A stretch of 64,000 nt of DNA, from NCBI GenBank assembly GCA_039566865.1, contig CM076952.1:13474501-13538500 (forward strand), given 5' to 3'. The translations under genes were made by a program, and so were the position numbers. Below, in pieces: positions 1 to 64,000 of this stretch. The notes under the pieces were generated by a model. It was not told the origin of the DNA, did no database searches, and saw only the letters and a list, made by a program, of their open reading frames with translations. The first letter of the stretch is position 1; each line of letters opens with the position of its first letter. The DNA comes from Aurelia coerulea. Its lineage: Eukaryota; Cnidaria; Scyphozoa; Semaeostomeae; Ulmaridae.

Positions 1-1
1 T

Positions 2-2068
2 GTTCGTGAATCAGATGAAATAGATTTGCTCGTGCAAAATTGGTCTAATATCCTTTCTTGCATCATTGAGAAGCATGCCCCTATGAAAACCATTCGTGTT
101 TCTGAAAAATATTGCCCTTGGATAAACAATGATCTCAAGGGGTTGATTAGGAGTAGAGATAAGCTCCGGAAAGCAGCTGTCAAGTCAAGGTCTTCTCTCC
201 TGTTGGACTCCTATAAGCATGTTAGGAATAAAGTCAATAGGCTAAATATTGATTTAAAACGGCAACACTTCACGCAAAAGATTCAAAATTCTGAAGGTAA
301 CATGAAGGAGACATGGAAAACCCTAAACCAGCTGATGAATAAACGATCCAAATCCACTAATATTGACCTCTTGAAACAAGATGGAAAAGATATTAGTAAC
401 AGAAAAGAAATTTCCGATACCATGAACCAGTACTTTTGTTCGGTTGGGAAAGCTCTAGCAGAGAAGATTGAGGATACACCTAACCCTCTCTTGTCAGGCG
501 AGTACCAACTGAACCCAAAGAACTTAAGGTTTGAATTTAAACCAATAGAGCTCCAGGATATTAGAGAAGCAATTGGCAAGATTAAAATCTCAAAGGGCTC
601 CGGAGTTGACGGTATCTCAAGCTATTTTCTGAAACTTGCCTTGCCATTCATTGAGAATTCTCTTGTTCTCATGTTTAATACCTCTTTGGAAACCGGCGTG
701 TTTCCTGATAGTTGGAAGACTGCCAGGGTTACACCGATTTACAAAGATGGCGAAAAGGCTACAAAATCAAACTATCGCCCTATTTCCGTCCTTCCCGTCA
801 TATCGAAGCTCTTTGAAAAGCTAGTTTTCAATCAATTGTACCAATATCTAAATAAGAATCGCCTTCTTTACAAGGGCCAGTCTGGCTTTAGAGAACTCTT
901 TTCCACAGTCTCCTGTTTACTTAAAAATACGGATGATTGGTACAAGGGATTTGACACAGGACACCACGTAGGATCAGTTTTTATCGACCTCAAAAAAGCT
1001 TTTGATACAGTGGACCATAAGATCCTTTGTGAAAAACTAATGCATTACGGCGTTCGTCATAGAGAAATAAAATGGTTTGAATCATATCTTTCGAACAGAA
1101 AACAGTTCTGTCGGGTTGGTGGAATTGACTCAGAAATTGACAATATCGAAGTTGGTGTACCGCAAGGCTTATGCCTTGGTCCCCTTCTCTTCCTTGTTTA
1201 CATCAATGACCTACCATGTGGTATTCAAAGCTCAACTGTGTCCATGTATGCTGACGATACCAGCCTTTCTTATCAATCTAAGGATTTGACTCAGCTGAAT
1301 GAGGCCATGAATAATGATCTCAAGAGTCTTGAATCTTGGTTGAAGGGAAACAAAATATCGCTAAATGTCGCGAAAACTCATTCCATGCTCATTTGCTCCA
1401 AATCTAAACAGAATTTCCTAAAAAGATCCAATGGAAAATTGGATCTTAAAATTCAGGAAGACAGTTTAGAGGTAGTGGACAAGACAAAGTACCTTGGTGT
1501 ACAAATTGATCAAAGCCTGGATTGGAAGGAACACATTAAATATGTCGCGTCGAAAGTTTCGAGGGCTATTGGTTTTCTGAAACATGCGAGGAGCCTCGTC
1601 CCTTCTACTTCCTTGATTAGTTTGTACAGAAGTATTGTGGAACCACATTTTCGTTATTGTTGCTCGGTTTGGGGCTGCTGTAGTTCCGCAGAAAAAAGCC
1701 GCTTGCAGAAGCTACAAAACAGAGCTGCTAGAATAATCACTGGTAGTCGTTTTGATGCCTCCGCCATGCCCCTTATAAAAAGGCTTGGTTGGCAAACGAT
1801 TGAGGAATTGATTGGTTCCGAGACCAAAGTCATGGTGTTTAAGGCATTAAATGGTCTTGCTCCTCAATATTTGACCGAACTTTTCTTGAAAAAGTCGCAG
1901 GGCTCCCTTCACACCCTCCGAAATACTTCTACTGACCTAAAGATACCATTAATGAAAAGTGGAAATGGTCAAAGATGTTTTTCGTTCAGAGGAGTAAAAT
2001 ATTGGAACAGCCTCTCAGCTGAGTCGAAGCAAGCCGTAAAACTCAATAGTTTTAAAACAACAATTTAG
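2..2068 (+). CDS. LINE ORF2 C-terminal part: reverse transcriptase
   Basis: The frame is uninterrupted from base 2 to a stop at 2066-2068 (about 688 codons). The true start is outside the window; the first in-frame near-cognate codon inside is not biologically meaningful. The N-terminal part is the endonuclease-RT linker (VSEKYCPWINNDL). RT motifs follow in order: the NYRPISVLPV block, motif A FIDLKKAFDTVDH (about residue 326), motif B GVPQGLCLGPLLF and motif C YADDTS (about residue 415), which holds the catalytic aspartate pair. The thumb/C-terminal region ends in the CR1-type FSFRGVKYWNSL block. The usual Ser after GVPQG is Leu, which may weaken activity. The product would reverse transcribe LINE RNA at a nicked target. 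Lack of stops over 2 kb suggests a young insertion. Confidence 0.9.
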   Translation, partial: VRESDEIDLLVQNWSNILSCIIEKHAPMKTIRVSEKYCPWINNDLKGLIRSRDKLRKAAVKSRSSLLLDSYKHVRNKVNRLNIDLKRQHFTQKIQNSEGNMKETWKTLNQLMNKRSKSTNIDLLKQDGKDISNRKEISDTMNQYFCSVGKALAEKIEDTPNPLLSGEYQLNPKNLRFEFKPIELQDIREAIGKIKISKGSGVDGISSYFLKLALPFIENSLVLMFNTSLETGVFPDSWKTARVTPIYKDGEKATKSNYRPISVLPVISKLFEKLVFNQLYQYLNKNRLLYKGQSGFRELFSTVSCLLKNTDDWYKGFDTGHHVGSVFIDLKKAFDTVDHKILCEKLMHYGVRHREIKWFESYLSNRKQFCRVGGIDSEIDNIEVGVPQGLCLGPLLFLVYINDLPCGIQSSTVSMYADDTSLSYQSKDLTQLNEAMNNDLKSLESWLKGNKISLNVAKTHSMLICSKSKQNFLKRSNGKLDLKIQEDSLEVVDKTKYLGVQIDQSLDWKEHIKYVASKVSRAIGFLKHARSLVPSTSLISLYRSIVEPHFRYCCSVWGCCSSAEKSRLQKLQNRAARIITGSRFDASAMPLIKRLGWQTIEELIGSETKVMVFKALNGLAPQYLTELFLKKSQGSLHTLRNTSTDLKIPLMKSGNGQRCFSFRGVKYWNSLSAESKQAVKLNSFKTTI

Positions 2069-2209
2069 GATATGTTTCTTTTTTGCACTTTTTGTTTTTT
2101 TTTTCTTCTGTAAATTAGAACAATTTTGTATTTTAGATTTTCATTTTGAAATCATATATTGTAATTATTTTAATAGTAGGTATATTCCATAAATTGTAAG
2201 ATTTTTGAC

Positions 2210-2289
2210 GGAGGGCCCCTTGTAAATCAGCCTTTGCTGAAGGGTTACCCTCCTATAAATAAATGACATGAAATGAAATGAAAATGAAG
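2210..2289 (+). other. LINE 3' stem-loop and ATGAA tail
   Basis: GGAGGG at 2210-2215 pairs with CCCTCC at 2248-2253. A tail of ATGAA-like units follows (2261-2289). The arrangement matches the other LINE copies in this window and is probably the RT recognition structure for target-primed reverse transcription. Confidence 0.7.
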
Positions 2290-3006
2290 ATACCTTAAAG
2301 CTAACGACCAAAGAGCGGAATAATCGCATCTCTCTTGTAACAACATTTAACAATACCCTCCCACCAATGGCTAAGATTATCCAAAACCGCTGGAAAAAAC
2401 TAAAACCAAACTTGAAAGATATTTTTAAGGAACCTGGTATGCTAGCCTATCGTAGGCTAAAGAACCTTAAAGAAATGGTAGGAAGCAATAACATTTTAAA
2501 TAACAAAGTTATCCGTAAGACACCCACAATAAATACTATTAAATTTTGTAAACCATGTAATGTTAGAAACAGTCTATGCTGTAATCACCTTAAATCTACC
2601 AACTCATTCACTAGTTTTGTAACTAAGAACACATATAAAATCTACCATGAATCCAACTGTAAAAGCAAAAATGTGATATATCTGTTAGAATGCACACGGT
2701 GCTCAAAACAATATGTCGGAAAGTCCGAATGGCCGTTCAATATTAGACTCAACATAGAATCTACATAGAATCAAATCAACAGACTACGATAAACTACTCC
2801 CCGTTGAACAACACTTTCGCCTAGCAAACCATGACTTCTCTACAGATGCAAATTTTACCATCATAGAAAAGATTGAAAAAAATGTATCAGATGAAATAAC
2901 TTTTATTTTAGAATCACATGAAGATAACTGGATGTTACATCTTAAAACCCTATCCCCAAATGGCCTAAACAGCAAACTTAACCACCCAGAAAGCATAAGA
3001 TTATAG
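2290..3006 (+). pseudogene. Penelope-like element C-terminal fragment with GIY-YIG nuclease, frameshifted
   Basis: Coding sequence begins immediately after the LINE tail, so the 5' part is missing. A linker resembling PLE proteins comes first. A cysteine cluster follows (KFCKPCNV ... CNH), then the GIY-YIG-type core NVIYLLECTRCSKQYVGKS, near residues 105-125 counted from 2367. The first frame stops at 2766-2768. The rest of the domain continues in another frame to 3006, with VEQHF, a conserved FILESHEDNW stretch and the typical SPNGLN ending. The frame change coincides with a short duplication of ACATAGAATC around 2753-2772. PLE proteins couple RT to a GIY-YIG endonuclease; this copy is not functional. 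Confidence 0.8.
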
Positions 3007-3177
3007 CTCTTTAACAAATGGATAAGCCACAGAATTACGTTCACTTTTTTGTCATTACATTATTTCCCTGTGGCTTGTTATTTCTTAATCATTCGTAATT
3101 TCAAACAATTAATTTAGCGTCATATTTGTAAACATAGATTGTAAAACCAGTTGCATTAGAAAATATCACTCATTCTC

Positions 3178-3201
3178 CTGATGATGACCACACGGTCGAA
3201 A
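3178..3201 (+). ncRNA. Hammerhead-like motif at PLE 3' end
   Basis: CTGATGA (3178-3184), one extra T, then stem GACC/GGTC with loop ACAC, then GAAA (3198-3201). It lies 170 bp after the PLE stop. PLEs are known to carry hammerhead ribozymes, but here one base separates the CTGANGA core from the stem, so cleavage activity is uncertain. Confidence 0.5.
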
Positions 3202-3283
3202 CTAGTTGGGAATTGAGATAAAATTTGTATGTATATATTCCAGCTCGTCTTTCTTTTTGTTCACCTTTATATATACATATATA

Positions 3284-3456
3284 TATGACTTATTGTAATT
3301 ATCAGGATCCCGCTCAGGCTATTGTTTTTATATTGTATTGTTATTTCAAGATTTATATGTATGCTCCATCTAATTTGGAAAGCTAATACTGATGAAGGCT
3401 TACGCCGAAACGTTTACTAGAATGTGTTTTTCTTGACTACATATATATATTCTCAT
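3284..3456 (+). mobile_element. PLE 3'-terminal fragment, left arm of a palindrome
   Basis: This stretch is nearly the reverse complement of 4613-4783. It includes a hammerhead-like motif at 3389-3410: CTGATGA, extra A, stem GGC/GCC, GAAA. The inverted partner is the 3' region of the minus-strand PLE at 5.0-6.0 kb, so this is the tail of a second copy of the same PLE family in the opposite direction. The two tails face each other across the foldback element at 3457-4612. Confidence 0.65.
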
Positions 3457-4612
3457 ACGGCCAGGTCTAAACCGCGGACAACGCGGACGACGCGGACAGG
3501 CGGACCAAACGTGAACAATAGTCCGCGGTTTTCTCGTCCGCGTTTTAGACTTTCACGCCGGTAAAATCTAAAATGCGGACAAGAAAACGGCGGACAAGTT
3601 TGTGACTTGTCTAAAAATATTGAATGGCTGTGATGATAAAGCTAGTTAACCAATCGAAAAAGGAAACATGGTTGAGAACTGACTGAAGAAATGTATTTTT
3701 TCGATTCCCTCCACTGGCTTCACTTCGCGTACTTAGGCCCATTCTTCCAAACGGCCACCCCTACCTGCATGAAATCTCTACCAAGGATTGCAACAGATTT
3801 AAAGAGCCACTGCTGACATAAGTGCTTTGCGCGCTTAGAAAATTGAAAGGAGGTAAACACCAATGGCGACGAAGAACAATGTTTTGTTTGCGCTTATTAT
3901 CGTTTATTGTTTTATGTTTCCGTCATTGCTGAAAACAAGAGAGGAACATTTCACACGTATTAACCACAATTCTATAGGCCCTTTCTTTACTTATAGCGTC
4001 TGTTTTATGATGTTAATTTGAAATACAGTCCTCTGGAGGGCAAAATGCCCTCGTCATTTTCTTTCGTAATTTGAACTTCGTATTTGAACCGTTCGATATG
4101 GCAAACTAAACCGTACAACAACAAGAACGACAGGAAATAATCCACATATCTGCGGATCACGCATCATGACCGTCCAAGAAGAAAGCGATGAAGATAATGA
4201 TGGAGGAGGCAACAGTGGAATTGAGGTAGGCTTCTTTCCACATCCGCGATAATGTTGACATGCTAGGCCAAAAAACACTTTTAGACACCCAGAAAGTCGA
4301 AGAAGCAATGCATTGTGGGATTCGCACAGGCGCAAAGCACATATGTCAGCAGTGGCTCTTTAAGAACAGTATTTGTGGAATACGAGAGGAATTGCACAAA
4401 GAGACAACGTTTTCTTCGGAGAAAAACAGAAAATTTAGGTAACGAACGTTCAAATTCATTATACTTGAATGGTCCGCGAAATTGTTGTCCGCGTTTTAGA
4501 TTTTACCGGCGTGAAAGTCTAAAACGCGGACGAGAAAACCGCGGACTATTGTTCACGTTTGGTCCGCCTGTCCGCGTCGTCCGCGTTGTCCGCGGTTTAG
4601 ACCTGGCCGTAT
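3457..4612. repeat. Foldback element with GCGGAC-rich inverted arms
   Basis: The arms at about 3457-3590 and 4485-4612 are near-perfect inverted copies. They start GGCCAGGTCTAAACCGCGGA and contain serial GCGGAC units (ACGCGGACGACGCGGAC). The central ~900 bp has no recognisable gene. Because the flanking PLE tails are themselves inverted copies, the true ends and TSD cannot be decided: the element may be 3457-4612, or the whole palindrome 3284-4783. Confidence 0.6.
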
Positions 4613-6010
4613 GAGAATATATATATGTAGTCAAGAAAAACACATTCGAGTAAACGTTTTGGCGTAAGCCGTCATCAGTAATAGCTTTACAAATTAGATG
4701 GAGCATACATATAAATCTTGAAATAACAATACAATATAAAAACAATAGCCTGAGCGGGATCCTGATTATTACAATAAGTCATAAAAGGTGCAAAATAGGG
4801 GTGTAGCCAAAGGCGGCAATGGGAAGATCAAAGAAAGCGCAGAGTAAAGAGCTGCTAAAGGCGGCGGCGGTGTCTGTCTCGCGGAAGCTAGAAAGAACAA
4901 AACGTGTGAACTAACAAAACAAGCAATAGAAAGATCCAAGAGCGGATTGGCAGAAAAGAGATCCCTAAAAAAACAGCGTGTGTCCATAATAAAAAGCTGA
5001 GCGCAAAAATCAAAACAACCAAACAACCAAAATGTAAACAAAAATCAAATCTATGTATCAACCTGCCTAGTGTTTAATCCCTTAGGGGCAAAGAAATCCA
5101 GCCGATATTGCCAGAAGCTTTCCCGCATCCTATTTCCCTCCGTTAGCCTATCGATTATCTTAATACTAATATCCTTCAGAAACCCGTGGTGGCCTTCTCC
5201 AGTAAAATGCCTGAAGAATTCCGCCTGGGGTACTGAGGCCCCCGAATTAAACTTATGACTGCACGCCTTGTAATTGTTAAACCTAAGCCTAAAAGGCGTG
5301 CAGGTGCTACCAACATATTGTACACCACAAACAGTACATTCCAACAAATACACAACATTTGACGAGTCACAATTAAACGAATAGTTTATCCGATATTCCC
5401 GGCTATCTATGTTTGAATGAAAATGTCCACTATTACTCATGACATTACACACTTGACAACGAGATTTACCACAACGAGAACATCCCTTCTTATCAGTCCC
5501 CCCATTTCCCTCACTACTGAGCCTAGCCCTAACAAGTATATCCTTAAGGTTCTTACATCTCCTAAATGCTATTAAAGGTGGCTCAGGAAACACCGCCCTA
5601 TGCTCCTCCGAGTTTGTGAGCATAGAATGAAATCTCCTGGCAACCTTCCCCAAACTATTGAGTGCTGGATGGTATGTGGCAACAAGTGGAACCCTTTCCC
5701 CCCTCCCTTGGTTATTGGTCCTATTTCCCGCATTTGCTAGAAGAGTTGTCCTATCCAACCTACGTACCCTATCTATTTGTTCGTTAACTAAAGTCTCTTC
5801 GTAGCCCCTGTCCTTAAGCCATCCAGCTAACTCGCCTACCCTCTCCTGAAATTGGCGATCTTCCGAGCATATCCTACGAAACCTAAGAGCCTGGCCATAG
5901 GGGATCGCCTTCTTCGTGTGCCAGGGGTGACAAGACTTCTTATGCACGTACTGATGTGTATCAGTTGGCTTGCAAAACAAGTCTGTCGAAAGGACTCCCC
6001 CCGCCCCCAC
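4613..6010 (-). mobile_element. Penelope-like element, 5'-truncated, minus strand
   Basis: The unit contains the C-terminal PLE coding region (5051-6010), a ~270-bp 3' UTR and the tail matching 3284-3456 in inverse orientation. The hammerhead-like motif in the tail (about 4657-4678) has AAAA where its sister has GAAA, so this copy's motif is mutated. The 5' side ends at about 6010 next to the tRNA-bearing repeat. Confidence 0.75.
5051..6010 (-). CDS. PLE protein C-terminus: RT end, zinc-binding linker, GIY-YIG endonuclease
   Basis: An open frame of 319 codons. Residues 1-60 (TDLFCKPTDTHQYVHKKSCHPWH, then IPYGQALRFRRICS) match the end of a PLE reverse transcriptase, so the catalytic RT core is missing. 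A linker follows, then a cysteine cluster CSRCGKSRCQVC (about residues 190-200) that probably binds zinc. The GIY-YIG domain has VVYLLECTVCGVQYVGST (about 233-250) and an arginine in FRLRFNNY. It ends with ESFWQYRLDF and PKGLN, where the Glu is the expected metal-binding residue. The intact full protein would nick DNA and prime reverse transcription. The apparent first Met is inside the RT domain and is not the native start. Confidence 0.85.
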   Translation of the reverse strand: MGAGGVLSTDLFCKPTDTHQYVHKKSCHPWHTKKAIPYGQALRFRRICSEDRQFQERVGELAGWLKDRGYEETLVNEQIDRVRRLDRTTLLANAGNRTNNQGRGERVPLVATYHPALNSLGKVARRFHSMLTNSEEHRAVFPEPPLIAFRRCKNLKDILVRARLSSEGNGGTDKKGCSRCGKSRCQVCNVMSNSGHFHSNIDSREYRINYSFNCDSSNVVYLLECTVCGVQYVGSTCTPFRLRFNNYKACSHKFNSGASVPQAEFFRHFTGEGHHGFLKDISIKIIDRLTEGNRMRESFWQYRLDFFAPKGLNTRQVDT

Positions 6011-6030
6011 GCTAACCTGAACAATATATA

Positions 6031-6319
6031 TATTGATACTTACATTTTCTTAACCATAATTTTGATACTAAAATTTCGACGAATGGAGAAAAATGGACAA
6101 ATTGAGGTGAGACCGAGATTCGAACTCGGAATCTTCTGCTTTCGTGGCAGACGCTCTACCAGTTGAACCATCTCACCATGCAAAGACGTGTATGCACGGA
6201 TCATAGATATCCATACTAGTGTGGTGACGTAATCTCTGTTATGTCTGGCCTGCGTGACTAAATGATGTCCAAAAGCAGGTTGGCGCGTTGCCTTCGACTT
6301 GACCAGAAATCACAGCACC
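6031..6319 (-). repeat. tRNA-bearing repeat, copy 1
   Basis: A ~290-bp unit repeated at 10360-10634 with high identity over its whole length, including sequence on both sides of the tRNA-like region. It begins with GATACTTACATTTTCTTAA and ends with CTTGACCAGAAAT. Its right end merges into the left arm of the foldback that carries copy 2, and is interrupted at 6320 by the 4-kb TTAA element. Confidence 0.75.
6106..6177 (-). tRNA. tRNA-like gene or tRNA pseudogene (anticodon position CGA)
   Basis: The reverse complement folds as a 72-nt cloverleaf: acceptor GGTGAGA/TCTCACC, D stem GTTC/GAGC, anticodon stem TCTGC/GCAGA, T stem CCGAG/CTCGG with TTCGAAT loop. Both internal promoter boxes look intact (TGGTTCAACTGGT and GTTCGAATC). 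The 7-nt anticodon loop is CACGAAA, so the anticodon position reads CGA (serine codons), but position 33 is A instead of the nearly invariant T. There is no long variable arm as in true tRNA-Ser. It lies within a dispersed repeat, so I favour a tRNA-derived repeat over a working tRNA gene. Confidence 0.6.
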
Positions 6320-8089
6320 TTAAAGGGCATATGAAGCGAAAAGTTTTTTCATCGAAATTGGTTAATTTTTGTGTGCTGATTCTGAATTTGTTATCAAAAT
6401 AATCATTTAATGAGCCATTGTGGCATAATTAACCAAAGTAAGGACTCAGATTATAAGAAAAAGTGACTGCGGAGCCTGGTGCGAGTGAGCCTCCATTCGG
6501 TGCGTGTGACGTATTGTGTTTATTACGTTTCGAGAGAAGACCAACATAACATTCCACACTCATTGCACTCATTTCGTATTGGCAAAGCAGAGTAAAGTCC
6601 TCTCGAAAAATATGTATAGCAGCGAAACAAACAAATCACAAGCCCTAGACGATACATCCAGCGATGTAGAAGATGTTGCAACGCACGATGGACGTTATTT
6701 GCCGTACCATCACGAGCCACTAGCTTCTAAATGAGCAAGCTCGAATTAATCTGAAGATGGGCCTTGCCTAGGAAGGGAAGGTTGTCGTCGCGAAGATGAA
6801 CCTCAAGGCAAGACAAGGATGATGGCATCAGACCATCACAACTTCGAGCCAGATTTGAAGACACAGTGTCGTTACATGAGTGGTAAGTTAACATTGAAAT
6901 CTTAATAAAATAGCTTCTTGTTGGGGGGAGGGGGAGGCCGTTCAACGCCGGGCGTTTGTGAAACGTGTTTGCTTGAATGAATGTCCAAATAATAATATGC
7001 ACTCAGATTCAACCTGGATGAATGTTTATATGGCCAGGCTACGATAGGCCAGGCGTTTAGGCTAGGCCAAGTTTTCTCTTTCTTTGAAACCAGAAAAATC
7101 ATGAATGGGCAATCCTCTGGTTGCCATTTCCCCCGCTCCTTTTGCAACAGGGTCTGATCTACTAGGCCTAGGGTAAAATGGGTAGACCAGGGGTGAAATG
7201 GGTGGTGTTGATTGCCAAAAGATTGCATATTGTAAACTATTCAATCAACATTAAATACTTCAAGTTGAAGGAGAGTGATGCTAACAGATGTAGCTAGCTA
7301 TAGAGAAAATGAGAACATCTGTTTTTACTTAATTTATTCACATGTTTTGTCTTATCCATTCTACCACAGTAGACCCTATCATTCCAGTTTTTCAATGTAG
7401 AAAAGTGGCCATTCCATTTTGTAAATTTCAAGCAGCAGACTTCTAATTGTCAGCATTTCCTTACTTTAGCAAACACTAAAAACATAACACTCTGCTTACA
7501 ACAGATTTCTACGAGATGTAGCTTACAGATGGCTGGCACGTTGGATCTTCAATTACAGTACCTTGGTTGTGACAACAGGTGGCACTGGCCTGCATGTGCA
7601 TCTAACTTTATTCAGAACAAATATCACATGCATGAACACAGAGGTTATAATGAGGTGGTAGAACATCAGTAAAGATCCATTAATTTGTATATAAATGTCG
7701 TGTTTATTGTTTTGTTGTTTCAAATCCTAACCCTGTTTCAAAGTCTGTTTCAAATTAGATGTTAGATGAGATTTGCAAAATGCGAAATTACTCAATGCAA
7801 ACCATCTTTATTGTTTTTAGTTTGCAGATATTTCACCCATTCCGTAATTTGAGACAGACAAGACTTTAGTTGGGCTGAAGTTAAAATGTAGCCTGTTGCG
7901 ACCAGTTTCAAAATTTTGATCTCTACCAAGATATCCATTTCAGTTTTATCATCCAAACATTTGTGGATCTTACTTTGTTTCAACAGAAAAACTGACAGTC
8001 AAATTTGGTCCATGTTAGAGATGCTCATTTGCTGCACATATCCAAGAAATGTGTGGCCTGCCTTTCTTGAAGTCACTATTTATTTGTGT

Positions 8090-8242
8090 CAGTGGAACCT
8101 CCACTAACAGACACCTCCAATAACAAATATTTTCATCCCCAAAATATAGTATTGCAAAAGATGACACCTCCACACAGCGGAAACCTCTACAATGGTCAAT
8201 AACATTGGTCCCATAAGTGCCTGTTACATGGAGGTTCCACTG
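8090..8242. mobile_element. Short Tigger/pogo-like MITE
   Basis: CAGTGGAACCTCCA at 8090 is the exact complement of TGGAGGTTCCACTG ending at 8242. The interior repeats ACACCTCCA-type words, as in pogo/Tigger ends. The expected TA duplication is not clean (flanks share only TGT). Confidence 0.5.
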
Positions 8243-9001
8243 TGTATCAAATGCTAAGATATGGCTACAATTTCTAGTGACTATGCTACAATACAGTTGC
8301 TTAGATAACAATAAATTTCAAGTCTCAAAAGATTTGATCTTCAAATCTTTAACTTCCTAGTCATTGTCAATTCCCCTTCTTTGGGTTTCCACATTTCCTA
8401 CATGTGTATGGCTCTCGTTTACTTGCATTAGAACCTTGTGTGGCAGTGGCATCTTGCTGTTTTGTTCTATTTGCAAATTGCATACTGTGTTGTTGCTCAG
8501 CTGAAATGTGAAGAATTGGATGTTGTGAGGGGAACATACTTCTTGGTGGTGAATTTATGGCATAGACTTCTTGGTAAAAGATGCAAATGTTTTTTTTTTC
8601 AAAATTCTGGTTTATGCTTTCCACAGTGCAAACTTAGGGATCATTTTTGGCTTGTAACAATTTGTTGTAATCATGCTGGATGTCTATCAACATTTAGTAT
8701 GATGGGGCAAAAATTTTTTCAACTGAACTTTGAGCCAAGAAGCAGCAAGAAATATTTGCGACTGAATATTTATGATAAGCACTGCCAATAACAAAAACTA
8801 AAATACTTACCAGGTGGGTGCAAAGGTGTTTGAATCATTTTCTGTCTGTTCAAACTGTGAAGTCAGTGGCTTTGAAACTTTTGACTCTTATTTGTCCATG
8901 ACTGTCTTCCTCACAAGGTTGGAGAGCTTTGCACAGCATATTTTATTTCATTATTTCTGCTACATATCCGTTGATAAAGTGGCATGATGAATTGGCTATC
9001 C

Positions 9002-9367
9002 AGGGGTACCAGCCTTTGCAGCTCTCTCCTTTGGGTAAACCCCCAGGGGGCCCTTTTTTATTTAAGATATGTGTGCTCAGGATACTTTTTTGGGTATGTT
9101 GGAAAAATTAAAAAATTTTGAAAAATATGAATTATAAATAAAACTAAAATGAAATTAGATTATTAAAAGAAAAAAACCTTATTACATTATCGAAATACAA
9201 TATGGAGAAATCTAGTCAGTCAAGGCATTTTCCTACAAATTTAAGATACTGATTACTTTTATTTTTTGGGAATGTAGGGTCAGGAAAAATATATTTTTGG
9301 GTCTAGTTTCATGCTAGAAATCATTTTTTTGAATTGATGCTTTGTACCCCACAGCCTGGGCACCCCT
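9002..9367. mobile_element. Possible 366-bp MITE
   Basis: Ends AGGGGTACC and GGCACCCCT form a short imperfect inverted repeat flanked by ATCC on both sides (8998-9001, 9368-9371). The inverted repeat is short, so this could be chance. Confidence 0.35.
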
Positions 9368-10319
9368 ATCCTAAATATAAATGAATACCTCCTGTGGGTA
9401 AACCAGCACAGCAGAACTTGCCACCTGGTTTTGTGACTTCCGTGTTTTGCTAAGAAGGCTTTTTATGGCTATCTGGGACGTCGAAACTCGAGTTGAAAGA
9501 TGAAGAAAAGAGCAAAGCTGATGTCGTTTAATTGCCAGTTTACAGGTTCTCGGATTATTTATTCTATGACAAACTGGTACTTTCTGCAAAGCAAAAATCC
9601 ACAACGAAGAGAAGCCAGTAAAAGTTTACTTTTGCCATGAAAATCGTTCTATTTAACTTAGGCCCTCTGATGTGCTCTGATCAAGGTTGAAGTCAAAGTC
9701 GTTCTTCCACAGCGTGGTAGGTTCATCACATTTGTTTTCGTCTTTATTCCGTACGAACTACATGGATGGATAAATTTGGGGTTTCGCAAACAAGCTAGTA
9801 AGCTTCATCGGTTCATCCGAGGGTTCATCATATGCATTTTCGTCCTCAAGACGCCGTTGCGAAATCTTGTTTACTTGGGTTTGTTCGTTGTTTACTGATT
9901 TGTGGGTCATTAATTCAAAAATTTCTAACATTCGCAGGCAAGGAAACAAGAATAACTTTGAATGAGCAATCAATTTCATTTCAATAAAACGTAAGCAAGT
10001 ATTTTCGAGCAAGAATATATCCTTGCACTGAAAGAAATCGTTTTCATTCCATTCTCCTTACTCTGTTTTACATGACACTATCGATGTCAGAAAACCGAAG
10101 GGATAAACACAATACGTCACAACCGGATTGCGAGGTCTGGGAAGCAGCGCCCTGACCACGTTCGCAGTGCGCCACATTCTTTGGCTATCCCGGGTAATTC
10201 GAAGCGCTAATTTGCAACTTTAGAGGCTGCAAATAAAAATTCTTTTCATGCCATCGTGTAAAGCGATGTTTGAAGTCCTAAAAACTTGAATAAAAATTTT
10301 CGCTTCATATGCCCTTTAA

Positions 10320-10716
10320 CACCCCAATTTTTCCTCTCCATTGTCTTACCGATATTTTGATACTTACATTTTCTTAACTATAATTTTGATACTAAAATTT
10401 CGACGAATGGAGAAAAATGCAAAAATTGAGGTGAGACCGAGATGCGAACTCGGAATCTTCTGCTTTCATGGCAGACGCTCTACCAGTTGAGCCATCTCAC
10501 CATGCAAATACGTGTATGCACGGATCATAGATATTCATACTAGTGTGGTGACGTAATCTCTGTTATGTATGGCCTGCGTGACTAAATGATGTCCAAACGC
10601 AGATTGGCGCGTTGCCTTCGACTTGACCAGAAATGAAGAATTAAAAAAATGTAAGTATCAAAATATCGGTAAGACAATGGAGAGGAAAAATTGGGGTGTG
10701 AAGGTGTTGTGATTTC
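10320..10716 (-). repeat. Foldback element carrying tRNA-bearing repeat copy 2
   Basis: The left arm, CACCCCAATTTTTCCTCTCC through GATACTTACATTTT (10320-10372), is inverted at 10646-10705. The outer arm sequence CAGAAATCACARCACCTT lies at 6305-6321 on the left, split off by the 4-kb TTAA element, and at about 10699-10716 inverted on the right. The arms are thus about 75-80 bp. Between them lies the same ~270-bp tRNA-bearing unit as at 6031. The whole resembles a MITE that carries a tRNA-like gene. Confidence 0.65.
10430..10501 (-). tRNA. tRNA-like gene or pseudogene, second copy (anticodon position TGA)
   Basis: Same 72-nt cloverleaf as at 6106 with few substitutions. The anticodon loop is CATGAAA, giving TGA at the anticodon position, and position 33 is again A. 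D stem GCTC/GAGC is better paired than in copy 1. The T loop reads TTCGCAT, which damages the consensus B box. Anticodon and B-box drift between copies argues against selection for decoding. Confidence 0.55.
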
Positions 10717-11354
10717 TGTGGGGTGTTGCGACGCGCGGCAAGCCTGGTACTAAAATATTTATTAAAACGCACAGTTTTGCCAATAGAGGGAGAATACATC
10801 TTTCATCCAAAGCACAGAGGGTTGTGTACGCTATTAATAAAAGATTTCCTATCAAACGACTGCCTATTAAAGCAACACTGTGGTAACGCCCATCCTGCAG
10901 TATGGTTCTGAAATATGGGGGAATCTAGCAAATTGAGTTTTGAAAAATGAGACAACTTTTACAAACATCTGTTGGGGGTTAATAGACCCATTCTCGTGAG
11001 GGGGGAACTGGGCAGATACCCTCTTTTAAGTCAAACGTTGAAAATAGGATTAAGTCTTTTTTGATCACGTCAAATTTCTAACTATGCTGTTGTTAGAGAT
11101 TCATTTCTGAATCAAGTTTTTGAGAGCTATCCAAGTACGAAACAACTTACCTCTGATGATTTGCTCCAATTCATGTTCTTGTGTGAGGATCAAGAAACAA
11201 TCGACAATCTCCTCAAAATTTATTGGACAAATCACTGATATCCGAGAAAAAACATTACACTTCAAACATCCCCAAGTCTCTTTAGAACGCAGATAAATGT
11301 ATATAATTCAGTTTGTTGTTGTTTTGTTTGTAGGTGTAGTAAGTTAGGTACTAC

Positions 11355-11801
11355 CCCGGGGGGGGGGGGTACTCCCATTATGGCCTGACAGGGAGTCCAG
11401 TCAGGGTTAAAGAGGGCCAACGCAAAATTTTTGAAAAATACCCTCAAATGGTAGTATCTTTTTACAGAAACTCCCAAATGGTAGTTTGTGAACCTACAAT
11501 TGGGCCATTTGGTGACATCTGGTAGCAAAAATTTTCAGCAATTTTTCGAAATTTTCTATTGTAAAAACTGATTAAACAAAGCAAGAAAACTTCAAAATTA
11601 AATGATAATTATTGCTGCAACGACCATATTGCCATGCGGAGGAGCCTATTGAGTTGAGATCTTAAAACTGGCCAGAAATCTTGGATTACCCCCAATTGGT
11701 AGTAGGAGTTGACAAATAGGGCCATTTGGTAGCCATTTCGTAAGACCCTTAAACCGACTGGACCCCCTGTTAGGCCATAATGGGAGTACCCCCCCGGGGG
11801 C
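11355..11801. mobile_element. 447-bp GC-ended MITE with 5-bp TSD
   Basis: The ends share CCGGGGGGGTACTCCC followed by ATTATGGCCT on the left and the complement on the right. ACTAC flanks both sides (11350-11354, 11802-11806). Homology between arms continues inward (CAGGGRGTCCAGTC), then the centre is AT-rich. Superfamily undetermined. Confidence 0.7.
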
Positions 11802-12482
11802 ACTACTTTTCTTGGTTTTCTTCTTCTTTTTTTTTTCTTTTTTATCTTGGGTTATCTTTTGTTGTGTTTTATTTTAGCCATACAGTGTAAAAGCTATTGT
11901 GCTGAATGATATAAAAATTCTGTGCTCGAACCCTTATTATGTTAGCATAGGTTCCAAATCTTTATCTTGGCTTAAAAAGGTGGGTGTAAAATTCAATGAC
12001 CTATTTCTTCTGATTGAATGCTTTGAAAGAAACGTTAGATACTTATCCATAATTCTACCATTGGACTTTTCAGAAATTGTGAATATTTTTGGAAATTACA
12101 GCGTATCTTACATTTCAACTCCTTTGAGGATGTGACGTCATCAAATTTCTAAATCATAAACCAGATGAATGACGGACTTTTGCTTGATAACATATTGTAG
12201 GTATTCGTAATTATGGTTTTCTTCAAAATCGTTTCATGTTACGTCAAACAGTTTAGAAATTACGATGGTTTTAAGTTTTTTGGAAATTTTTCTTGAATTC
12301 TTGAAAAAGAAGAAAACCAGTCTAATTCTGAAAATTTCAAAGATTTCAGAAAATTTCAACGGTAGAACTATGAAAAAGGAGCTAAAATTTCTTAGAAGTC
12401 ATTCAGTTCAAAGAAATAGGTCACTCAATTTTATACCACCCTTTTTAAAGATTTGGAACCTATGCTCATTATGTTGCCATTA

Positions 12483-13115
12483 ACTAGGATTATGTAAATA
12501 AACCTATAATATGTCTCGTTCAATTCCTACGCTGATCATCCCCCATCCCCCCCCCCCCCGGGTCAACAAAAATTACCTGCACAAATGCCCGGGGCCGGGC
12601 AAATTTTACGTGGCGAATTTCCAGGAGCAGGGCACTGAGAAAATGCCATATTCCCAGTTACTGCACGGGAAAAAGCTCCTGTTTTTGTAAAAATGTCACT
12701 CAAAAGCCCGGGGAAAAATTGACGTTCAAATGCCCGGGGACAGGGAATATCTTTTGAGCAAATCCCCGGGTGTGTCCCGGGGGGATGGTAAGTCCAGGAA
12801 TTGAACGAGACATTATGTGCACATAAAGTATGATCTATATTAGATAAATCTATATTATTATGTCGATATAATATGGGATATCACGACATAATATAGGTTT
12901 ATGTCACAATCTGATGAGAACCCAAGTCTGTGAGGCCTCAGTGTGTTAACAAATATATCTCAGTATTGTTTGTCGTCCAACATCTCTACATCAAGTTTTA
13001 ACCCATATTATGTGCACATAAACTAAGATTATGCTACATAAACCTATAATATGTTTCGACATAATCATAGTTTATGTACATAATCCTAGTTTATGTAACA
13101 TAATCCTATATCATT
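12483..13115. repeat. AT-rich palindromic repeat cluster
   Basis: Variants of ACATAAACCTATAATATGT, ACATAATCCTAGTTTATGT and TATGTGCACATA recur in both directions at about 12483-12512, 12813-12910 and 13005-13110. The block is split by the GC-rich MITE at 12512. No coding potential is seen. Confidence 0.55.
12512..12812. mobile_element. ~300-bp MITE with GC-rich interior
   Basis: TGTCTCGTTCAATTCCT at 12512 is repeated inverted, ending at 12812. The interior contains many CCCGGGG words and a C run. TSD not clear. Confidence 0.6.
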
Positions 13116-13526
13116 TTTATGCAAATGGCGTTCCAAATACATGCAGTCTGACTTCCTATAACTTGAAGTTATAAACCAGCATGTATTCTGATATATCTAG
13201 TTCCAGAGTTGAGCCTCAGTTCGAATATGCAATAGTTAAATCTGTATTTAACGAAACAAGTTACCTTCTTGACAGCTGCCACGGCATTCTCTAATGAGCT
13301 GCTTGCAATGAATAACTTGCCAATAAGACTTGTCAGTTCCTGAAGGATAATATGCCTGACATTGTAACAATGTTGTTAAAATATTAGAAAGATGCCTTTG
13401 TAAGAGCAACAAAAAAATTAAGATATTTGACCAGGTCTGATAAATAAATTGTTTATTCTAACTATTGTTTGGCGTATCATCCGCTCCAAGTGCCAAGAAA
13501 GGAGCCCAGTAACAAAGCCAAGCCGA

Positions 13527-13590
13527 CAGGGGCGGACTGGCCAGACGGGCTACCGGGCGATCGCCCGGTGGGCCCTCTCAAAAATATCCA
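13527..13590 (+). mobile_element. Solo hAT-like transposon end
   Basis: CAGGGGCGGACTGGCCAGAC followed by GGGCGATCGCCCGGTGGGCC resembles hAT MITE ends that begin CAGGGGCG. No matching opposite end is found before the PLE remnant, so it is truncated. Confidence 0.4.
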
Positions 13591-13628
13591 AAAATTATTT
13601 TTTTATTTTTATTTTACTATAAAAAGGC

Positions 13629-14056
13629 AATTTAACTTTTTGAATATCCTCTGTTTACATAAAAGTTTATAAAGTCCGATGCATGTTTCGGTAATCAACA
13701 ACAAGACTGCAAATTCTTCGAATTCTGATAAACTGCGAGAGTGGGTTAGATCTAACTTTATGTTGGGTACACATCGACAACATTGAGCCAGCGTTTTAAC
13801 AAGCATCGGAGTGATTCGAAACACGACCCGACAGCAACGGAGTTGGGGAAACACTTTTATGACAGTGAATTGTGCAGTTTTGATCGCGATCTGCGGGTGC
13901 ACGTCTTAGAGAACGTTGAAGGGGACTCTGATATCCTTGCACAGAAAGAAATTCAATGGATATCCAGACTTAGAACTCACGAACCATTAGGCATGAACAG
14001 TAGTTGCAACGAACTAGGACGTATTCATTTAAAATTACTTAGCAAAACGAATTAAC
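13629..14056. pseudogene. Head-to-head PLE remnant
   Basis: On the minus strand, about 13629-13771 resembles the PLE region after RT; it encodes a decayed form of the ATQFINFYANRGY block seen at 21.4 kb. On the plus strand, 13783-14055 is the C-terminal part of a GIY-YIG domain: SQRFNKHRSDSKHDPTATELGKHF and SFDRDLRVHVLENVEG. The same inverted joining of these two regions occurs at 20.9-22.1 kb, so it is a recurring structure. Both pieces are truncated. Confidence 0.65.
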
Positions 14057-14202
14057 CGCGTATTTCATGACGCCATATCATTAGAAACTTACATTCCATT
14101 ATTTAGGAGAACGTTTAATTCTTTTTCCATTATAGAACGCAACATTCTCTCTTGTTAAACGTTTATTAACTATTAGATTTATAGAATGCTATCATTTAGT
14201 GA

Positions 14203-14229
14203 CTGAAGAAGATCTACGATAGATCGAAA
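14203..14229 (+). ncRNA. Hammerhead-like motif at PLE 3' end
   Basis: CTGAAGA, extra A, stem GATCTA/TAGATC with loop CGA, then GAAA (14226-14229). It lies about 150 bp after the GIY-YIG stop, in the same relation as at 22284. Confidence 0.5.
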
Positions 14230-14262
14230 ATTTTCACACAAGCAGTCTTGTTCTTTATTTGT

Positions 14263-14405
<143 letters not shown>

Positions 14406-14434
14406 TTCATATTTTTCATATTTCAATTTATTAA

Positions 14435-14480
14435 GGAGGGAGGCCCTTCACCCTAGTGGCTGATTTTCAAGGGGCCCTCC
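14435..14480 (-). other. LINE 3' stem-loop
   Basis: GGAGGG and CCCTCC at the two ends can pair, and the sequence between resembles that at 2210-2253. It directly precedes the AT-rich tail. Likely RT recognition structure. Confidence 0.65.
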
Positions 14481-14780
14481 ACATAAAAACTTACAATAAA
14501 AATTGGCTAAAAACATCTAAAAACTACTTACAATGAATATATACAACTAAACCATAAAACCTAATTAATAAAAGTAAAAGAAATGAGCATAAAACCGATA
14601 GACTGGGAAACCTCTCCAACGATCCAGCAACCAGAGCAGCCCCCGTCCCCACGCCCGACCCCGCCAAATCGACAACGGAGATCCCAAAAACAGATCTCCG
14701 TCGCCGATCCAGCAGCAATCAATCACAGAAACCGCGGGCCGCGGCTAGCCACCCGACCGCAAGAGAAGCCCCCCAGCCTA

Positions 14781-17690
14781 TCATATATTCTGCTTGAACA
14801 CATTAATGGAGGGTGCCTGTTTAGTCTCAGCTGAGAGGCTGTTCCACAGTTTTGCACCTCGATATGAGAAACATTTCTGCCCATTTGCGGATGTTTTCTT
14901 TGGTAATCTCAAATCTGTTTTCGTATTTCGAAGGCTGCGAGAGCTGCAGGCGGAGTTTCTTGTGAAAAGATCGCTCATGTACTGTGGAGCAAGCCCATTA
15001 ATAGACTTGTAGACCATCAGTCTAGAATCCTGGTCGATAAGCTCGCGAACGGTTTTCCAACCAAGACTCCCGATGAGTGGCCTACTTGGAGCATCAAAGC
15101 TGCTGTTCGTTACAATTCTGGCAGCTCTGTTTTGAAGCCTTTGGAGCTGATCAATATCAGTTGTGCCACAACAACCCCATACAGAGCAGCAGTATCGAAA
15201 ATGGGGCTCCACAATACTCGAGTACAACGTTTTCAAAGAAGCAATTGGGAGAATATTCTTTGCATGTTTTAAAAATCCGGTGGCTCTCGATACTTTGGTG
15301 GATACCGCTTTAATATGTTCTTTCCAATCTAGACTATTGTCAACGTGAACACCAAGGTATTTGGTCTTATTGACAATGTCCAGTTCACTACCACGAATTT
15401 TAAGATGCAATTTTTCTGCAGCATTGTTGACCGTTCTGTGCTTCGGTTTAGTTGCGATTAACATAGATTGTGTTTTAGCAACATTTAGCGAAAGCTTATT
15501 GCCCTTCAGCCATGAGTCTAAATGCTCAAGATCGTTGTTAATAGCCTCATTCAGCTGAGAAATATCCCTTGATTTTAAGCAAAGGCTAGTATCATCAGCA
15601 TACATGGATACAGTTGAACCCTGGACAGCACTTGGGAGATCATTGATGTAGATCAAAAAAAGAAGTGGCCCCAGACAAGACCCTTGGGGTACTCCTACTT
15701 CCACTTCCCCAATTTCTGAATCGACCCCACCCACTCTGCAGAACTGTTTTCTGTTAGAGAGATAAGACTGAAACCAAGACAGTTCCCTTTGCTGAACACC
15801 GTAGTGCTCTAGCTTTTTGCAGAGAAGGTCATGGTCGACAGTGTCAAATGCCTTTTTGAGATCAATGAATACTGTACCCACCATCTGTCCAGTGTCCAAT
15901 CCACTATACCAGTCATCGGTGTTTTTAAGTAGGCAGGTCAATGTAGAGTGGAGTTTTAAGAAGCCTGATTGACCAGGATGAATAAGGTTATTCTTAACAA
16001 GATACTCGTAAAGTTGGTTAAAGACGAGTTTTTCAAAGAGCCTTGAGATGACAGGGAGAACTGAAATTGGGCGATAGTTAGACCTTTCAGCCCTATCACC
16101 TTCCTTAAAAATTGGTGTGATGCGAGCATTTTTCCAAGAATCAGGAAACTGACTTGTCTCAAGAGAGGTGTTAAACATGAAAACTAAGGCGTTTTCAATA
16201 TATGGAGTGGTTAGCTTTAGAAAATAGCTAGATATATTGTCACTTCCAAGGCTCTTAGATGTTTTTATCTTACCCATTGCATCTCTGATGTCCTGCACTA
16301 CAATTGGCCTAAAATTGAAGCGCCTATTATCAGGGTTGAGATTATATTCACCTGTAAGCATGGGGTTGGGGGCATCCTCAATCTTGCTAGCGAGATCCTT
16401 ACCGACTGAGTAGAAATATTCATTCATAGTGTTGGAGATTTCCTGCCTATTCAAAATGTCCCCTCCAGGTGCCTTCAAAAGATCTATGTTTGTGGATTTA
16501 GATCCTTTATTTAACACCTGGTTGATCGTTTTCCAAGATTCCTTCATGTTGCCTTTAGCTTGAGCGAGTCTTTCCGAAAAGTACTGCCTTTTCAACTCAG
16601 AATTTTGTTTGTTAATTTTGTTTCTAATATGCCTATAGGAGCTCATAAGAAGCAGAGATTTGCTTTTAACAGCTGATTTCTTAAGTTTATCCCTGCTTCG
16701 TATTAGCTCCTTTAGGTCTTCATTCACCCATGGGCAGTACCTCTCAGAAACCCGCAATGTCTTGATGGGAGCATGCTTGTCAATGATCAAGGAGAAAAGG
16801 GTTGACCACTGGGTGACAAGCACATTAACATCATCTGTTTCATTAAGTCCCTGCTCCCAACAAATGCCAGCAACATCAGCAAGGAATGCATCTTTATCAA
16901 AGTTTTTCATAGATCTGGTTGTGATCACTTTATGGTCTTTCTTTAATGCACCCTCAAACTTGCGGACACAAAAGACCATATAGTGATCACTCATGGAAAC
17001 CTTGTGCACTCCAGATTCAATGATGTTTCTGGCAGATGTTGTAGCAATATGATCTATGATGGAAGATGAAGTAAGTGTGACCCTGGTTGGTTCCTCAATA
17101 AGCTGTTTGAGGCTAAAGAGCTCATAGAGATTGCAAATGTGTTTGGAATTATTCCCAGCAGGATGGTCAGGGGCTGTTATTGTGAGATCACAGTTTGTGT
17201 CTCCAAGAACAATAATTTCTTTGCCCTCCTTATCCAGATAGGAAAGAACTCTCTCCAACTTACTGAAGGAACCAACAGGGTCATTTGGTGGCCTGTACCA
17301 GCAAACAACAAGATAAGACTTGCACTTGGGAGGCTGAATCTCTACACAAATTAGCTCAAGATTGTCCGTGGGAACATCATCCCTAGGTTTGAATTTTACG
17401 GAGTCCCTGACATAAAGAGAGACACCCCCACCATTGCAAGTCCTATCAAGGCGTTTCTGCTGGTAACCAGCCACCGCAGTGAGTTCCTTAGGGTATTGAG
17501 GATCAAGCTTGGTCTCGTTCAAAGCAAGGATATGAATACCTGAGCTCTGTAGAAACAATTGAAGCTCGTCAAAGTGCCCTCTAAGCCCATTTATATTCAG
17601 AGATGCAATGGTCAGGCCTTTCTTAAAACTCAATGGATGATGATAATAGCCTTCGCCTCCCCCTCCATTGACTGGATCAGCTTGCCTCAC
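14781..17690 (-). CDS. LINE ORF2: AP-like endonuclease and reverse transcriptase, intact frame
   Basis: About 969 codons without a stop. The endonuclease occupies about residues 28-240: LNINGLRG near the start, catalytic-type LNETKLD (about 57), GDTNCDL (about 161) and SDHYMVF (about 234). The linker has VSERYCPWVNEDL. The RT has NYRPISVLPV, motif A FIDLKKAFDTVDH (about 610), GVPQGSCLGPLLF, and YADDTS (about 697). The C-terminus has CFSYRGAKLWNSL. All expected catalytic residues are visible, so this protein could be active. The start is uncertain: the first codon of the listed span is GTG, the frame stays open upstream over the end of ORF1, and no ATG sits at the junction in this frame. Reinitiation or frameshifting after ORF1 is possible but not shown. 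Confidence 0.93.
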   Translation of the reverse strand: MRQADPVNGGGGEGYYHHPLSFKKGLTIASLNINGLRGHFDELQLFLQSSGIHILALNETKLDPQYPKELTAVAGYQQKRLDRTCNGGGVSLYVRDSVKFKPRDDVPTDNLELICVEIQPPKCKSYLVVCWYRPPNDPVGSFSKLERVLSYLDKEGKEIIVLGDTNCDLTITAPDHPAGNNSKHICNLYELFSLKQLIEEPTRVTLTSSSIIDHIATTSARNIIESGVHKVSMSDHYMVFCVRKFEGALKKDHKVITTRSMKNFDKDAFLADVAGICWEQGLNETDDVNVLVTQWSTLFSLIIDKHAPIKTLRVSERYCPWVNEDLKELIRSRDKLKKSAVKSKSLLLMSSYRHIRNKINKQNSELKRQYFSERLAQAKGNMKESWKTINQVLNKGSKSTNIDLLKAPGGDILNRQEISNTMNEYFYSVGKDLASKIEDAPNPMLTGEYNLNPDNRRFNFRPIVVQDIRDAMGKIKTSKSLGSDNISSYFLKLTTPYIENALVFMFNTSLETSQFPDSWKNARITPIFKEGDRAERSNYRPISVLPVISRLFEKLVFNQLYEYLVKNNLIHPGQSGFLKLHSTLTCLLKNTDDWYSGLDTGQMVGTVFIDLKKAFDTVDHDLLCKKLEHYGVQQRELSWFQSYLSNRKQFCRVGGVDSEIGEVEVGVPQGSCLGPLLFLIYINDLPSAVQGSTVSMYADDTSLCLKSRDISQLNEAINNDLEHLDSWLKGNKLSLNVAKTQSMLIATKPKHRTVNNAAEKLHLKIRGSELDIVNKTKYLGVHVDNSLDWKEHIKAVSTKVSRATGFLKHAKNILPIASLKTLYSSIVEPHFRYCCSVWGCCGTTDIDQLQRLQNRAARIVTNSSFDAPSRPLIGSLGWKTVRELIDQDSRLMVYKSINGLAPQYMSDLFTRNSACSSRSLRNTKTDLRLPKKTSANGQKCFSYRGAKLWNSLSAETKQAPSINVFKQNI

Positions 17691-17703
17691 CTGAGGAACC
17701 TCA

Positions 17704-19050
17704 TCAAAGAGTCCGTAAATAATTAGTAAAGTTTTTTGCTAGTTTATCAGTACCTTTCATATTAAGATGCAGTTTCTTCCTACCAAGGTCAGCATCAACA
17801 ATGTTGTTATTGTTAATTCTTTCCATTCCAAGGGCGGCGATTTTTTGATTCAGAACTTTTACCTTCCCGTTGGCTTTCATGTTGTCTTTGCGCTGTGTTG
17901 GCATCGATATTATGACATGGCATGATGGTAGTGCACGTAGAATTTCGTTTTTCAATTCGAGCAGCTCATTGAAGATCTCATCTGCATTTTCCTTCGCATT
18001 TGATGCATCGTTAGTACCAACATGCAAGATCAATGTAGTTGGATTTTTACGGAGCAGAGGCTTCAAATAATCCTTCATGTCAGCTATCGTGGCTCCTGGA
18101 AATGATCTAACTTTGATTTAGTTGGGGCCTTCAAAATACTTCTCGTTTATACCACTAATGATGCTATCTCCCGCTATCAAGACAGTTCCTTTAGGCCAAT
18201 GATGTTGATGTGCTGTTGTCTCCGATGCGGAGGAGCTTGTAGTCGCGGTTGTAGTTGCTGCGGAGTGTTGGTTACCTGAACTGATATCCTTCTCTTTGCT
18301 CTGATTGTTTTGATTTTTTCCTTTCTTTGTGGAGCCTGTATTTCTTTTTACGTTCTGATCAATAGTAACATCTTTTGTTGATTTGTTCTGTTCTATGGTA
18401 ACTGAATTTCTTTTTTCCCTCTGTCCGTCACTCTCTTGCATTGCTTCAGCCTTACTTTTTACAAGGTGTTCTTCATATTTATCTCTTTTCGCTTTGACGT
18501 AGGCTTGCAATTGAGATTCAAAACTTGGTGTTATTTGAGTTTCTTGAGTCTCAGGGGGCTCAGGAGCTGGTTGGTGACTGCATGTCTCAGGTGAATCCTC
18601 CTGGGGACTCAACGTACAAGTTTCTTGTGCATTCTCTAGGGGATGTTGTTGACTCCCAAGACTTCCAAGGTTTGTTTGAACTTTGACTTGGGATGATTTG
18701 CCCATAAAATCGATAATTGTTTCCAGTTCCTTTATCCTAGTATCCTTGTAGCCGTTGTCATCTCTAAGAATTTCAATTGTATTTCTGAGCATGCGATTCA
18801 AGATCTTTTCATCTTGCAGCATTTCGATGTGATTATTCAAGGTGTCTGCCATTTTGCCCACGACGTCCACAAAGCCACTAAATTCACTTGCTGAGTGTGC
18901 TCTGCAGGGAGGGGGGGATTGTGCGTCGATGGACCTGGCCTTGGCTACATGATCTTCCAAGCCATGACACTCATTGTTAGGAGTTTTCCTGTCCAAAGTT
19001 GAGAATTCCGGACAGCCGCTCGTCGAAATTTTCTCGGGTGCGTCAAGCAA
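17704..19050 (-). pseudogene. LINE ORF1: coiled coil plus SGNH-type esterase, one in-frame stop
   Basis: Two segments in one frame, 18118-19050 and 17704-18117, are separated only by a TAA at 18118-18120. The N-terminal part has a coiled-coil-like stretch (about residues 70-120, DTLNNHIEMLQDEKILNRML) and a charged low-complexity linker. The esterase starts at LIAGDSIISGI, where GDS holds the nucleophile serine. It continues past the stop with RSFPGATIADM, HVGTNDAS, and DADLGRKKLHLNMKG with the likely Asp/His pair. Esterase-type ORF1 proteins are known in CR1/L2 LINEs; they bind RNA and assemble through the coiled coil. The ORF1 stop lies 13 bp before the listed ORF2 span and in a different frame. 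Confidence 0.85.
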
Positions 19051-19080
19051 GATTGCAAGATCTCGGGTGCATTATAGCGT

Positions 19081-20740
19081 CAAGTAAGATTGAGTAGCAA
19101 GACTGAATTATGTTTTTTATGCGCGCGCAGATATCCCTCGAAACCGAGGCAATGGGGAAATCAGAATTATTACAAACGCTCCTTTCCTCAATTCTAGAAC
19201 TGACCACAGCTGAAACCATAACCGCAACAACAACGAGCATAGGTGAAGGTCACATGGAAAGAGCTTAAACTGAAATACCTGAAATACGGAGAACATAACA
19301 TCCCAAAACAAAAACAAGACAGTTATACACACAAGTAACCCGCGGAGTTTTACCCAGTTTATTAATCGCAAGCCAGTCTTGTAAAGAAATCAAACTATTT
19401 GATTCTGGGCAATAAAAATCTCTTGCAAAGCCTGGAGTTCTGCTCTCTCAACTAACCCTTCAATCGACTAAAACTTCCCGCCCGACGTGCGTCACTGCGA
19501 GTAACATCGATGAGCGAGTAATATTTTTTGAACGCAGTCATGCTTACCTTGAAGTAAAAATTGTTCTGTAAAATGTAAAAAATTAGCTTTGCTCAACGAC
19601 CAATTTGCCATAAAGGGAATACAAACATGAAATCAATGTCACAAGAAATTTGCGATATACTTCAAAACAACGAGAATTTTGGCCTAATCTATCATAAACT
19701 GACCCCCTGGTACATCAAACCAAACATCAAGTAATCAATACTAACATAGGCTAAGGACGGGGGTATAATTTTGATTTCACCTTGAGCTGTTGTCGTTGCT
19801 CTCCATTGTTTGCGGCTGCTAGATTGTAAACAAACAAAGATGGCTGGCTGGGAAATCAGCATAAAACCAACACGTAGATATCTAATTTTTACAATGTCAT
19901 CCCCTATTTTCCCGGCGGTACCGATACGATTCTCTGACAGCCAAATAAAATTTCGATCAATACAAAAAGTTTCCTGAAAAGGCTGCGGCCAGATTTTTTG
20001 CAAATTACATAGAAATTCGATCAATTTTTCCTCACTATTTTTGAACCAAAATCTAGTAACCTTGAAATTTCTTGGCTTGTGAGGCTCAGAAGAGTCAAAT
20101 AGGCTTGCAATTCAATGAAATAAACAACAAAGTATCTACCTCTTCAAAAATAATTTTACTGCTTGTTTATTTCAAGGATTTTGAACACTAGGAGGGTTTA
20201 CTTTGGCAGACCAAAATACTTAGGCCGAAAACCATGTGAAGATCACCGGTACTTCGATAAAAAATTGAAGTATGAACCCCTATTTTCCCGAATAGCTCAC
20301 CTGGCTCAAAATGTTGCTCAGATCTTGGAGAAGAATTTCAGAGATGATGGTGAAAAGGCTGCGGCCAGTTTTGGAGTATTTTACAAAACATTAAATCCTT
20401 GAATTCTTCGTCTTTTGTGACAATCACCACGATATCTGTTCCACGTGTTTGGAGCCCTTTAAAATGTTTGATTAACTTCAGCTCTCGTCCAAGTAATCTT
20501 TGACTTCCAACCTGTGCTTTTAGCCAAGTACCGAAGACAATAGGCCAATTCCCAGGGGTCAGGAATCTTCGAAAGTCTATTGTTTGTTTTTCCTGGCAAC
20601 TTTCCAGATTCACAGATTCCAACTATATGCGGGGGCGCAAGGTCCTGTCGGTCAGCGGCAAAAACATAATTCAGTCTTGCTAGATTGAGTATTCTTGTTT
20701 CAGGTCGATAATACGCAGAGAAAACAAGACTAGTTTGTTT
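19081..20740. other. Intergenic region with a direct ~150-bp repeat; no gene recognised
   Basis: CCCCTATTTTCCCG at 19901 and 20277 and AAAAGGCTGCGGCCAG at 19977 and 20353 have identical 76-bp spacing, so about 150 bp is directly repeated at a 376-bp offset with divergence. A minus-strand frame around 20470-20620 includes IPDPWELAYCLRYLAKSTGW, which I do not recognise. The start of this stretch may include LINE 5' UTR. Confidence 0.4.
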
Positions 20741-20746
20741 GAAAAT

Positions 20747-20773
20747 TTTCGATCGATCGTAGACCTTCATCAG
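20747..20773 (-). ncRNA. Hammerhead-like motif, minus strand
   Basis: Reverse complement reads CTGATGA, extra A, GGTCTA, loop CGA, TCGATC, GAAA. It is the inverted sister of 22284-22310 with one weakened stem pair. Confidence 0.45.
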
Positions 20774-21480
20774 TCAAATAATGTTCGAATAAATGTCTTA
20801 CAATTTAACGTTATCAAATGAGAATGTTGTGTTCCATAAATAAAAGGAGTCTCAAATTCTAACAATGAAATAGAGAACGGAGAACGATTGATGTGACGAA
20901 ACTTTATTAAACTGCTACATATGCTTGTATAGTTTGTAAAATGTCTTTCCGAGCTCATTAAGGCTAGAATTTAGTCCGTTTGGTTCTCTGGAGTCTAGTC
21001 GCGATATCCACAAGTTTTTGCAATGTTCTAATTTATCACGATCTCCATCTAATCTCTGCAGGATATGTACCTTTAAATCCCTATCAAAATTGCATGATTC
21101 ACTCTCGTGAAAATGTTTGCCCAGTTCCGTTGCATCTGGATCATGCTTAGCTTCACTCCGGTGCTTATTAAACCTTTGGCTTAAAGCTGTGGATGTATAT
21201 CCGATGTGTATTAGCTTATGCTTCTTTGTAGTATTTGGGAGAGTCTCTTAAACTTCTGGTGCCAATCAATTACTAGAGGAACTCTGTTTTATTTATTCTT
21301 TTCAGTAACTGTCTGTTTTTTAATAGACAGTTGCGATCTCGTGCTTCTACTTCGGTTGCAACTTTTGTTAGTGTTTTCACGGAATATCCTCGGTTTGCAT
21401 AAAAGTTTATGAATTGCGTTGCATGTTTTCGATAGTCAGTCAAAAGGTGACAGATCCGTCTTATTCTTATAAACTGAGAC
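20747..21480 (-). pseudogene. PLE remnant, minus half of a head-to-head pair
   Basis: Reading the minus strand, 21273-21480 encodes the post-RT block SNPLSQFIRIRRICHLLTDY followed by ATQFINFYANRGYSVKTLTK. This joins abruptly to 20936-21232, the C-terminal GIY-YIG part, which is the reverse complement of about 21838-22142. The region between these domains (cysteine cluster and first GIY-YIG strand) is deleted. The 3' end carries a hammerhead-like motif at 20747-20773. Confidence 0.7.
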
Positions 21481-21497
21481 AACGGATTTGAGCGAAG

Positions 21498-22142
21498 TGT
21501 ATGCGTTGGATGTTCGTACAAAGACACTACCATTTCATGATAATTGAACATCCAGATCTCAAACAAGTATTCCCAGAACATCCAATAATTTCCTACCGAA
21601 GAAATCCAAACTTGCACAATCATCTGGTTCAAACAAAGCGACAAAAGAACAAAAAGGCCGGCTATTCTGTGCGCTGTGCGTTAGAAAAATCAAACAAAAG
21701 AGGACGTCCATGCAAATAATGTTGCCACATGGGACAAACAAATGACATAACAAATACAAAGACTGGCAAAACATGTCGTATTGACGGTGGTTCCTGCAAC
21801 AGCAAAAATGTGATTTATGCCGCTGAATGTATGAAGCATAAACTAATATACATCGGATATACATCCACAGCTTTAAGCCAAAGGTTTAATAAGCACCGGA
21901 ATGATGCTAAGCATGATCCGGATGCAACGGAACTGGGCAAACATTTCCACGAGAGTGAATCATGCAATTTTGATAGGGATTTAAAGGTACATATCCTGCA
22001 GAGATTAGACGGAGATGGTGATAAATCAGATCATTACGAAAACTTGAGGATATCGCGACTAGACTCCAGAGAACCAAACGAACTAAATTCTAGCCTTAAT
22101 GAGCTCGGAAAGACATTATATAAACTATACAAGCATGTGTAG
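21498..22142 (+). pseudogene. PLE GIY-YIG endonuclease region, one in-frame stop
   Basis: The frame runs from about 21498 to a stop at 22140-22142 with one internal TAA at 21717-21719, in the zinc-cluster region (GRPCK, stop, CCHM). The domain core is KNVIYAAECMKHKLIYIGYTS followed by LSQRFNKHRNDAKHDPDATE. The distal part includes FDRDLKVHILQRLDGDGDKS. The region before 21498 is replaced by the inverted minus-strand copy, so the RT is absent. Confidence 0.8.
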
Positions 22143-22283
22143 CAGTTTAATAAAGTTTCGTCACATCAATCGTTCTCCGTTCTCTATTTCATTGTTAGAA
22201 TTTTAGACTCCTTTTATTTATGGAACACAACATTCACATTTGATAACGTTAGATTGTAAAACATTTATTCGAACATTATTTGA

Positions 22284-22310
22284 CTGATGAAGGTCTACGA
22301 TAGATCGAAA
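22284..22310 (+). ncRNA. Hammerhead-like motif at PLE 3' end
   Basis: CTGATGA (22284-22290), extra A, stem GGTCTA/TAGATC with loop CGA, then GAAA. It lies 140 bp after the GIY-YIG stop. Confidence 0.5.
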
Positions 22311-22342
22311 ATTTTCAAACAAACTAGTCTTGTTTTCTCTGC

Positions 22343-22345
<3 letters not shown>

Positions 22346-22388
<43 letters not shown>

Positions 22389-22512
22389 CGTTATTATTAT
22401 TATTATTATTGTTATTATTATCATTATTATTATTATCATTGTTATTATTATCATTATTATTATTATTACTATTATTATCACCATCATCATTATTATTATC
22501 ATTATTAATTTG
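22346..22512. repeat. Interrupted (TTA)n microsatellite
   Basis: About 165 bp of TTA units with scattered ATC/GTT variants. It directly follows the PLE end sequence GTTTTCTCTGCGTATTA. The inverted sister at about 20700-20735 has the same end sequence but no array. Confidence 0.9.
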
Positions 22513-22671
22513 ATTAGCATCATCATCATTACTACATACATTACATAACCGTTGTAAACTTAACCCATATAACCTCTGCGTAGCCATCATATCTAACCAA
22601 TCACGTGTTATTTCTCCTTTTCAAATCGCTGTACATATTCAAATTTTTATTATAACTGTAACATTACAGCC

Positions 22672-22700
22672 CTGAAGAAGTCCTGCATGGCAGGACGAAA
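22672..22700 (+). ncRNA. Hammerhead-like motif, solitary PLE tail
   Basis: CTGAAGA, extra A, a perfect 7-bp stem GTCCTGC/GCAGGAC with loop ATG, then GAAA. No PLE coding region lies directly upstream, so this is a solo 3' end, perhaps of another PLE family. Confidence 0.45.
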
Positions 22701-22703
22701 TAT

Positions 22704-24260
22704 TGGCAAAAAAGAAATTCATCATATTTGCTGTTGTTTTTTGTCGCATTGCGGTGTTTCTGCCTTTAAATTTATTCATTTTTTCGTCATCGCAAGCATC
22801 TTCGGATCCGACAATCGACGCTGGTATCGTGGCCTTTACTTTTTCAAATTATTTTATAGAGAAATAAGATTGCTAACAAATACCTGGGTATTTCCTGGGA
22901 ACTTTACCGATGGAATGGCGCTTGTTGGTATAATTCGTCAAGCAAGTTGCTAGCCAAGCATCTGACTTCAGCAAGCGCTGCTAAAGTTTGTTATTCAGGT
23001 CATTCTTCTTGTGAGCAAATCTCCTCTCGGGAAGAAACAAAATACTCACAGGGTCAAGTTCCCTTGAAGCACGCTTCTTTGGTAACTTGAGTCCACTGCA
23101 GTGGCTATTATCAACATTTTCTCTTCATTTTGGACGGTTTTGTAGACCGTTTAGGCAGAAACAACATCAGAGCAAATCCTAGTTTCAACAGTCTCAACTC
23201 ACATCAGGTTAAGAATTTTCCTGCCACTCCAGATTTTGACCAATGATAGAAGAGAGCTAAAGTCAAGCTCGGAAATCGATGACCGAAATCGGAAATTGAT
23301 GAAAATGTTTATAAATCAAATGAAATCGACAATGAGTCATTAAAATTCAGCGAAGAAAGTTTAACTGGATGAATTGACTCACTGGGAACACAAAATAAGG
23401 GGAACCTAAGATTGATATACTACATTCTCCGTCGCCACTGCCTCAGTAATAAAAGTTTAGTACCTTTTAAAAGCCAGTTATCGCTTTGTTGATGTAGTTG
23501 CAATGATATTTAGCAAATAGAAAGACACTGATATGACTTTACGTCATTTTTAAGAGGCTGTATTGGTAAGGATTAAGACCCCAAATGATTAGCCTTATTC
23601 AAAATCAGTTTTCTCCGAATTTACGCGTTCTTTTGGAAAAGCCGCAAGGAAAATTTGAAGATATTAGTACTGATTTGAAAAATCTAATTTTCCTCGAATT
23701 TACCTTATAGTCGCTTGCACGACGAGCCAAATGTGAGCGGTACTTTCTCCCGCCGTTTCTTTTATTTGCATGACGTTTTAGTCACATCTGATTGGTTGAC
23801 GTGCAAATGTAAACATTCTGTTCGGCTCTATTGAAAGAGTATTTGTCCTTGTTGGACGGAGCGTTATCTAGGGGGGGGGGGCTAGAAAATGAAGGGGCGA
23901 AGTAATTTTTGGAATTTTCTTCCAAAATCCGCCAAAATGGGAAATATCGCGGGGGTACGTACACTTTCGCTTTGTAAGCGTGAAGAACAATAAAATCCCT
24001 ACCTGTCCCACAATGCCCAACGAATGTGATATGATATCCTACTCTCCCAAATAAAACATCAAGAGGAGATCCCAATAATCCTAGGTTGCATCAAGAGTAT
24101 GTTGAAATTGACCACAGTGTTATTTCATTATTAAACGCAAAAGTGATCTACATCTGCTTTCAATTACATTGTAATGTAAAACAATGTAATGTAAAAGCAA
24201 TGTAAAAGTAATGACTAAACAACAATAAAATAAATAATTACAAATTCAGCACAAAATCAC
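22704..24260. other. No gene recognised
   Basis: AT-rich unique-looking sequence with short frames only. A run of eleven G's lies near 23870. I see no domain, clear inverted repeat or TSD. Confidence 0.5.
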
Positions 24261-24264
24261 TTAA

Positions 24265-24538
24265 AGGACAAGTCCGGGGTTGGTATGATTGATGATCAAG
24301 TATGCCATTTTCAATGCATGAGTACACGATAAAGAGTCTAGCAGTGATTAAGAGGCAAAAAACAATCGCACAGCCTCGTTTTCGTTTGCGTGATATGACG
24401 TCACTTCGCTCAAATTGCTTATTTGAATACGTAATTTCACAAGGAGAAGGCAAAAAATAGTGAAAAAAGTATCATACATCATTAATAGCAGTATTATCTT
24501 GTATTTTATCATCAATCATACCAACTCCAGACTGTCCT
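24265..24538. mobile_element. 274-bp TTAA-type MITE
   Basis: Flanked by TTAA (24261-24264, 24539-24542). The ends are AGGACAAGTCCGGGGTTGG and the complement of AGGACAGTCTGGAGTTGG, followed by TATGATTGATGAT on both sides. The first bases AGG resemble the 4-kb element at 6324. Confidence 0.85.
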
Positions 24539-24639
24539 TTAAGACGTTTCAAGTATGTTGGACCTAACCGAATAATTCACGACCAAGACATTCAAGAAAA
24601 GTCAGAGAAGAAAAAACAACTTCGACTAAACCTGTCCAG

Positions 24640-26720
24640 CTGCCATGACGTCACTGAGTACAAACAAGGTGATAAAAAACAAGCGAAATAAGATCTTGCA
24701 TGAAATCACGAAGAGACTCAAGCAAAATCAGGAACTAAATCACAAAGTTAGTCAGCTTGATCAAAGAGAAGATGCTTTTAAGCCTGGTTCTCATATAGCT
24801 TCAAACCATCGGCGACCTGCCGGCGACCCATCGGCGACCCACCGGCGACCCACCGGCGACCTTGCTCAGGTAGTCTAATTTTAATGAGAACACTCAGCGC
24901 CGATGGGGCGCCGACTGCCGGCGTCCTGACGCAGTCATTCGAAAAAGTTGAGCTGAGTTCAACTTTTTCACTCTGCTGCGGCACCGGCGCCAATGAAAAT
25001 TATATGAGAACATGAGGCGGCGCACTGCCGGCGTTGCGTCAGCGAATCATTTGCATTCCCTGTGATCAGGTGACCATAACAAGCCAAACAAATACGAGGA
25101 TCAGCGGGGAATGCACACTGAGATATGGTTGACGGCGCCCTGCCGGCAACATGTTGCCGATAGGTCGCCGACGAGTCGCCGGCAGTTTAACTTTTGCAAC
25201 GCAGTAGTGACGCCGATGGGTCGCCGTCGGGTTGAGATTATATGAGAACCAGGCTTAAAGATGCATAAGTCAGTGAAAATTTTACAGCAAAGTCCTTTAG
25301 AAATCCTTGTGTATGATGAGAACAAAAAGTGCACAACAAAACCATCATAGAAGAGCGATCAGAGGACATTTCGAGCAGCGATTCAGCGACGATGAAGCTG
25401 GTAGTATAAAGCCATATGATGGGCAGCTGGCATAAATAAACTGAATAATAACAAAACCTCAGGAACTGATAATACATCTGCCGAAATGGTGAAGTATGGC
25501 CCCCTAACACTGTTTGAAATCATCAAAGAAATGTTCAATAAAACCTTTGAAAAAGAAATAGAAGTAGATTCAGGCGAAGGCATACTAGTGTAATGTCATT
25601 ACAGAAACCTGGCAAAACCAAAGGCACTGCTACCAACCTGCGACCAGTAATATTACTCCCACTGCTAAGAATATAGATTTACGTCTTGTCAAATATAGTT
25701 TTACGTCGCATTCAACCTAAGGTAGAACATTTCTTAGCAGATTCACAAGGAGCATATCGAAAAAAAGGCAGTACATCAGACATAGTCTGGGCATACAAGC
25801 GGATCATTGCGAAGACACAAATATCAAAACTTTAAGTTTACATCACTGGCATAAACATGAGCAACACTTTTTGATACAATCTGACATGAACAGCTCATTG
25901 ATATTCTACAGAAATTCCTCGAAGAAGATGAAGTAAGAATGGTTATCAGGACGTAAGAATAAACAACACCGAAACAGAGCCTTTACTAGCAGTATGGGTT
26001 CCCCACAGGGTGATGCACTCAGTGGTATACCGTTTGACATCTATTTTGAAAAATCAAGTCCAAAAGTAAGAAATTTTTGACATGAAATGGACGGTGATAA
26101 TGACGAAGAGAGTACTAACAGGTCTCCAACCATTTTACCTCAGGAAGCTATATATGCTGATGATGCTGATTTCCTTACGACAAGTGAAGAAGAGAAGAAT
26201 AGCATCACATATAAGATTAGAGAGATTCTACTAAGAGATAATTTAAAAGTAAACAATAGCAAAATAGAGCGAAAGGACATTTTACGAGGAGACAAGAAAC
26301 ACAGAGCGATGGAGGACACTCAAAAAGCTTGAATATCTGTCAGGGGATACAGAAGATATACAAAGATGAAAACAATTGTCCATTGCATTGCACCCCTTCA
26401 TAGATTAACTCACGTCTGGGAAAAACTTCGCCTCAAGCTTTAATTAACACTCGTAAAACCAGTCTTGATGTATAACAGCTCAACTTGGGGACTGACACAA
26501 TAAGATGCAAAAGGTCTTGATGCTTTTAACAAGCAGAAACTGAGACAGCTAATAGGAAAGGAGATACCCTAGCCTCAACCCCAGCAAGATTTCCAATCAA
26601 AGCTTGCATAAAAGAATGCTAAGAACGTCCAACTTCATAAATATCCTGAAAGGTCGATGACGGTTGTTTGGTCATATATTACGTGTATCTGATGAATGTG
26701 CAGAAACATATGTATCTGAG
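24640..26720 (+). pseudogene. Decayed reverse transcriptase of a second retroelement family
   Basis: Recognisable pieces in shifting frames: ITKRLKQNQELNHKVSQ (24.7 kb); KSVKILQQSPLEIL (25.27 kb); GTDNTSAEMVKYGPLTLFEI (25.46-25.52 kb); an LRPVILLPL-type block near 25.64 kb; a QGAYRKKGSTSDI block near 25.75 kb; the catalytic-type box IYADDADFLTTS (about 26.15 kb); YNSSTWGL (26.47 kb); and a FGHILR-like end near 26.67 kb. Many stops and frameshifts. The family is the same as the fragment inserted at 47738. A TTAA MITE (24782-25254) interrupts it. Clade not assigned. Confidence 0.7.
24782..25254. mobile_element. 473-bp TTAA-type MITE with CGGCGACC tandem words
   Basis: TIR GCCTGGTTCTCATAT at 24782 and its complement ending 25254; TTAA on both sides (24778-24781, 25255-25258). 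Removing the element and one TTAA makes the flanking RT pseudogene contiguous. Near the left end CCGGCGACCCA-type units repeat several times, with inverted versions near the right end. TIR differs from the AGG-type TTAA elements. Confidence 0.85.
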
Positions 26721-27138
26721 TATTTTTTGGATGTACATTTCTGGCAGCATACTTTTCTCTGTTCTTTATGATGCCAAGAAACAGAAAAACATTGGTGCCA
26801 ATTTTTCTAAACAGTTTTATGGCTATTTTATCGATTTTTCATTCTTGGGGAGCACATCATTGAGAAGTATCACATTTAAAAACAGGCCTAAATTGACAGC
26901 TCTTTACAGAATGGATAACGCAATTTTTTGCTTGTCGTGTTCCTAGTATGTTCCTAGAGGATCATGAGGATCTCATGATCGTCTTTCGTCTACTGTTTTT
27001 CCTTAGACTTGAATTTCAGGAACCTTGTTATAGAATTTAGAGCTCTTGGGAGCCTTTATTAGAAAAGGGGTCATCTTTCAAGGATTTTTTAGAAAGTTGA
27101 GGTAAAGTTGCAATCTGTGTATAGACATAGGAGCCTGG
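26721..27138. other. No gene recognised
   Basis: AT-rich sequence between the RT pseudogene and the Transib-like element. Nothing supportable seen. Confidence 0.5.
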
Positions 27139-27143
27139 AGGTG

Positions 27144-28955
27144 CACAGTGTGCCCAGGGTGGGAATAAATTAATTTTCGAGTTCTCGATTTTGAACCTTT
27201 AAGGGATATTTTTCAATTGCATATACCCTGTACTAAAAGGTGCAAAAGACCAGACTTCAAAATATCCATCCGTTCCAGAGATACAGCACTTCAAAGTTGC
27301 AAGTTTCACAAAACTTAACTGAACGAATTCTTCGAGCAACTTTTCGTCTCAAATAGTATGCATCAAACATTTAATCATTGATTCACTTCCCCTAAAGTTA
27401 GAGCGATTGCAATAGGCTCATTCAAAAGCTGGGGAAATAAGCTTTCTAACTATCATCAATAGAATTTGATATTGGCAATGAAATGATTTCAATTTTGGAA
27501 GCAAACTTGTGACATAAAGAGTTTTTATTTCCCTTGTCGCCGTCTGTAACATCTTGTTACGTTTTATAGATTTCAAAAGATGCGGGTCATTGCGGGGATA
27601 TGCCGTTGCTTCCTTGTTATTGCATGCACTTCGAGGGAGTAGAAAATGCTAATTTCGCTTAAGGGGGGATAAGGACAAAGGGTGGGGAATGGTTTCAAGA
27701 CGGTACTTTCGGAGTCAAAATTACAAAAGTTCTTGCTCTCATATGTTGTTTATGTTGCACTACCTGTAGGAAAATATTTCGTTTAATACGATGATGCTTT
27801 CCTCAATATAATACCAGCCTTAGCTCATCCCAAACTTAAATTTGAAAAAGGAGGTTGATGGGCAGGGGGTCAAAGGAGCGGAAGGGGGGGTAAAGTGCGC
27901 TTTTTTTCAAAAATTGAATAATAAGAGCTTATCACCATATTATGAATTTCGATATTGCATTCTTCCATCAACAGTATTGCATATAATAAACACTGTATGC
28001 ATTTTAGGGGAAACCATTCACATGTACATTGATGCTGTCATCTCTTCAGTCTCAAAATTGTGGTGCACGTTTTTTTGCGTCATCTCCTACTTTTCCACAC
28101 ACTAAACGACATGGACATGGTCGCTTTGAGGCAATATAGGGATTTGACACGATAAGCACACGCCGGAATATGCCATGAATGTTCTTTTTTACTGAAGTTT
28201 GCCCTGCCCGTGCACATTGCCCACTTTGAAATGACCTCACATGTTTGTTCCAGCTTTCTAATTGATTCTAACTCCACTTCGCAATTGATTTTGCCATCCA
28301 AGAAAGCTATTTTCTCCTGCATATTTTGCAACTAATATTAAATTTTCAAATTCACTAATTATATTAAAAGAAAGGTGGAAGAAATATGGTAATTATTTGC
28401 AGTAAACAAATAAAACCTCACTTTTTTGTCAAAAATAACTCAGTTCTTGCTAGTAAACAACTCGAATTCATACAAACCAGTTCACAAGTTTTTCTTTATT
28501 CCTTGAGATTTATATTGAAATGGTTATAGTGAAACACCCTAGTCTTAGAAAACTTTACGTAATAAAGAATACATTTTTGAAAAATAAAGAAATCTAGTGC
28601 AGAAAGGTGGACATGAAACCACTACATATTCCCATGGGAATATTGGGTCCCAGACCTCGTAAATAGTAGTTATTTCATTCAAGCTCGTTGTCTGTACCAT
28701 TGCTGATTCCTGATGCGCTCTTGAAACCTTCTCTGAAAATACCAGCAGTAAATTCAATACAGTGCTATTTTGTCAAAATCGCCCAAATAAGGAAATTTGC
28801 CCCAGCACCCCCCTATTTCGGAAAATTGCAAGATATCCTTCATGTTATGTCCTCCTTTAGAAAACCTTTCTAACGAGCCCTCAACCATATTTTTATCAGT
28901 TTTCTTTCTTGCGCTATGAATTTATTCTCGAAATCAGAGATCTGGGCACACTGTG
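27144..28955. mobile_element. Transib-like element A, non-autonomous, RSS-like ends
   Basis: Ends are CACAGTGTGCCCAG (27144) and its exact complement (ending 28955). Flanks are AGGTG on both sides (27139-27143, 28956-28960), a 5-bp duplication. A GAATAAATT 9-mer starts 12 bp after the left heptamer (27163-27171) and 21 bp inside the right heptamer (28919-28927, inverted). Transib elements, relatives of RAG1/2, make 5-bp TSDs and have ends like recombination signal heptamers. The 1.8-kb interior has no recognisable transposase, so mobilisation would need a partner. Confidence 0.8.
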
Positions 28956-28960
28956 AGGTG

Positions 28961-29835
28961 GGGAGGGGGCTAAGATCTTAATCCTCCAAGTTTTTCAAGA
29001 AACAAAACAGAAGAAACAGAAGAAACAAACTTTTTCAGGATCCTGCTAGGGTTTTATGACCTCGTAAAACTTTTAGGCATTGGTTGCTCTGTTTTTCCTC
29101 CTTAACGATTGAAGCTGGTCTGCCAGGTTTTACACGCCACTTCGAAGTTCGTTATCTTCTAAAAAAATCTGTTTCTCGTACCGTTTCTTGGCCCTAAGAA
29201 TTTTCACTGGATGAACTGTGTTTTGGTAACATTCTCTGTGCAATTTTTAAGATGGCAATTTTTTAAGATGACAAAATCATGGTCACAGTAGCTTGCTCGC
29301 TCCGTGACAGCATGTAAAAATTTGTCAAACGAATCAGGGTCTGGAGATCTGGGAGATACTTCCCGTCTAGCATCTCCTACTTAATTCAAAACCAAGTTTT
29401 CTTTTTTACCATTTAGAATGCAAAGCTAGTAGCTCTCGCAAAGCTCTCGCCTCGCAGTCTCTTACTGCGTTAATTTTTCGAGACCCTGCCCTATTTCGAT
29501 TTTTTAGGGTCACTAGATCCATAAATGTTCGTGCGATTGCTTTAAATCACTTTCCATTTATAAAAACAGTATGAACACATTCGCCTGGAAAAAGTCTTGC
29601 TGTCATCCTCAAAAGAAAAGAAATGAAAGGAAAAAGCTAATGAAATGGAAAGTCAGTGCAAAGAAATATACATGCTGTAAACAAGGCTGATTGAAAGCCG
29701 CCGGTGTATAAGGTGTTTGGAGCTATAAACAATATTTTCAGTATATACTGAACATAAAAAAAAAGAATTGGATGATAAAAACTGTTTGCTGTGTCATAAT
29801 TGAACAAAGAAGGATCTAAAAATAGCATCAATCAA
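28961..29835. other. No gene recognised
   Basis: AT-rich, short frames only, no clear repeat structure seen. Confidence 0.45.
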
Positions 29836-30430
29836 TCAATAGTCATGTGATTAGTTGCTAGGCAACCAAAAACAATGCGAATTTTGACAAAATCGAGCTA
29901 TTTGCAAAAAAGGGCCCATTTCTAAGAAATAGCTGGATAAAATCGGCCAAACACCATCCAAATGCTTGCTTGATACCATCGATTTGTAGTTTCATATGGT
30001 TTCATACGGATATTTTTGGTTTCTAATTAATCAACTAATTAAATAATGAAAATTTGATTCCATGCAAAATTGTTTGCTCAATAATTATGAATAAAAAACA
30101 ATAAGTTCGCATATCATTTGTGAAATCAAGTACCTTAATCGATATTTGAAGTCATTTCATAAGTTTTGCGTGCAAAAATTACTAATTCATAAGGAATCTG
30201 ACGTTATAAAGATTGATGACGTCATAGAAATAATAACTGCTGATGTCAGCAAATATAAATAAATTATATATCAAATGAAAGTACTCATCGAATCGAATGG
30301 TATATATATATTGCTGAGATTTAGTTACAAAGAAAGAAATTAGAGCTATTTTAAAGAATTTCTTTGTGACCACTCTCCAAATATGGGCATGTGGTGGTCA
30401 CGTGGTCAAACAATGAGATCCTCAAATGGA
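29836..30430. repeat. Diverged relative of the TTAA MITE at 35254
   Basis: It shares TGACGTCAT words, CTGATGTCAGCAAATAT and CCAAATATGGGCAT followed by a CACGTG stretch with 35.4-36.0 kb and, inverted, with 45.6-46.3 kb. Ends are not found, so it is probably an internal or decayed copy. Confidence 0.5.
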
Positions 30431-30859
30431 ACAGCAACCATGAAACCCAAAGCAAATAGGTGGTTCACTAAAATTCAGCTGGGTTTGTAAATATGAAAAT
30501 TAAGTTCACCTTTTGAAGAACTGGAAGTGTGGGCCAAAGACTTTCCACGATCACCCAGTTCAATGTAAATAGTAACCTTGTTTTCAAGTAACATTTTGAA
30601 TTCGATGGGCTGTTCTTCAAGTACAAGTTAGTTCTTTAGTTGGAAGGCAAGTTCATTCTGGACAGAATTCAGGGATGCTGTTTGAAATAGTGGAATATCT
30701 TATAATCCTATTTGCAGGAAATTTCGGCTAGATTTCGCAGGAAATTCCGATTTTTGAATTTTGCTGCCAGGAAGAAAAAACTTTTTTCCAGCCCTGTATA
30801 AGGACTACATTATCTTCATTCTTAATAGACAAAAGAGACATTTGCAAAGAGTTGATGTC

Positions 30860-31240
30860 ATGACTCTGCAGCAACCGCAGATAATGGCACAAAAACTAGA
30901 AAAAATACCCTTAAACGTGGTCAGAAAATTGGCACCAACGTTTTACTCTTTCTCAGCATGCTGAAGAAGGTAGAAAAGCATGTTGCCACAAATTTACATC
31001 AACAAATTATAGGGCTCTGCACTATGAGACACCAGCAGTGAATGCTGTGAAATTCTACTTTGAAAGATCAGAAAAAGGGTTCAGAGGGAGACCTCGAGAA
31101 ACTATCGTAACAACATCAATCAGAGACATCACCAGAGTCAGATCAATGAAAAGAGATTTTCCAATACCAACTATGAAGAAAGAGGAGACTTTGAACAGAA
31201 AAGATCAGCAGCACGGGACTGCAAAGATTGGCAAAGGACC
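30860..31240 (+). pseudogene. C-terminal fragment of the second RT family
   Basis: In-frame pieces LQQPQIMAQKLEKIPLNVV, then YETPAVNAVKFYFERSEKGF and GRPRETIVTTSIRDI. The GRPR-T motif near the end matches the RT fragment at 48.3 kb (GRPPTTWI). Stops break it. It ends close to the MITE at 31322. Confidence 0.5.
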
Positions 31241-31321
31241 TCAGAAATAGTTTGCAGAGCAGCAGAAGCAGAAACTACAAGAAATTTTCATGCCGTAACT
31301 GCGTGACTACAATTATATATA

Positions 31322-32117
31322 CCGGGTGCACCAAAATAAACCATGCACTTTTCGCAGGCCACGACACATGGTACACCGGATCAATTTTGAACATTTATGA
31401 CTCAATCTTAGCAGAGAGCAAGAACTAGATTCTGGTATTTTTTGCAATTTTTTATTGTTTTTAATTTTCAGAGAAATAAGAGAGTTTCTTAAGATTATCG
31501 TTTTGGTTAACATTGAAAACGATCAAAAAACATCGATCAAGTCTTTTGAAGAATTGACATTAACGGACAAAGAGAAAACTTTTTTGTGGTGATTTGGGAT
31601 TTAGACATCGATTAATTGTAAACTGCTGCACGAGCACTGGCTCTATCTTGGGAAAAATGTACAAATATTTTCAATGATATTAAGATATTCTCAATGGTAT
31701 AAAGAAATGTCTGTCCTTCTGTAATTTCATTGAATTTATGCTTTGGTGCAGGTTTCGTTCCTATGTCAAGGGGGGTATAAAAAGATAAACAGGGAACCGT
31801 TATGGTGCCAAGCAAGCATGCAGATTTGTTGAATCTATGACATGCAGAAAGGCTTGGCCCGGCACTTTATTGCAACTACTATAGAATTTCGTTTACAATA
31901 ATTAATTTCTACATCCCCAAATCACCCCGAAAACGTTTTCTTTGTCCACTCATGTCGAGTCTTTAGAAACTTTGATCGATGTGCTTCTATCTCTAAAAGA
32001 TGAAAACAAAACATTTGCATAAAATCCTAGAATCTGACTGTTCAAGATTAAGTCCAGCCTTCGATTTATCGTGGCCTGCCAAAAGTGCATAGTTACAGTT
32101 TATTTTGGCGCACCCGG
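31322..32117. mobile_element. 796-bp mariner-like MITE
   Basis: Ends CCGGGTGCACCAAAATAAAC and the complement of CCGGGTGCGCCAAAATAAAC. TATA lies on both sides (31318-31321, 32118-32121), compatible with a TA target. The second motif GGCCWCGA also recurs inverted. Related copies at 36180-36296 (right end only) and 56554-57131. Confidence 0.8.
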
Positions 32118-32121
32118 TATA

Positions 32122-33262
32122 CTCAAGATGATTAACTCGAATAAGATTTTATTCCAACTTTATGTGCTTTAACCAAGTGCATAGATATTTTAATCAAAGA
32201 AAACAAAATGTGTGTGTGACATTCGTTTTGGATGTTCTAACAAATCCTATTCATTGAATCTTAAAGAAATAAATTTCTGAAATACCAAGAAAATAATGAA
32301 GACCATCCTGTTAATGACATTTTTAGTGAGTGGGATTGAATGAACTATGGCAGAAAATTAATAAATTACCTTCTCTGTTTTCTCTAATGGATTCATTGCT
32401 GAAATGTAACATAAAACATTTTTAAGATTTTCTTGAAAGAGATAAACACTTTGGGAGAGGGCATTGCACAGTTATCCAGAAAAAAATGAAAGAAATACAA
32501 AGACATGAAGTTTAACATTTGAATTTGCCTTATCATCAAGCACATTTGGAGGTTCATGAACCAAAAAGAATTTGTAATTGGACAACGGATAGCTCAGAAA
32601 ATTTCAAAGTAATATGTTCCTCTGCTCAGAAATATCCAAAAGCTTTTCCTCTCTCCTTTCCAAATGTCATCTTATTTCAATCCTCTAGTCATGAACTTTC
32701 AAATGATTTCAGTGTTGATTGAAAATATAAATATATTGGTACATTTCCATGCAATTCATAACAGTGGACACTTTTAGCATTTCATAGCTTCAAGGGCTAT
32801 TTCAAAAATTCAAGTTAAAACATCGAAATTGGGGCAAAATTGATTAACCAAAAAATCCCAAAACCAAAGCCGTTGCTGCAAGTTTCTACCAAATGGTTTG
32901 TTCAAAGGTGAACCCAAAAAGAATTATGGTCATTAATATTTTGCTTGTACAACAGAGTTTAATGAAGTGTTTCAGTGCTTTCTGCAATAAAAATACATCT
33001 TTTTCAGTAATCTATTTCAAGTGGGCTGAAAGGATTTCTAGGCATTTAAAGCTAATTTAGGCCCACAATACTTTCTACATCCAGGCATGGGACCCCTTGT
33101 TCAACGTCCCTTCTGCAGGATGGCTAAGTGAGTTGCGAGGTCAGGCATCCGAGAGGTCACCCATCGGGTGTTTGAGGAAATCAGACCAACGAGTGCAGAG
33201 AAAATGCAGTTTGAACTTTACAAAAATTGTTAGCAGTGCCTATTTTAAGCCGAATTTACAAG
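32122..33262. other. No gene recognised
   Basis: AT-rich sequence with short frames. No domain or repeat structure supported. Confidence 0.45.
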
Positions 33263-33270
33263 ACCACAAT

Positions 33271-33662
33271 CAGCGGCGTAGCCAGGGTAAATTTATTGGA
33301 GGGTAATAGATTGAGGGGGTCTGGGGGTGAAGCCCCCAGGAAAATTTTCGGGGCCACACCCTTTACTTTGGCTTAGAATACATCTCCCAATATTATGCTT
33401 GCCTTAAGCGACAACGAAACCTTGATCGTTTTGCAACAGTTGTCCTATGAATCAGAGCACGAGGAAAATTTTTGAAGAAAGATCCTTTACTTTGGCTTAG
33501 AATGCATCTCCCAATATCATGCTTGCCAGTGCTAAAATGAAAGATTGGCATTTCTCGGAAAATTCTTACCCAACCTATACCCAGCTATTTTCTCTTCGGT
33601 TTTAGAGGAATCTTGAGGACCATCCTTCCACCAATTGCCCCCCCCCCATGGCCATGCCACTG
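33271..33662. mobile_element. 392-bp hAT MITE
   Basis: The 8-bp TSD ACCACAAT is exact (33263-33270, 33663-33670). TIR CAGCGGCGTAGCCAGGG pairs with the complement of CAGTGGCATGGCCATGGG. The interior has two copies of CCTTTACTTTGGCTTAGAAT (33360, 33482). Relatives lie at 37185-37540 and about 60640-60760. Confidence 0.9.
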
Positions 33663-33670
33663 ACCACAAT

Positions 33671-34955
33671 CTGAAGAAACGGAGGTTTCTTCAAAAAAGA
33701 AATGTTGAGACCACCTTCTTGTGATTAGTAGGAAATGCCCTTTCCACGTTCCTTATTGATTGGGAAATATTCTTTTCAATTTTTTTTTTTTCATTTTCAA
33801 AGTTTTTCAGTTGGTTTCAATGTCTACTGAATCCCTTATGCACGCTTTGCTAAGACAGATACACGTAGACTACCAGAAAAATGTCTCGATAAGCAAATTG
33901 CCTCGTCTGGAATTGAACAATATTAGTGTACACGCCAATTATGGAAATGAATGTATATAAGGTAAATGCGAACAAGTCTTTCATACATAGTGTACATAGC
34001 AAACGTTTTACGTTTTACGTTTTACATAGCCAAATTAGATTACAATATTGTATTCAAGGAAAGGAAATATACATGTGGAAAGTTCAAAGGGTTTTTGAGA
34101 CCACACATTCTAAATTTCAAGACCACATTTCACATCTTCAAGACGACAAAGTGTGGACAAGACCACACTAAAATAGGCACTGATTGTTAGGCATTGTTTC
34201 GTTTACATTTCCGGTGTATCACTGTTTAAAGTGGCCTAAACCAAACATTTCAAGTTTTCATTTATCTAGTTTTAGTCATGCGATTTCAATGAAATTTGTT
34301 TTGAATTAAACTTCAATGTCTTAGAAATTGAACAACGTACATTAAAATCGAAAACTTTCGCAAAAAAAACTTTCTGACGCTTTTTTAAGAATTTCGGACA
34401 AAAAACTTTTGGATAAAAAAATGTTTGCATTAAAACTATAGTTGTAAGTTTTATGTTATTTAAAATAGATGCATCAGAAGCATTCTAAAAGCAGTCTCCA
34501 AGATTGAAGACGAAAAAAAGAGAAATGTAGAAACTCATTTTGGAAGCAGGATCACCGATGACAGTACATCATTTTTAACGGTAGCATGGGGAGATTTTTT
34601 CTATTTTCAAAGAATTTAAAACTTTCGAACAATTGCACTTTCAGACAAAAAATTGTCCGAAAGTTTGATCGTCCGAGAAATTGGTCACATGAGACGCATT
34701 GTGCAACAGCAGGTCCTTTTACTTTGTAAGGGGTGATATTGATCTTTATGGGTCACATGATACATAGCAAAGCAGCTCTATTTTTCGTTCGCTCAGCACC
34801 TTGTGGCTTGAAATTGATTTTGTGGCTTGAAAATTGATTTGTCAGAAATCCTGACAGAACATTACAAGAATTTTGTCGTGATTGGTACCAGAAAATTCAC
34901 AATAAAAATATACCCGTTCCTAGAATTTTCTGATCAGAAACTATCCTCAAATTGG
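33671..34955. other. No gene recognised
   Basis: AT-rich. A short ACGTTTT triplication lies near 34004. No supported gene. Confidence 0.45.
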
Positions 34956-34959
34956 GAAG

Positions 34960-35245
34960 TCACTAATTCAAGATTCGAGATTGAAAATTTGGAACTCAAG
35001 ATTCGCACTAATTGAAGATCCGGAGTTCACGATTCACACTAATTTTTAGCCAGTGAATAGGCTAAAAGATACAAAAATTAAAGAAAAATTCTTACCCTGT
35101 GGACAGGCTTACCCTGTGAAGAAGGCTTGTTTTTTATTCCATTTCCTTATTTTTCAACCTGTCGACAGGTTAATTAATTTTAGTTCCGGAATTCAAGATT
35201 CGCACTAACTGTAGATCTGGAATTCGAGATTCACAATAAATCGGG
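34960..35245. repeat. Degenerate ~32-bp minisatellite (GGAATTCAAGATTCRCACTAA type)
   Basis: Units such as GAATTCAAGATTCGCACTAA, GAGTTCACGATTCACACTAA and GAATTCGAGATTCACAATAA recur with about 30-33 bp spacing at each end of this stretch. A non-repeat segment lies between. The same units occur in reverse at 56455-56552 and 57132-57200. Confidence 0.6.
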
Positions 35246-35253
35246 CGTTTTAA

Positions 35254-36124
35254 TCCTAATCCATATGGGCTTTTTTCGAGCTACCATTTATGGGAGGGGT
35301 GCTTTCCACCCCCCTCTGAAAACTGCTTTAGACTCATTCGAATTCAATACAACTTTGCACAGTTATAGAACAGGTAATTTTTAGCTCGTAGCGTAATTTG
35401 GGTGTGGCTGCCACACCTTGTGACGTCACAGTGACGTCACAAAGCTGAAAATCTGTGAAAATCAGGCTTCCAAGTTGAATTCAAGTTTAATGAAGATTTT
35501 GCATGAACTTTATGCAGTTTTTGGTTCAGTTTGTCAAAATATTTGGTGATAAAATATTATTTTATTAAAAATAACGATTTTGGAGTGATTTTTGGCAGAA
35601 ATTAGCCGATTCATATGACGTCATTTGTGCGATTAATTTATTCTATGTAAAAAGAGACCAAAAGAACCTGACAAATGGTGATTATCTATAACAAATGTAT
35701 CCTTAGAGTGTTTTTCATTGAACAAACTCGAAAAACTTGAAAAAATTGCTAATTAGTCCAAAATGGCGGCCAAAATGACGTCATTATCAAAAAATGCTGA
35801 CATCATCAAATTCAGAAATTCCGGTATCAAATTGAAGCCCTTTGTTTGCTGATTCATTTGCTGTATAATACTTCATAATTCAATCAAATAATTCCATTGA
35901 AATCATTGAAAACAATGATTTTGCTGCTACCTCCTTCCAAATATGGGCATATCACGTGACCTGTGAGTCCTATTGTTCAAAAATTTTTCCACCAAAATGT
36001 GGTTAATAGATAATTAGTAAAATTCAGGGAGGCTGGGGGACATAGCAAATGTCGTTTAAAAACGCGGCAAATAAAACCTTGAGGGGGGTGGAATCCACCC
36101 CCCCCCCCCCCATGCGGATTAGGG
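35254..36124. mobile_element. 871-bp TTAA-type MITE (piggyBac-like ends)
   Basis: TTAA at 35250-35253 and 36125-36128. Ends TCCTAATCCATATGGG and the complement of CCCTAATCCGCATGGG. The interior includes TGACGTCA words and CCAAATATGGGCAT. piggyBac elements use TTAA and have CCC-type ends; the interior has no transposase. Confidence 0.75.
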
Positions 36125-36179
36125 TTAAGAAACTCGCTCATAGCTCCGTAAATAGAAGACTAAGAAATATACAAAAAAT

Positions 36180-36296
36180 ACTGGCATCTAATTGAGGATC
36201 TGTAAAGATTAACTCATCATAAATCTTCACAATCGGTATACGATTTGTCCTGGCCTGTCAAAAGTGCATAGTTTATTTTGGCGCACCCGGTATAAA
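36180..36296. mobile_element. Right-end fragment of the 31322-type MITE
   Basis: CCTGGCCTGTCAAAAGTGCA through GTTTATTTTGGCGCACCCGG, followed by TATA, matches the right end of the element at 31322-32117. The left part is missing. Confidence 0.65.
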
Positions 36297-36315
36297 ACCA
36301 TATTTACAAAAACCT

Positions 36316-36350
36316 TAGCCTGCGTGCAGACTCAACTTGCACGCAGGCTA
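36316..36350. repeat. Perfect 13-bp hairpin
   Basis: TAGCCTGCGTGCA (36316-36328) and its exact complement (36338-36350) with a 9-nt loop. Probably a tiny foldback remnant. Confidence 0.5.
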
Positions 36351-36808
36351 CAAAAACCTATGTACACTAATGTCAAAAAGTTACAATCAAAACGAAAGAA
36401 AAAAGTGTCTGTTTCTAAATAGTTTCTTGAAACTATACAGAGAGGTTGCCTGCTTTGATTCGGCTAACTGGCTATTTCATTGTTTTGCACCTCCATAAGA
36501 AAAACATTCCTGGCCATTTGTAAACATTTTTATCAGTGACTTCAAGTCAGTCCCCGTATTACGAGCAGAGCGAACTTCGGGTGAAGAGGTCACACAGCTT
36601 TTGTGGAGCCAGCTCATTCAGGGACTTTAAGACCATTGTCTTTGATTCACGAGTAACCAGTTCGTGAACGGCCTTCCGTCCCAGCCCTTCAATAAGAGCC
36701 TGCTTGGGGCATCGAAGCTGCTAGTCGTTATTATCCAAGCAGCACACTTTTGAAGGTTTTGCAACTGATTAATTTCGGTTGAACCAGCGCAGCCCCAAAC
36801 AGAACAGC

Positions 36809-37855
36809 CAGGCCCGTAGCACCTATTGGGGCCGGTCGGGCCCGGGCCCCCCCAATAATTTCCAGAAGTTGATTTTTTTATTCTTCATAAAAACATAGAA
36901 AACTGATCATCAGTGACAGGCCCTTGGCACTGAAGCGAGTCAAGACCTATCTAAGTTCAACAACAGCAAACTACCGCCTCAACCACCTGATGGTGAAACA
37001 TGTGCGCAACGACAGAGTTGATAGATTCAACCTTGTCAGCATCGTAAACGAATTTTTCATAGATTCAAACGCAAGGAAATTTAACTTTGGAAAGCTCCAC
37101 TCTTTTCACATCAGAAGCACTTCGTCAAGAGAGGCGAAAAGTACCCAGACTTCAAGAGTCAATAATCATATCTAAACTAACGAGCAGTGGCGTGTGGTCC
37201 TCGAGATCCTCGAAAACCGAAGAGAAAAAAGCTGGGTATAGCTGGGAAAGAATTTTCCAAGAAATGTCAAATCTTCCATTTTAGCATTGGCAAATATGGA
37301 ATCAGGGGATGCATTCTAAGCCAAAGTAAAGGATGTTTCTTCAAAAATTTTACTCATGCTTCAACTCATAAGAGAACTCGCTATCAAAGATTCCTTGTCG
37401 CTAATGGCAAGCATGATATTGGGAGATGCATTCTAAGCCAAAGTAAAGGGCGTGGCCCCAAAAATTTTCCTGGGGGCTTCCCCCAGACCCCCTCCTTTCA
37501 ATTCCGTCCATTTAATTTACTCTGGCCATGCCATAGCTTTCGTAGGACGCCATGAAAATTGTGTGATGACTTGTAAATCAAATATCAAGTAAATCTTACG
37601 CAATGCTCTCGACAAAGTATTCTTATCCTATCGTAGTTTGATGAAATATATTTGGATTCGTAAATTTCCTATTTTTCTTCAGGACCTTCGATCATAAAAT
37701 GCCCTTTCAGCAATGCACAGAAGGGCGTTGCCAAATGAAAAGAGGGTATTGACCGAGCAATTCTTCCGGGGGGTTCGCCCCCGGACCCCCGGAAGCTTTA
37801 TCCCTTCGGTTTGAATTAGGGCCCCCCCAATCTGAAAAACGCTCCTACGGGCCTG
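36809..37855. mobile_element. 1.05-kb TIR element with 7-bp TSD in a LINE
   Basis: Ends CAGGCCCGTAG on both sides in inverse orientation. GAACAGC is duplicated (36802-36808, 37856-37862). The homologous LINE at 15183 carries this site once, supporting the insertion. hAT elements normally give 8 bp, so 7 bp is unusual. A degenerate hAT MITE related to 33271 lies inside. Confidence 0.8.
37185..37540. mobile_element. hAT MITE relative nested in the 36809 element
   Basis: Starts CAGTGGCGTGTGG. It contains the inverse of the 33271 interior: ATTCTAAGCCAAAGTAAAGG occurs at 37313 and 37430, followed by GGGGCTTCCCCCAGACCCC. The right end TGGCCATGCCA is decayed and no TSD is seen. Confidence 0.6.
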
Positions 37856-38262
37856 GAACAGCAGTATCAAAAAGTGGGGCAGTATCAAAACTACCTCTAT
37901 AGAAAGTTTGCAAAGTTTTTTTGGAAGAAAAGACGTGGCATGTTTTAAAAATCCAACTGCCAGGGAGACCTTGGCAGAAACTGCCTTGATCTGTTCTTTT
38001 CCATCCAAAGAGCAGTCAGTTTGCAAACCGAGGTATTTTGTCTTTTTGACTAGCTCGAGCTCGTACTTTCAGTTCCAAGTCTTCATTTTGACCCTTGAGA
38101 ATGCTGTGTTTACCCAATGGTTGACCCTTGAGAATGGTTGATTTACCCAATTTCTCAATTTTTACAAATACATTACACATATTTTTCGTTTCTTGTATCA
38201 TATTACTTGAAGGTACTTGAGTTAAATATCTAAACGTTGCAAAGACTTAAAGAACCCTTGTT

Positions 38263-38400
38263 TTGAGGGCCCAACTAGTGAACATCAAGACTGTTCCCGA
38301 GAGCCAAACATTTGAAACAGGTTTTAGTGACTTTCATCATCTCGTTTACACTGTTCTCAAGACTACATCCATTAAATTACCCCCTAAAATGATTAGTGAA
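38263..38400 (+). pseudogene. LINE endonuclease fragment
   Basis: ESQTFETGFSDFHHLVYTVL and SIKLPPKMI resemble the end of a LINE endonuclease; SDF is at the usual SDH-type position. It is related to the family at 52.5-53.0 kb (VETGLSDFHSMIVTV). A further piece near 38600 (GVILGPTIF) may be a decayed RT motif. Confidence 0.55.
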
Positions 38401-38668
38401 ACAAAAATTCCCGTTTTTGGCCCACTTCTTTGGGCCCTCATAGTTCAACTCATTGTATCATTATACCCCCTTATTGTTTTTGTCAAGCACCAAACAGTCC
38501 TTCCAGTGCAATTGAGAAACATAGTCACTCAACCTTAGATTGACCTTCTGTTTGAACATTCTCTACGTATTAGATAGACCTTGCTATACCATTTATAGAG
38601 GGGTCATCCTTGGGCCCACTATTTTCCAACACTGGCAGAAAGTGTTGTGGCGCAGTTGTGTAATCCTC

Positions 38669-38922
38669 CAGGGATGGCGCCAGTGGGAGGGCAAGGGAGG
38701 CCACCAAAATTTCGTTGAGCCCCACCCCCATCGGCACTTAAATTGTTGACAATGACTACACACTGTCGGCATTTTCATAACCTGCACTTCCTGATTTCTT
38801 TGCTGCATTGTCATCTCAGTGAACTTGAATTGAGCTTGTTCATAAAAATGTTCTCGCTTCGCTCACTGTCGGCACCCTGACATTGTTTGCCCCCTAGCAT
38901 TTCTTCCCTGGTCCCATCTCTG
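38669..38922. mobile_element. 254-bp hAT MITE
   Basis: 8-bp TSD TAATCCTC exact on both sides (38661-38668, 38923-38930). Ends CAGGGATGG and the complement of CAGAGATGG. Confidence 0.8.
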
Positions 38923-39035
38923 TAATCCTCTGACTTTGTAGCCAGACCATTTAGGCAGACAAGGCTCGATCTCACGTAGGGCCCCACCACTTGAACGTCG
39001 TGACAAGGGGTCGCGTATTCGATTAGATCTTCTTT

Positions 39036-40190
39036 GTGGGGTATAAGTTCGAAAGACTTGATCGTAATAGAAATGGAGGTGGCGTAGCCTTTTATATCAG
39101 GGATACTTTTAAGTATGATGTTCGCAAAGATATTCCTTCATCATCGTTGGAGCTAATTTGTGCGGAAATCACTCCACCCCAATCTAGCGATTTCTGCATA
39201 CTCTCGTAGTACAGACCACCGGGCAGCCCAGTAGACACTTTCGATAAAATGGAGCAAGTTCTACGATTCCTCGAATCAGAGGGAAAGGAGATTATCTTAT
39301 TGGGAGATACAAATTGCGACCTCCTCAGTTCTGAAGACTCGTCTGACTCTTCAGAGCCTCAGGTTCCAAATCATGTAAAACGTATTAATGATGTCTATCA
39401 ATCTTTTAGACTTGAGCAAGTAATTAAAGAACCCACACGAGAAACAATAGAGACTGCCACCCTCCTCGATCACGTTGCCGTGAGCAATATCTATAATATT
39501 GTTGAGTCTGGTGTATATAGGGTAGCTCTTAGTGATCACTACCTTGTGTACGCTGTCAGAAAATTCCGCGGTGGGGTTAAAAAACAGCATAAAGTAATAA
39601 AAACGCGGCAAATGAAAAATTTTGATAAGGAGCTCTTTTTGTCAGATGTTGCCTCTGTTGATTGGCAGTCACTGCTTCATTGTTCCCCTGATATCAATGT
39701 TATCGTGGAGGAATGGACCAGTATGTTTGCGATGATTATACAGAAGCACGCCCCTATTCTTGAAAGACGCGTCTCCGAGCGATATAGCCCGTGGCTTACC
39801 TCTGAGTTGAAACGTACGTGTAGATCGAGAGATAAACTAAAGACTGCAGCCGTCAAGAAAAAATCAGAGGCTCTCATGGCAGCCTACAAACAACTTAGAA
39901 ACAAAGTGAATAATACCTGTAAAACACTAAAAAGAGAATATTATACTGACAAGATTAAAGCATCCGAAGGAAACTTGAAAGAAGCATGGGCAACTATTAA
40001 CAAGGTAGTTAATAAACGATCTAAATCGACAATGATTAGCTGCTTGTCTGATGGTGACGAGCGCATCGCAAATCCCCAAGACATAGCGAACAAGATGAAT
40101 AATTTCTTTTGCAATGTTGGTGATCAACTAAGTCAGGAAATCCCAAATACCAAGAACTCCCTCCTAGAAGGAGAAGTTACTGTAAATCCT
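39036..40190 (+). pseudogene. LINE ORF2 endonuclease and linker, interrupted
   Basis: Begins within the endonuclease (YKFERLDRNRNGGGVAFYI). An in-frame TAG at 39207-39209 precedes YRPPGSPVDTF. It continues with GDTNCDLL, LSDHYLVYAV and the linker VSERYSPWLTSEL. It stops being LINE sequence at VTVNP (40190), where the Mutator-like element begins. With the stop and the insertion it cannot make a whole ORF2. Confidence 0.85.
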
Positions 40191-43100
40191 AGCATAGCCG
40201 TCAAATCTTTTCTTTTGTCCAAAGCTCCCGTGGGGTTCTGACTCACGCTCTGATCAGATCGCATTTTCTCCTATGATTGACCAATCAGGTGCCGTCGTTG
40301 TGTGTACTTCCGCGTTTCGCAGCAAAACTTAGGCCATTTTGAGCCGTTTTGACCACTCTCCGGAAAAAATCATTGCACGATCGGATAAATCGAATTTTGT
40401 CAAAATTTTAATCGGAGAAGATTCTCCATGCTTTGGACCATAAGTGTTTTCGATATGGCTTTGCGATCACTAAAAATAGCAGAATTGTGGCATTTTTAAG
40501 CTCAATGCAGTCATTCATCGGTTACAGACTCTATGGTTAGCAAAAAGAAGAGTAGAAAACTGAAAACCTGAAGAAGAACTAGTGCATACACATACCTCAG
40601 ATGATTTAATAACAAACATCCACTTTTTCTGCTGTGATCTACAGCGAGTTTCACGAGCAAATAACACAGTCAACAAAAATGGGCGCGAGAACTTGAATGA
40701 TCAGCTACATGCAATCGTCGAGTGAGAACAACATCCGATTCCAATGAGCAGAAATATCTGGAAATATGAATAAATCAACGGTGAATAACGAATACATGAA
40801 CTTGCCATGCTGAAGATTACGGGAGTAGCTGTACGTCCACTCTGGCCAAGAAAGAACAATTTCGTGATGTCTTTTTCAATAGTGCCACCATTCCTTTATC
40901 CAACTGCGGCTATCGTTGCCAGATGGAAACCGGCAATAACATTACCAAAACGATGTACGAATTGATCGGTCACATCCCATCTTTTATTGCAAGAAAAATG
41001 TCTATCGTCTTATGGTCTAGCAGCTTCATGAAACAAACTGAAATGCTAGGTTTAATGTTCTTACGAATACGAATAACAAAAAGAAATGTACATCTTATTT
41101 TCATAACGAGTAAAATAGATTGATCTTTTCAACATTTTGAAATATTATTTATAGAAACTCCTCATGTCAATTTCACATTTTAGGCGGATATCATAAAAAA
41201 TATTTTATATTTTGAAAGTCCTTCATTAGAAAATCCCCCCCCCCCCCCCCGTCACAGTCAAGCAGCACAGTGGCATCAATGCAAAGTTGGGCATTTTACA
41301 AACTCATTGCCCATTCATGGAAGAACAACCCTTTTTTTGGTAAGATTCTACAACTTTCATCCAAAATAGAAAGCTCCTCAAAGTTCTCATTTTCTGAGTA
41401 CAAAATGTTTCGTAAGAGTTTCTTAAAAGTTCTCAAATTTCTATCGGTGGTGTAGGATCTCTGGGATCTCCTGTGCCTTCGATAAAAATTGCGCGGCAAA
41501 TTTTGAAATCATGCCACAGTGTAGATCACATACGACATCTCATGTAAGAAGTTACCAAACGAAAAGTGAAATTAATTTGTTTCAGTTTCCAAAAAAGTTA
41601 TATTTACTTTAGGCTTGATTCTAATAGAAAGGTTTCTTCTAAGGTTCCCAAATTTTCAAAATTTCAACTGACAGTTTGTCGACGTTCATTCAGAACCACA
41701 TTTTGAACCAATGAATTGTTAAAAAACGAAATAATAACATAAAATATTACTTTTTAGCAATAGTTGAGTTGGTAATGCAATTTCATACAAAACATTTTTT
41801 GCAACTGATAACTTACTTTGAAAAAGTTCCTTAAATTTGAAATGACCTTTCATCGCTTCTAATAGAGTTTCTTAATTTATCGAAGAGGCAGCAACGGTTT
41901 CCTTCAAGCAGTTTCCTGCAGAAAAATTGTATGCAGTTTTCATTGATAGAGGCCCGCTATCAAAGGAAACTTTTTAAGAAACTGAACTCTCAGGTCACCT
42001 AGAATATGAAATCTTGGATACTGGAACAAATTAATTTCACTTTTCATTTGGTAATTTCTTACATGAGACTTCGTACATGATCTACACTGTGGCATGATTT
42101 CTTAATTTGCCGCACAATTTTATCGAAGGCACAGGAGATCCCAGAGATCTTACACCACCGATAGAAATTTGAGGGAACTTTTAAGAAACTTTTACGAAAC
42201 ATTTTGTGCTCAGAAAATGAGAATTTTGAGGAGCTTTCTTTATTGGATCAAAGTTGCAGGGTCTTACAAAAAGAGGGTTGTTCTTCCATGAATGGGCAAT
42301 GAGTTTGCAAACTGCCCAACTTTGCTTTGATGCTACTGTGTTGCTTGACTGTGAAGGGGTGATTTTCTAACGAAGGACTTCTAAAAGATAAAATATTTTT
42401 ATGATGTCCGCCCAAAATGTGAAATTGACATGAGGAGTTTCTATAAATAATATTTCAAATGTCGAAAAGATCAATCTATTTTACTCGTTATGAAAATAAG
42501 ATGTACATTTCTTCTTGTTATTCGTATTCGTAAGAACACTAAACCTAGCATTTCAGTTTGTTTCATGAAGCTGCTAGACCATAAGACGATAGACATTTTT
42601 CTTGCAATAAAAGATGGGATGTGACCGATCAATTCGTACATCGTTTTGGTAATGTTATTGCCGGTTTCCATCTGGCAACGATAGCCGCAGTTGGATAAAG
42701 GAATGGTGGCACTATCGAAAAAGACATCACGAAATTGTTCTTTCTTGGCCAGAGTGGACGTACAGCTACTCCCGTAATCTTCAGCATGGCAAGTTCATGT
42801 ATTCGTTATTCACCGTTGATTTATTCATATTTCCAGATATTTCTGCTCATTGGAATCGGATGTTGTTCTCACTCGACGATAGCATGTAGCTGATCATTCA
42901 AGTTCTCGCGCCCATTTTTGTTGACTGTGTTATTTGCTCGTGAAACTCGCTGTAGATCACAGCAGAAAAAGTGGATGTTTGTTATTAAATCATCTGAGGT
43001 ATGTGTATGCACTAGTTCTTCTTCAGGTTTTCAGTTTTCTACTCTTCTTTTTGCTAACCATAGAGTCTGTAACCGATGAATGACTGCATTGAGCTTAAAA

Positions 43101-43403
43101 ATGCCACAATTCTGCTATTTTTAGTGATCGCAAAGCCATACCGAAAACACTTATGGTCCAAAGCATGGAGAATCTTCTCCGATTAAAATTTTGACAAAAT
43201 TCGATTTATCCGATCGTGCAATGATTTTTTCCGGAGAGTGGTCAAAACGGCTGAAAATGGCCTAAGTTTTGCTGCGAAACGCGGAAGTAGACACAACGAC
43301 GGCACCTGATTGGTCAATCATAGGAGAAAATGCGATCTGATCAGAGCGTGAGTCAGAACCCCACGGGAGCTTTGGACAAAAGAAAAGATTTGACGGCTAT
43401 GCT
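40191..43403. mobile_element. Mutator-like foldback element, ~1.39-kb inverted arms
   Basis: 9-bp TSD GTAAATCCT exact (40182-40190, 43404-43412). The left arm starts AGCATAGCCGTCAAATC. The two arms (about 40191-41590 and 42010-43403) are near-identical inverted copies; a 66-codon frame is present in both (40923 plus, 42471 minus) with two residue differences. The unpaired centre is about 420 bp. A run of 17 C's near 41237 is replaced by AAGGGG-type sequence in the other arm. Long TIRs and 9-bp TSDs fit Mutator-like elements. No transposase is seen. Confidence 0.9.
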
Positions 43404-44977
43404 GTAAATCCTGAAAAAGTGTCGTTTTCATTTTCTCCAATATCGCCGCAACAACTTGTCAAAGCAATGAGTAAGTTTAAGACCTCTAAAAGTTTTGGTC
43501 TCGACCTCATTTCCAGCTATTTTCTCAAAATTGGGATGCCGATCCTTGCCAGTCCTCTGAGCCAATTGTTCAATCTATCTATGTCTCAGGGGTTATTTCC
43601 CGACAGTTGGAAAATTGCACGGGTTGCACCTATTTATAAAGCTGGTCCAGCTGATGATCGGTCAAATTATCGACCCATCTCTGTTTTACCTGTTGTTTCT
43701 CGTCTATTCGAAAAACTTATATTTGACCAGATGTATTCTTTCCTTAACAATAACAAGCTTCTTTACTCGAAGCAGTCAGGCTTTAGAAGGTTGCACTCAG
43801 TTTTAACTTGCTTACTAAAGTGCACGAATGACTGGTATCTGAACATAGACAAAGGCAAATTCACATCAGTAACATTCATAGATCTAAAGAAGGCCTTTGA
43901 CACAGTTAATCATGAGATTCTTCTCAAGAAGCTTTCCCTGTATGGAATAAAAGATAAGGAATTACGCTGGTTTCATTCATACCTCTCGAACAGAAAACAA
44001 TGTTGTAAGGTAAATGGGCAGATCTCTGACTTGAGGACGTTACATGTGGCGTACCACAAGGTTCATGCTTAGGGCCTCTCCTCTTTTTACTCTACATCAA
44101 CGACCTACACCTATCACTAAATTACTCTGAGGTGAATATGTATGCAGATGACACTAGCATTTCGTCTTCATCAGATTCTATCCCCACCATAAACGAAAGT
44201 GTCAATTCTGACCTTCTTTGTTTAAAAACCTGGTTGGAATCAAATAAGTTATCTCTCAATGTCGCCAAAACACAAAATCTCCTCATAGGAGGTAGAAAGA
44301 AGTTGAAAGACATTGAAAACTCTGAAACACAAAAAGTGCAAATTGTTATTGGTGAAGAACCAGTTTCGGAGATTAAGCACACAAAATACCTGGGGATCGA
44401 AGTTGACCAATTTCTAAATTGGGATGATCATATTTCCGCTATAATTAAAAAGATCTCAAAAGGAATCGGAATGTTACGTTATGCGAAAAGATGTCTCCCT
44501 CTAACTACGATTCAGTCAATGTACAGAAGTCTTATTGAGCCATATTTCCGATCCTGTTGTTCCGTGTGGGGAGTCTGTAGTACCACTGCCTTAAACAAAC
44601 TACAGAAACTACAAAACCGTGCCGTGATGATAGCTACAAACAGCCCTTACGATGCGTCCTCACAACCACTTCTGAAGGAACTAGAATGGCAAACGGTCAG
44701 AGAACTTATTGACATGGAAACAGCCAGGATGGTGTACAGGTCAATTAATGAGGAAGCTCCCAATTACCTTGCAACTTTGTTCGAGAGGTTGTCGGATAAT
44801 AGTATTAGAGTGCTTCGAAATACAAATACAGACCTGAAGCTGCCTTTCCTAAAAACGTCCAGTGGTCAACGGTGCTTTGCTTATAGAGGAGCACGATTAT
44901 GGAATAGCCTTAACGCTGATGTCAAGACAGCGTCGACCTTAAATCGATTCAAAGCTGCATATAAAACCAGCCAGTAA
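43404..44977 (+). pseudogene. LINE reverse transcriptase, one frameshift
   Basis: The RT frame runs through NYRPISVLPVVSRLFEKL, motif A FIDLKKAFDTVNHEIL and SNRKQCCKVNG. A single missing G near 44038-44042 shifts the frame just before GVPQGSCLGPLLF. The second frame carries YADDTS, SLNVAKTQ, KYLGIEVDQF, CFAYRGARLWNSL and a stop at 44975-44977. Apart from the frameshift the domain is complete, so decay is recent or limited. Confidence 0.9.
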
Positions 44978-45075
44978 TCTTTTCGGTTGAACTCCTTATT
45001 TACATTCCAGTTTTATTTTCATCTTTATCGTTACTTGTAAATTTTGATTAGATATCTTTATTTTGTTATTATTTT

Positions 45076-45121
45076 ACAGGGCAATTTGGAAATCAGTATT
45101 TAACTGTATATTTAACCCTGT
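45076..45121 (+). other. LINE 3' stem-loop
   Basis: ACAGGG (45076-45081) pairs with CCCTGT (45116-45121), with an ATGAA-type tail following. Same position as GGAGGG/CCCTCC in the sister family. Confidence 0.65.
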
Positions 45122-45558
45122 TTAAAGAATTTAAAATGAAATGAATGAAAATGAATGTTTCTGCAATCCCAGTGCTTGGTTCTAAAAACCATAACTTCAC
45201 CTTCACCTTCTAACTACTCAGTTCTGCACTGCTCTAAATAACGAAATGGGGAGCACTAAACTCTCAGTTTTTGGATATTTTACTCAAAAGTCTGCAGTCC
45301 TCAAAAAATTTCCGAGGAATACTGATATCTCTCCAGAGCTCTGCAATGCTTGTTTCAGAAAATTTCGCACCATGAACCAAATCTTTTTCTCCAAATGCTG
45401 ATAATACAATGATAATGGTATTTCACACACGGAGAGCCCATTCGAGCGTGGGCAAGGGACCTTTCTTCTCAGGTCGCACAAAGATAGCTCTTTGAATCCT
45501 ACAGAATCCTTGGAGAAACTAGCACAGGGGCAATAAGCAATTGTAAATTTTTCTATAA

Positions 45559-46395
45559 CCCTATTTGTACTGGGGGGGGGGGGTGTATTGCTGCACTACG
45601 CTAAAACAATAAGAGATATAACCACCAGTTTTGGTGACTTTTACTCAAATTTCAGAGGCAATTCAATTCTTAACATTTCATTGTTCTACCTAAGATCATG
45701 TGACCACAGTAATACCATATTTGGAGAGTAGTCAGCAAAACAGCTTAAAATGTCCGTAGTTTTTGTATCGTTTGTCCGATTGATCTCAAACATGCACTAT
45801 TGCATTTCATGAGTACTTTCATTTGATATGTACATTTTTCATATTTGCTGACATCAGCAAAATTCAATATTAATTACGTCATTCACATTTTTGACGTCAT
45901 TGATCTAATAAAGAACTGTAGCTAAGATATAAAAAAATTGTATAATTTGCTTCATCTTATTAATTTGATTCATTTTGAGTCTATATATAACAGATAAAAG
46001 GAAAGGACTTGCAAAAACCTGCGATGAAAATAAATGTATGCAACAAAAGGCTAATCTAAAGCTAATTGTGTTAGAAATAGAAACTAAACATATTTTTAAA
46101 GCATGTATTTTGGAACTATGACATGCTTCCTATTATTTGAAACAAATTTGGAGAAAATCGGTTGAACAGTTAATTAAATAAAATTTTTCTTGTTGAGAAG
46201 GTATCAATTTGCCAATATACCTTAGTTTTTCGGTTGTCTAGCAACGAATTACGTTACCAATTAATTGTCATTGCTAGAGTTGAATAGCAAATTGTCTAAA
46301 GAACAATAGGGGTAGGTCTTATTGTTATACCTTTTGTATTTTTGGACCCCCCCCCCAGTACAAAGTACCTAAAAAATCGCCCAGTACAAACAGGG
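45559..46395. mobile_element. 837-bp MITE related to the 35254 TTAA family
   Basis: Ends CCCTATTTGTACTGGG and the complement of CCCTGTTTGTACTGGG. Flanks are ATAA and TCAA, possibly decayed TTAA. The interior carries, inverted, the CCAAATATGG and TGACGTCAT segments of 35.4-36.0 kb. Confidence 0.6.
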
Positions 46396-47128
46396 TCAAC
46401 CCATTTTAAGCACATCTGAGTAACAGAAACAAAACTGTTTTGCTTGCTTCGCTCGCATGTCAACAAAGCTTTCTGTTTCCTATCGAGTGTTCTTCAAGTT
46501 TATTGGATGACTTATATGAAAACTGTTTTAAGAAAGCCTCAACAAGGATTTATAACTGAAATGAAAATGGGCAGTTCTAACTTTGCCGTAGGATGATCCC
46601 CGAATAGCACATGGTCACGCTGCATGCTGTATTTGCGGATTCGCAAGATTCTAGCGTCAAAAATTAATTCAAAATCTTAGGAACCGGGTTATTTAACAAG
46701 GAGCCTGTAAATTTTATCGTTACTTTTTAATATTCAATCAAACGTCGAACAATATTTCTGGGAAACCTGGAAAACGTTCAAACCATTACTGTCGAGTAAT
46801 GGTACGAACGATGCGTCAAACATAACACTTGTGGAGGATTGTACAGTACTTACCAGTGACAAGGATAAGTGAATGCTTCAATGACTATTTGGTTAATATT
46901 ACTGATACTCTTGATGTCGAAAAGCCCACTGATTCTAAAAATCCAGTCGCTCCGGCCATTGAAAAACACAAGGATCATCCTAGTGTGTTAAAAATAAAAA
47001 AAAAGCTTTGGTCGGAAATGAAACATTTAGCTTTGTTCCATTTAGTACTGCTGATGTTTGGGGTGACATCAGTCACCTAGACAATTCTAAGACAGTCAGT
47101 GGTGATATACCTGTTAAAAAAATCTTGA

Positions 47129-47478
47129 CATTTTCTCCTGCATTGCCAAAGGTTTGACTTGATGCGCACTGATCCCTCACTGAAACTTTCGGACATCCCA
47201 GGATTAGATATAACAACGATTAATGCAAAACACTATGTGAGCTGCTCCATTATGGAAACCCATAACTTATTGTAATTGAGAACATAATCAGTCGATTTGT
47301 GATTTGCAATTGTTTTATTTTGTGTAGTGTTTGTACATACTTAAATATTATTGTTGAATTGTAAGCACCACTCGCAATGGGAGCTAGTTAACCATGTGTT
47401 CTATCCCGTTGCGAATGGTAAACAGTACTGTAAATATGTATTTTTGTTAGTTATTTTATGGTGATATAAAAAAAGAAG
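47129..47478 (+). mobile_element. 350-bp 5'-truncated retroelement insertion
   Basis: Flanked by an 11-bp duplication AAAAATCTTGA (47118-47128, 47479-47489). It ends in an A-rich tail (GATATAAAAAAAGAAG) on the plus strand. It contains CGCAATGGGAG/ATCCCGTTGCG, a possible 3' stem. Parent family unknown. Confidence 0.7.
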
Positions 47479-47737
47479 AAAAATCTTGAAAATTAACTGC
47501 TCTCTCTTTTTGTGAGGTCAGCAATTGCTAATGAAATGTTAGAATCTGAACTTTTTCCCAATAAACTGAAAAAGGCTGATGTCCCCCCTATCTGCAAAAA
47601 TGTGGGAGAAGACACAATTAAGAAAAGATTTCGTCCAATAAGTGTATTGTCAGCATTATCGAAGGTTTTTGACCGATTAATGGCTAAGCGGATGCTGTAC
47701 TTCATCCAACCAAATCTTGTCAATCTCCTATGTGGAT

Positions 47738-48518
47738 TTCTGCATACCAACCTAGAAGAAGCACCACGGAGCAAATGATTGTCGTGAAAACTTTAGCAGA
47801 AAACGCAATAGTGTCAAGCGATTATAAGGTATATCTCCTGCTATTTGACATGTCCAAGGCATTCGACACCGTCGAACGAAAGAAACTCTTTGAAGAACAA
47901 GAAGATATATTAGATGATGATGAACTACATCTCTTAAGCAAAATAATAAACCAACCAGAACTAAAAGTAAAGGTATGCAATATAGTTGGTGAAAGTTTTA
48001 TAACAAACACAGGAATTATGCAAGGGGATTGCCTAAGTGCAGTGCTCTTCGTACTATACTTAGGAAAATGTTTACGCCTGCCAACCAAAACGAAAATGAA
48101 AGGTTTTTGCATCAAACCCAAATACGCTGATGACTTGAATTTCATAGACACATCAAAGATACAAATCGATGAAATAGAAACTAAGATACCAGTCCAGCTA
48201 AGAAAGTATAATCTAGAAGTAAATACATCAAAAAGAGAGCGATATGAAATACCAAAATTGATTCTAAAAAATGATACTCGAGCAAAAATAGCCCTCAATG
48301 AAAGCCTGAAACAGACAAAACAGAAGGTTGGAAGACCGCCCACTACATGGATAAAACTGACAGAGAAAGACTTATCCTCAATAAAAATCAAAATAAACAT
48401 TGAGTCAAACCCTGCTGAAAAAACATTATAAGTTTTAGAAGAGCTAACAGCAAACAGAAGGGACTGTCAAAAATTGTTAAAGACAAAATGGTGGAAATCT
48501 GCTGTCAATGTATTTTAG
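47738..48518 (+). mobile_element. 781-bp insertion of the second RT family
   Basis: Flanked by TATGTGGAT (47729-47737, 48519-48527). It encodes AYQPRRSTTEQMIVVKTLAE, motif A LLLFDMSKAFDTV, motif B TGIMQGDCLSAVLF and PKYADDLNFI, then an internal deletion, then GRPPTTWI and the C-terminus. The insertion falls within the host LINE's own RT frame at the corresponding point, so it mimics a chimeric RT. Confidence 0.8.
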
Positions 48519-48690
48519 TATGTGGATATAGGGAGAGTTTAAGCATTCAACATGCACTGTTTCGTGTTATAGAGATGTTCCACAGGACAATCGATCAGTC
48601 CGGCATTGTAGGAGTAGCAAAAATGGCTGCCTATGGCTTTAGTAACAAGAGTTTAGAACTCCTGTATAGCTACCTTTCTTTCAAACAGAG

Positions 48691-48888
48691 AACGGTAAAA
48701 TGAAGGTAAAGTTGCGGTTTTTAGCGCCAAGCGCTGGGATCGCAGAAGTAGAATAGGCCTAGTCGAGTCCGCGACCCATTGTCATGACGTTGAGGTGATG
48801 GGGCTCTACCTGGGATCGAATCCGGTCCACCTGACTGTTCTGGCTGGAAGGTCAGAGAATTATACCACTGCGCCACAACACCTTCAAG
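48691..48888 (-). mobile_element. tRNA-derived SINE
   Basis: Reverse complement starts CTTGAAGGTGTTGTGGCGCA, with an A-box-like TGGCGCAGTGGT and a B-box-like GGATTCGATCC about 45 bp later, as in tRNA-headed SINEs. AACAGAG flanks both sides (48684-48690, 48889-48895). It interrupts the RT frame of the host LINE. Confidence 0.7.
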
Positions 48889-50109
48889 AACAGAGGGTTA
48901 AGATAAGCAGTACTTTTAGTGACTAGTGCATAGTATCTGGTGTTCCTCAAGACTCAGTCTTTGGGTCCTTATTGCTCAACACATTCATCAATGAGTTTGT
49001 GTTCGCTATACAGAGCTCCCAGGTATGCCATTTTGTTGATGATAATACGGTATTTGCATGTGGCAAATACATTAAGGAAGTAATTGCGTGTCTTGAGTTT
49101 GATATTGAAAATGCAATCTCCTGGTTTAAGGACAACGACATGGTAGCAAATCCGGACAAATTTCAAATGATGTTTCTTGGTCTCAAAGAGAACAGAAGAT
49201 TATGTCTTAACATAAATGGTAACATTATAGCCAATACTGACACGGTAAAGCTCTTAGGACTTACAATTGATTCAAAGTTGAACTTTCGGGATTACGTAAC
49301 ACACATTTGTAAAAAGATGAATCAGAAAAAGGAGCTTTTTCTAGGATTGCGAGATATCTTGATGTAGACAAGGCCAAAATACTCTACCATGCATTTATTC
49401 TTTCAAACTTCAACTACCGCCCGTTAATTTGGATGTTTTTTGGGAAGACGGCAAACAACACAATCAACCGTTTGCATAAACGTGCACTGAGAGCTCTGTA
49501 AAGGGACTATGCTGCAATGTTTGAAGATCTCTTGAGAAGGTCCAGTGAGCTAACAATCCACTGCAAAAATTTGCAAAGGACCATTGCTTGAAATATATAA
49601 ATACATAAATGCCGCTAGCCCCTCCTTCACGTTTGAGTTCTTCAAACCAAAGCATATTCAATATGACCTACGAACAAATAACCTCCTGCAGCTCCCTAAA
49701 ACCAATACGGTAGTTTATGGAAACGATGAATTATATTTAAAGGAAGTATTTTGTCGAACACGGTATCAGACACGATAAAATTGGTCAAAACACAAAGCAA
49801 TTCAAAAATATGATTAAGGGCTGGAATGGAGATACTTGCCGTTGCAACATCTGAAGATGATTTGCACACAGATCATGTATACATTTACGTTTAAATTTAC
49901 GTTTATATTATATATCTTTACTTTGTGGTGTAGATAGTTGGTATTTATTAGTTTTCTTTAATTTAAAACTATTGCTTACACCAACTGCAAATAAATTAAT
50001 TATGGAACTTTTAAGAAACTCGTAAGAAACTCTGAGTACCTGCACAAAAATACAAGGCTAAACTTGGACTTGTACAGGCCAAGTTTTAGCCTTCTAGCGG
50101 GGATAATAA

Positions 50110-53100
50110 AATAATAATAATTACTTTGTTTAAGGTTGGCGTAGTGCATAGCACTAGGCTAATGCCAACCATTATCAATAAATATCAAAATGTGACCTAA
50201 ATGTAACCTAAATTTACAATAAAATCATTACATAATGTACAGTTGCATGAAATATTCCAAAACTCAATTTCTCTTTTAAAATACTCTACAGATCGGGACT
50301 CTTTTATATGCAATGGCAAATCTCGCCAGAGATTTTGCCCCAGAAAACTCACAGTTTCTATCCCATAGGCTGTAGTTCTAGGTTTGCGTGCATAGATGTT
50401 GCTCGTAACCCTTAAGTTGTAAAGTATTTCCCTCTCTGAGAAAATTTCTTTCATAAAAAAAGGATTCAGATTCATCCTTGTTCGGTAAATTTCAGTGACA
50501 AGCAACTGTAGATTTCGTTGATGAATTGAGACTGAATGGTCTGTAATTAACAGTTCTTCAAAACTTGAGGTCCGATCATGATACGCTATCCGTAATGCTC
50601 TTTCGTGAATGGAGTAAATTTTTGCATTAACTCGTCTATCATGAAACGTCCATATCAATGGACAGTAGCTGAATTGTGACATTGCGAAAGCTTTCACGAC
50701 TTTCTTAATTGTTTCTTCAGGCATATACGTAGAGGCCCTTGCAAGAGCATGTAGCTTCTGGCTTGCTTTTGCACACACCATGTTCACGCGTTGCTTGAAA
50801 TTTAGCTTTTGGTCAATTACAACGCCCAACAATTTTTCTTCTTTACTCTCTTTAATGACAGAGGAACCAACTCTTATTGATATTTCAGTCTCTTTCTCGC
50901 CAAACACAGGAAGATGGCATTTCTCCTCGTTTAGTTTCATGCAATTTTGTTCAAACCAATTGCTCAGTTCAACAGTATCATTTTCTAGCTTTTAAAATAA
51001 CCTCCCGTAACTCTTGATGAGAACAATCGATTGTCGTATCGTCTGCATAATTACAGATTTCAGTTTCATTCAACAAAAGGAAAATATGTTGATAAATATG
51101 TTAAAGAGGAGAGGCCCCAGGACTGATCCTTGAGGGACACCTAATTTCATTTCTTTCCAAGAGCTGAATGAACCATTTATTTTGACTCATTGCCTTCTAC
51201 CTGCTAGATAACTGTACACAATCTGTATTGCATTTTTACTAAAGCCATATGCGTGCAATTTAGCAAGCAAGAGTTCATGGTTGAGACAGTCGAAAGCCTT
51301 GGATAAGTCCATAAGGACTGCTCCAACAAAACCTCTGTTGTCTAAGGTTTTCTTACAAGTCTCTACCAATTTCAGCAAAGCATGCTGAGTATTGTAACCA
51401 TGTCGATACGCGCAAAGGCTAGGCGAGAGAAATTTGTTAACAAAAAGTAGCATTTGATTTGTCAAAAGTCTCTCAAAAACTTTGGAGACTGAAAGTAATA
51501 CTGTTATTGGTCTATGGTTCTTTTTGTGGAATGAGTCACTATTCTTGAAAAGTGCACTAACATCACCGTCTTTCAGTTCATCGGGAAAAGAATTTTCGTT
51601 CACACTGTTATTGAAGAGGTCCATCCAGCAGGTGGGAGGCAACTATGTCAATATTATCTTTAATTATCTTTGCTGGAATACTGCTAATACAGTAAAAACC
51701 CCCACATAAGAACCTTCATCTGTTAAGAACCTACAGCCTGAAATAATATATTTTGTAACCAACAAATAAGAACCATTTCAGGCTGATATCTAAACTGGGT
51801 TCTTAATAAAGGGTCTTATTCATTCATTGGGAAATAAATGCAACATTTCTGCCAATCAACCTCTTTCGTGAACTCCAAAACATTTCCTACAGAACTGTAA
51901 TAGGCAGGGCATGCATGGGGTAAAATGGGTAAGGTTGGGTTGAAATGGATAGGGTCAAAGAGTGCAAATAAAATTGGCTAAGATTTAGATTCACATATTT
52001 TCCTATATTAAGAACCTACACCCTGATTACTAGATGTGCCTCATTGCATAAGAACCTAAACAGGCTGAGTTCAAAATCTTAGGTTCTTATGTGCGGGTTT
52101 TTACTGTAGGTGAGGCCTTCTTAATATTGGGATTATCAACTTGCTCAAGAACTTCAACAACTGACGCCCTTCTGAAACTGAAGGCCTCGACATCTTCAAG
52201 GTGGCTTTTTATCAAAAGTACACTAGGGTGAGATCGGTATTTTTCGATGGCAGCAGTAACTGGATCCGAGATTCCATCAACAGGCAATATATTTTCATTG
52301 CTGTCTGTAATACTCAAGGATTTTGTAACATTACTGAAATATTCATTCAATCTATTAGCAACTGCTCGGTCTTCCGAAACGATCTCATCATTTTCCATCA
52401 AAACGATTGTTGAAGAGGTCTTGACTTTTTCATTGAATATAGGTTTTACTGCTTTCCAGAACTTCCTATTATCGGTCAAGTCCTTGATGTCAAGATCCTT
52501 ATAGTAATCCTTTTTAACTTGTCGCAATATCTTAACACATCTATTCCTTTGCTTTTCAATGGCTTTCAAATTGTCAAAGTGCGATTTTTGCAATATATAT
52601 TCCTGAGTCTGGTTCTGCTCATGATTGCCTTTCTAAGTGCTTTCGTCATAAATGGGCCATCATTCAATCGAACAGATTTCTTCTTTATTGGAGCATGATT
52701 ATCCAGCACACTTCTAACTATAGCATTGAAAACTTCAAATTTCTCACAGCAAGAACTATTTTTATCTAATTGTTCTTTAAGATCCTCTTTAAATCTCAAT
52801 GGATCAAATTTGCTGTGGTCACGATAAGTAATTATCCTGGGGCCTCTCTTAATGAAATAACTTTTAACTACAGTCACAATCATGGAGTGAAAGTCAGACA
52901 GTCCAGTTTCAACAGTTCTTGTGCCTTTAAAGCATTTCACATCATTAGTTAGTATCAAATCAATACAACGTGCATTACCTGACTTAAAACAAGTAGGAAC
53001 CTTAACTAAATTACCTAACCCATACAAACTCATGAAATTAGAAATATTATCGTTATGATGACCTCATCATCACCTTGTACTAACCTTTGAAGAAAATTAC

Positions 53101-53139
53101 AAAGCTATCAGTAAGATTCCAAGTTACAACCAACCAGTC
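50110..53139 (-). pseudogene. Jockey/CR1-group LINE, minus strand, split by a MITE
   Basis: Minus-strand order: endonuclease tail (DWLVVTWNLTD near 53.12 kb; MSLYGLGNLVKVPTCFKSGN; VETGLSDFHSMIVTV; LDNHAPIKKKSVRLNDGPFM at 52.66-52.75 kb), linker with CVKILRQVKKDYYKDLD (52.5 kb), MITE at 51690-52106, RT with NHRPITVLLSVSKVFERLL, motif A LMDLSKAFDCLNHELL (51.3 kb), [18 protein letters not shown] (51.1 kb), YADDTT (51.04 kb) and the C-terminal frame 50197-50940. Frameshifts lie near 52600 and 51000-51190. The 3' end has hairpin GGTTGGC/GCCAACC (50132-50169) and an ATTATT tail. The upstream end is cut at 53139 by Transib-like element B. Confidence 0.85.
51690..52106. mobile_element. 417-bp pogo/mariner-like MITE
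   Basis: TIRs CAGTAAAAACCC followed by [C/G]CACATAAGAACCT, about 26 bp, flanked by TA on both sides (51688-51689, 52107-52108). The interior has further TAAGAACCTA words. It interrupts the LINE between NIKKAS and IPAKIIKDN. Confidence 0.9.
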
Positions 53140-55372
53140 CACAGTGATCCAGAGGATGGAATAAATAGGAAAAATCGAAGTTTGAAAAACTTGCGGCATG
53201 TAATATCCTCCATGAAAATGGGGTGTCAGGGGTCAACACAAAGCAAACATTTTCGAAATCGGACCAATTGTTCCGTCACAATGATTTTTTTAAGTTTGGG
53301 AAAATGACATGTTGTTGTTTATCATAGCACTTCCGGCAAAATTTATTGTTTTGGCTTAACTTTAAACTTTCATAGCTCCGCTCATGATTGTCCGATTTTT
53401 ACAAACTTAGTTTCATTTGAAAGATGATCATCTACTTGTACATCACATGTAACTTGTTTTCAACAAAAGCAAACTAAAGCATGGGTAACCGGACACACAT
53501 TATGCTTTGTAGTTTTTGAGAATTTCGTGACAAAATAGCCACTCAATAGTAAAAACAAAAAATTCAAGTGATATGAAGTGTTAGCTATAAACATATAAAA
53601 ATACTACAAGGTCTTGGGAACATTTCTGCCAAAGGGTTCGTTCCAGATCGTTTTAGTTTTTTTCAACAATTTTTTGAAAACTGTCACAAAAAGTCCATAT
53701 CTGCAAGCTGAGTTAGAAAAAGAATCATCGTGTGATATCTGGCTCTCTTTTCCGTTTACCAATGTTCTCTGCATACTCGGAACCATCTAAAAATAAGAAA
53801 CGATGACCTACTGTTTCCATGAAATAGGTATCAATTCCGTAAAATTCTATTTTATTTGTTAGCGTTCGTTGCATAAAAGACCACACTTGAAAGCATAATT
53901 TGTATGACATTTAAGCCTTCGATTGACACTAAAAGAGGTTAATTGCATTAGTTCTGTGCAAGTAATACACCTTTTAATTGTGTAGCGGAAACCTTCAGAT
54001 TTAACCGTTGAGTTCAAGTTATGAATAGAAGGATTTTTTAGCATTGTCTATGGCCAGCTTAATGTATGTATTGGTTTTTAACAGAATACAGACAAAGAAC
54101 ACTTGTCTAACATGATACATTTTTGTATGTTGAAACACTTAAGCATTGCTACTATAATGTGAAGCTGCATCTTTACCTACACTTTACCCATCCACCCATC
54201 CGATGCTCGTTCACAGATGAGAGCATGCTTGAAATGATTTATATTGATGAAGGCCCTGTTGTAGTTTGGTCTGGAAGCAGTTTAGAAGAATAGAAAAAGG
54301 AACAGAAGAAACCTTGGAAGTGGACCTGGTTGCAGGGTTAGGCAAATTTCAATATAAGCAAAGACTCCAGCAAAGACTCCGATTCTGATATCAGCTTCTT
54401 TGTAGCTAAGGCCAAGCAAAATTTCTTAAAAAAGCACTGTCATTATGTCGAAGTGCACACAACAGATACCAAAGAAAGTAAGAAATGTAATTATCGCTTT
54501 GTAATATCGATGAACAAAATAAAACTTGTTTCATTAGTGAATGCTTGCTTTTTGACACAATTTCATACATTTTTAGCTGTGGCAGATTGCATATATTGTT
54601 AGTTGTTCAGAGGGGTAAATGCTTAACAATAAGGAAGCAAGGCTTGAAAATTCATACAATTATTTGGAAACAATATACTGTTGTTTTGCATTACTTCAAA
54701 AATTTAATTGCCCTGATTGTACAAATGGTTGCTTCTATAAATGTGGAAAAAATTGTGAAACTGAGGGATTCCACATTAATTCTTTTAAGCTTACCTTGCA
54801 GATCAGGACATCTGGTAGCATTTTTCAAAAAATTGTTGAAAAAAAACTAAAACGATCTGGAAATAACCCTTTGGCAGAAATGTTCCCAAGACCTTATAGT
54901 ATTTTTATATGTTTATAGCTAACACTTCATATCACTTGAATTTTTTGTTTTTACTATTGAGTGACTATTTTGTCACGAAATTCTCAAAAACTACAAAGCA
55001 TAATGTGTGTCCGGTTACCCATTGTTTAGTTTGCTTTTGTTGAAAATAAGTTACATGTGACGTACAAGTAGATGATCATCTTTCAAATGAAACTAAGTTT
55101 GTAAAAATCGGACAATCATGAGCGGAGCTATGAAAGTTTAAAGTTAAGCTAAAACAATAAATTTTGCCGGAAGTGCTATGATAAATAACAACATGTCATT
55201 TCCCCAAAGTTCAAAAAATCATTGTGACGGAACCATTGGTCCAATTTCGAAAATTTTTGCTTTGTGTTGATCCCTGACACCATCTTTTCATCGAGGATAA
55301 TAAATGTTGCAACTTTTTGAAACTTCGTTTTTTCCAATTTATTCCATAATTTCTCTGATCTGGATCACTGTG
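53140..55372. mobile_element. Transib-like element B, ~580-bp inverted arms, RSS-like ends
   Basis: Ends are CACAGTGATCCAGA (53140) and its exact complement (ending 55372). The 5-bp TSD is CAGTC (53135-53139, 55373-55377). GAATAAATA starts 12 bp after the left heptamer (53159-53167); GAATAAATT is 21 bp inside the right heptamer (55336-55344, inverted). The inverted arms extend to about 53720 and 54795. Short frames in the centre (54545-54918; cysteine-rich CPDCTNGCFYKCGKNC) are not a recognisable transposase. It inserted into the endonuclease part of a LINE. Confidence 0.85.
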
Positions 55373-55377
55373 CAGTC

Positions 55378-56450
55378 TAACACCAGGTTTCACAAGGCTA
55401 ATTAGCATTTTTCGAGCCATTTACAAGGTTACAGCAAGGCTTTTCTAGGCTAGACCAAGGTTACAAGGCCATAACTATAAGGCTTGTACATGGCTATTAC
55501 ATGGCTTGTATTTTCGTACAGGTACTGACAATCTGATAAGAAACTTTTAGTACCGGCCCAAATTCTTAGTTTCTTAAAAAATACGTGTACAAGAAACAAG
55601 TAAAAATAAAGATGCCATGGATTTCCTAGATAAAAGGAAAAATTTTCTTGAATAATTTTGCCGAGTACTCAACTTTGTTCATTTTTGTTATCGGAAAGTT
55701 GAGTTTCTATGGCTCTATCAAGAGTTTCTTCCAAACAACGTGTGCTGGAAGCTATTTCAGTTTGCACAAAGGGCATTACGAATACAGTATATGGATAATA
55801 GCTGTTATGTTGCTTTATTGACAAACAGTCTTTATTTGCTAAACATGTCTATCATTTTCTTCAATATCTGCAGAGCGCATAAAGACAGGATGGGTTTTAA
55901 TTAAGATTCACATCGCAGCAAGGGTTATGACAGAATCATTCATAACCCTCAGTAAATGTGGGCTGCTATTTCAAATTTTGCCAGAAAATAGCCTGCAAAA
56001 TCATCCAGATTAAGAATAGAATTCTAGACTTTGACTTACACTCGCTCTTTCACAAGAAACAGCGTATAAGAGATGGAAGGCTCAATTTCTTTAAGTTAAT
56101 AAACCATCCTACCTGGATTGAAAAAGCAAAGAAACTTTTGTAATTTGCAGCTTTAATTTTCCTGAGTCACTCAAAAATGTGTTGACACATACAGTAAGCA
56201 ACTGTTCTGATATTGTTTTGAGTGCAAATTATATGGCATTACCTTCTTGTTGGTATTATATGGTTTTGATATCTAGTAATTTGGAAGCCCTTCTAACAAA
56301 AAATGAATCAACTCTACATTCCCAGCTGGAAAAAATATAAGAAGCGCCTAAAAGAATATTTTGGTAAAAAAGTGTCCTAAAATTTAAGACACAAAGGTAT
56401 GGACCTACCAGCCGCACCAGACCTTTGTTTCTTGCTAAAAATGAGTGAAT
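55378..56450. other. No gene recognised
   Basis: AT-rich. A 61-codon frame at 55958-56143 has no recognised motif. AAGGTTACA-type words repeat near 55420-55470. Confidence 0.45.
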
Positions 56451-56454
56451 TGTA

Positions 56455-57200
56455 GATATTGAATTCCCGATCTAGAATTACTGTGAATCTTTAATTCCTG
56501 ATCTAGAGTTAGTGTGAATCTTGAATTCCAGATCTTGAATTAGCGTGAATCTTCTGGGTGCACCAAAATAAACTATGAATATTTGACAGGCCACAATAAG
56601 TCGCATACTTGACCGAAATTGTGAAGATTCATAACTTAATCTTTAGCAATAAGCTTGAATTAGATTCTAGGATTTTTCTAAATTTTTTGCTTTCAATTTT
56701 TTAGAGCTTTCTAAAAATTTTCGGTTTCAAAAACACTGAAAACGATTAAAAAACATCAAATTTCCTGAAGAATCAACATGAACGGACAAAGAGCAAACTT
56801 TTTTGAGGTGATTTGGATCTAGAAATTGATTAATTAATCGATACAATTAATCAATACAATTAATCGATTTCTAAATCCTAAATCGCCACAAACAAGTTTT
56901 CTCTTTGTTGATTCTTTAGAAAAATTTATCAACGTTTTGTGATCGTTTTCAGTGTTTTTGAGAGCAAAAATTTTAAGAAACTCCCATCTATAGCTCTAAA
57001 AAATGAAAACAGACAAATTTGTAAAAAATCCCAGAATCCAATTCAAACTTTTTGCTAAAGATACAGTTACGAATCTTCAAAATCGGTCCAGTGTACGATT
57101 TATTGCGGCCTGTTTATTTTGGCACACCCGGTTGAATTTTGGATCTTGAGTTAATGTGAATCTTGAATTCCGGACCTTGAATCTTGGATCTTGAATACGT
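56455..57200. repeat. Minisatellite block split by a 31322-type MITE
   Basis: Units like TTGAATTCCAGATCTTGAAT followed by TAGYGTGAATC recur at 56455-56552 and 57132-57200, the reverse complement of the array at 34960. The element 56554-57131 sits between them. Confidence 0.6.
56554..57131. mobile_element. 578-bp MITE, 31322 family
   Basis: Ends CTGGGTGCACCAAAATAAAC and the complement of CCGGGTGTGCCAAAATAAAC. The interior shares GACAGGCCACAATAAGTCG-type and nested inverted AATTAATCGAT sequence. No clean TA duplication remains. Confidence 0.7.
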
Positions 57201-57404
57201 GACTCTCCTCAAATTGCTGCATATCTCTGTATGACCATATAATGGAACACCCCCTCCCCTACACGTTTTTGGGTCTATTGACTCAGCAACCATGGAACAG
57301 GGTAAGCTGGGGGGGCGGGCCACTTTTTGGTAACAAATGGTTTCATCTTTGTTTGCAAAAATTTGAAAATAATTAATATTTACCCAGCTGAAAGGGAAGC
57401 TGAA

Positions 57405-58200
57405 TGAATTAGCAATGTACGTCTTGGGTGTTCAGGTTGATCAGCACTTGCTGTGGGATGAGCATTTGAGCATCGTTACCAAAAAAATTTCTCGAGGAAT
57501 AGGAATGCTGAAATACTCAAAAAAATACCTCCCATTACAGACCATTCAAAGGATGTATAAGAGCCTCGTAGAGCCTTACGTAAGATATTGTTCGCCTGTT
57601 TGGGGTAACTGTGGTATTACGGCTCTTCAAAAATTGCAAAAGCTACAGAATAGAGCGGCCAGGGTAGTCACGAATAGCCCCTATGACGCTTCCTCGCTAC
57701 CCCTTATCAAACAACTCGGTTGGCTAGATATACAACAAATGATAGATTTTGAAACAACGAAAATTGTTCACAAGTCACTGCACAATGAAGTGCCTGATTA
57801 TCTGCAAGGTCTGTTTACGACCGTCTCTGATAAAGGCGTCAGGGAATTACGCAATTCCAAACTGAATTTGAACCTTCCGCTGTTGAAAACATCCCTAGGA
57901 CAAAAGAGCTTTCATTCAGGGGAGCCAAACTTTGGAACAAATTGGGTTCTGAAGCCAAAACCACAAATAGCTTTTCTGCTTTTAAGAAAGCTGTCAAGTG
58001 AACACAAAGATATGTTGATTCTACATTTCCTTTCTTTTATTACTTTAGGTTTGAAATAACACTGTAAATAGGGTTTATATTCTTTTTCTTTTGTTGACAG
58101 GGCAAGCTGTAAAGCAGTATTTATATATTTATTGATGCTTCTACCCTGTATAAATAATTAAAAATGAAATGAAATGAAATGAAATGAAATGAAATGAAAT
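57405..58200 (+). pseudogene. LINE RT C-terminal fragment
   Basis: Starts at VLGVQVDQHLLWDEHL, then RYCSPVWGNCGITALQKLQKL and VTNSPYDASSLPLIKQLGW. A one-base deletion near 57911 breaks the last block; the duplicated copy at 60960 still has the uninterrupted reading FSFRGAKLWN. The 3' end has hairpin ACAGGG/CCCTGT (58097-58149) and an ATGAA array (58162-58200). It is closest to the LINE at 43.4-45.1 kb. Confidence 0.85.
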
Positions 58201-59143
58201 GTCTTCCTTGGGCATTTTACTGACAACAGTAAAGTACAACCAAAAACTATGTAGAGTAAAATGGTTTTTGGTCATAGAACTATCCTTGCATTGCAAAACA
58301 CTGCAGCTCGGAATCATTTAAAACATATTTGAGAGTGGAATTGAATCTTTGAAAGCATGTATGAAGTTTTGTTGACATAAGGCGTCTCAGTCTCTTGGGA
58401 ATCATTTGAAGTACTTTGTTTATCTTTCTTGCAAACCAATTTGGAATCCTATGAAACAGTGATGCCTTCTGATTATAGGGATCTGCAAGCAGAATATGGT
58501 AAAAGTTGATCCGTATGAAAGAGTGAGCTCCAGAAAAGCCCTTGGTCAAGGTTATTTCTGTCAAATTTTATTGAGAAAGTGTAGGCGCAAAAAATTGACC
58601 ACAGTGCATTCAATGACGGTCAAACCAGTCACTTTAATCTAACTTCATATTAGGGTGCCGGTGGTGGTAATCGGACACTTAAAGAAAACTAAATATTTTC
58701 ATAAGAAACTTTAATCAAAGACAAAAACCGAAAATACCAGGTGAGGTGAATGGACAGGTATTTGGACATATTTTCCCGAAATGTCTTGGCTTTTTACTTT
58801 GCCTGCTTTTTCTTGACAACAATGTTCTTGAGACTGATCTTGGCGGTGGTTTTCGGACAGTGGCGGGTGGTTCTCGGACAGTGAGTTGCACGATGCAGAA
58901 TGTGCCAAGAAAATTATTTTTCTGTTTTTAATTACTTGGCAAGTATTCCGTCTATAAATTCTTTTGCTTCATTTTTCTAGCTTTTTTCTATCCTTGAATG
59001 CGAAAACAATGGTTCGACTGTTGGTTATCGTAATGGCATTCCAGAGCGCTCTCGGTACACACAAAACACTCTAAAAGATAGGAGATGTGTTCACAAAATG
59101 TTGTTTTGATCTCATTACTATTTTCGATTGATGTATGTCTAGA
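57895..59143. repeat. Duplicated 1.25-kb segment, copy 1
   Basis: Near-identical to 60960-62189, with a handful of substitutions, one base deletion and a longer ATGAA array here. It holds the LINE 3' end, a conserved 94-codon minus-strand frame (58280-58564, one residue differs in copy 2) of unknown meaning, and the left half of the MITE that is whole at 61699-62682. It ends at GTCTAGA. Confidence 0.9.
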
Positions 59144-60959
59144 GAGGCCCTATAAGGGGTATTTGAAATATGAAATAATGGATATTTTTGGGGGGAAAAT
59201 ATAAATATTTAGGTTTTTTAGTTTTGAAATATGAAATAACGTTGATTCCCAGCATGAAATATGAAATAACGAAATGACTAGGTATTTTTTTAGATTTTCA
59301 TGAAAATTATTTATTTTATTGTGGCAGCCACTCAAAACGGAGAGTATTGAAATGCTCAAATATTTCAAAGCATGCCCAGTTCATGACTACATCTAAAAGA
59401 GAAGAATGATCATTTCTGTGGAGGAGTGTGATTCAGGACATAAAAAAGTTCTTTGCATCCAGTAGCCTCTACGTGTGGACCCCCCCCCCCCCCTTCCTAC
59501 ACGTAGGCTAGAAGTCCAGCCAATGGCATGGAAGTTAAATAGAATGGCAGATCAACAGCCACAAGTGTATGTGAATCCAATTCTAGTAACCGGCTGCATC
59601 TATCACCTAAATGCCAAAAGATCCGTCCACATCAAAAGGGCATTAGCGTAGCGAGGAGAGGAGGAAAAGGGGTAGTTGCCCCCTCCCCAATCGTACCCAA
59701 AAATGATGGGCTTTGATGATTCATCCAAATCTGATGAGAAACTTGAAAGGGAGGCAAGCTGTATTTTCCTCCCTCCAGCACTTGTAAGCATTGTTGTTTT
59801 TGAATGTCAAAAAGGAAAAAGAAATTCCACTCTAGCACTGATGAATGACATCTTGGCTTTGGCACCATTGAAGTCAACAAAGGATGCCAAAAATTTCCTG
59901 CTCGCTTCGCTCGCACTTCCATACCTGCCACACATGGATCGTAGTACAACATCTTACTACCAGCTGGCTTTTATCATGTAGCTGGCTTTTTTGCATGCAG
60001 CTTTACTTTTTAAGCATGCAGCTTTATTAGATACAATTAACCGGTTTTTTTTTGTATGCCTCTATTTTGGCAATTAATATAAGTGCGTCTGATAAAGTGT
60101 GTTTCTCAAAATGTTCTGCGTTCTACCTCGCTCTCTCTTCAAGTTTCATATGTTCAGTAAATTCCACCTTAAATTTCGTGAGTATTGTTTCTCTTTATAT
60201 GGCTTTGATCAGAGTATTAAAACAAGTTGAAGTTGACGAGAATTGAAATGAGACAAAAAGGTAAAAGGAAAAGCTGTCGTCACTTGCAACTTAAAAACGG
60301 CAGCAAAAGCTTGAATGAAAAGCTTTGTTTGGGTGTTCCATTAGGGCACATTCTTTTTCTTTCTTCTAGGTGTTTAGCCTATAGCGTTTCTACTCTTTGA
60401 TTCTGGCATGAGCCTAGGCGGCTTGTTCTGAAAAAGAGCGTCTCCAGCATTCCAAAAAGTATGACCCCCTAAAATTTTCCTAGAGGGGCAAATCCGCAGA
60501 CTCCCACTTTTCCTTGCTTACCCCACATTTGCCCCCAAAAAAGAGGACCCAGGCTACATAACTGCAAAAGGGTCATTCTTAAAAAAAGTTGGAACCAGGC
60601 TAGCTAGGTGATACTGGGTGGGACACAGGCGAGTTGGCATAAGCAGAATAAGTATAAGTATTCTAGGCCAAAGTATAGAGCGTGTCCTCAAAATCTTACC
60701 ACACCCCCTCATTATAAAATGCACCCATATAATTTGTCGTGGCTATGCCACCGAACGAATGGCAAATGTGATATGAATGATATCAAATCAACGAGTTATA
60801 AATTTGATATCAAAAGAAGTGGTTGGTAAACGTTATTTCTAATTTTGGAGCACGACAGTTGATAATTTTGAAATATTTGGTTTTGGTAAATTTGAAATAT
60901 GAAATAATGGCAATTTTTCATGATGAAATATGAAATAATGTCTACCCCCCTAATAGGGC
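59144..60959. mobile_element. 1.8-kb TIR block between the two duplicated segments
   Basis: Starts GAGGCCCTATAAGGGGT and ends with the complement of AGGCCCTATTAGGGGGGTAG. GAAATATGAAATAA occurs at about 59164, 59224 and 59259 near the left end and about 60897 and 60923 near the right, always in the same direction. The interior includes a C run (59479), hAT-like words (59642) and a fragment of the 33271 family (60640-60760). No transposase seen. Confidence 0.6.
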
Positions 60960-62189
60960 CTAGGACAAAAGAGCTTTTCATTCAGGGGAGCCAAACTTTG
61001 GAACAAATTGGGTTCTGAAGCCAAAACCACAAATAGCTTTTCTGCTTTTAAGAAAGCTGTCAAGTGAACACAAAGATATGTTGATTCTACATTTCCTTTC
61101 TTTTATTACTTTAGGTTTGAAATAACACTGTAAATAGGGTTTATATTCTTTTTCTTTTGTTGACAGGGCAAGCTGTAAAGCAGTATTTATATATTTATTG
61201 ATGCTTCTACCCTGTATAAATAATTAAAAATGAAATGAAATGAAATGTCTTCCTTGGGCATTTTACTGACAACAGTAAAGTACAACCAAAAACTATGTAG
61301 AGTAAAATGGTTTTTGGTCATAGAACTATCCTTGCATTGCAAAACACTGCAGCTCGGAATCATTTAAAACATATTTGAGAGTGGAATTGAATCTTTGAAA
61401 GCATGTATGAAGTTTTGTTGACATAAGGGGTCTCAGTCTCTTGGGAATCATTTGAAGTACTTTGTTTATCTTTCTTGCAAACCAATTTGGAATCCTATGA
61501 AACAGTGATGCCTTCTGATTATAGGGATCTGCAAGCAGAATATGGTAAAAGTTGATCCGTATGAAAGAGTGAGCTCCAGAAAAGCCCTTGGTCAAGGTTA
61601 TTTCTGTCAAATTTTATTGAGAAAGTGTAGGCGCAAAAAATTGACCACAGTGCATTCAATGACGGTCAAACCAGTCACTTTAATCTAACTTCATATTAGG
61701 GTGCCGGTGGTGGTAATCGGACACTTAAGGAAAACTAAATATTTTCATAAGAAACTTTAATCAAAGACAAAAACCGAAAATACCAGGTGAGGTGAATGGA
61801 CAGGTATTTGGACATATTTTCCCAAAATGTCTTGGCTTTTTACTTTGCCTGCTTTTCCTTGACAACAATGTTCTTGAGACTGATCTTGGCGGTGGTTTTC
61901 GGACAGTGGCGGGTGGTTCTCGGACAGTGAGTTGCACGATGCAGAATGTGCCAAGAAAATTATTTTTCTGTTTATAATTACTTGGCAAGTATTCCGTCTA
62001 TAAATTCTTTTGCTTCATTTTTCTAGCTTTTTTCTATCCTTGAATGCGAAAACAATGGTTCGACTGTTGGTTATCGTAATGGCATTCCAGAGCGCTCTCG
62101 GTACACACAAAACACTCTAAAAGCTAGGAGATGTGTTCACAAAATGTTGTTTTGATCTCATTACTATTTTCGATTGATGTATGTCTAGA
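60960..62189. repeat. Duplicated 1.25-kb segment, copy 2
   Basis: Starts abruptly inside LINE coding sequence at CTAGGACAAAAG (equivalent to 57895). It continues past 62189 into the rest of the MITE, whereas copy 1 stops there. So the left junction is complete in copy 1 and the right junction in copy 2. Confidence 0.9.
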
Positions 62190-62682
62190 TATTTATGAAT
62201 GAAATGTCTAAATCCAAAAAACATTCAAATCCGACCTTTGTTCATGCTCCCAAACGACTGATTTATTTTGTGTCCGAAAACCACCACCATGAACTTTTAT
62301 GACCATTCGATATGACATCTGCTGTCCTCCTTTAATGAAACTGTTTTAAGTCTTTGGCATAATGCTATGCGTTATTTACATGCTAGACATCCAGTTTAAG
62401 ATTGTTTAAGATTTTTGCTTCCTTCTGGAATGGATTCAGAGTTTTGAATCAGGGATGTGATATTCGCAACGACAACTTCTACAATGCCAAGCACAACGAA
62501 AGCAACTTCTTTTGCTTGTTTTACATTCATGAAGGCTTTTCGTAAATTTATTTAGTATCTATGATGTTAGCTTTCAGTACCAAGAAATACCCTCTTTGAT
62601 GGATTTCACTTGAACATACTTTTCTGTCGGTTTTCGCAAGTGTCTGATTACCACCACCGTCCGATTACCACCGCCGACACCC
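61699..62682. mobile_element. 984-bp TIR element with GGTGGTGGTAATCGGAC ends
   Basis: Left end GGGTGCCGGTGGTGGTAATC; right end is the complement of GGGTGTCGGCGGTGGTAATC, then a second inner copy of GGTGGTGGTAATCAGACAC. TA flanks both sides (61697-61698, 62683-62684). A truncated copy lies at 58653-59143. Confidence 0.7.
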
Positions 62683-62945
62683 TACTGTTTGCGACGACCT
62701 ACACTTTTGAATAATGTATAGGAAGTTTGAAAAATTTGTGAAGCAAAAACTTCCTAAAACTCCCAAGGGACTAAACCTCCTTTGAGTAAATAACATTTTA
62801 AAATGCTTGCAAGAATCAAGTTCCGCATAGCTCTTTCTAGTTTGCATTATTTTGGAAAATAAGTGTACTTCTAAAGTCAAAAATAGTCTTGAAAACACTA
62901 CATAGATTTTGGTTGTACTTTAGTTGCATTCTGTTCAGTTTTAGT

Positions 62946-63689
62946 CAAGGGCACCAGAGCCACTGGGGCAGCGGGGGCAGCTGCCCCCATTGCCCTAGTG
63001 GTACGGGGGCAGAGCGGGGGCAGCAAAGTGCCCTTTTCAAAAATCAATTTCAGAGAACTATAGATTAATCGCATCTGTTAGTTGGAACTTGGAAGTGAGT
63101 TGTTTCTTGTCCGCATTCACAGATTGATTCCTTCTGCTCTCAAGATTACAGTACGTTCAAAGGACAGTGGCGTAGCCACGGGGTGGTCTGGGGTTGACGT
63201 GTCAACCACAGTTTTCAGAGTCAATGTTATAATTTCTCGAAATCGGTCAAAAAGATTGCGAAGGGTAGGTTTTTATTGACTCGAAACTATTGTAATAACT
63301 GGCCTTCCTCTTGAAATCTCAATTCCTTTATTAAAGATTTTGAGAAAGCCTTAAATTTCAATTTCTAACCAAATCTTTTCCTTCCTCGTAAATAAATATA
63401 TGATGTTCTTCTCTGTTTCTATTTTTGCTGCACAAAAATACCCACTGTTGTAAAAAGTACTGCTTGAGATGGTTGCTTTTCCAGAAATATCGAAATAGAT
63501 CAAAATAATATAAAGGGCATTCCCATCATGTTCTCCGAGTGTCTGAAGGGCGTTTCCCGCGTTTGAGCACAATATCTTAAGCGACGATTCCCGATTATTT
63601 TCAACAGCAAACTTTGACACCCTAAGGTGCCCTTTCTGCGAATCCTGCCCCCCCCCCCCCCCCACATCATGGAGCCTCCAGCGCCTCTG
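62946..63689. mobile_element. 744-bp hAT-like element
   Basis: 8-bp TSD GTTTTAGT exact (62938-62945, 63690-63697). TIRs CAAGGGCACCAGAGCC and CAGAGGCGCTGGAGGC agree at 10 of 16 positions, and most differences are transitions. A second hAT-like start CAGTGGCGTAGCCACGG lies inside at 63165, suggesting a nested insertion whose other end I do not find. Confidence 0.7.
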
Positions 63690-63697
63690 GTTTTAGT

Positions 63698-64000
63698 TGA
63701 CAACTTTGAGAACTTCGGAGCAGCGCAATGTTATTTTCATTCCAATTTCCCCATAATATCACTTTTCATAAGTTTAGGGCAATCTTAGACCCCAATTTTA
63801 TTATGGGATGTCGGGTATTTTGGGACATTATTCAGTAAATGAAGCTTAGCGGCCTCGGGATGAGAAAGAAACTTGTTAATTTCATTAGGTTCAAGTCTTC
63901 ATACCTCTTCTGCCATATTTTGATTGATGTTAGGCAGCTGTAGCATTTTGTGTACTCTCCATATCGCTGATAATGAAGGACATCATACGAAAGTGATTTC
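63698..64000. other. No gene recognised
   Basis: AT-rich sequence to the window end, with nothing supportable. Confidence 0.4.

Follow-up and report, generated by a model that had tools for sequence, protein, structure and literature searches.

Transib transposons are relatives of the enzyme that assembles antibody genes, the signals of which have spacers of 12 and 23 bp. Asymmetric ends have been published before for both Transib and RAG-like elements. Transib5 of Drosophila and Transib2 and N1-N3 of Anopheles have 12/23 ends, according to the portion of PMC8355894 consulted, and AanRAGL of Aureococcus and the Subgroup I Transibs have asymmetric bipartite ends with a 5-bp target site duplication (TSD) (PMC9435367). 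In the sections of PMC8289069 on which we drew, unequal end pairs of ProtoRAG are reported to be more active than equal ones, and most Transib families are described with symmetric ends. Against a requirement for asymmetry, invertebrate RAG-like transposases have been argued to be fairly insensitive to it (PMC7204232, in excerpt), and vertebrate RAG1 without RAG2 is described as having no preference for unequal signals (PMC8355894, in excerpt). The ends that we describe below, from the jellyfish Aurelia coerulea, are a new variant of the published ones.

The window, a stretch of 64,000 bp, contains two elements for which a preliminary description had claimed CACAGTG at both ends, exact 5-bp TSDs, and a 9-mer separated by 12 bp from the heptamer at one end and by 21 bp at the other. 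All of these features were confirmed at the following positions, and both elements have the 12-end on the left and the 21-end on the right. Element 1 (family E; 27144-28955; 1,812 bp) is flanked by AGGTG (27139-27143 and 28956-28960, plus strand). Its 12-end (27144-27171, plus strand) consists of the heptamer (27144-27150), the 12-bp spacer TGCCCAGGGTGG (27151-27162) and the 9-mer GAATAAATT (27163-27171), and its 21-end (28919-28955, minus strand) of the heptamer (28949-28955), a 21-bp spacer (28928-28948) and the same 9-mer (28919-28927). Element 2 (family A; 53140-55372; 2,233 bp) is flanked by CAGTC (53135-53139 and 55373-55377, plus strand). Here the 12-end (53140-53167, plus strand) comprises the heptamer (53140-53146), the 12-bp spacer ATCCAGAGGATG (53147-53158) and the 9-mer GAATAAATA (53159-53167), and the 21-end (55336-55372, minus strand) the heptamer (55366-55372), the 21-bp spacer ATCCAGATCAGAGAAATTATG (55345-55365) and the 9-mer GAATAAATT (55336-55344). 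Neither interior holds a frame of at least 120 aa, and both elements are non-coding Transib relatives. Two copies elsewhere (L032 and L033) show 93-94% identity to element 1, and one (L026) shows 94.5% identity to element 2. Element 2 also has inverted arms of ~590 bp that the preliminary description had missed (53140-53725, plus strand, and 54779-55372, minus strand). They are 93% identical left versus right, and the sole gap in their first 500 bp is the extra 9-bp block in the tip.

The window was scanned for CAC...GTG pairs at distances of 60-8000 bp that carried an exact 5-bp TSD and no more than one mismatch per heptamer; from 46 left and 39 right candidates, elements 1 and 2 alone were returned. 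CACAGTG occurred 15 times in the window against 5.1 expected, a count reached in 0 of 100 shuffles, and GAATAAATW alone occurred 9 times against 4.3 expected, a count reached in 3 of 100. We then tabulated the heptamer-to-9-mer spacing of genomic copies, as the preliminary description had proposed. The pattern CACAGTGN{5,30}GAATAAAT had 823 matches (399 + 424) in the 574-Mb genome, compared with 16 (10 + 6) for the same pattern read backwards. Among the matches listed (100 of the 823 ends), 95 had a spacer of 12, 21 or 22 bp (39, 43 and 13 ends, respectively), and the others had spacers of 20 bp (two), 5 bp (two) and 17 bp (one). Spacers of 13-20 bp were found at 19 of the 823 ends, as opposed to 7 in the reversed control; nine of these 19 belong to one 13-bp variant, and the 12-bp spacer is not rigid because that variant is present at nine places. 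Inverted neighbours no more than 10 kb apart formed 19 pairs among the matches listed, and every one of these was 12/21, which random pairing of the listed ends would give with a chance of ~1e-6, a figure to be read with the fact that same-family copies are not independent.

The complete elements that we read gave the same picture. All 17, spanning seven families, paired a 12-bp spacer with one of 21 or 22 bp, and 16 of them had an exact 5-bp TSD; eight elements are common to this set and the 19 listed pairs. Random spacing or symmetric ends, which the preliminary description had named as counter-evidence, were not seen in the 19 listed pairs or the 17 elements. Its asymmetric two-end pairing is thus supported by both sets, from which we infer the rule itself. 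The conserved 12/21 spacing it had claimed stood for most relatives but not for one family, which is 12/22, and the 9-mer was not invariant either, being GAAAAAAT, GAAGAAAT or GAAAAAAAG in relatives. As had been claimed, the 9-mer is unlike the vertebrate nonamer, being GAATAAAT-like or GAAAAAAAG and not ACAAAAACC. The ends are of Transib type, starting with CAC and resembling the RSS heptamer; in one of the 17 elements (L040), one of the two heptamers is damaged. This element and L027 belong to family D and have damaged 12-ends; the former (TSD CCCTG) was counted among the 17, and the latter, which has no TSD, was left out. The partner search for the lone ends at ten loci (L027, L028, L031 and L034-L040) gave no convincing partner. 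With regard to the G+C-rich target preference of Transibs, the TSDs had a G+C content of 57% (13 of 17 TSDs tallied, a small sample) versus 38% for the window. At one further locus (L048), a third end, the second of 21 type, lies 2.7 kb away with the same GGCCG flank, and the inner 21/12 pair alone was counted.

In six of the seven families, the two arms were 90-99% identical within an element and unlike between families. For families A-D, to which the between-family comparison was confined, arms were 90-96% identical within elements (mean 94.8%, nine elements) and ~52% identical between families (120 comparisons), and the arms of family F were 91-94.5% identical. Although the arms are nearly identical, the tips of the arm-bearing families stay at 12 versus 21 or 22 bp. 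The arm alignments of L023 and L029 were unanchored at the tip and display no tip gap, and those of L024 and L030 had a larger gap, of 22 and 26 bp respectively, at another place along the arm. The difference could be a frozen accident of the founder of a Transib family, one without any role, if conversion or template switching homogenised the arms without reaching the last ~30 bp; both would fail there because only ~14 bp of homology lies outside the 9-bp heterology and the flanks are unrelated. The outer block common to both tips is indeed short, about CACAGTGATCCAGA. The spacers of different families, however, have strongly diverged in sequence (mean identity 0.66-0.67) while their lengths hold: the short spacer is 12 bp in seven of seven families, and the long one is 21 bp in nine of ten families or lone ends and 22 bp in one. 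A spacer-length test, using 18 of 30 arm alignments (at least 80 bp) and, as simplifications, a star tree and loose gap costs, gave ~9.7 indels expected and one seen (P 0.0007). This statistic is fragile, since P rose to 0.006 once the 13-bp and 20-bp spacer groups, at first left out, were added and, at a halved indel rate, to 0.046 without and 0.21 with these groups, which favours passive protection. Distantly related Transib and RAG-like elements nevertheless have asymmetric ends as well (PMC9435367), and ProtoRAG functionally prefers them according to the part of PMC8289069 cited above. Taken together, we regard an accident preserved by passive protection, the chief alternative, as unlikely, though deserving of real weight.

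The search for a Transib or RAG1-like transposase that had been suggested led to a complete element of 4,863 bp (C9:19026890-19031752) with 12/21 ends and the exact TSD TGTTG. Its arms were 98.9% identical over 1,156 bp. The encoded transposase has 649 aa, and its top PDB match was 6pqn (E 6.6e-27), an entry labelled as a DNA-mediated transposase that we take to be HzTransib; the match to the RAG1L of ProtoRAG (6b40) was weaker (E 8.4e-12). In the protein alignments, D202 and D314 are matched, as are E576 and H549/H554, which we presume to be the acidic catalytic triad and the paired histidines, and on these alignments the frame would have the Transib pattern of both. A GRP motif occupies residues 30-32. 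The CTT1 tail Cx2Cx3GHx4C, a feature of Subgroup I Transibs (PMC9435367), was not found in the frame, and a later exon may encode one. A point against a requirement for asymmetry is that the end facing the transposase gene is not fixed, the 12-end being downstream of the gene in this element and the 21-end in a copy on C19. A second, distant Transib-like frame (L053; 31% over 261 aa) was set aside; for the best exact-or-near TSD pair in its 4 kb, three of 14 end positions agree.

Element 1 and members of families C and E contain remnants of the C9 transposase, with weaker traces in B and A. The remnant in element 1 (28121-28294, minus strand) is a degenerate transposase C-terminus with 58 aa at 53% identity to the Transib frame (E 1.4e-13) and one stop, and it contains a glutamate aligned with E962 of RAG1. 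Against element 2 directly, the Transib frame gave a non-significant match (E 0.46), and against its copy L026 it gave E 0.004; element 2 is tied to Transib through its relatives and its ends. The window alone had left the superfamily unsettled, and a non-Transib superfamily (e.g., hAT or CACTA-like) with RSS-like ends by coincidence found no support. It is refuted by the transposase remnant for element 1 and by the C9 element for the ends, and we consider it the least probable reading of all. An autonomous relative from such a superfamily, also named beforehand as counter-evidence, was not seen in the sequences read, and the coding relative belongs, as judged from its alignments, to Transib.

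The preliminary description had spoken of a Transib/RAG-like family, of which Transib proper stood, through the 6pqn match and the element 1 remnant, and an element of RAG1L-RAG2L type did not. RAG1-family matches do occur at two places in the genome (E 2.4e-29 and 4.3e-26), the first with a lone 21-end 2.6 kb away, and a RAG1L(-RAG2L) transposase present as these fragments could in principle move the elements. However, that lone end aligns, along 43-59 bp, with tips from the element families; the full 12/21 element codes for a Transib and has no other frame of at least 100 aa wholly inside, hence no second frame of RAG2L size; and the remnants in non-coding elements match the Transib frame, while neither RAG1L fragment matched them at E 0.01. 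Because the lone end resembles the element tips and the coding element is a Transib, we dropped this explanation, which is largely refuted and highly improbable. For a 799-aa frame found by the RAG1L tail (L051), Pfam and PDB yielded no match below 0.08 and 0.28, respectively, and its 5.4 kb lacks an exact CACAGTG; the frame was set aside.

We consider it probable that elements 1 and 2, non-coding members of Transib families, were mobilised in trans by a transposase that is efficient only on a pair of 12- and 21(22)-bp ends. The genome's own full-length Transibs would encode such transposases, which would cut at CACAGTG and insert with a 5-bp target duplication. Each end would be read as a bipartite signal made up of the heptamer and an A-rich 9-mer standing where an RSS has its nonamer, and this 9-mer is presumably contacted by the transposase's nonamer-binding-like region, where the GRP motif lies. 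Efficient action would require a 12-bp-spacer end paired with a 21- (or 22-) bp-spacer end, and because of this copies without the asymmetry would not have spread. The asymmetry may thus be needed for synapsis.

These elements share with Transib transposons the Transib transposase, the 5-bp TSD, the CAC-initial heptamer and, as in some families, asymmetric bipartite ends. They differ in having an exact CACAGTG heptamer, a long spacer of 21-22 and not 23 bp, a GAATAAAT-like 9-mer, and long near-identical arms ending in unequal tips. AanRAGL (PMC9435367) has the same 9-bp spacer difference (4/13, as opposed to 12/21 here) but differs in having RAG2L and other motifs. ProtoRAG likewise has two-part ends with unequal spacers (27/31) but differs in its heptamer CACTATG, its distal element GCCATCTTG and its RAG1L-RAG2L pair, as given in the part of PMC8289069 consulted. 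The V(D)J 12RSS consensus, taken from the same part, agrees in its CACAGTG heptamer, its 12-bp spacer and an A-rich 9-mer at the nonamer position; in contrast to the V(D)J 12RSS/23RSS system, the long spacer is 21-22 and not 23 bp, the 9-mer is not the vertebrate nonamer, and the ends serve transposition, not segment joining.

The origin of the 12/23 rule is an open question on which these unequal-ended families bear. With seven families in one genome keeping unequal ends, six of them despite nearly equalised arms, they constitute a natural experiment on the asymmetry requirement, and they also provide an actual transposase together with its substrate. The ends bear the consensus RSS heptamer, and the coding element holds no second frame large enough for RAG2. 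We tentatively suggest, at somewhat less than even confidence, that in this early-branching animal a Transib whose element lacks a RAG2 partner imposes a 12/21(22) rule on exact V(D)J-heptamer ends with a co-evolving nonamer equivalent, a rule strict enough to have kept the tips unequal through repeated homogenisation of arms of up to a kilobase. If this is true, an RSS-like unequal pairing rule would not require RAG2.

The non-coding elements of the window, element 1 (27144-28955, family E) and element 2 (53140-55372, family A), agreed base for base with the preliminary description in their ends and 5-bp target-site duplications (TSDs). They were the sole CAC/GTG pairs with an exact 5-bp duplication in a scan of the window that allowed up to one heptamer mismatch and spacings of 60 to 8000 bp, and no frame of 120 aa or longer was found inside either. 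Element 1 had a perfect terminal repeat of 14 bp and no long arms (inverted repeats), and element 2 had arms of ~590 bp with a mutual identity of 93%. A decayed, family-D-like Transib arm with a damaged heptamer (CACAGTT) lay at 32467-32999; no right end was recognised for it up to 34620. Frames of non-LTR type retroelements filled much of the window; reverse transcriptase was matched at 14781-17738 and 47688-48431, and those at 39210-44977 and 50197-53063 were assigned by eye only. At 6104-6177 and 10428-10501 lay two genes, or gene copies, for tRNA-Ser, with anticodons cga and tga, respectively.

We searched the 574-Mb assembly, in which the window is C10:13474501-13538500, for CACAGTGN{5,30}GAATAAAT and obtained 823 matches (399 + 424) versus 16 for the same pattern reversed. 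Among 100 listed of these ends, 39 had spacers of 12 bp, 43 of 21 bp and 13 of 22 bp, together 95 of 100; the rarer spacers were 20 bp (two), 5 bp (two) and 17 bp (one). Inverted neighbours among the listed ends, 2.2 to 4.1 kb apart, were 12/21 pairs in 19 of 19 cases, although copies of one family are non-independent observations in this and the element counts. Spacers of 13 to 20 bp were found in 19 of the 823 ends versus 7 for the reversed pattern. Nine of the 19 were one 13-bp variant of the 12-end (e.g., C8:20752, C18:17010 and C20:118198). Three of its nine places lay within ~120 kb of a contig start, so duplication of subtelomeric DNA, and not transposition, may have spread it.

Both ends were readable in 17 complete elements: the two of the window, those in the genomic stretches L021-L026, L029, L030, L032, L033, L040, L048 and L050, one of family F (C9:10809592-10811514) and a coding element on contig C9. 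Eight of them (L021-L026, L048 and L050) also belong to the 19 listed pairs. The proposal of unequal two-part ends held in all 17, with 12/22 in family D and 12/21 in the others. The TSD was exact in 16 and carried one mismatch in L022. The 12-end of L040 had CCCAGTG as its heptamer. L048 (C2:25502000-25508400) showed two same-direction 21-type ends at 539 and 3234, 2.7 kb apart with a shared GGCCG flank, followed by one 12-type end.

The coding element (C9:19026890-19031752, 4,863 bp) was complete, with TGTTG duplicated on both sides, and held an open frame of 649 aa. Among PDB entries this frame matched 6pqn best (E 6.6e-27), which is listed as a putative DNA-mediated transposase and which we take to be HzTransib. 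Further PDB matches were the ProtoRAG RAG1-like protein (RAG1L; 8.4e-12) and vertebrate RAG1 (3.7e-5), and the Pfam RAG1 score of 22.7 bits fell just below the cut-off of 25 bits. The upstream end of the element was CACAGTG-21-GAAAAAAAG and its downstream end, beyond the transposase gene, CACAGTG-12-GAAAAAAAG. The downstream end of a C19 copy (protein 60% identical) was 21-type with the heptamer CACAGTA. A search with the 649-aa protein, in which 68 of 999 candidates were scored, gave at least 76 related pieces; several of these had an open frame longer than 600 aa and 56 to 69% identity. Element 1 contained a degenerate C-terminal remnant of this transposase (53% over 58 aa, E 1.4e-13), which, with the 12/21 ends of the coding relative, bore out the placement in a Transib/RAG-like family. 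Such remnants also occurred in family E relatives and family C elements (best 2.4e-47 in family C), with weak matches in family B (about 1e-3) and family A (0.004). Element 2 itself gave no significant match (E 0.46); its assignment to Transib relies on related elements, on its ends and on the homology between its arms and those of family C (67-69% over 534-567 bp). The family E and C remnants (window 28121-28294, L023, L025 and L048) had a stop at the identical codon, four residues before an E that aligns with a RAG1 residue we take to be E962; L023 and L048 had a second remnant, in which this stop was absent.

In families A-D, comparison of the first 500 bp past the spacer gave 90 to 96% identity between the two arms of an element (mean of 94.8% in 9 elements), whereas between-family identity averaged 52% whichever ends were compared (120 comparisons), and the arm tree clustered by family, not end type. 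The coding element had arms that were 98.9% identical across 1,156 bp, and arm identity in family F was 91 to 94.5%. Homogenisation thus acts on the arms within an element and extends roughly as far as the 9-mer, but leaves the tips unequal: past about CACAGTGATCCAGA, one end had 9 extra bp (10 in family D). In 9 of 11 arm alignments, a 6-11 bp gap around position 11-18 marked this difference (L023 and L029 had no anchoring at the tip); it was the largest gap in seven of those nine pairs, L024 and L030 having a larger one elsewhere. The extra block varied in sequence among families (mean identity 0.52). All 7 families had a short spacer of 12 bp. Of the 10 families or lone ends compared for the long spacer, 9 had 21 bp and the remaining one 22 bp. 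The arm indel rate predicted ~9.7 spacer-length indels and one was seen (P 0.0007, or 0.006 once two omitted variant groups were added); at a halved rate, P was 0.046 without and 0.21 with these groups. Because P shifts in this way, the constancy of spacer length is suggestive, not decisive, as a sign of maintenance. The 12/21 asymmetry looks maintained.

The RAG1 profile matched the genome at two places, C9:2908979-2909785 (L041) and C9:10807493-10807978 (L042). Both are RAG1L fragments, apparently separate from the Transib elements, and in PDB they matched a RAG1L structure, 6b40, best. One carried a Cx2Cx3GHx4C tail. The other, which ran directly into non-LTR retroelement frames, aligned at 94% identity over 43% of its length with a protein that bears the label Seg5179.3/GoldUCD, presumably from a jellyfish gene set. 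The 649-aa frame was one of ten weak matches, besides the self-match, in a search with the RAG1L tail. A 799-aa open frame on the plus strand of L051 (C6:15754800-15760200, 1289-3685) matched that tail weakly (32% over 103 aa); it had a CCHC-like knuckle and no clear family match, and is possibly a distant transposase kind.

Unequal ends are already known among Transib/RAG-like elements. They occur in all Subgroup I Transibs, and both end kinds occur in Subgroup II (PMC9435367). AanRAGL has 4/13 spacing, differing in length from the 12/21 found here but with the same 9-bp spacer difference, and corals hold complete RAG-like elements (PMC9435367). Ends of 12/23 type are listed for Transib5 of Drosophila and for four families of Anopheles (PMC8355894), ProtoRAG favours unequal 27/31 ends and Transib families are mostly symmetric (PMC8289069). 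PMC7204232 describes RAG1L paired with RAG2L in a moon jellyfish and two corals, reports no complete cnidarian RAG1L-RAG2L element with ends, and makes the case that end asymmetry matters rather little to the RAG-like enzymes of invertebrates. In our limited literature search, no 12/21 family was described that combines an exact CACAGTG heptamer with homogenised arms, and on this limited basis the combination would be new.

The 9-mer occupies the place of the nonamer in a 12RSS (V(D)J recombination signal), and residues 30-32 of the 649-aa frame form a GRP motif, which agrees with the one given for the nonamer-binding domain in PMC9435367. In the coding element the 9-mer was altered alike at both ends (GAAAAAAAG), which in sequence looks like co-evolution, although plain arm homogenisation, which extends through the 9-mer, may also account for the match. 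The unequal ends suggest that the transposase would synapse one short-spacer end with one long-spacer end.
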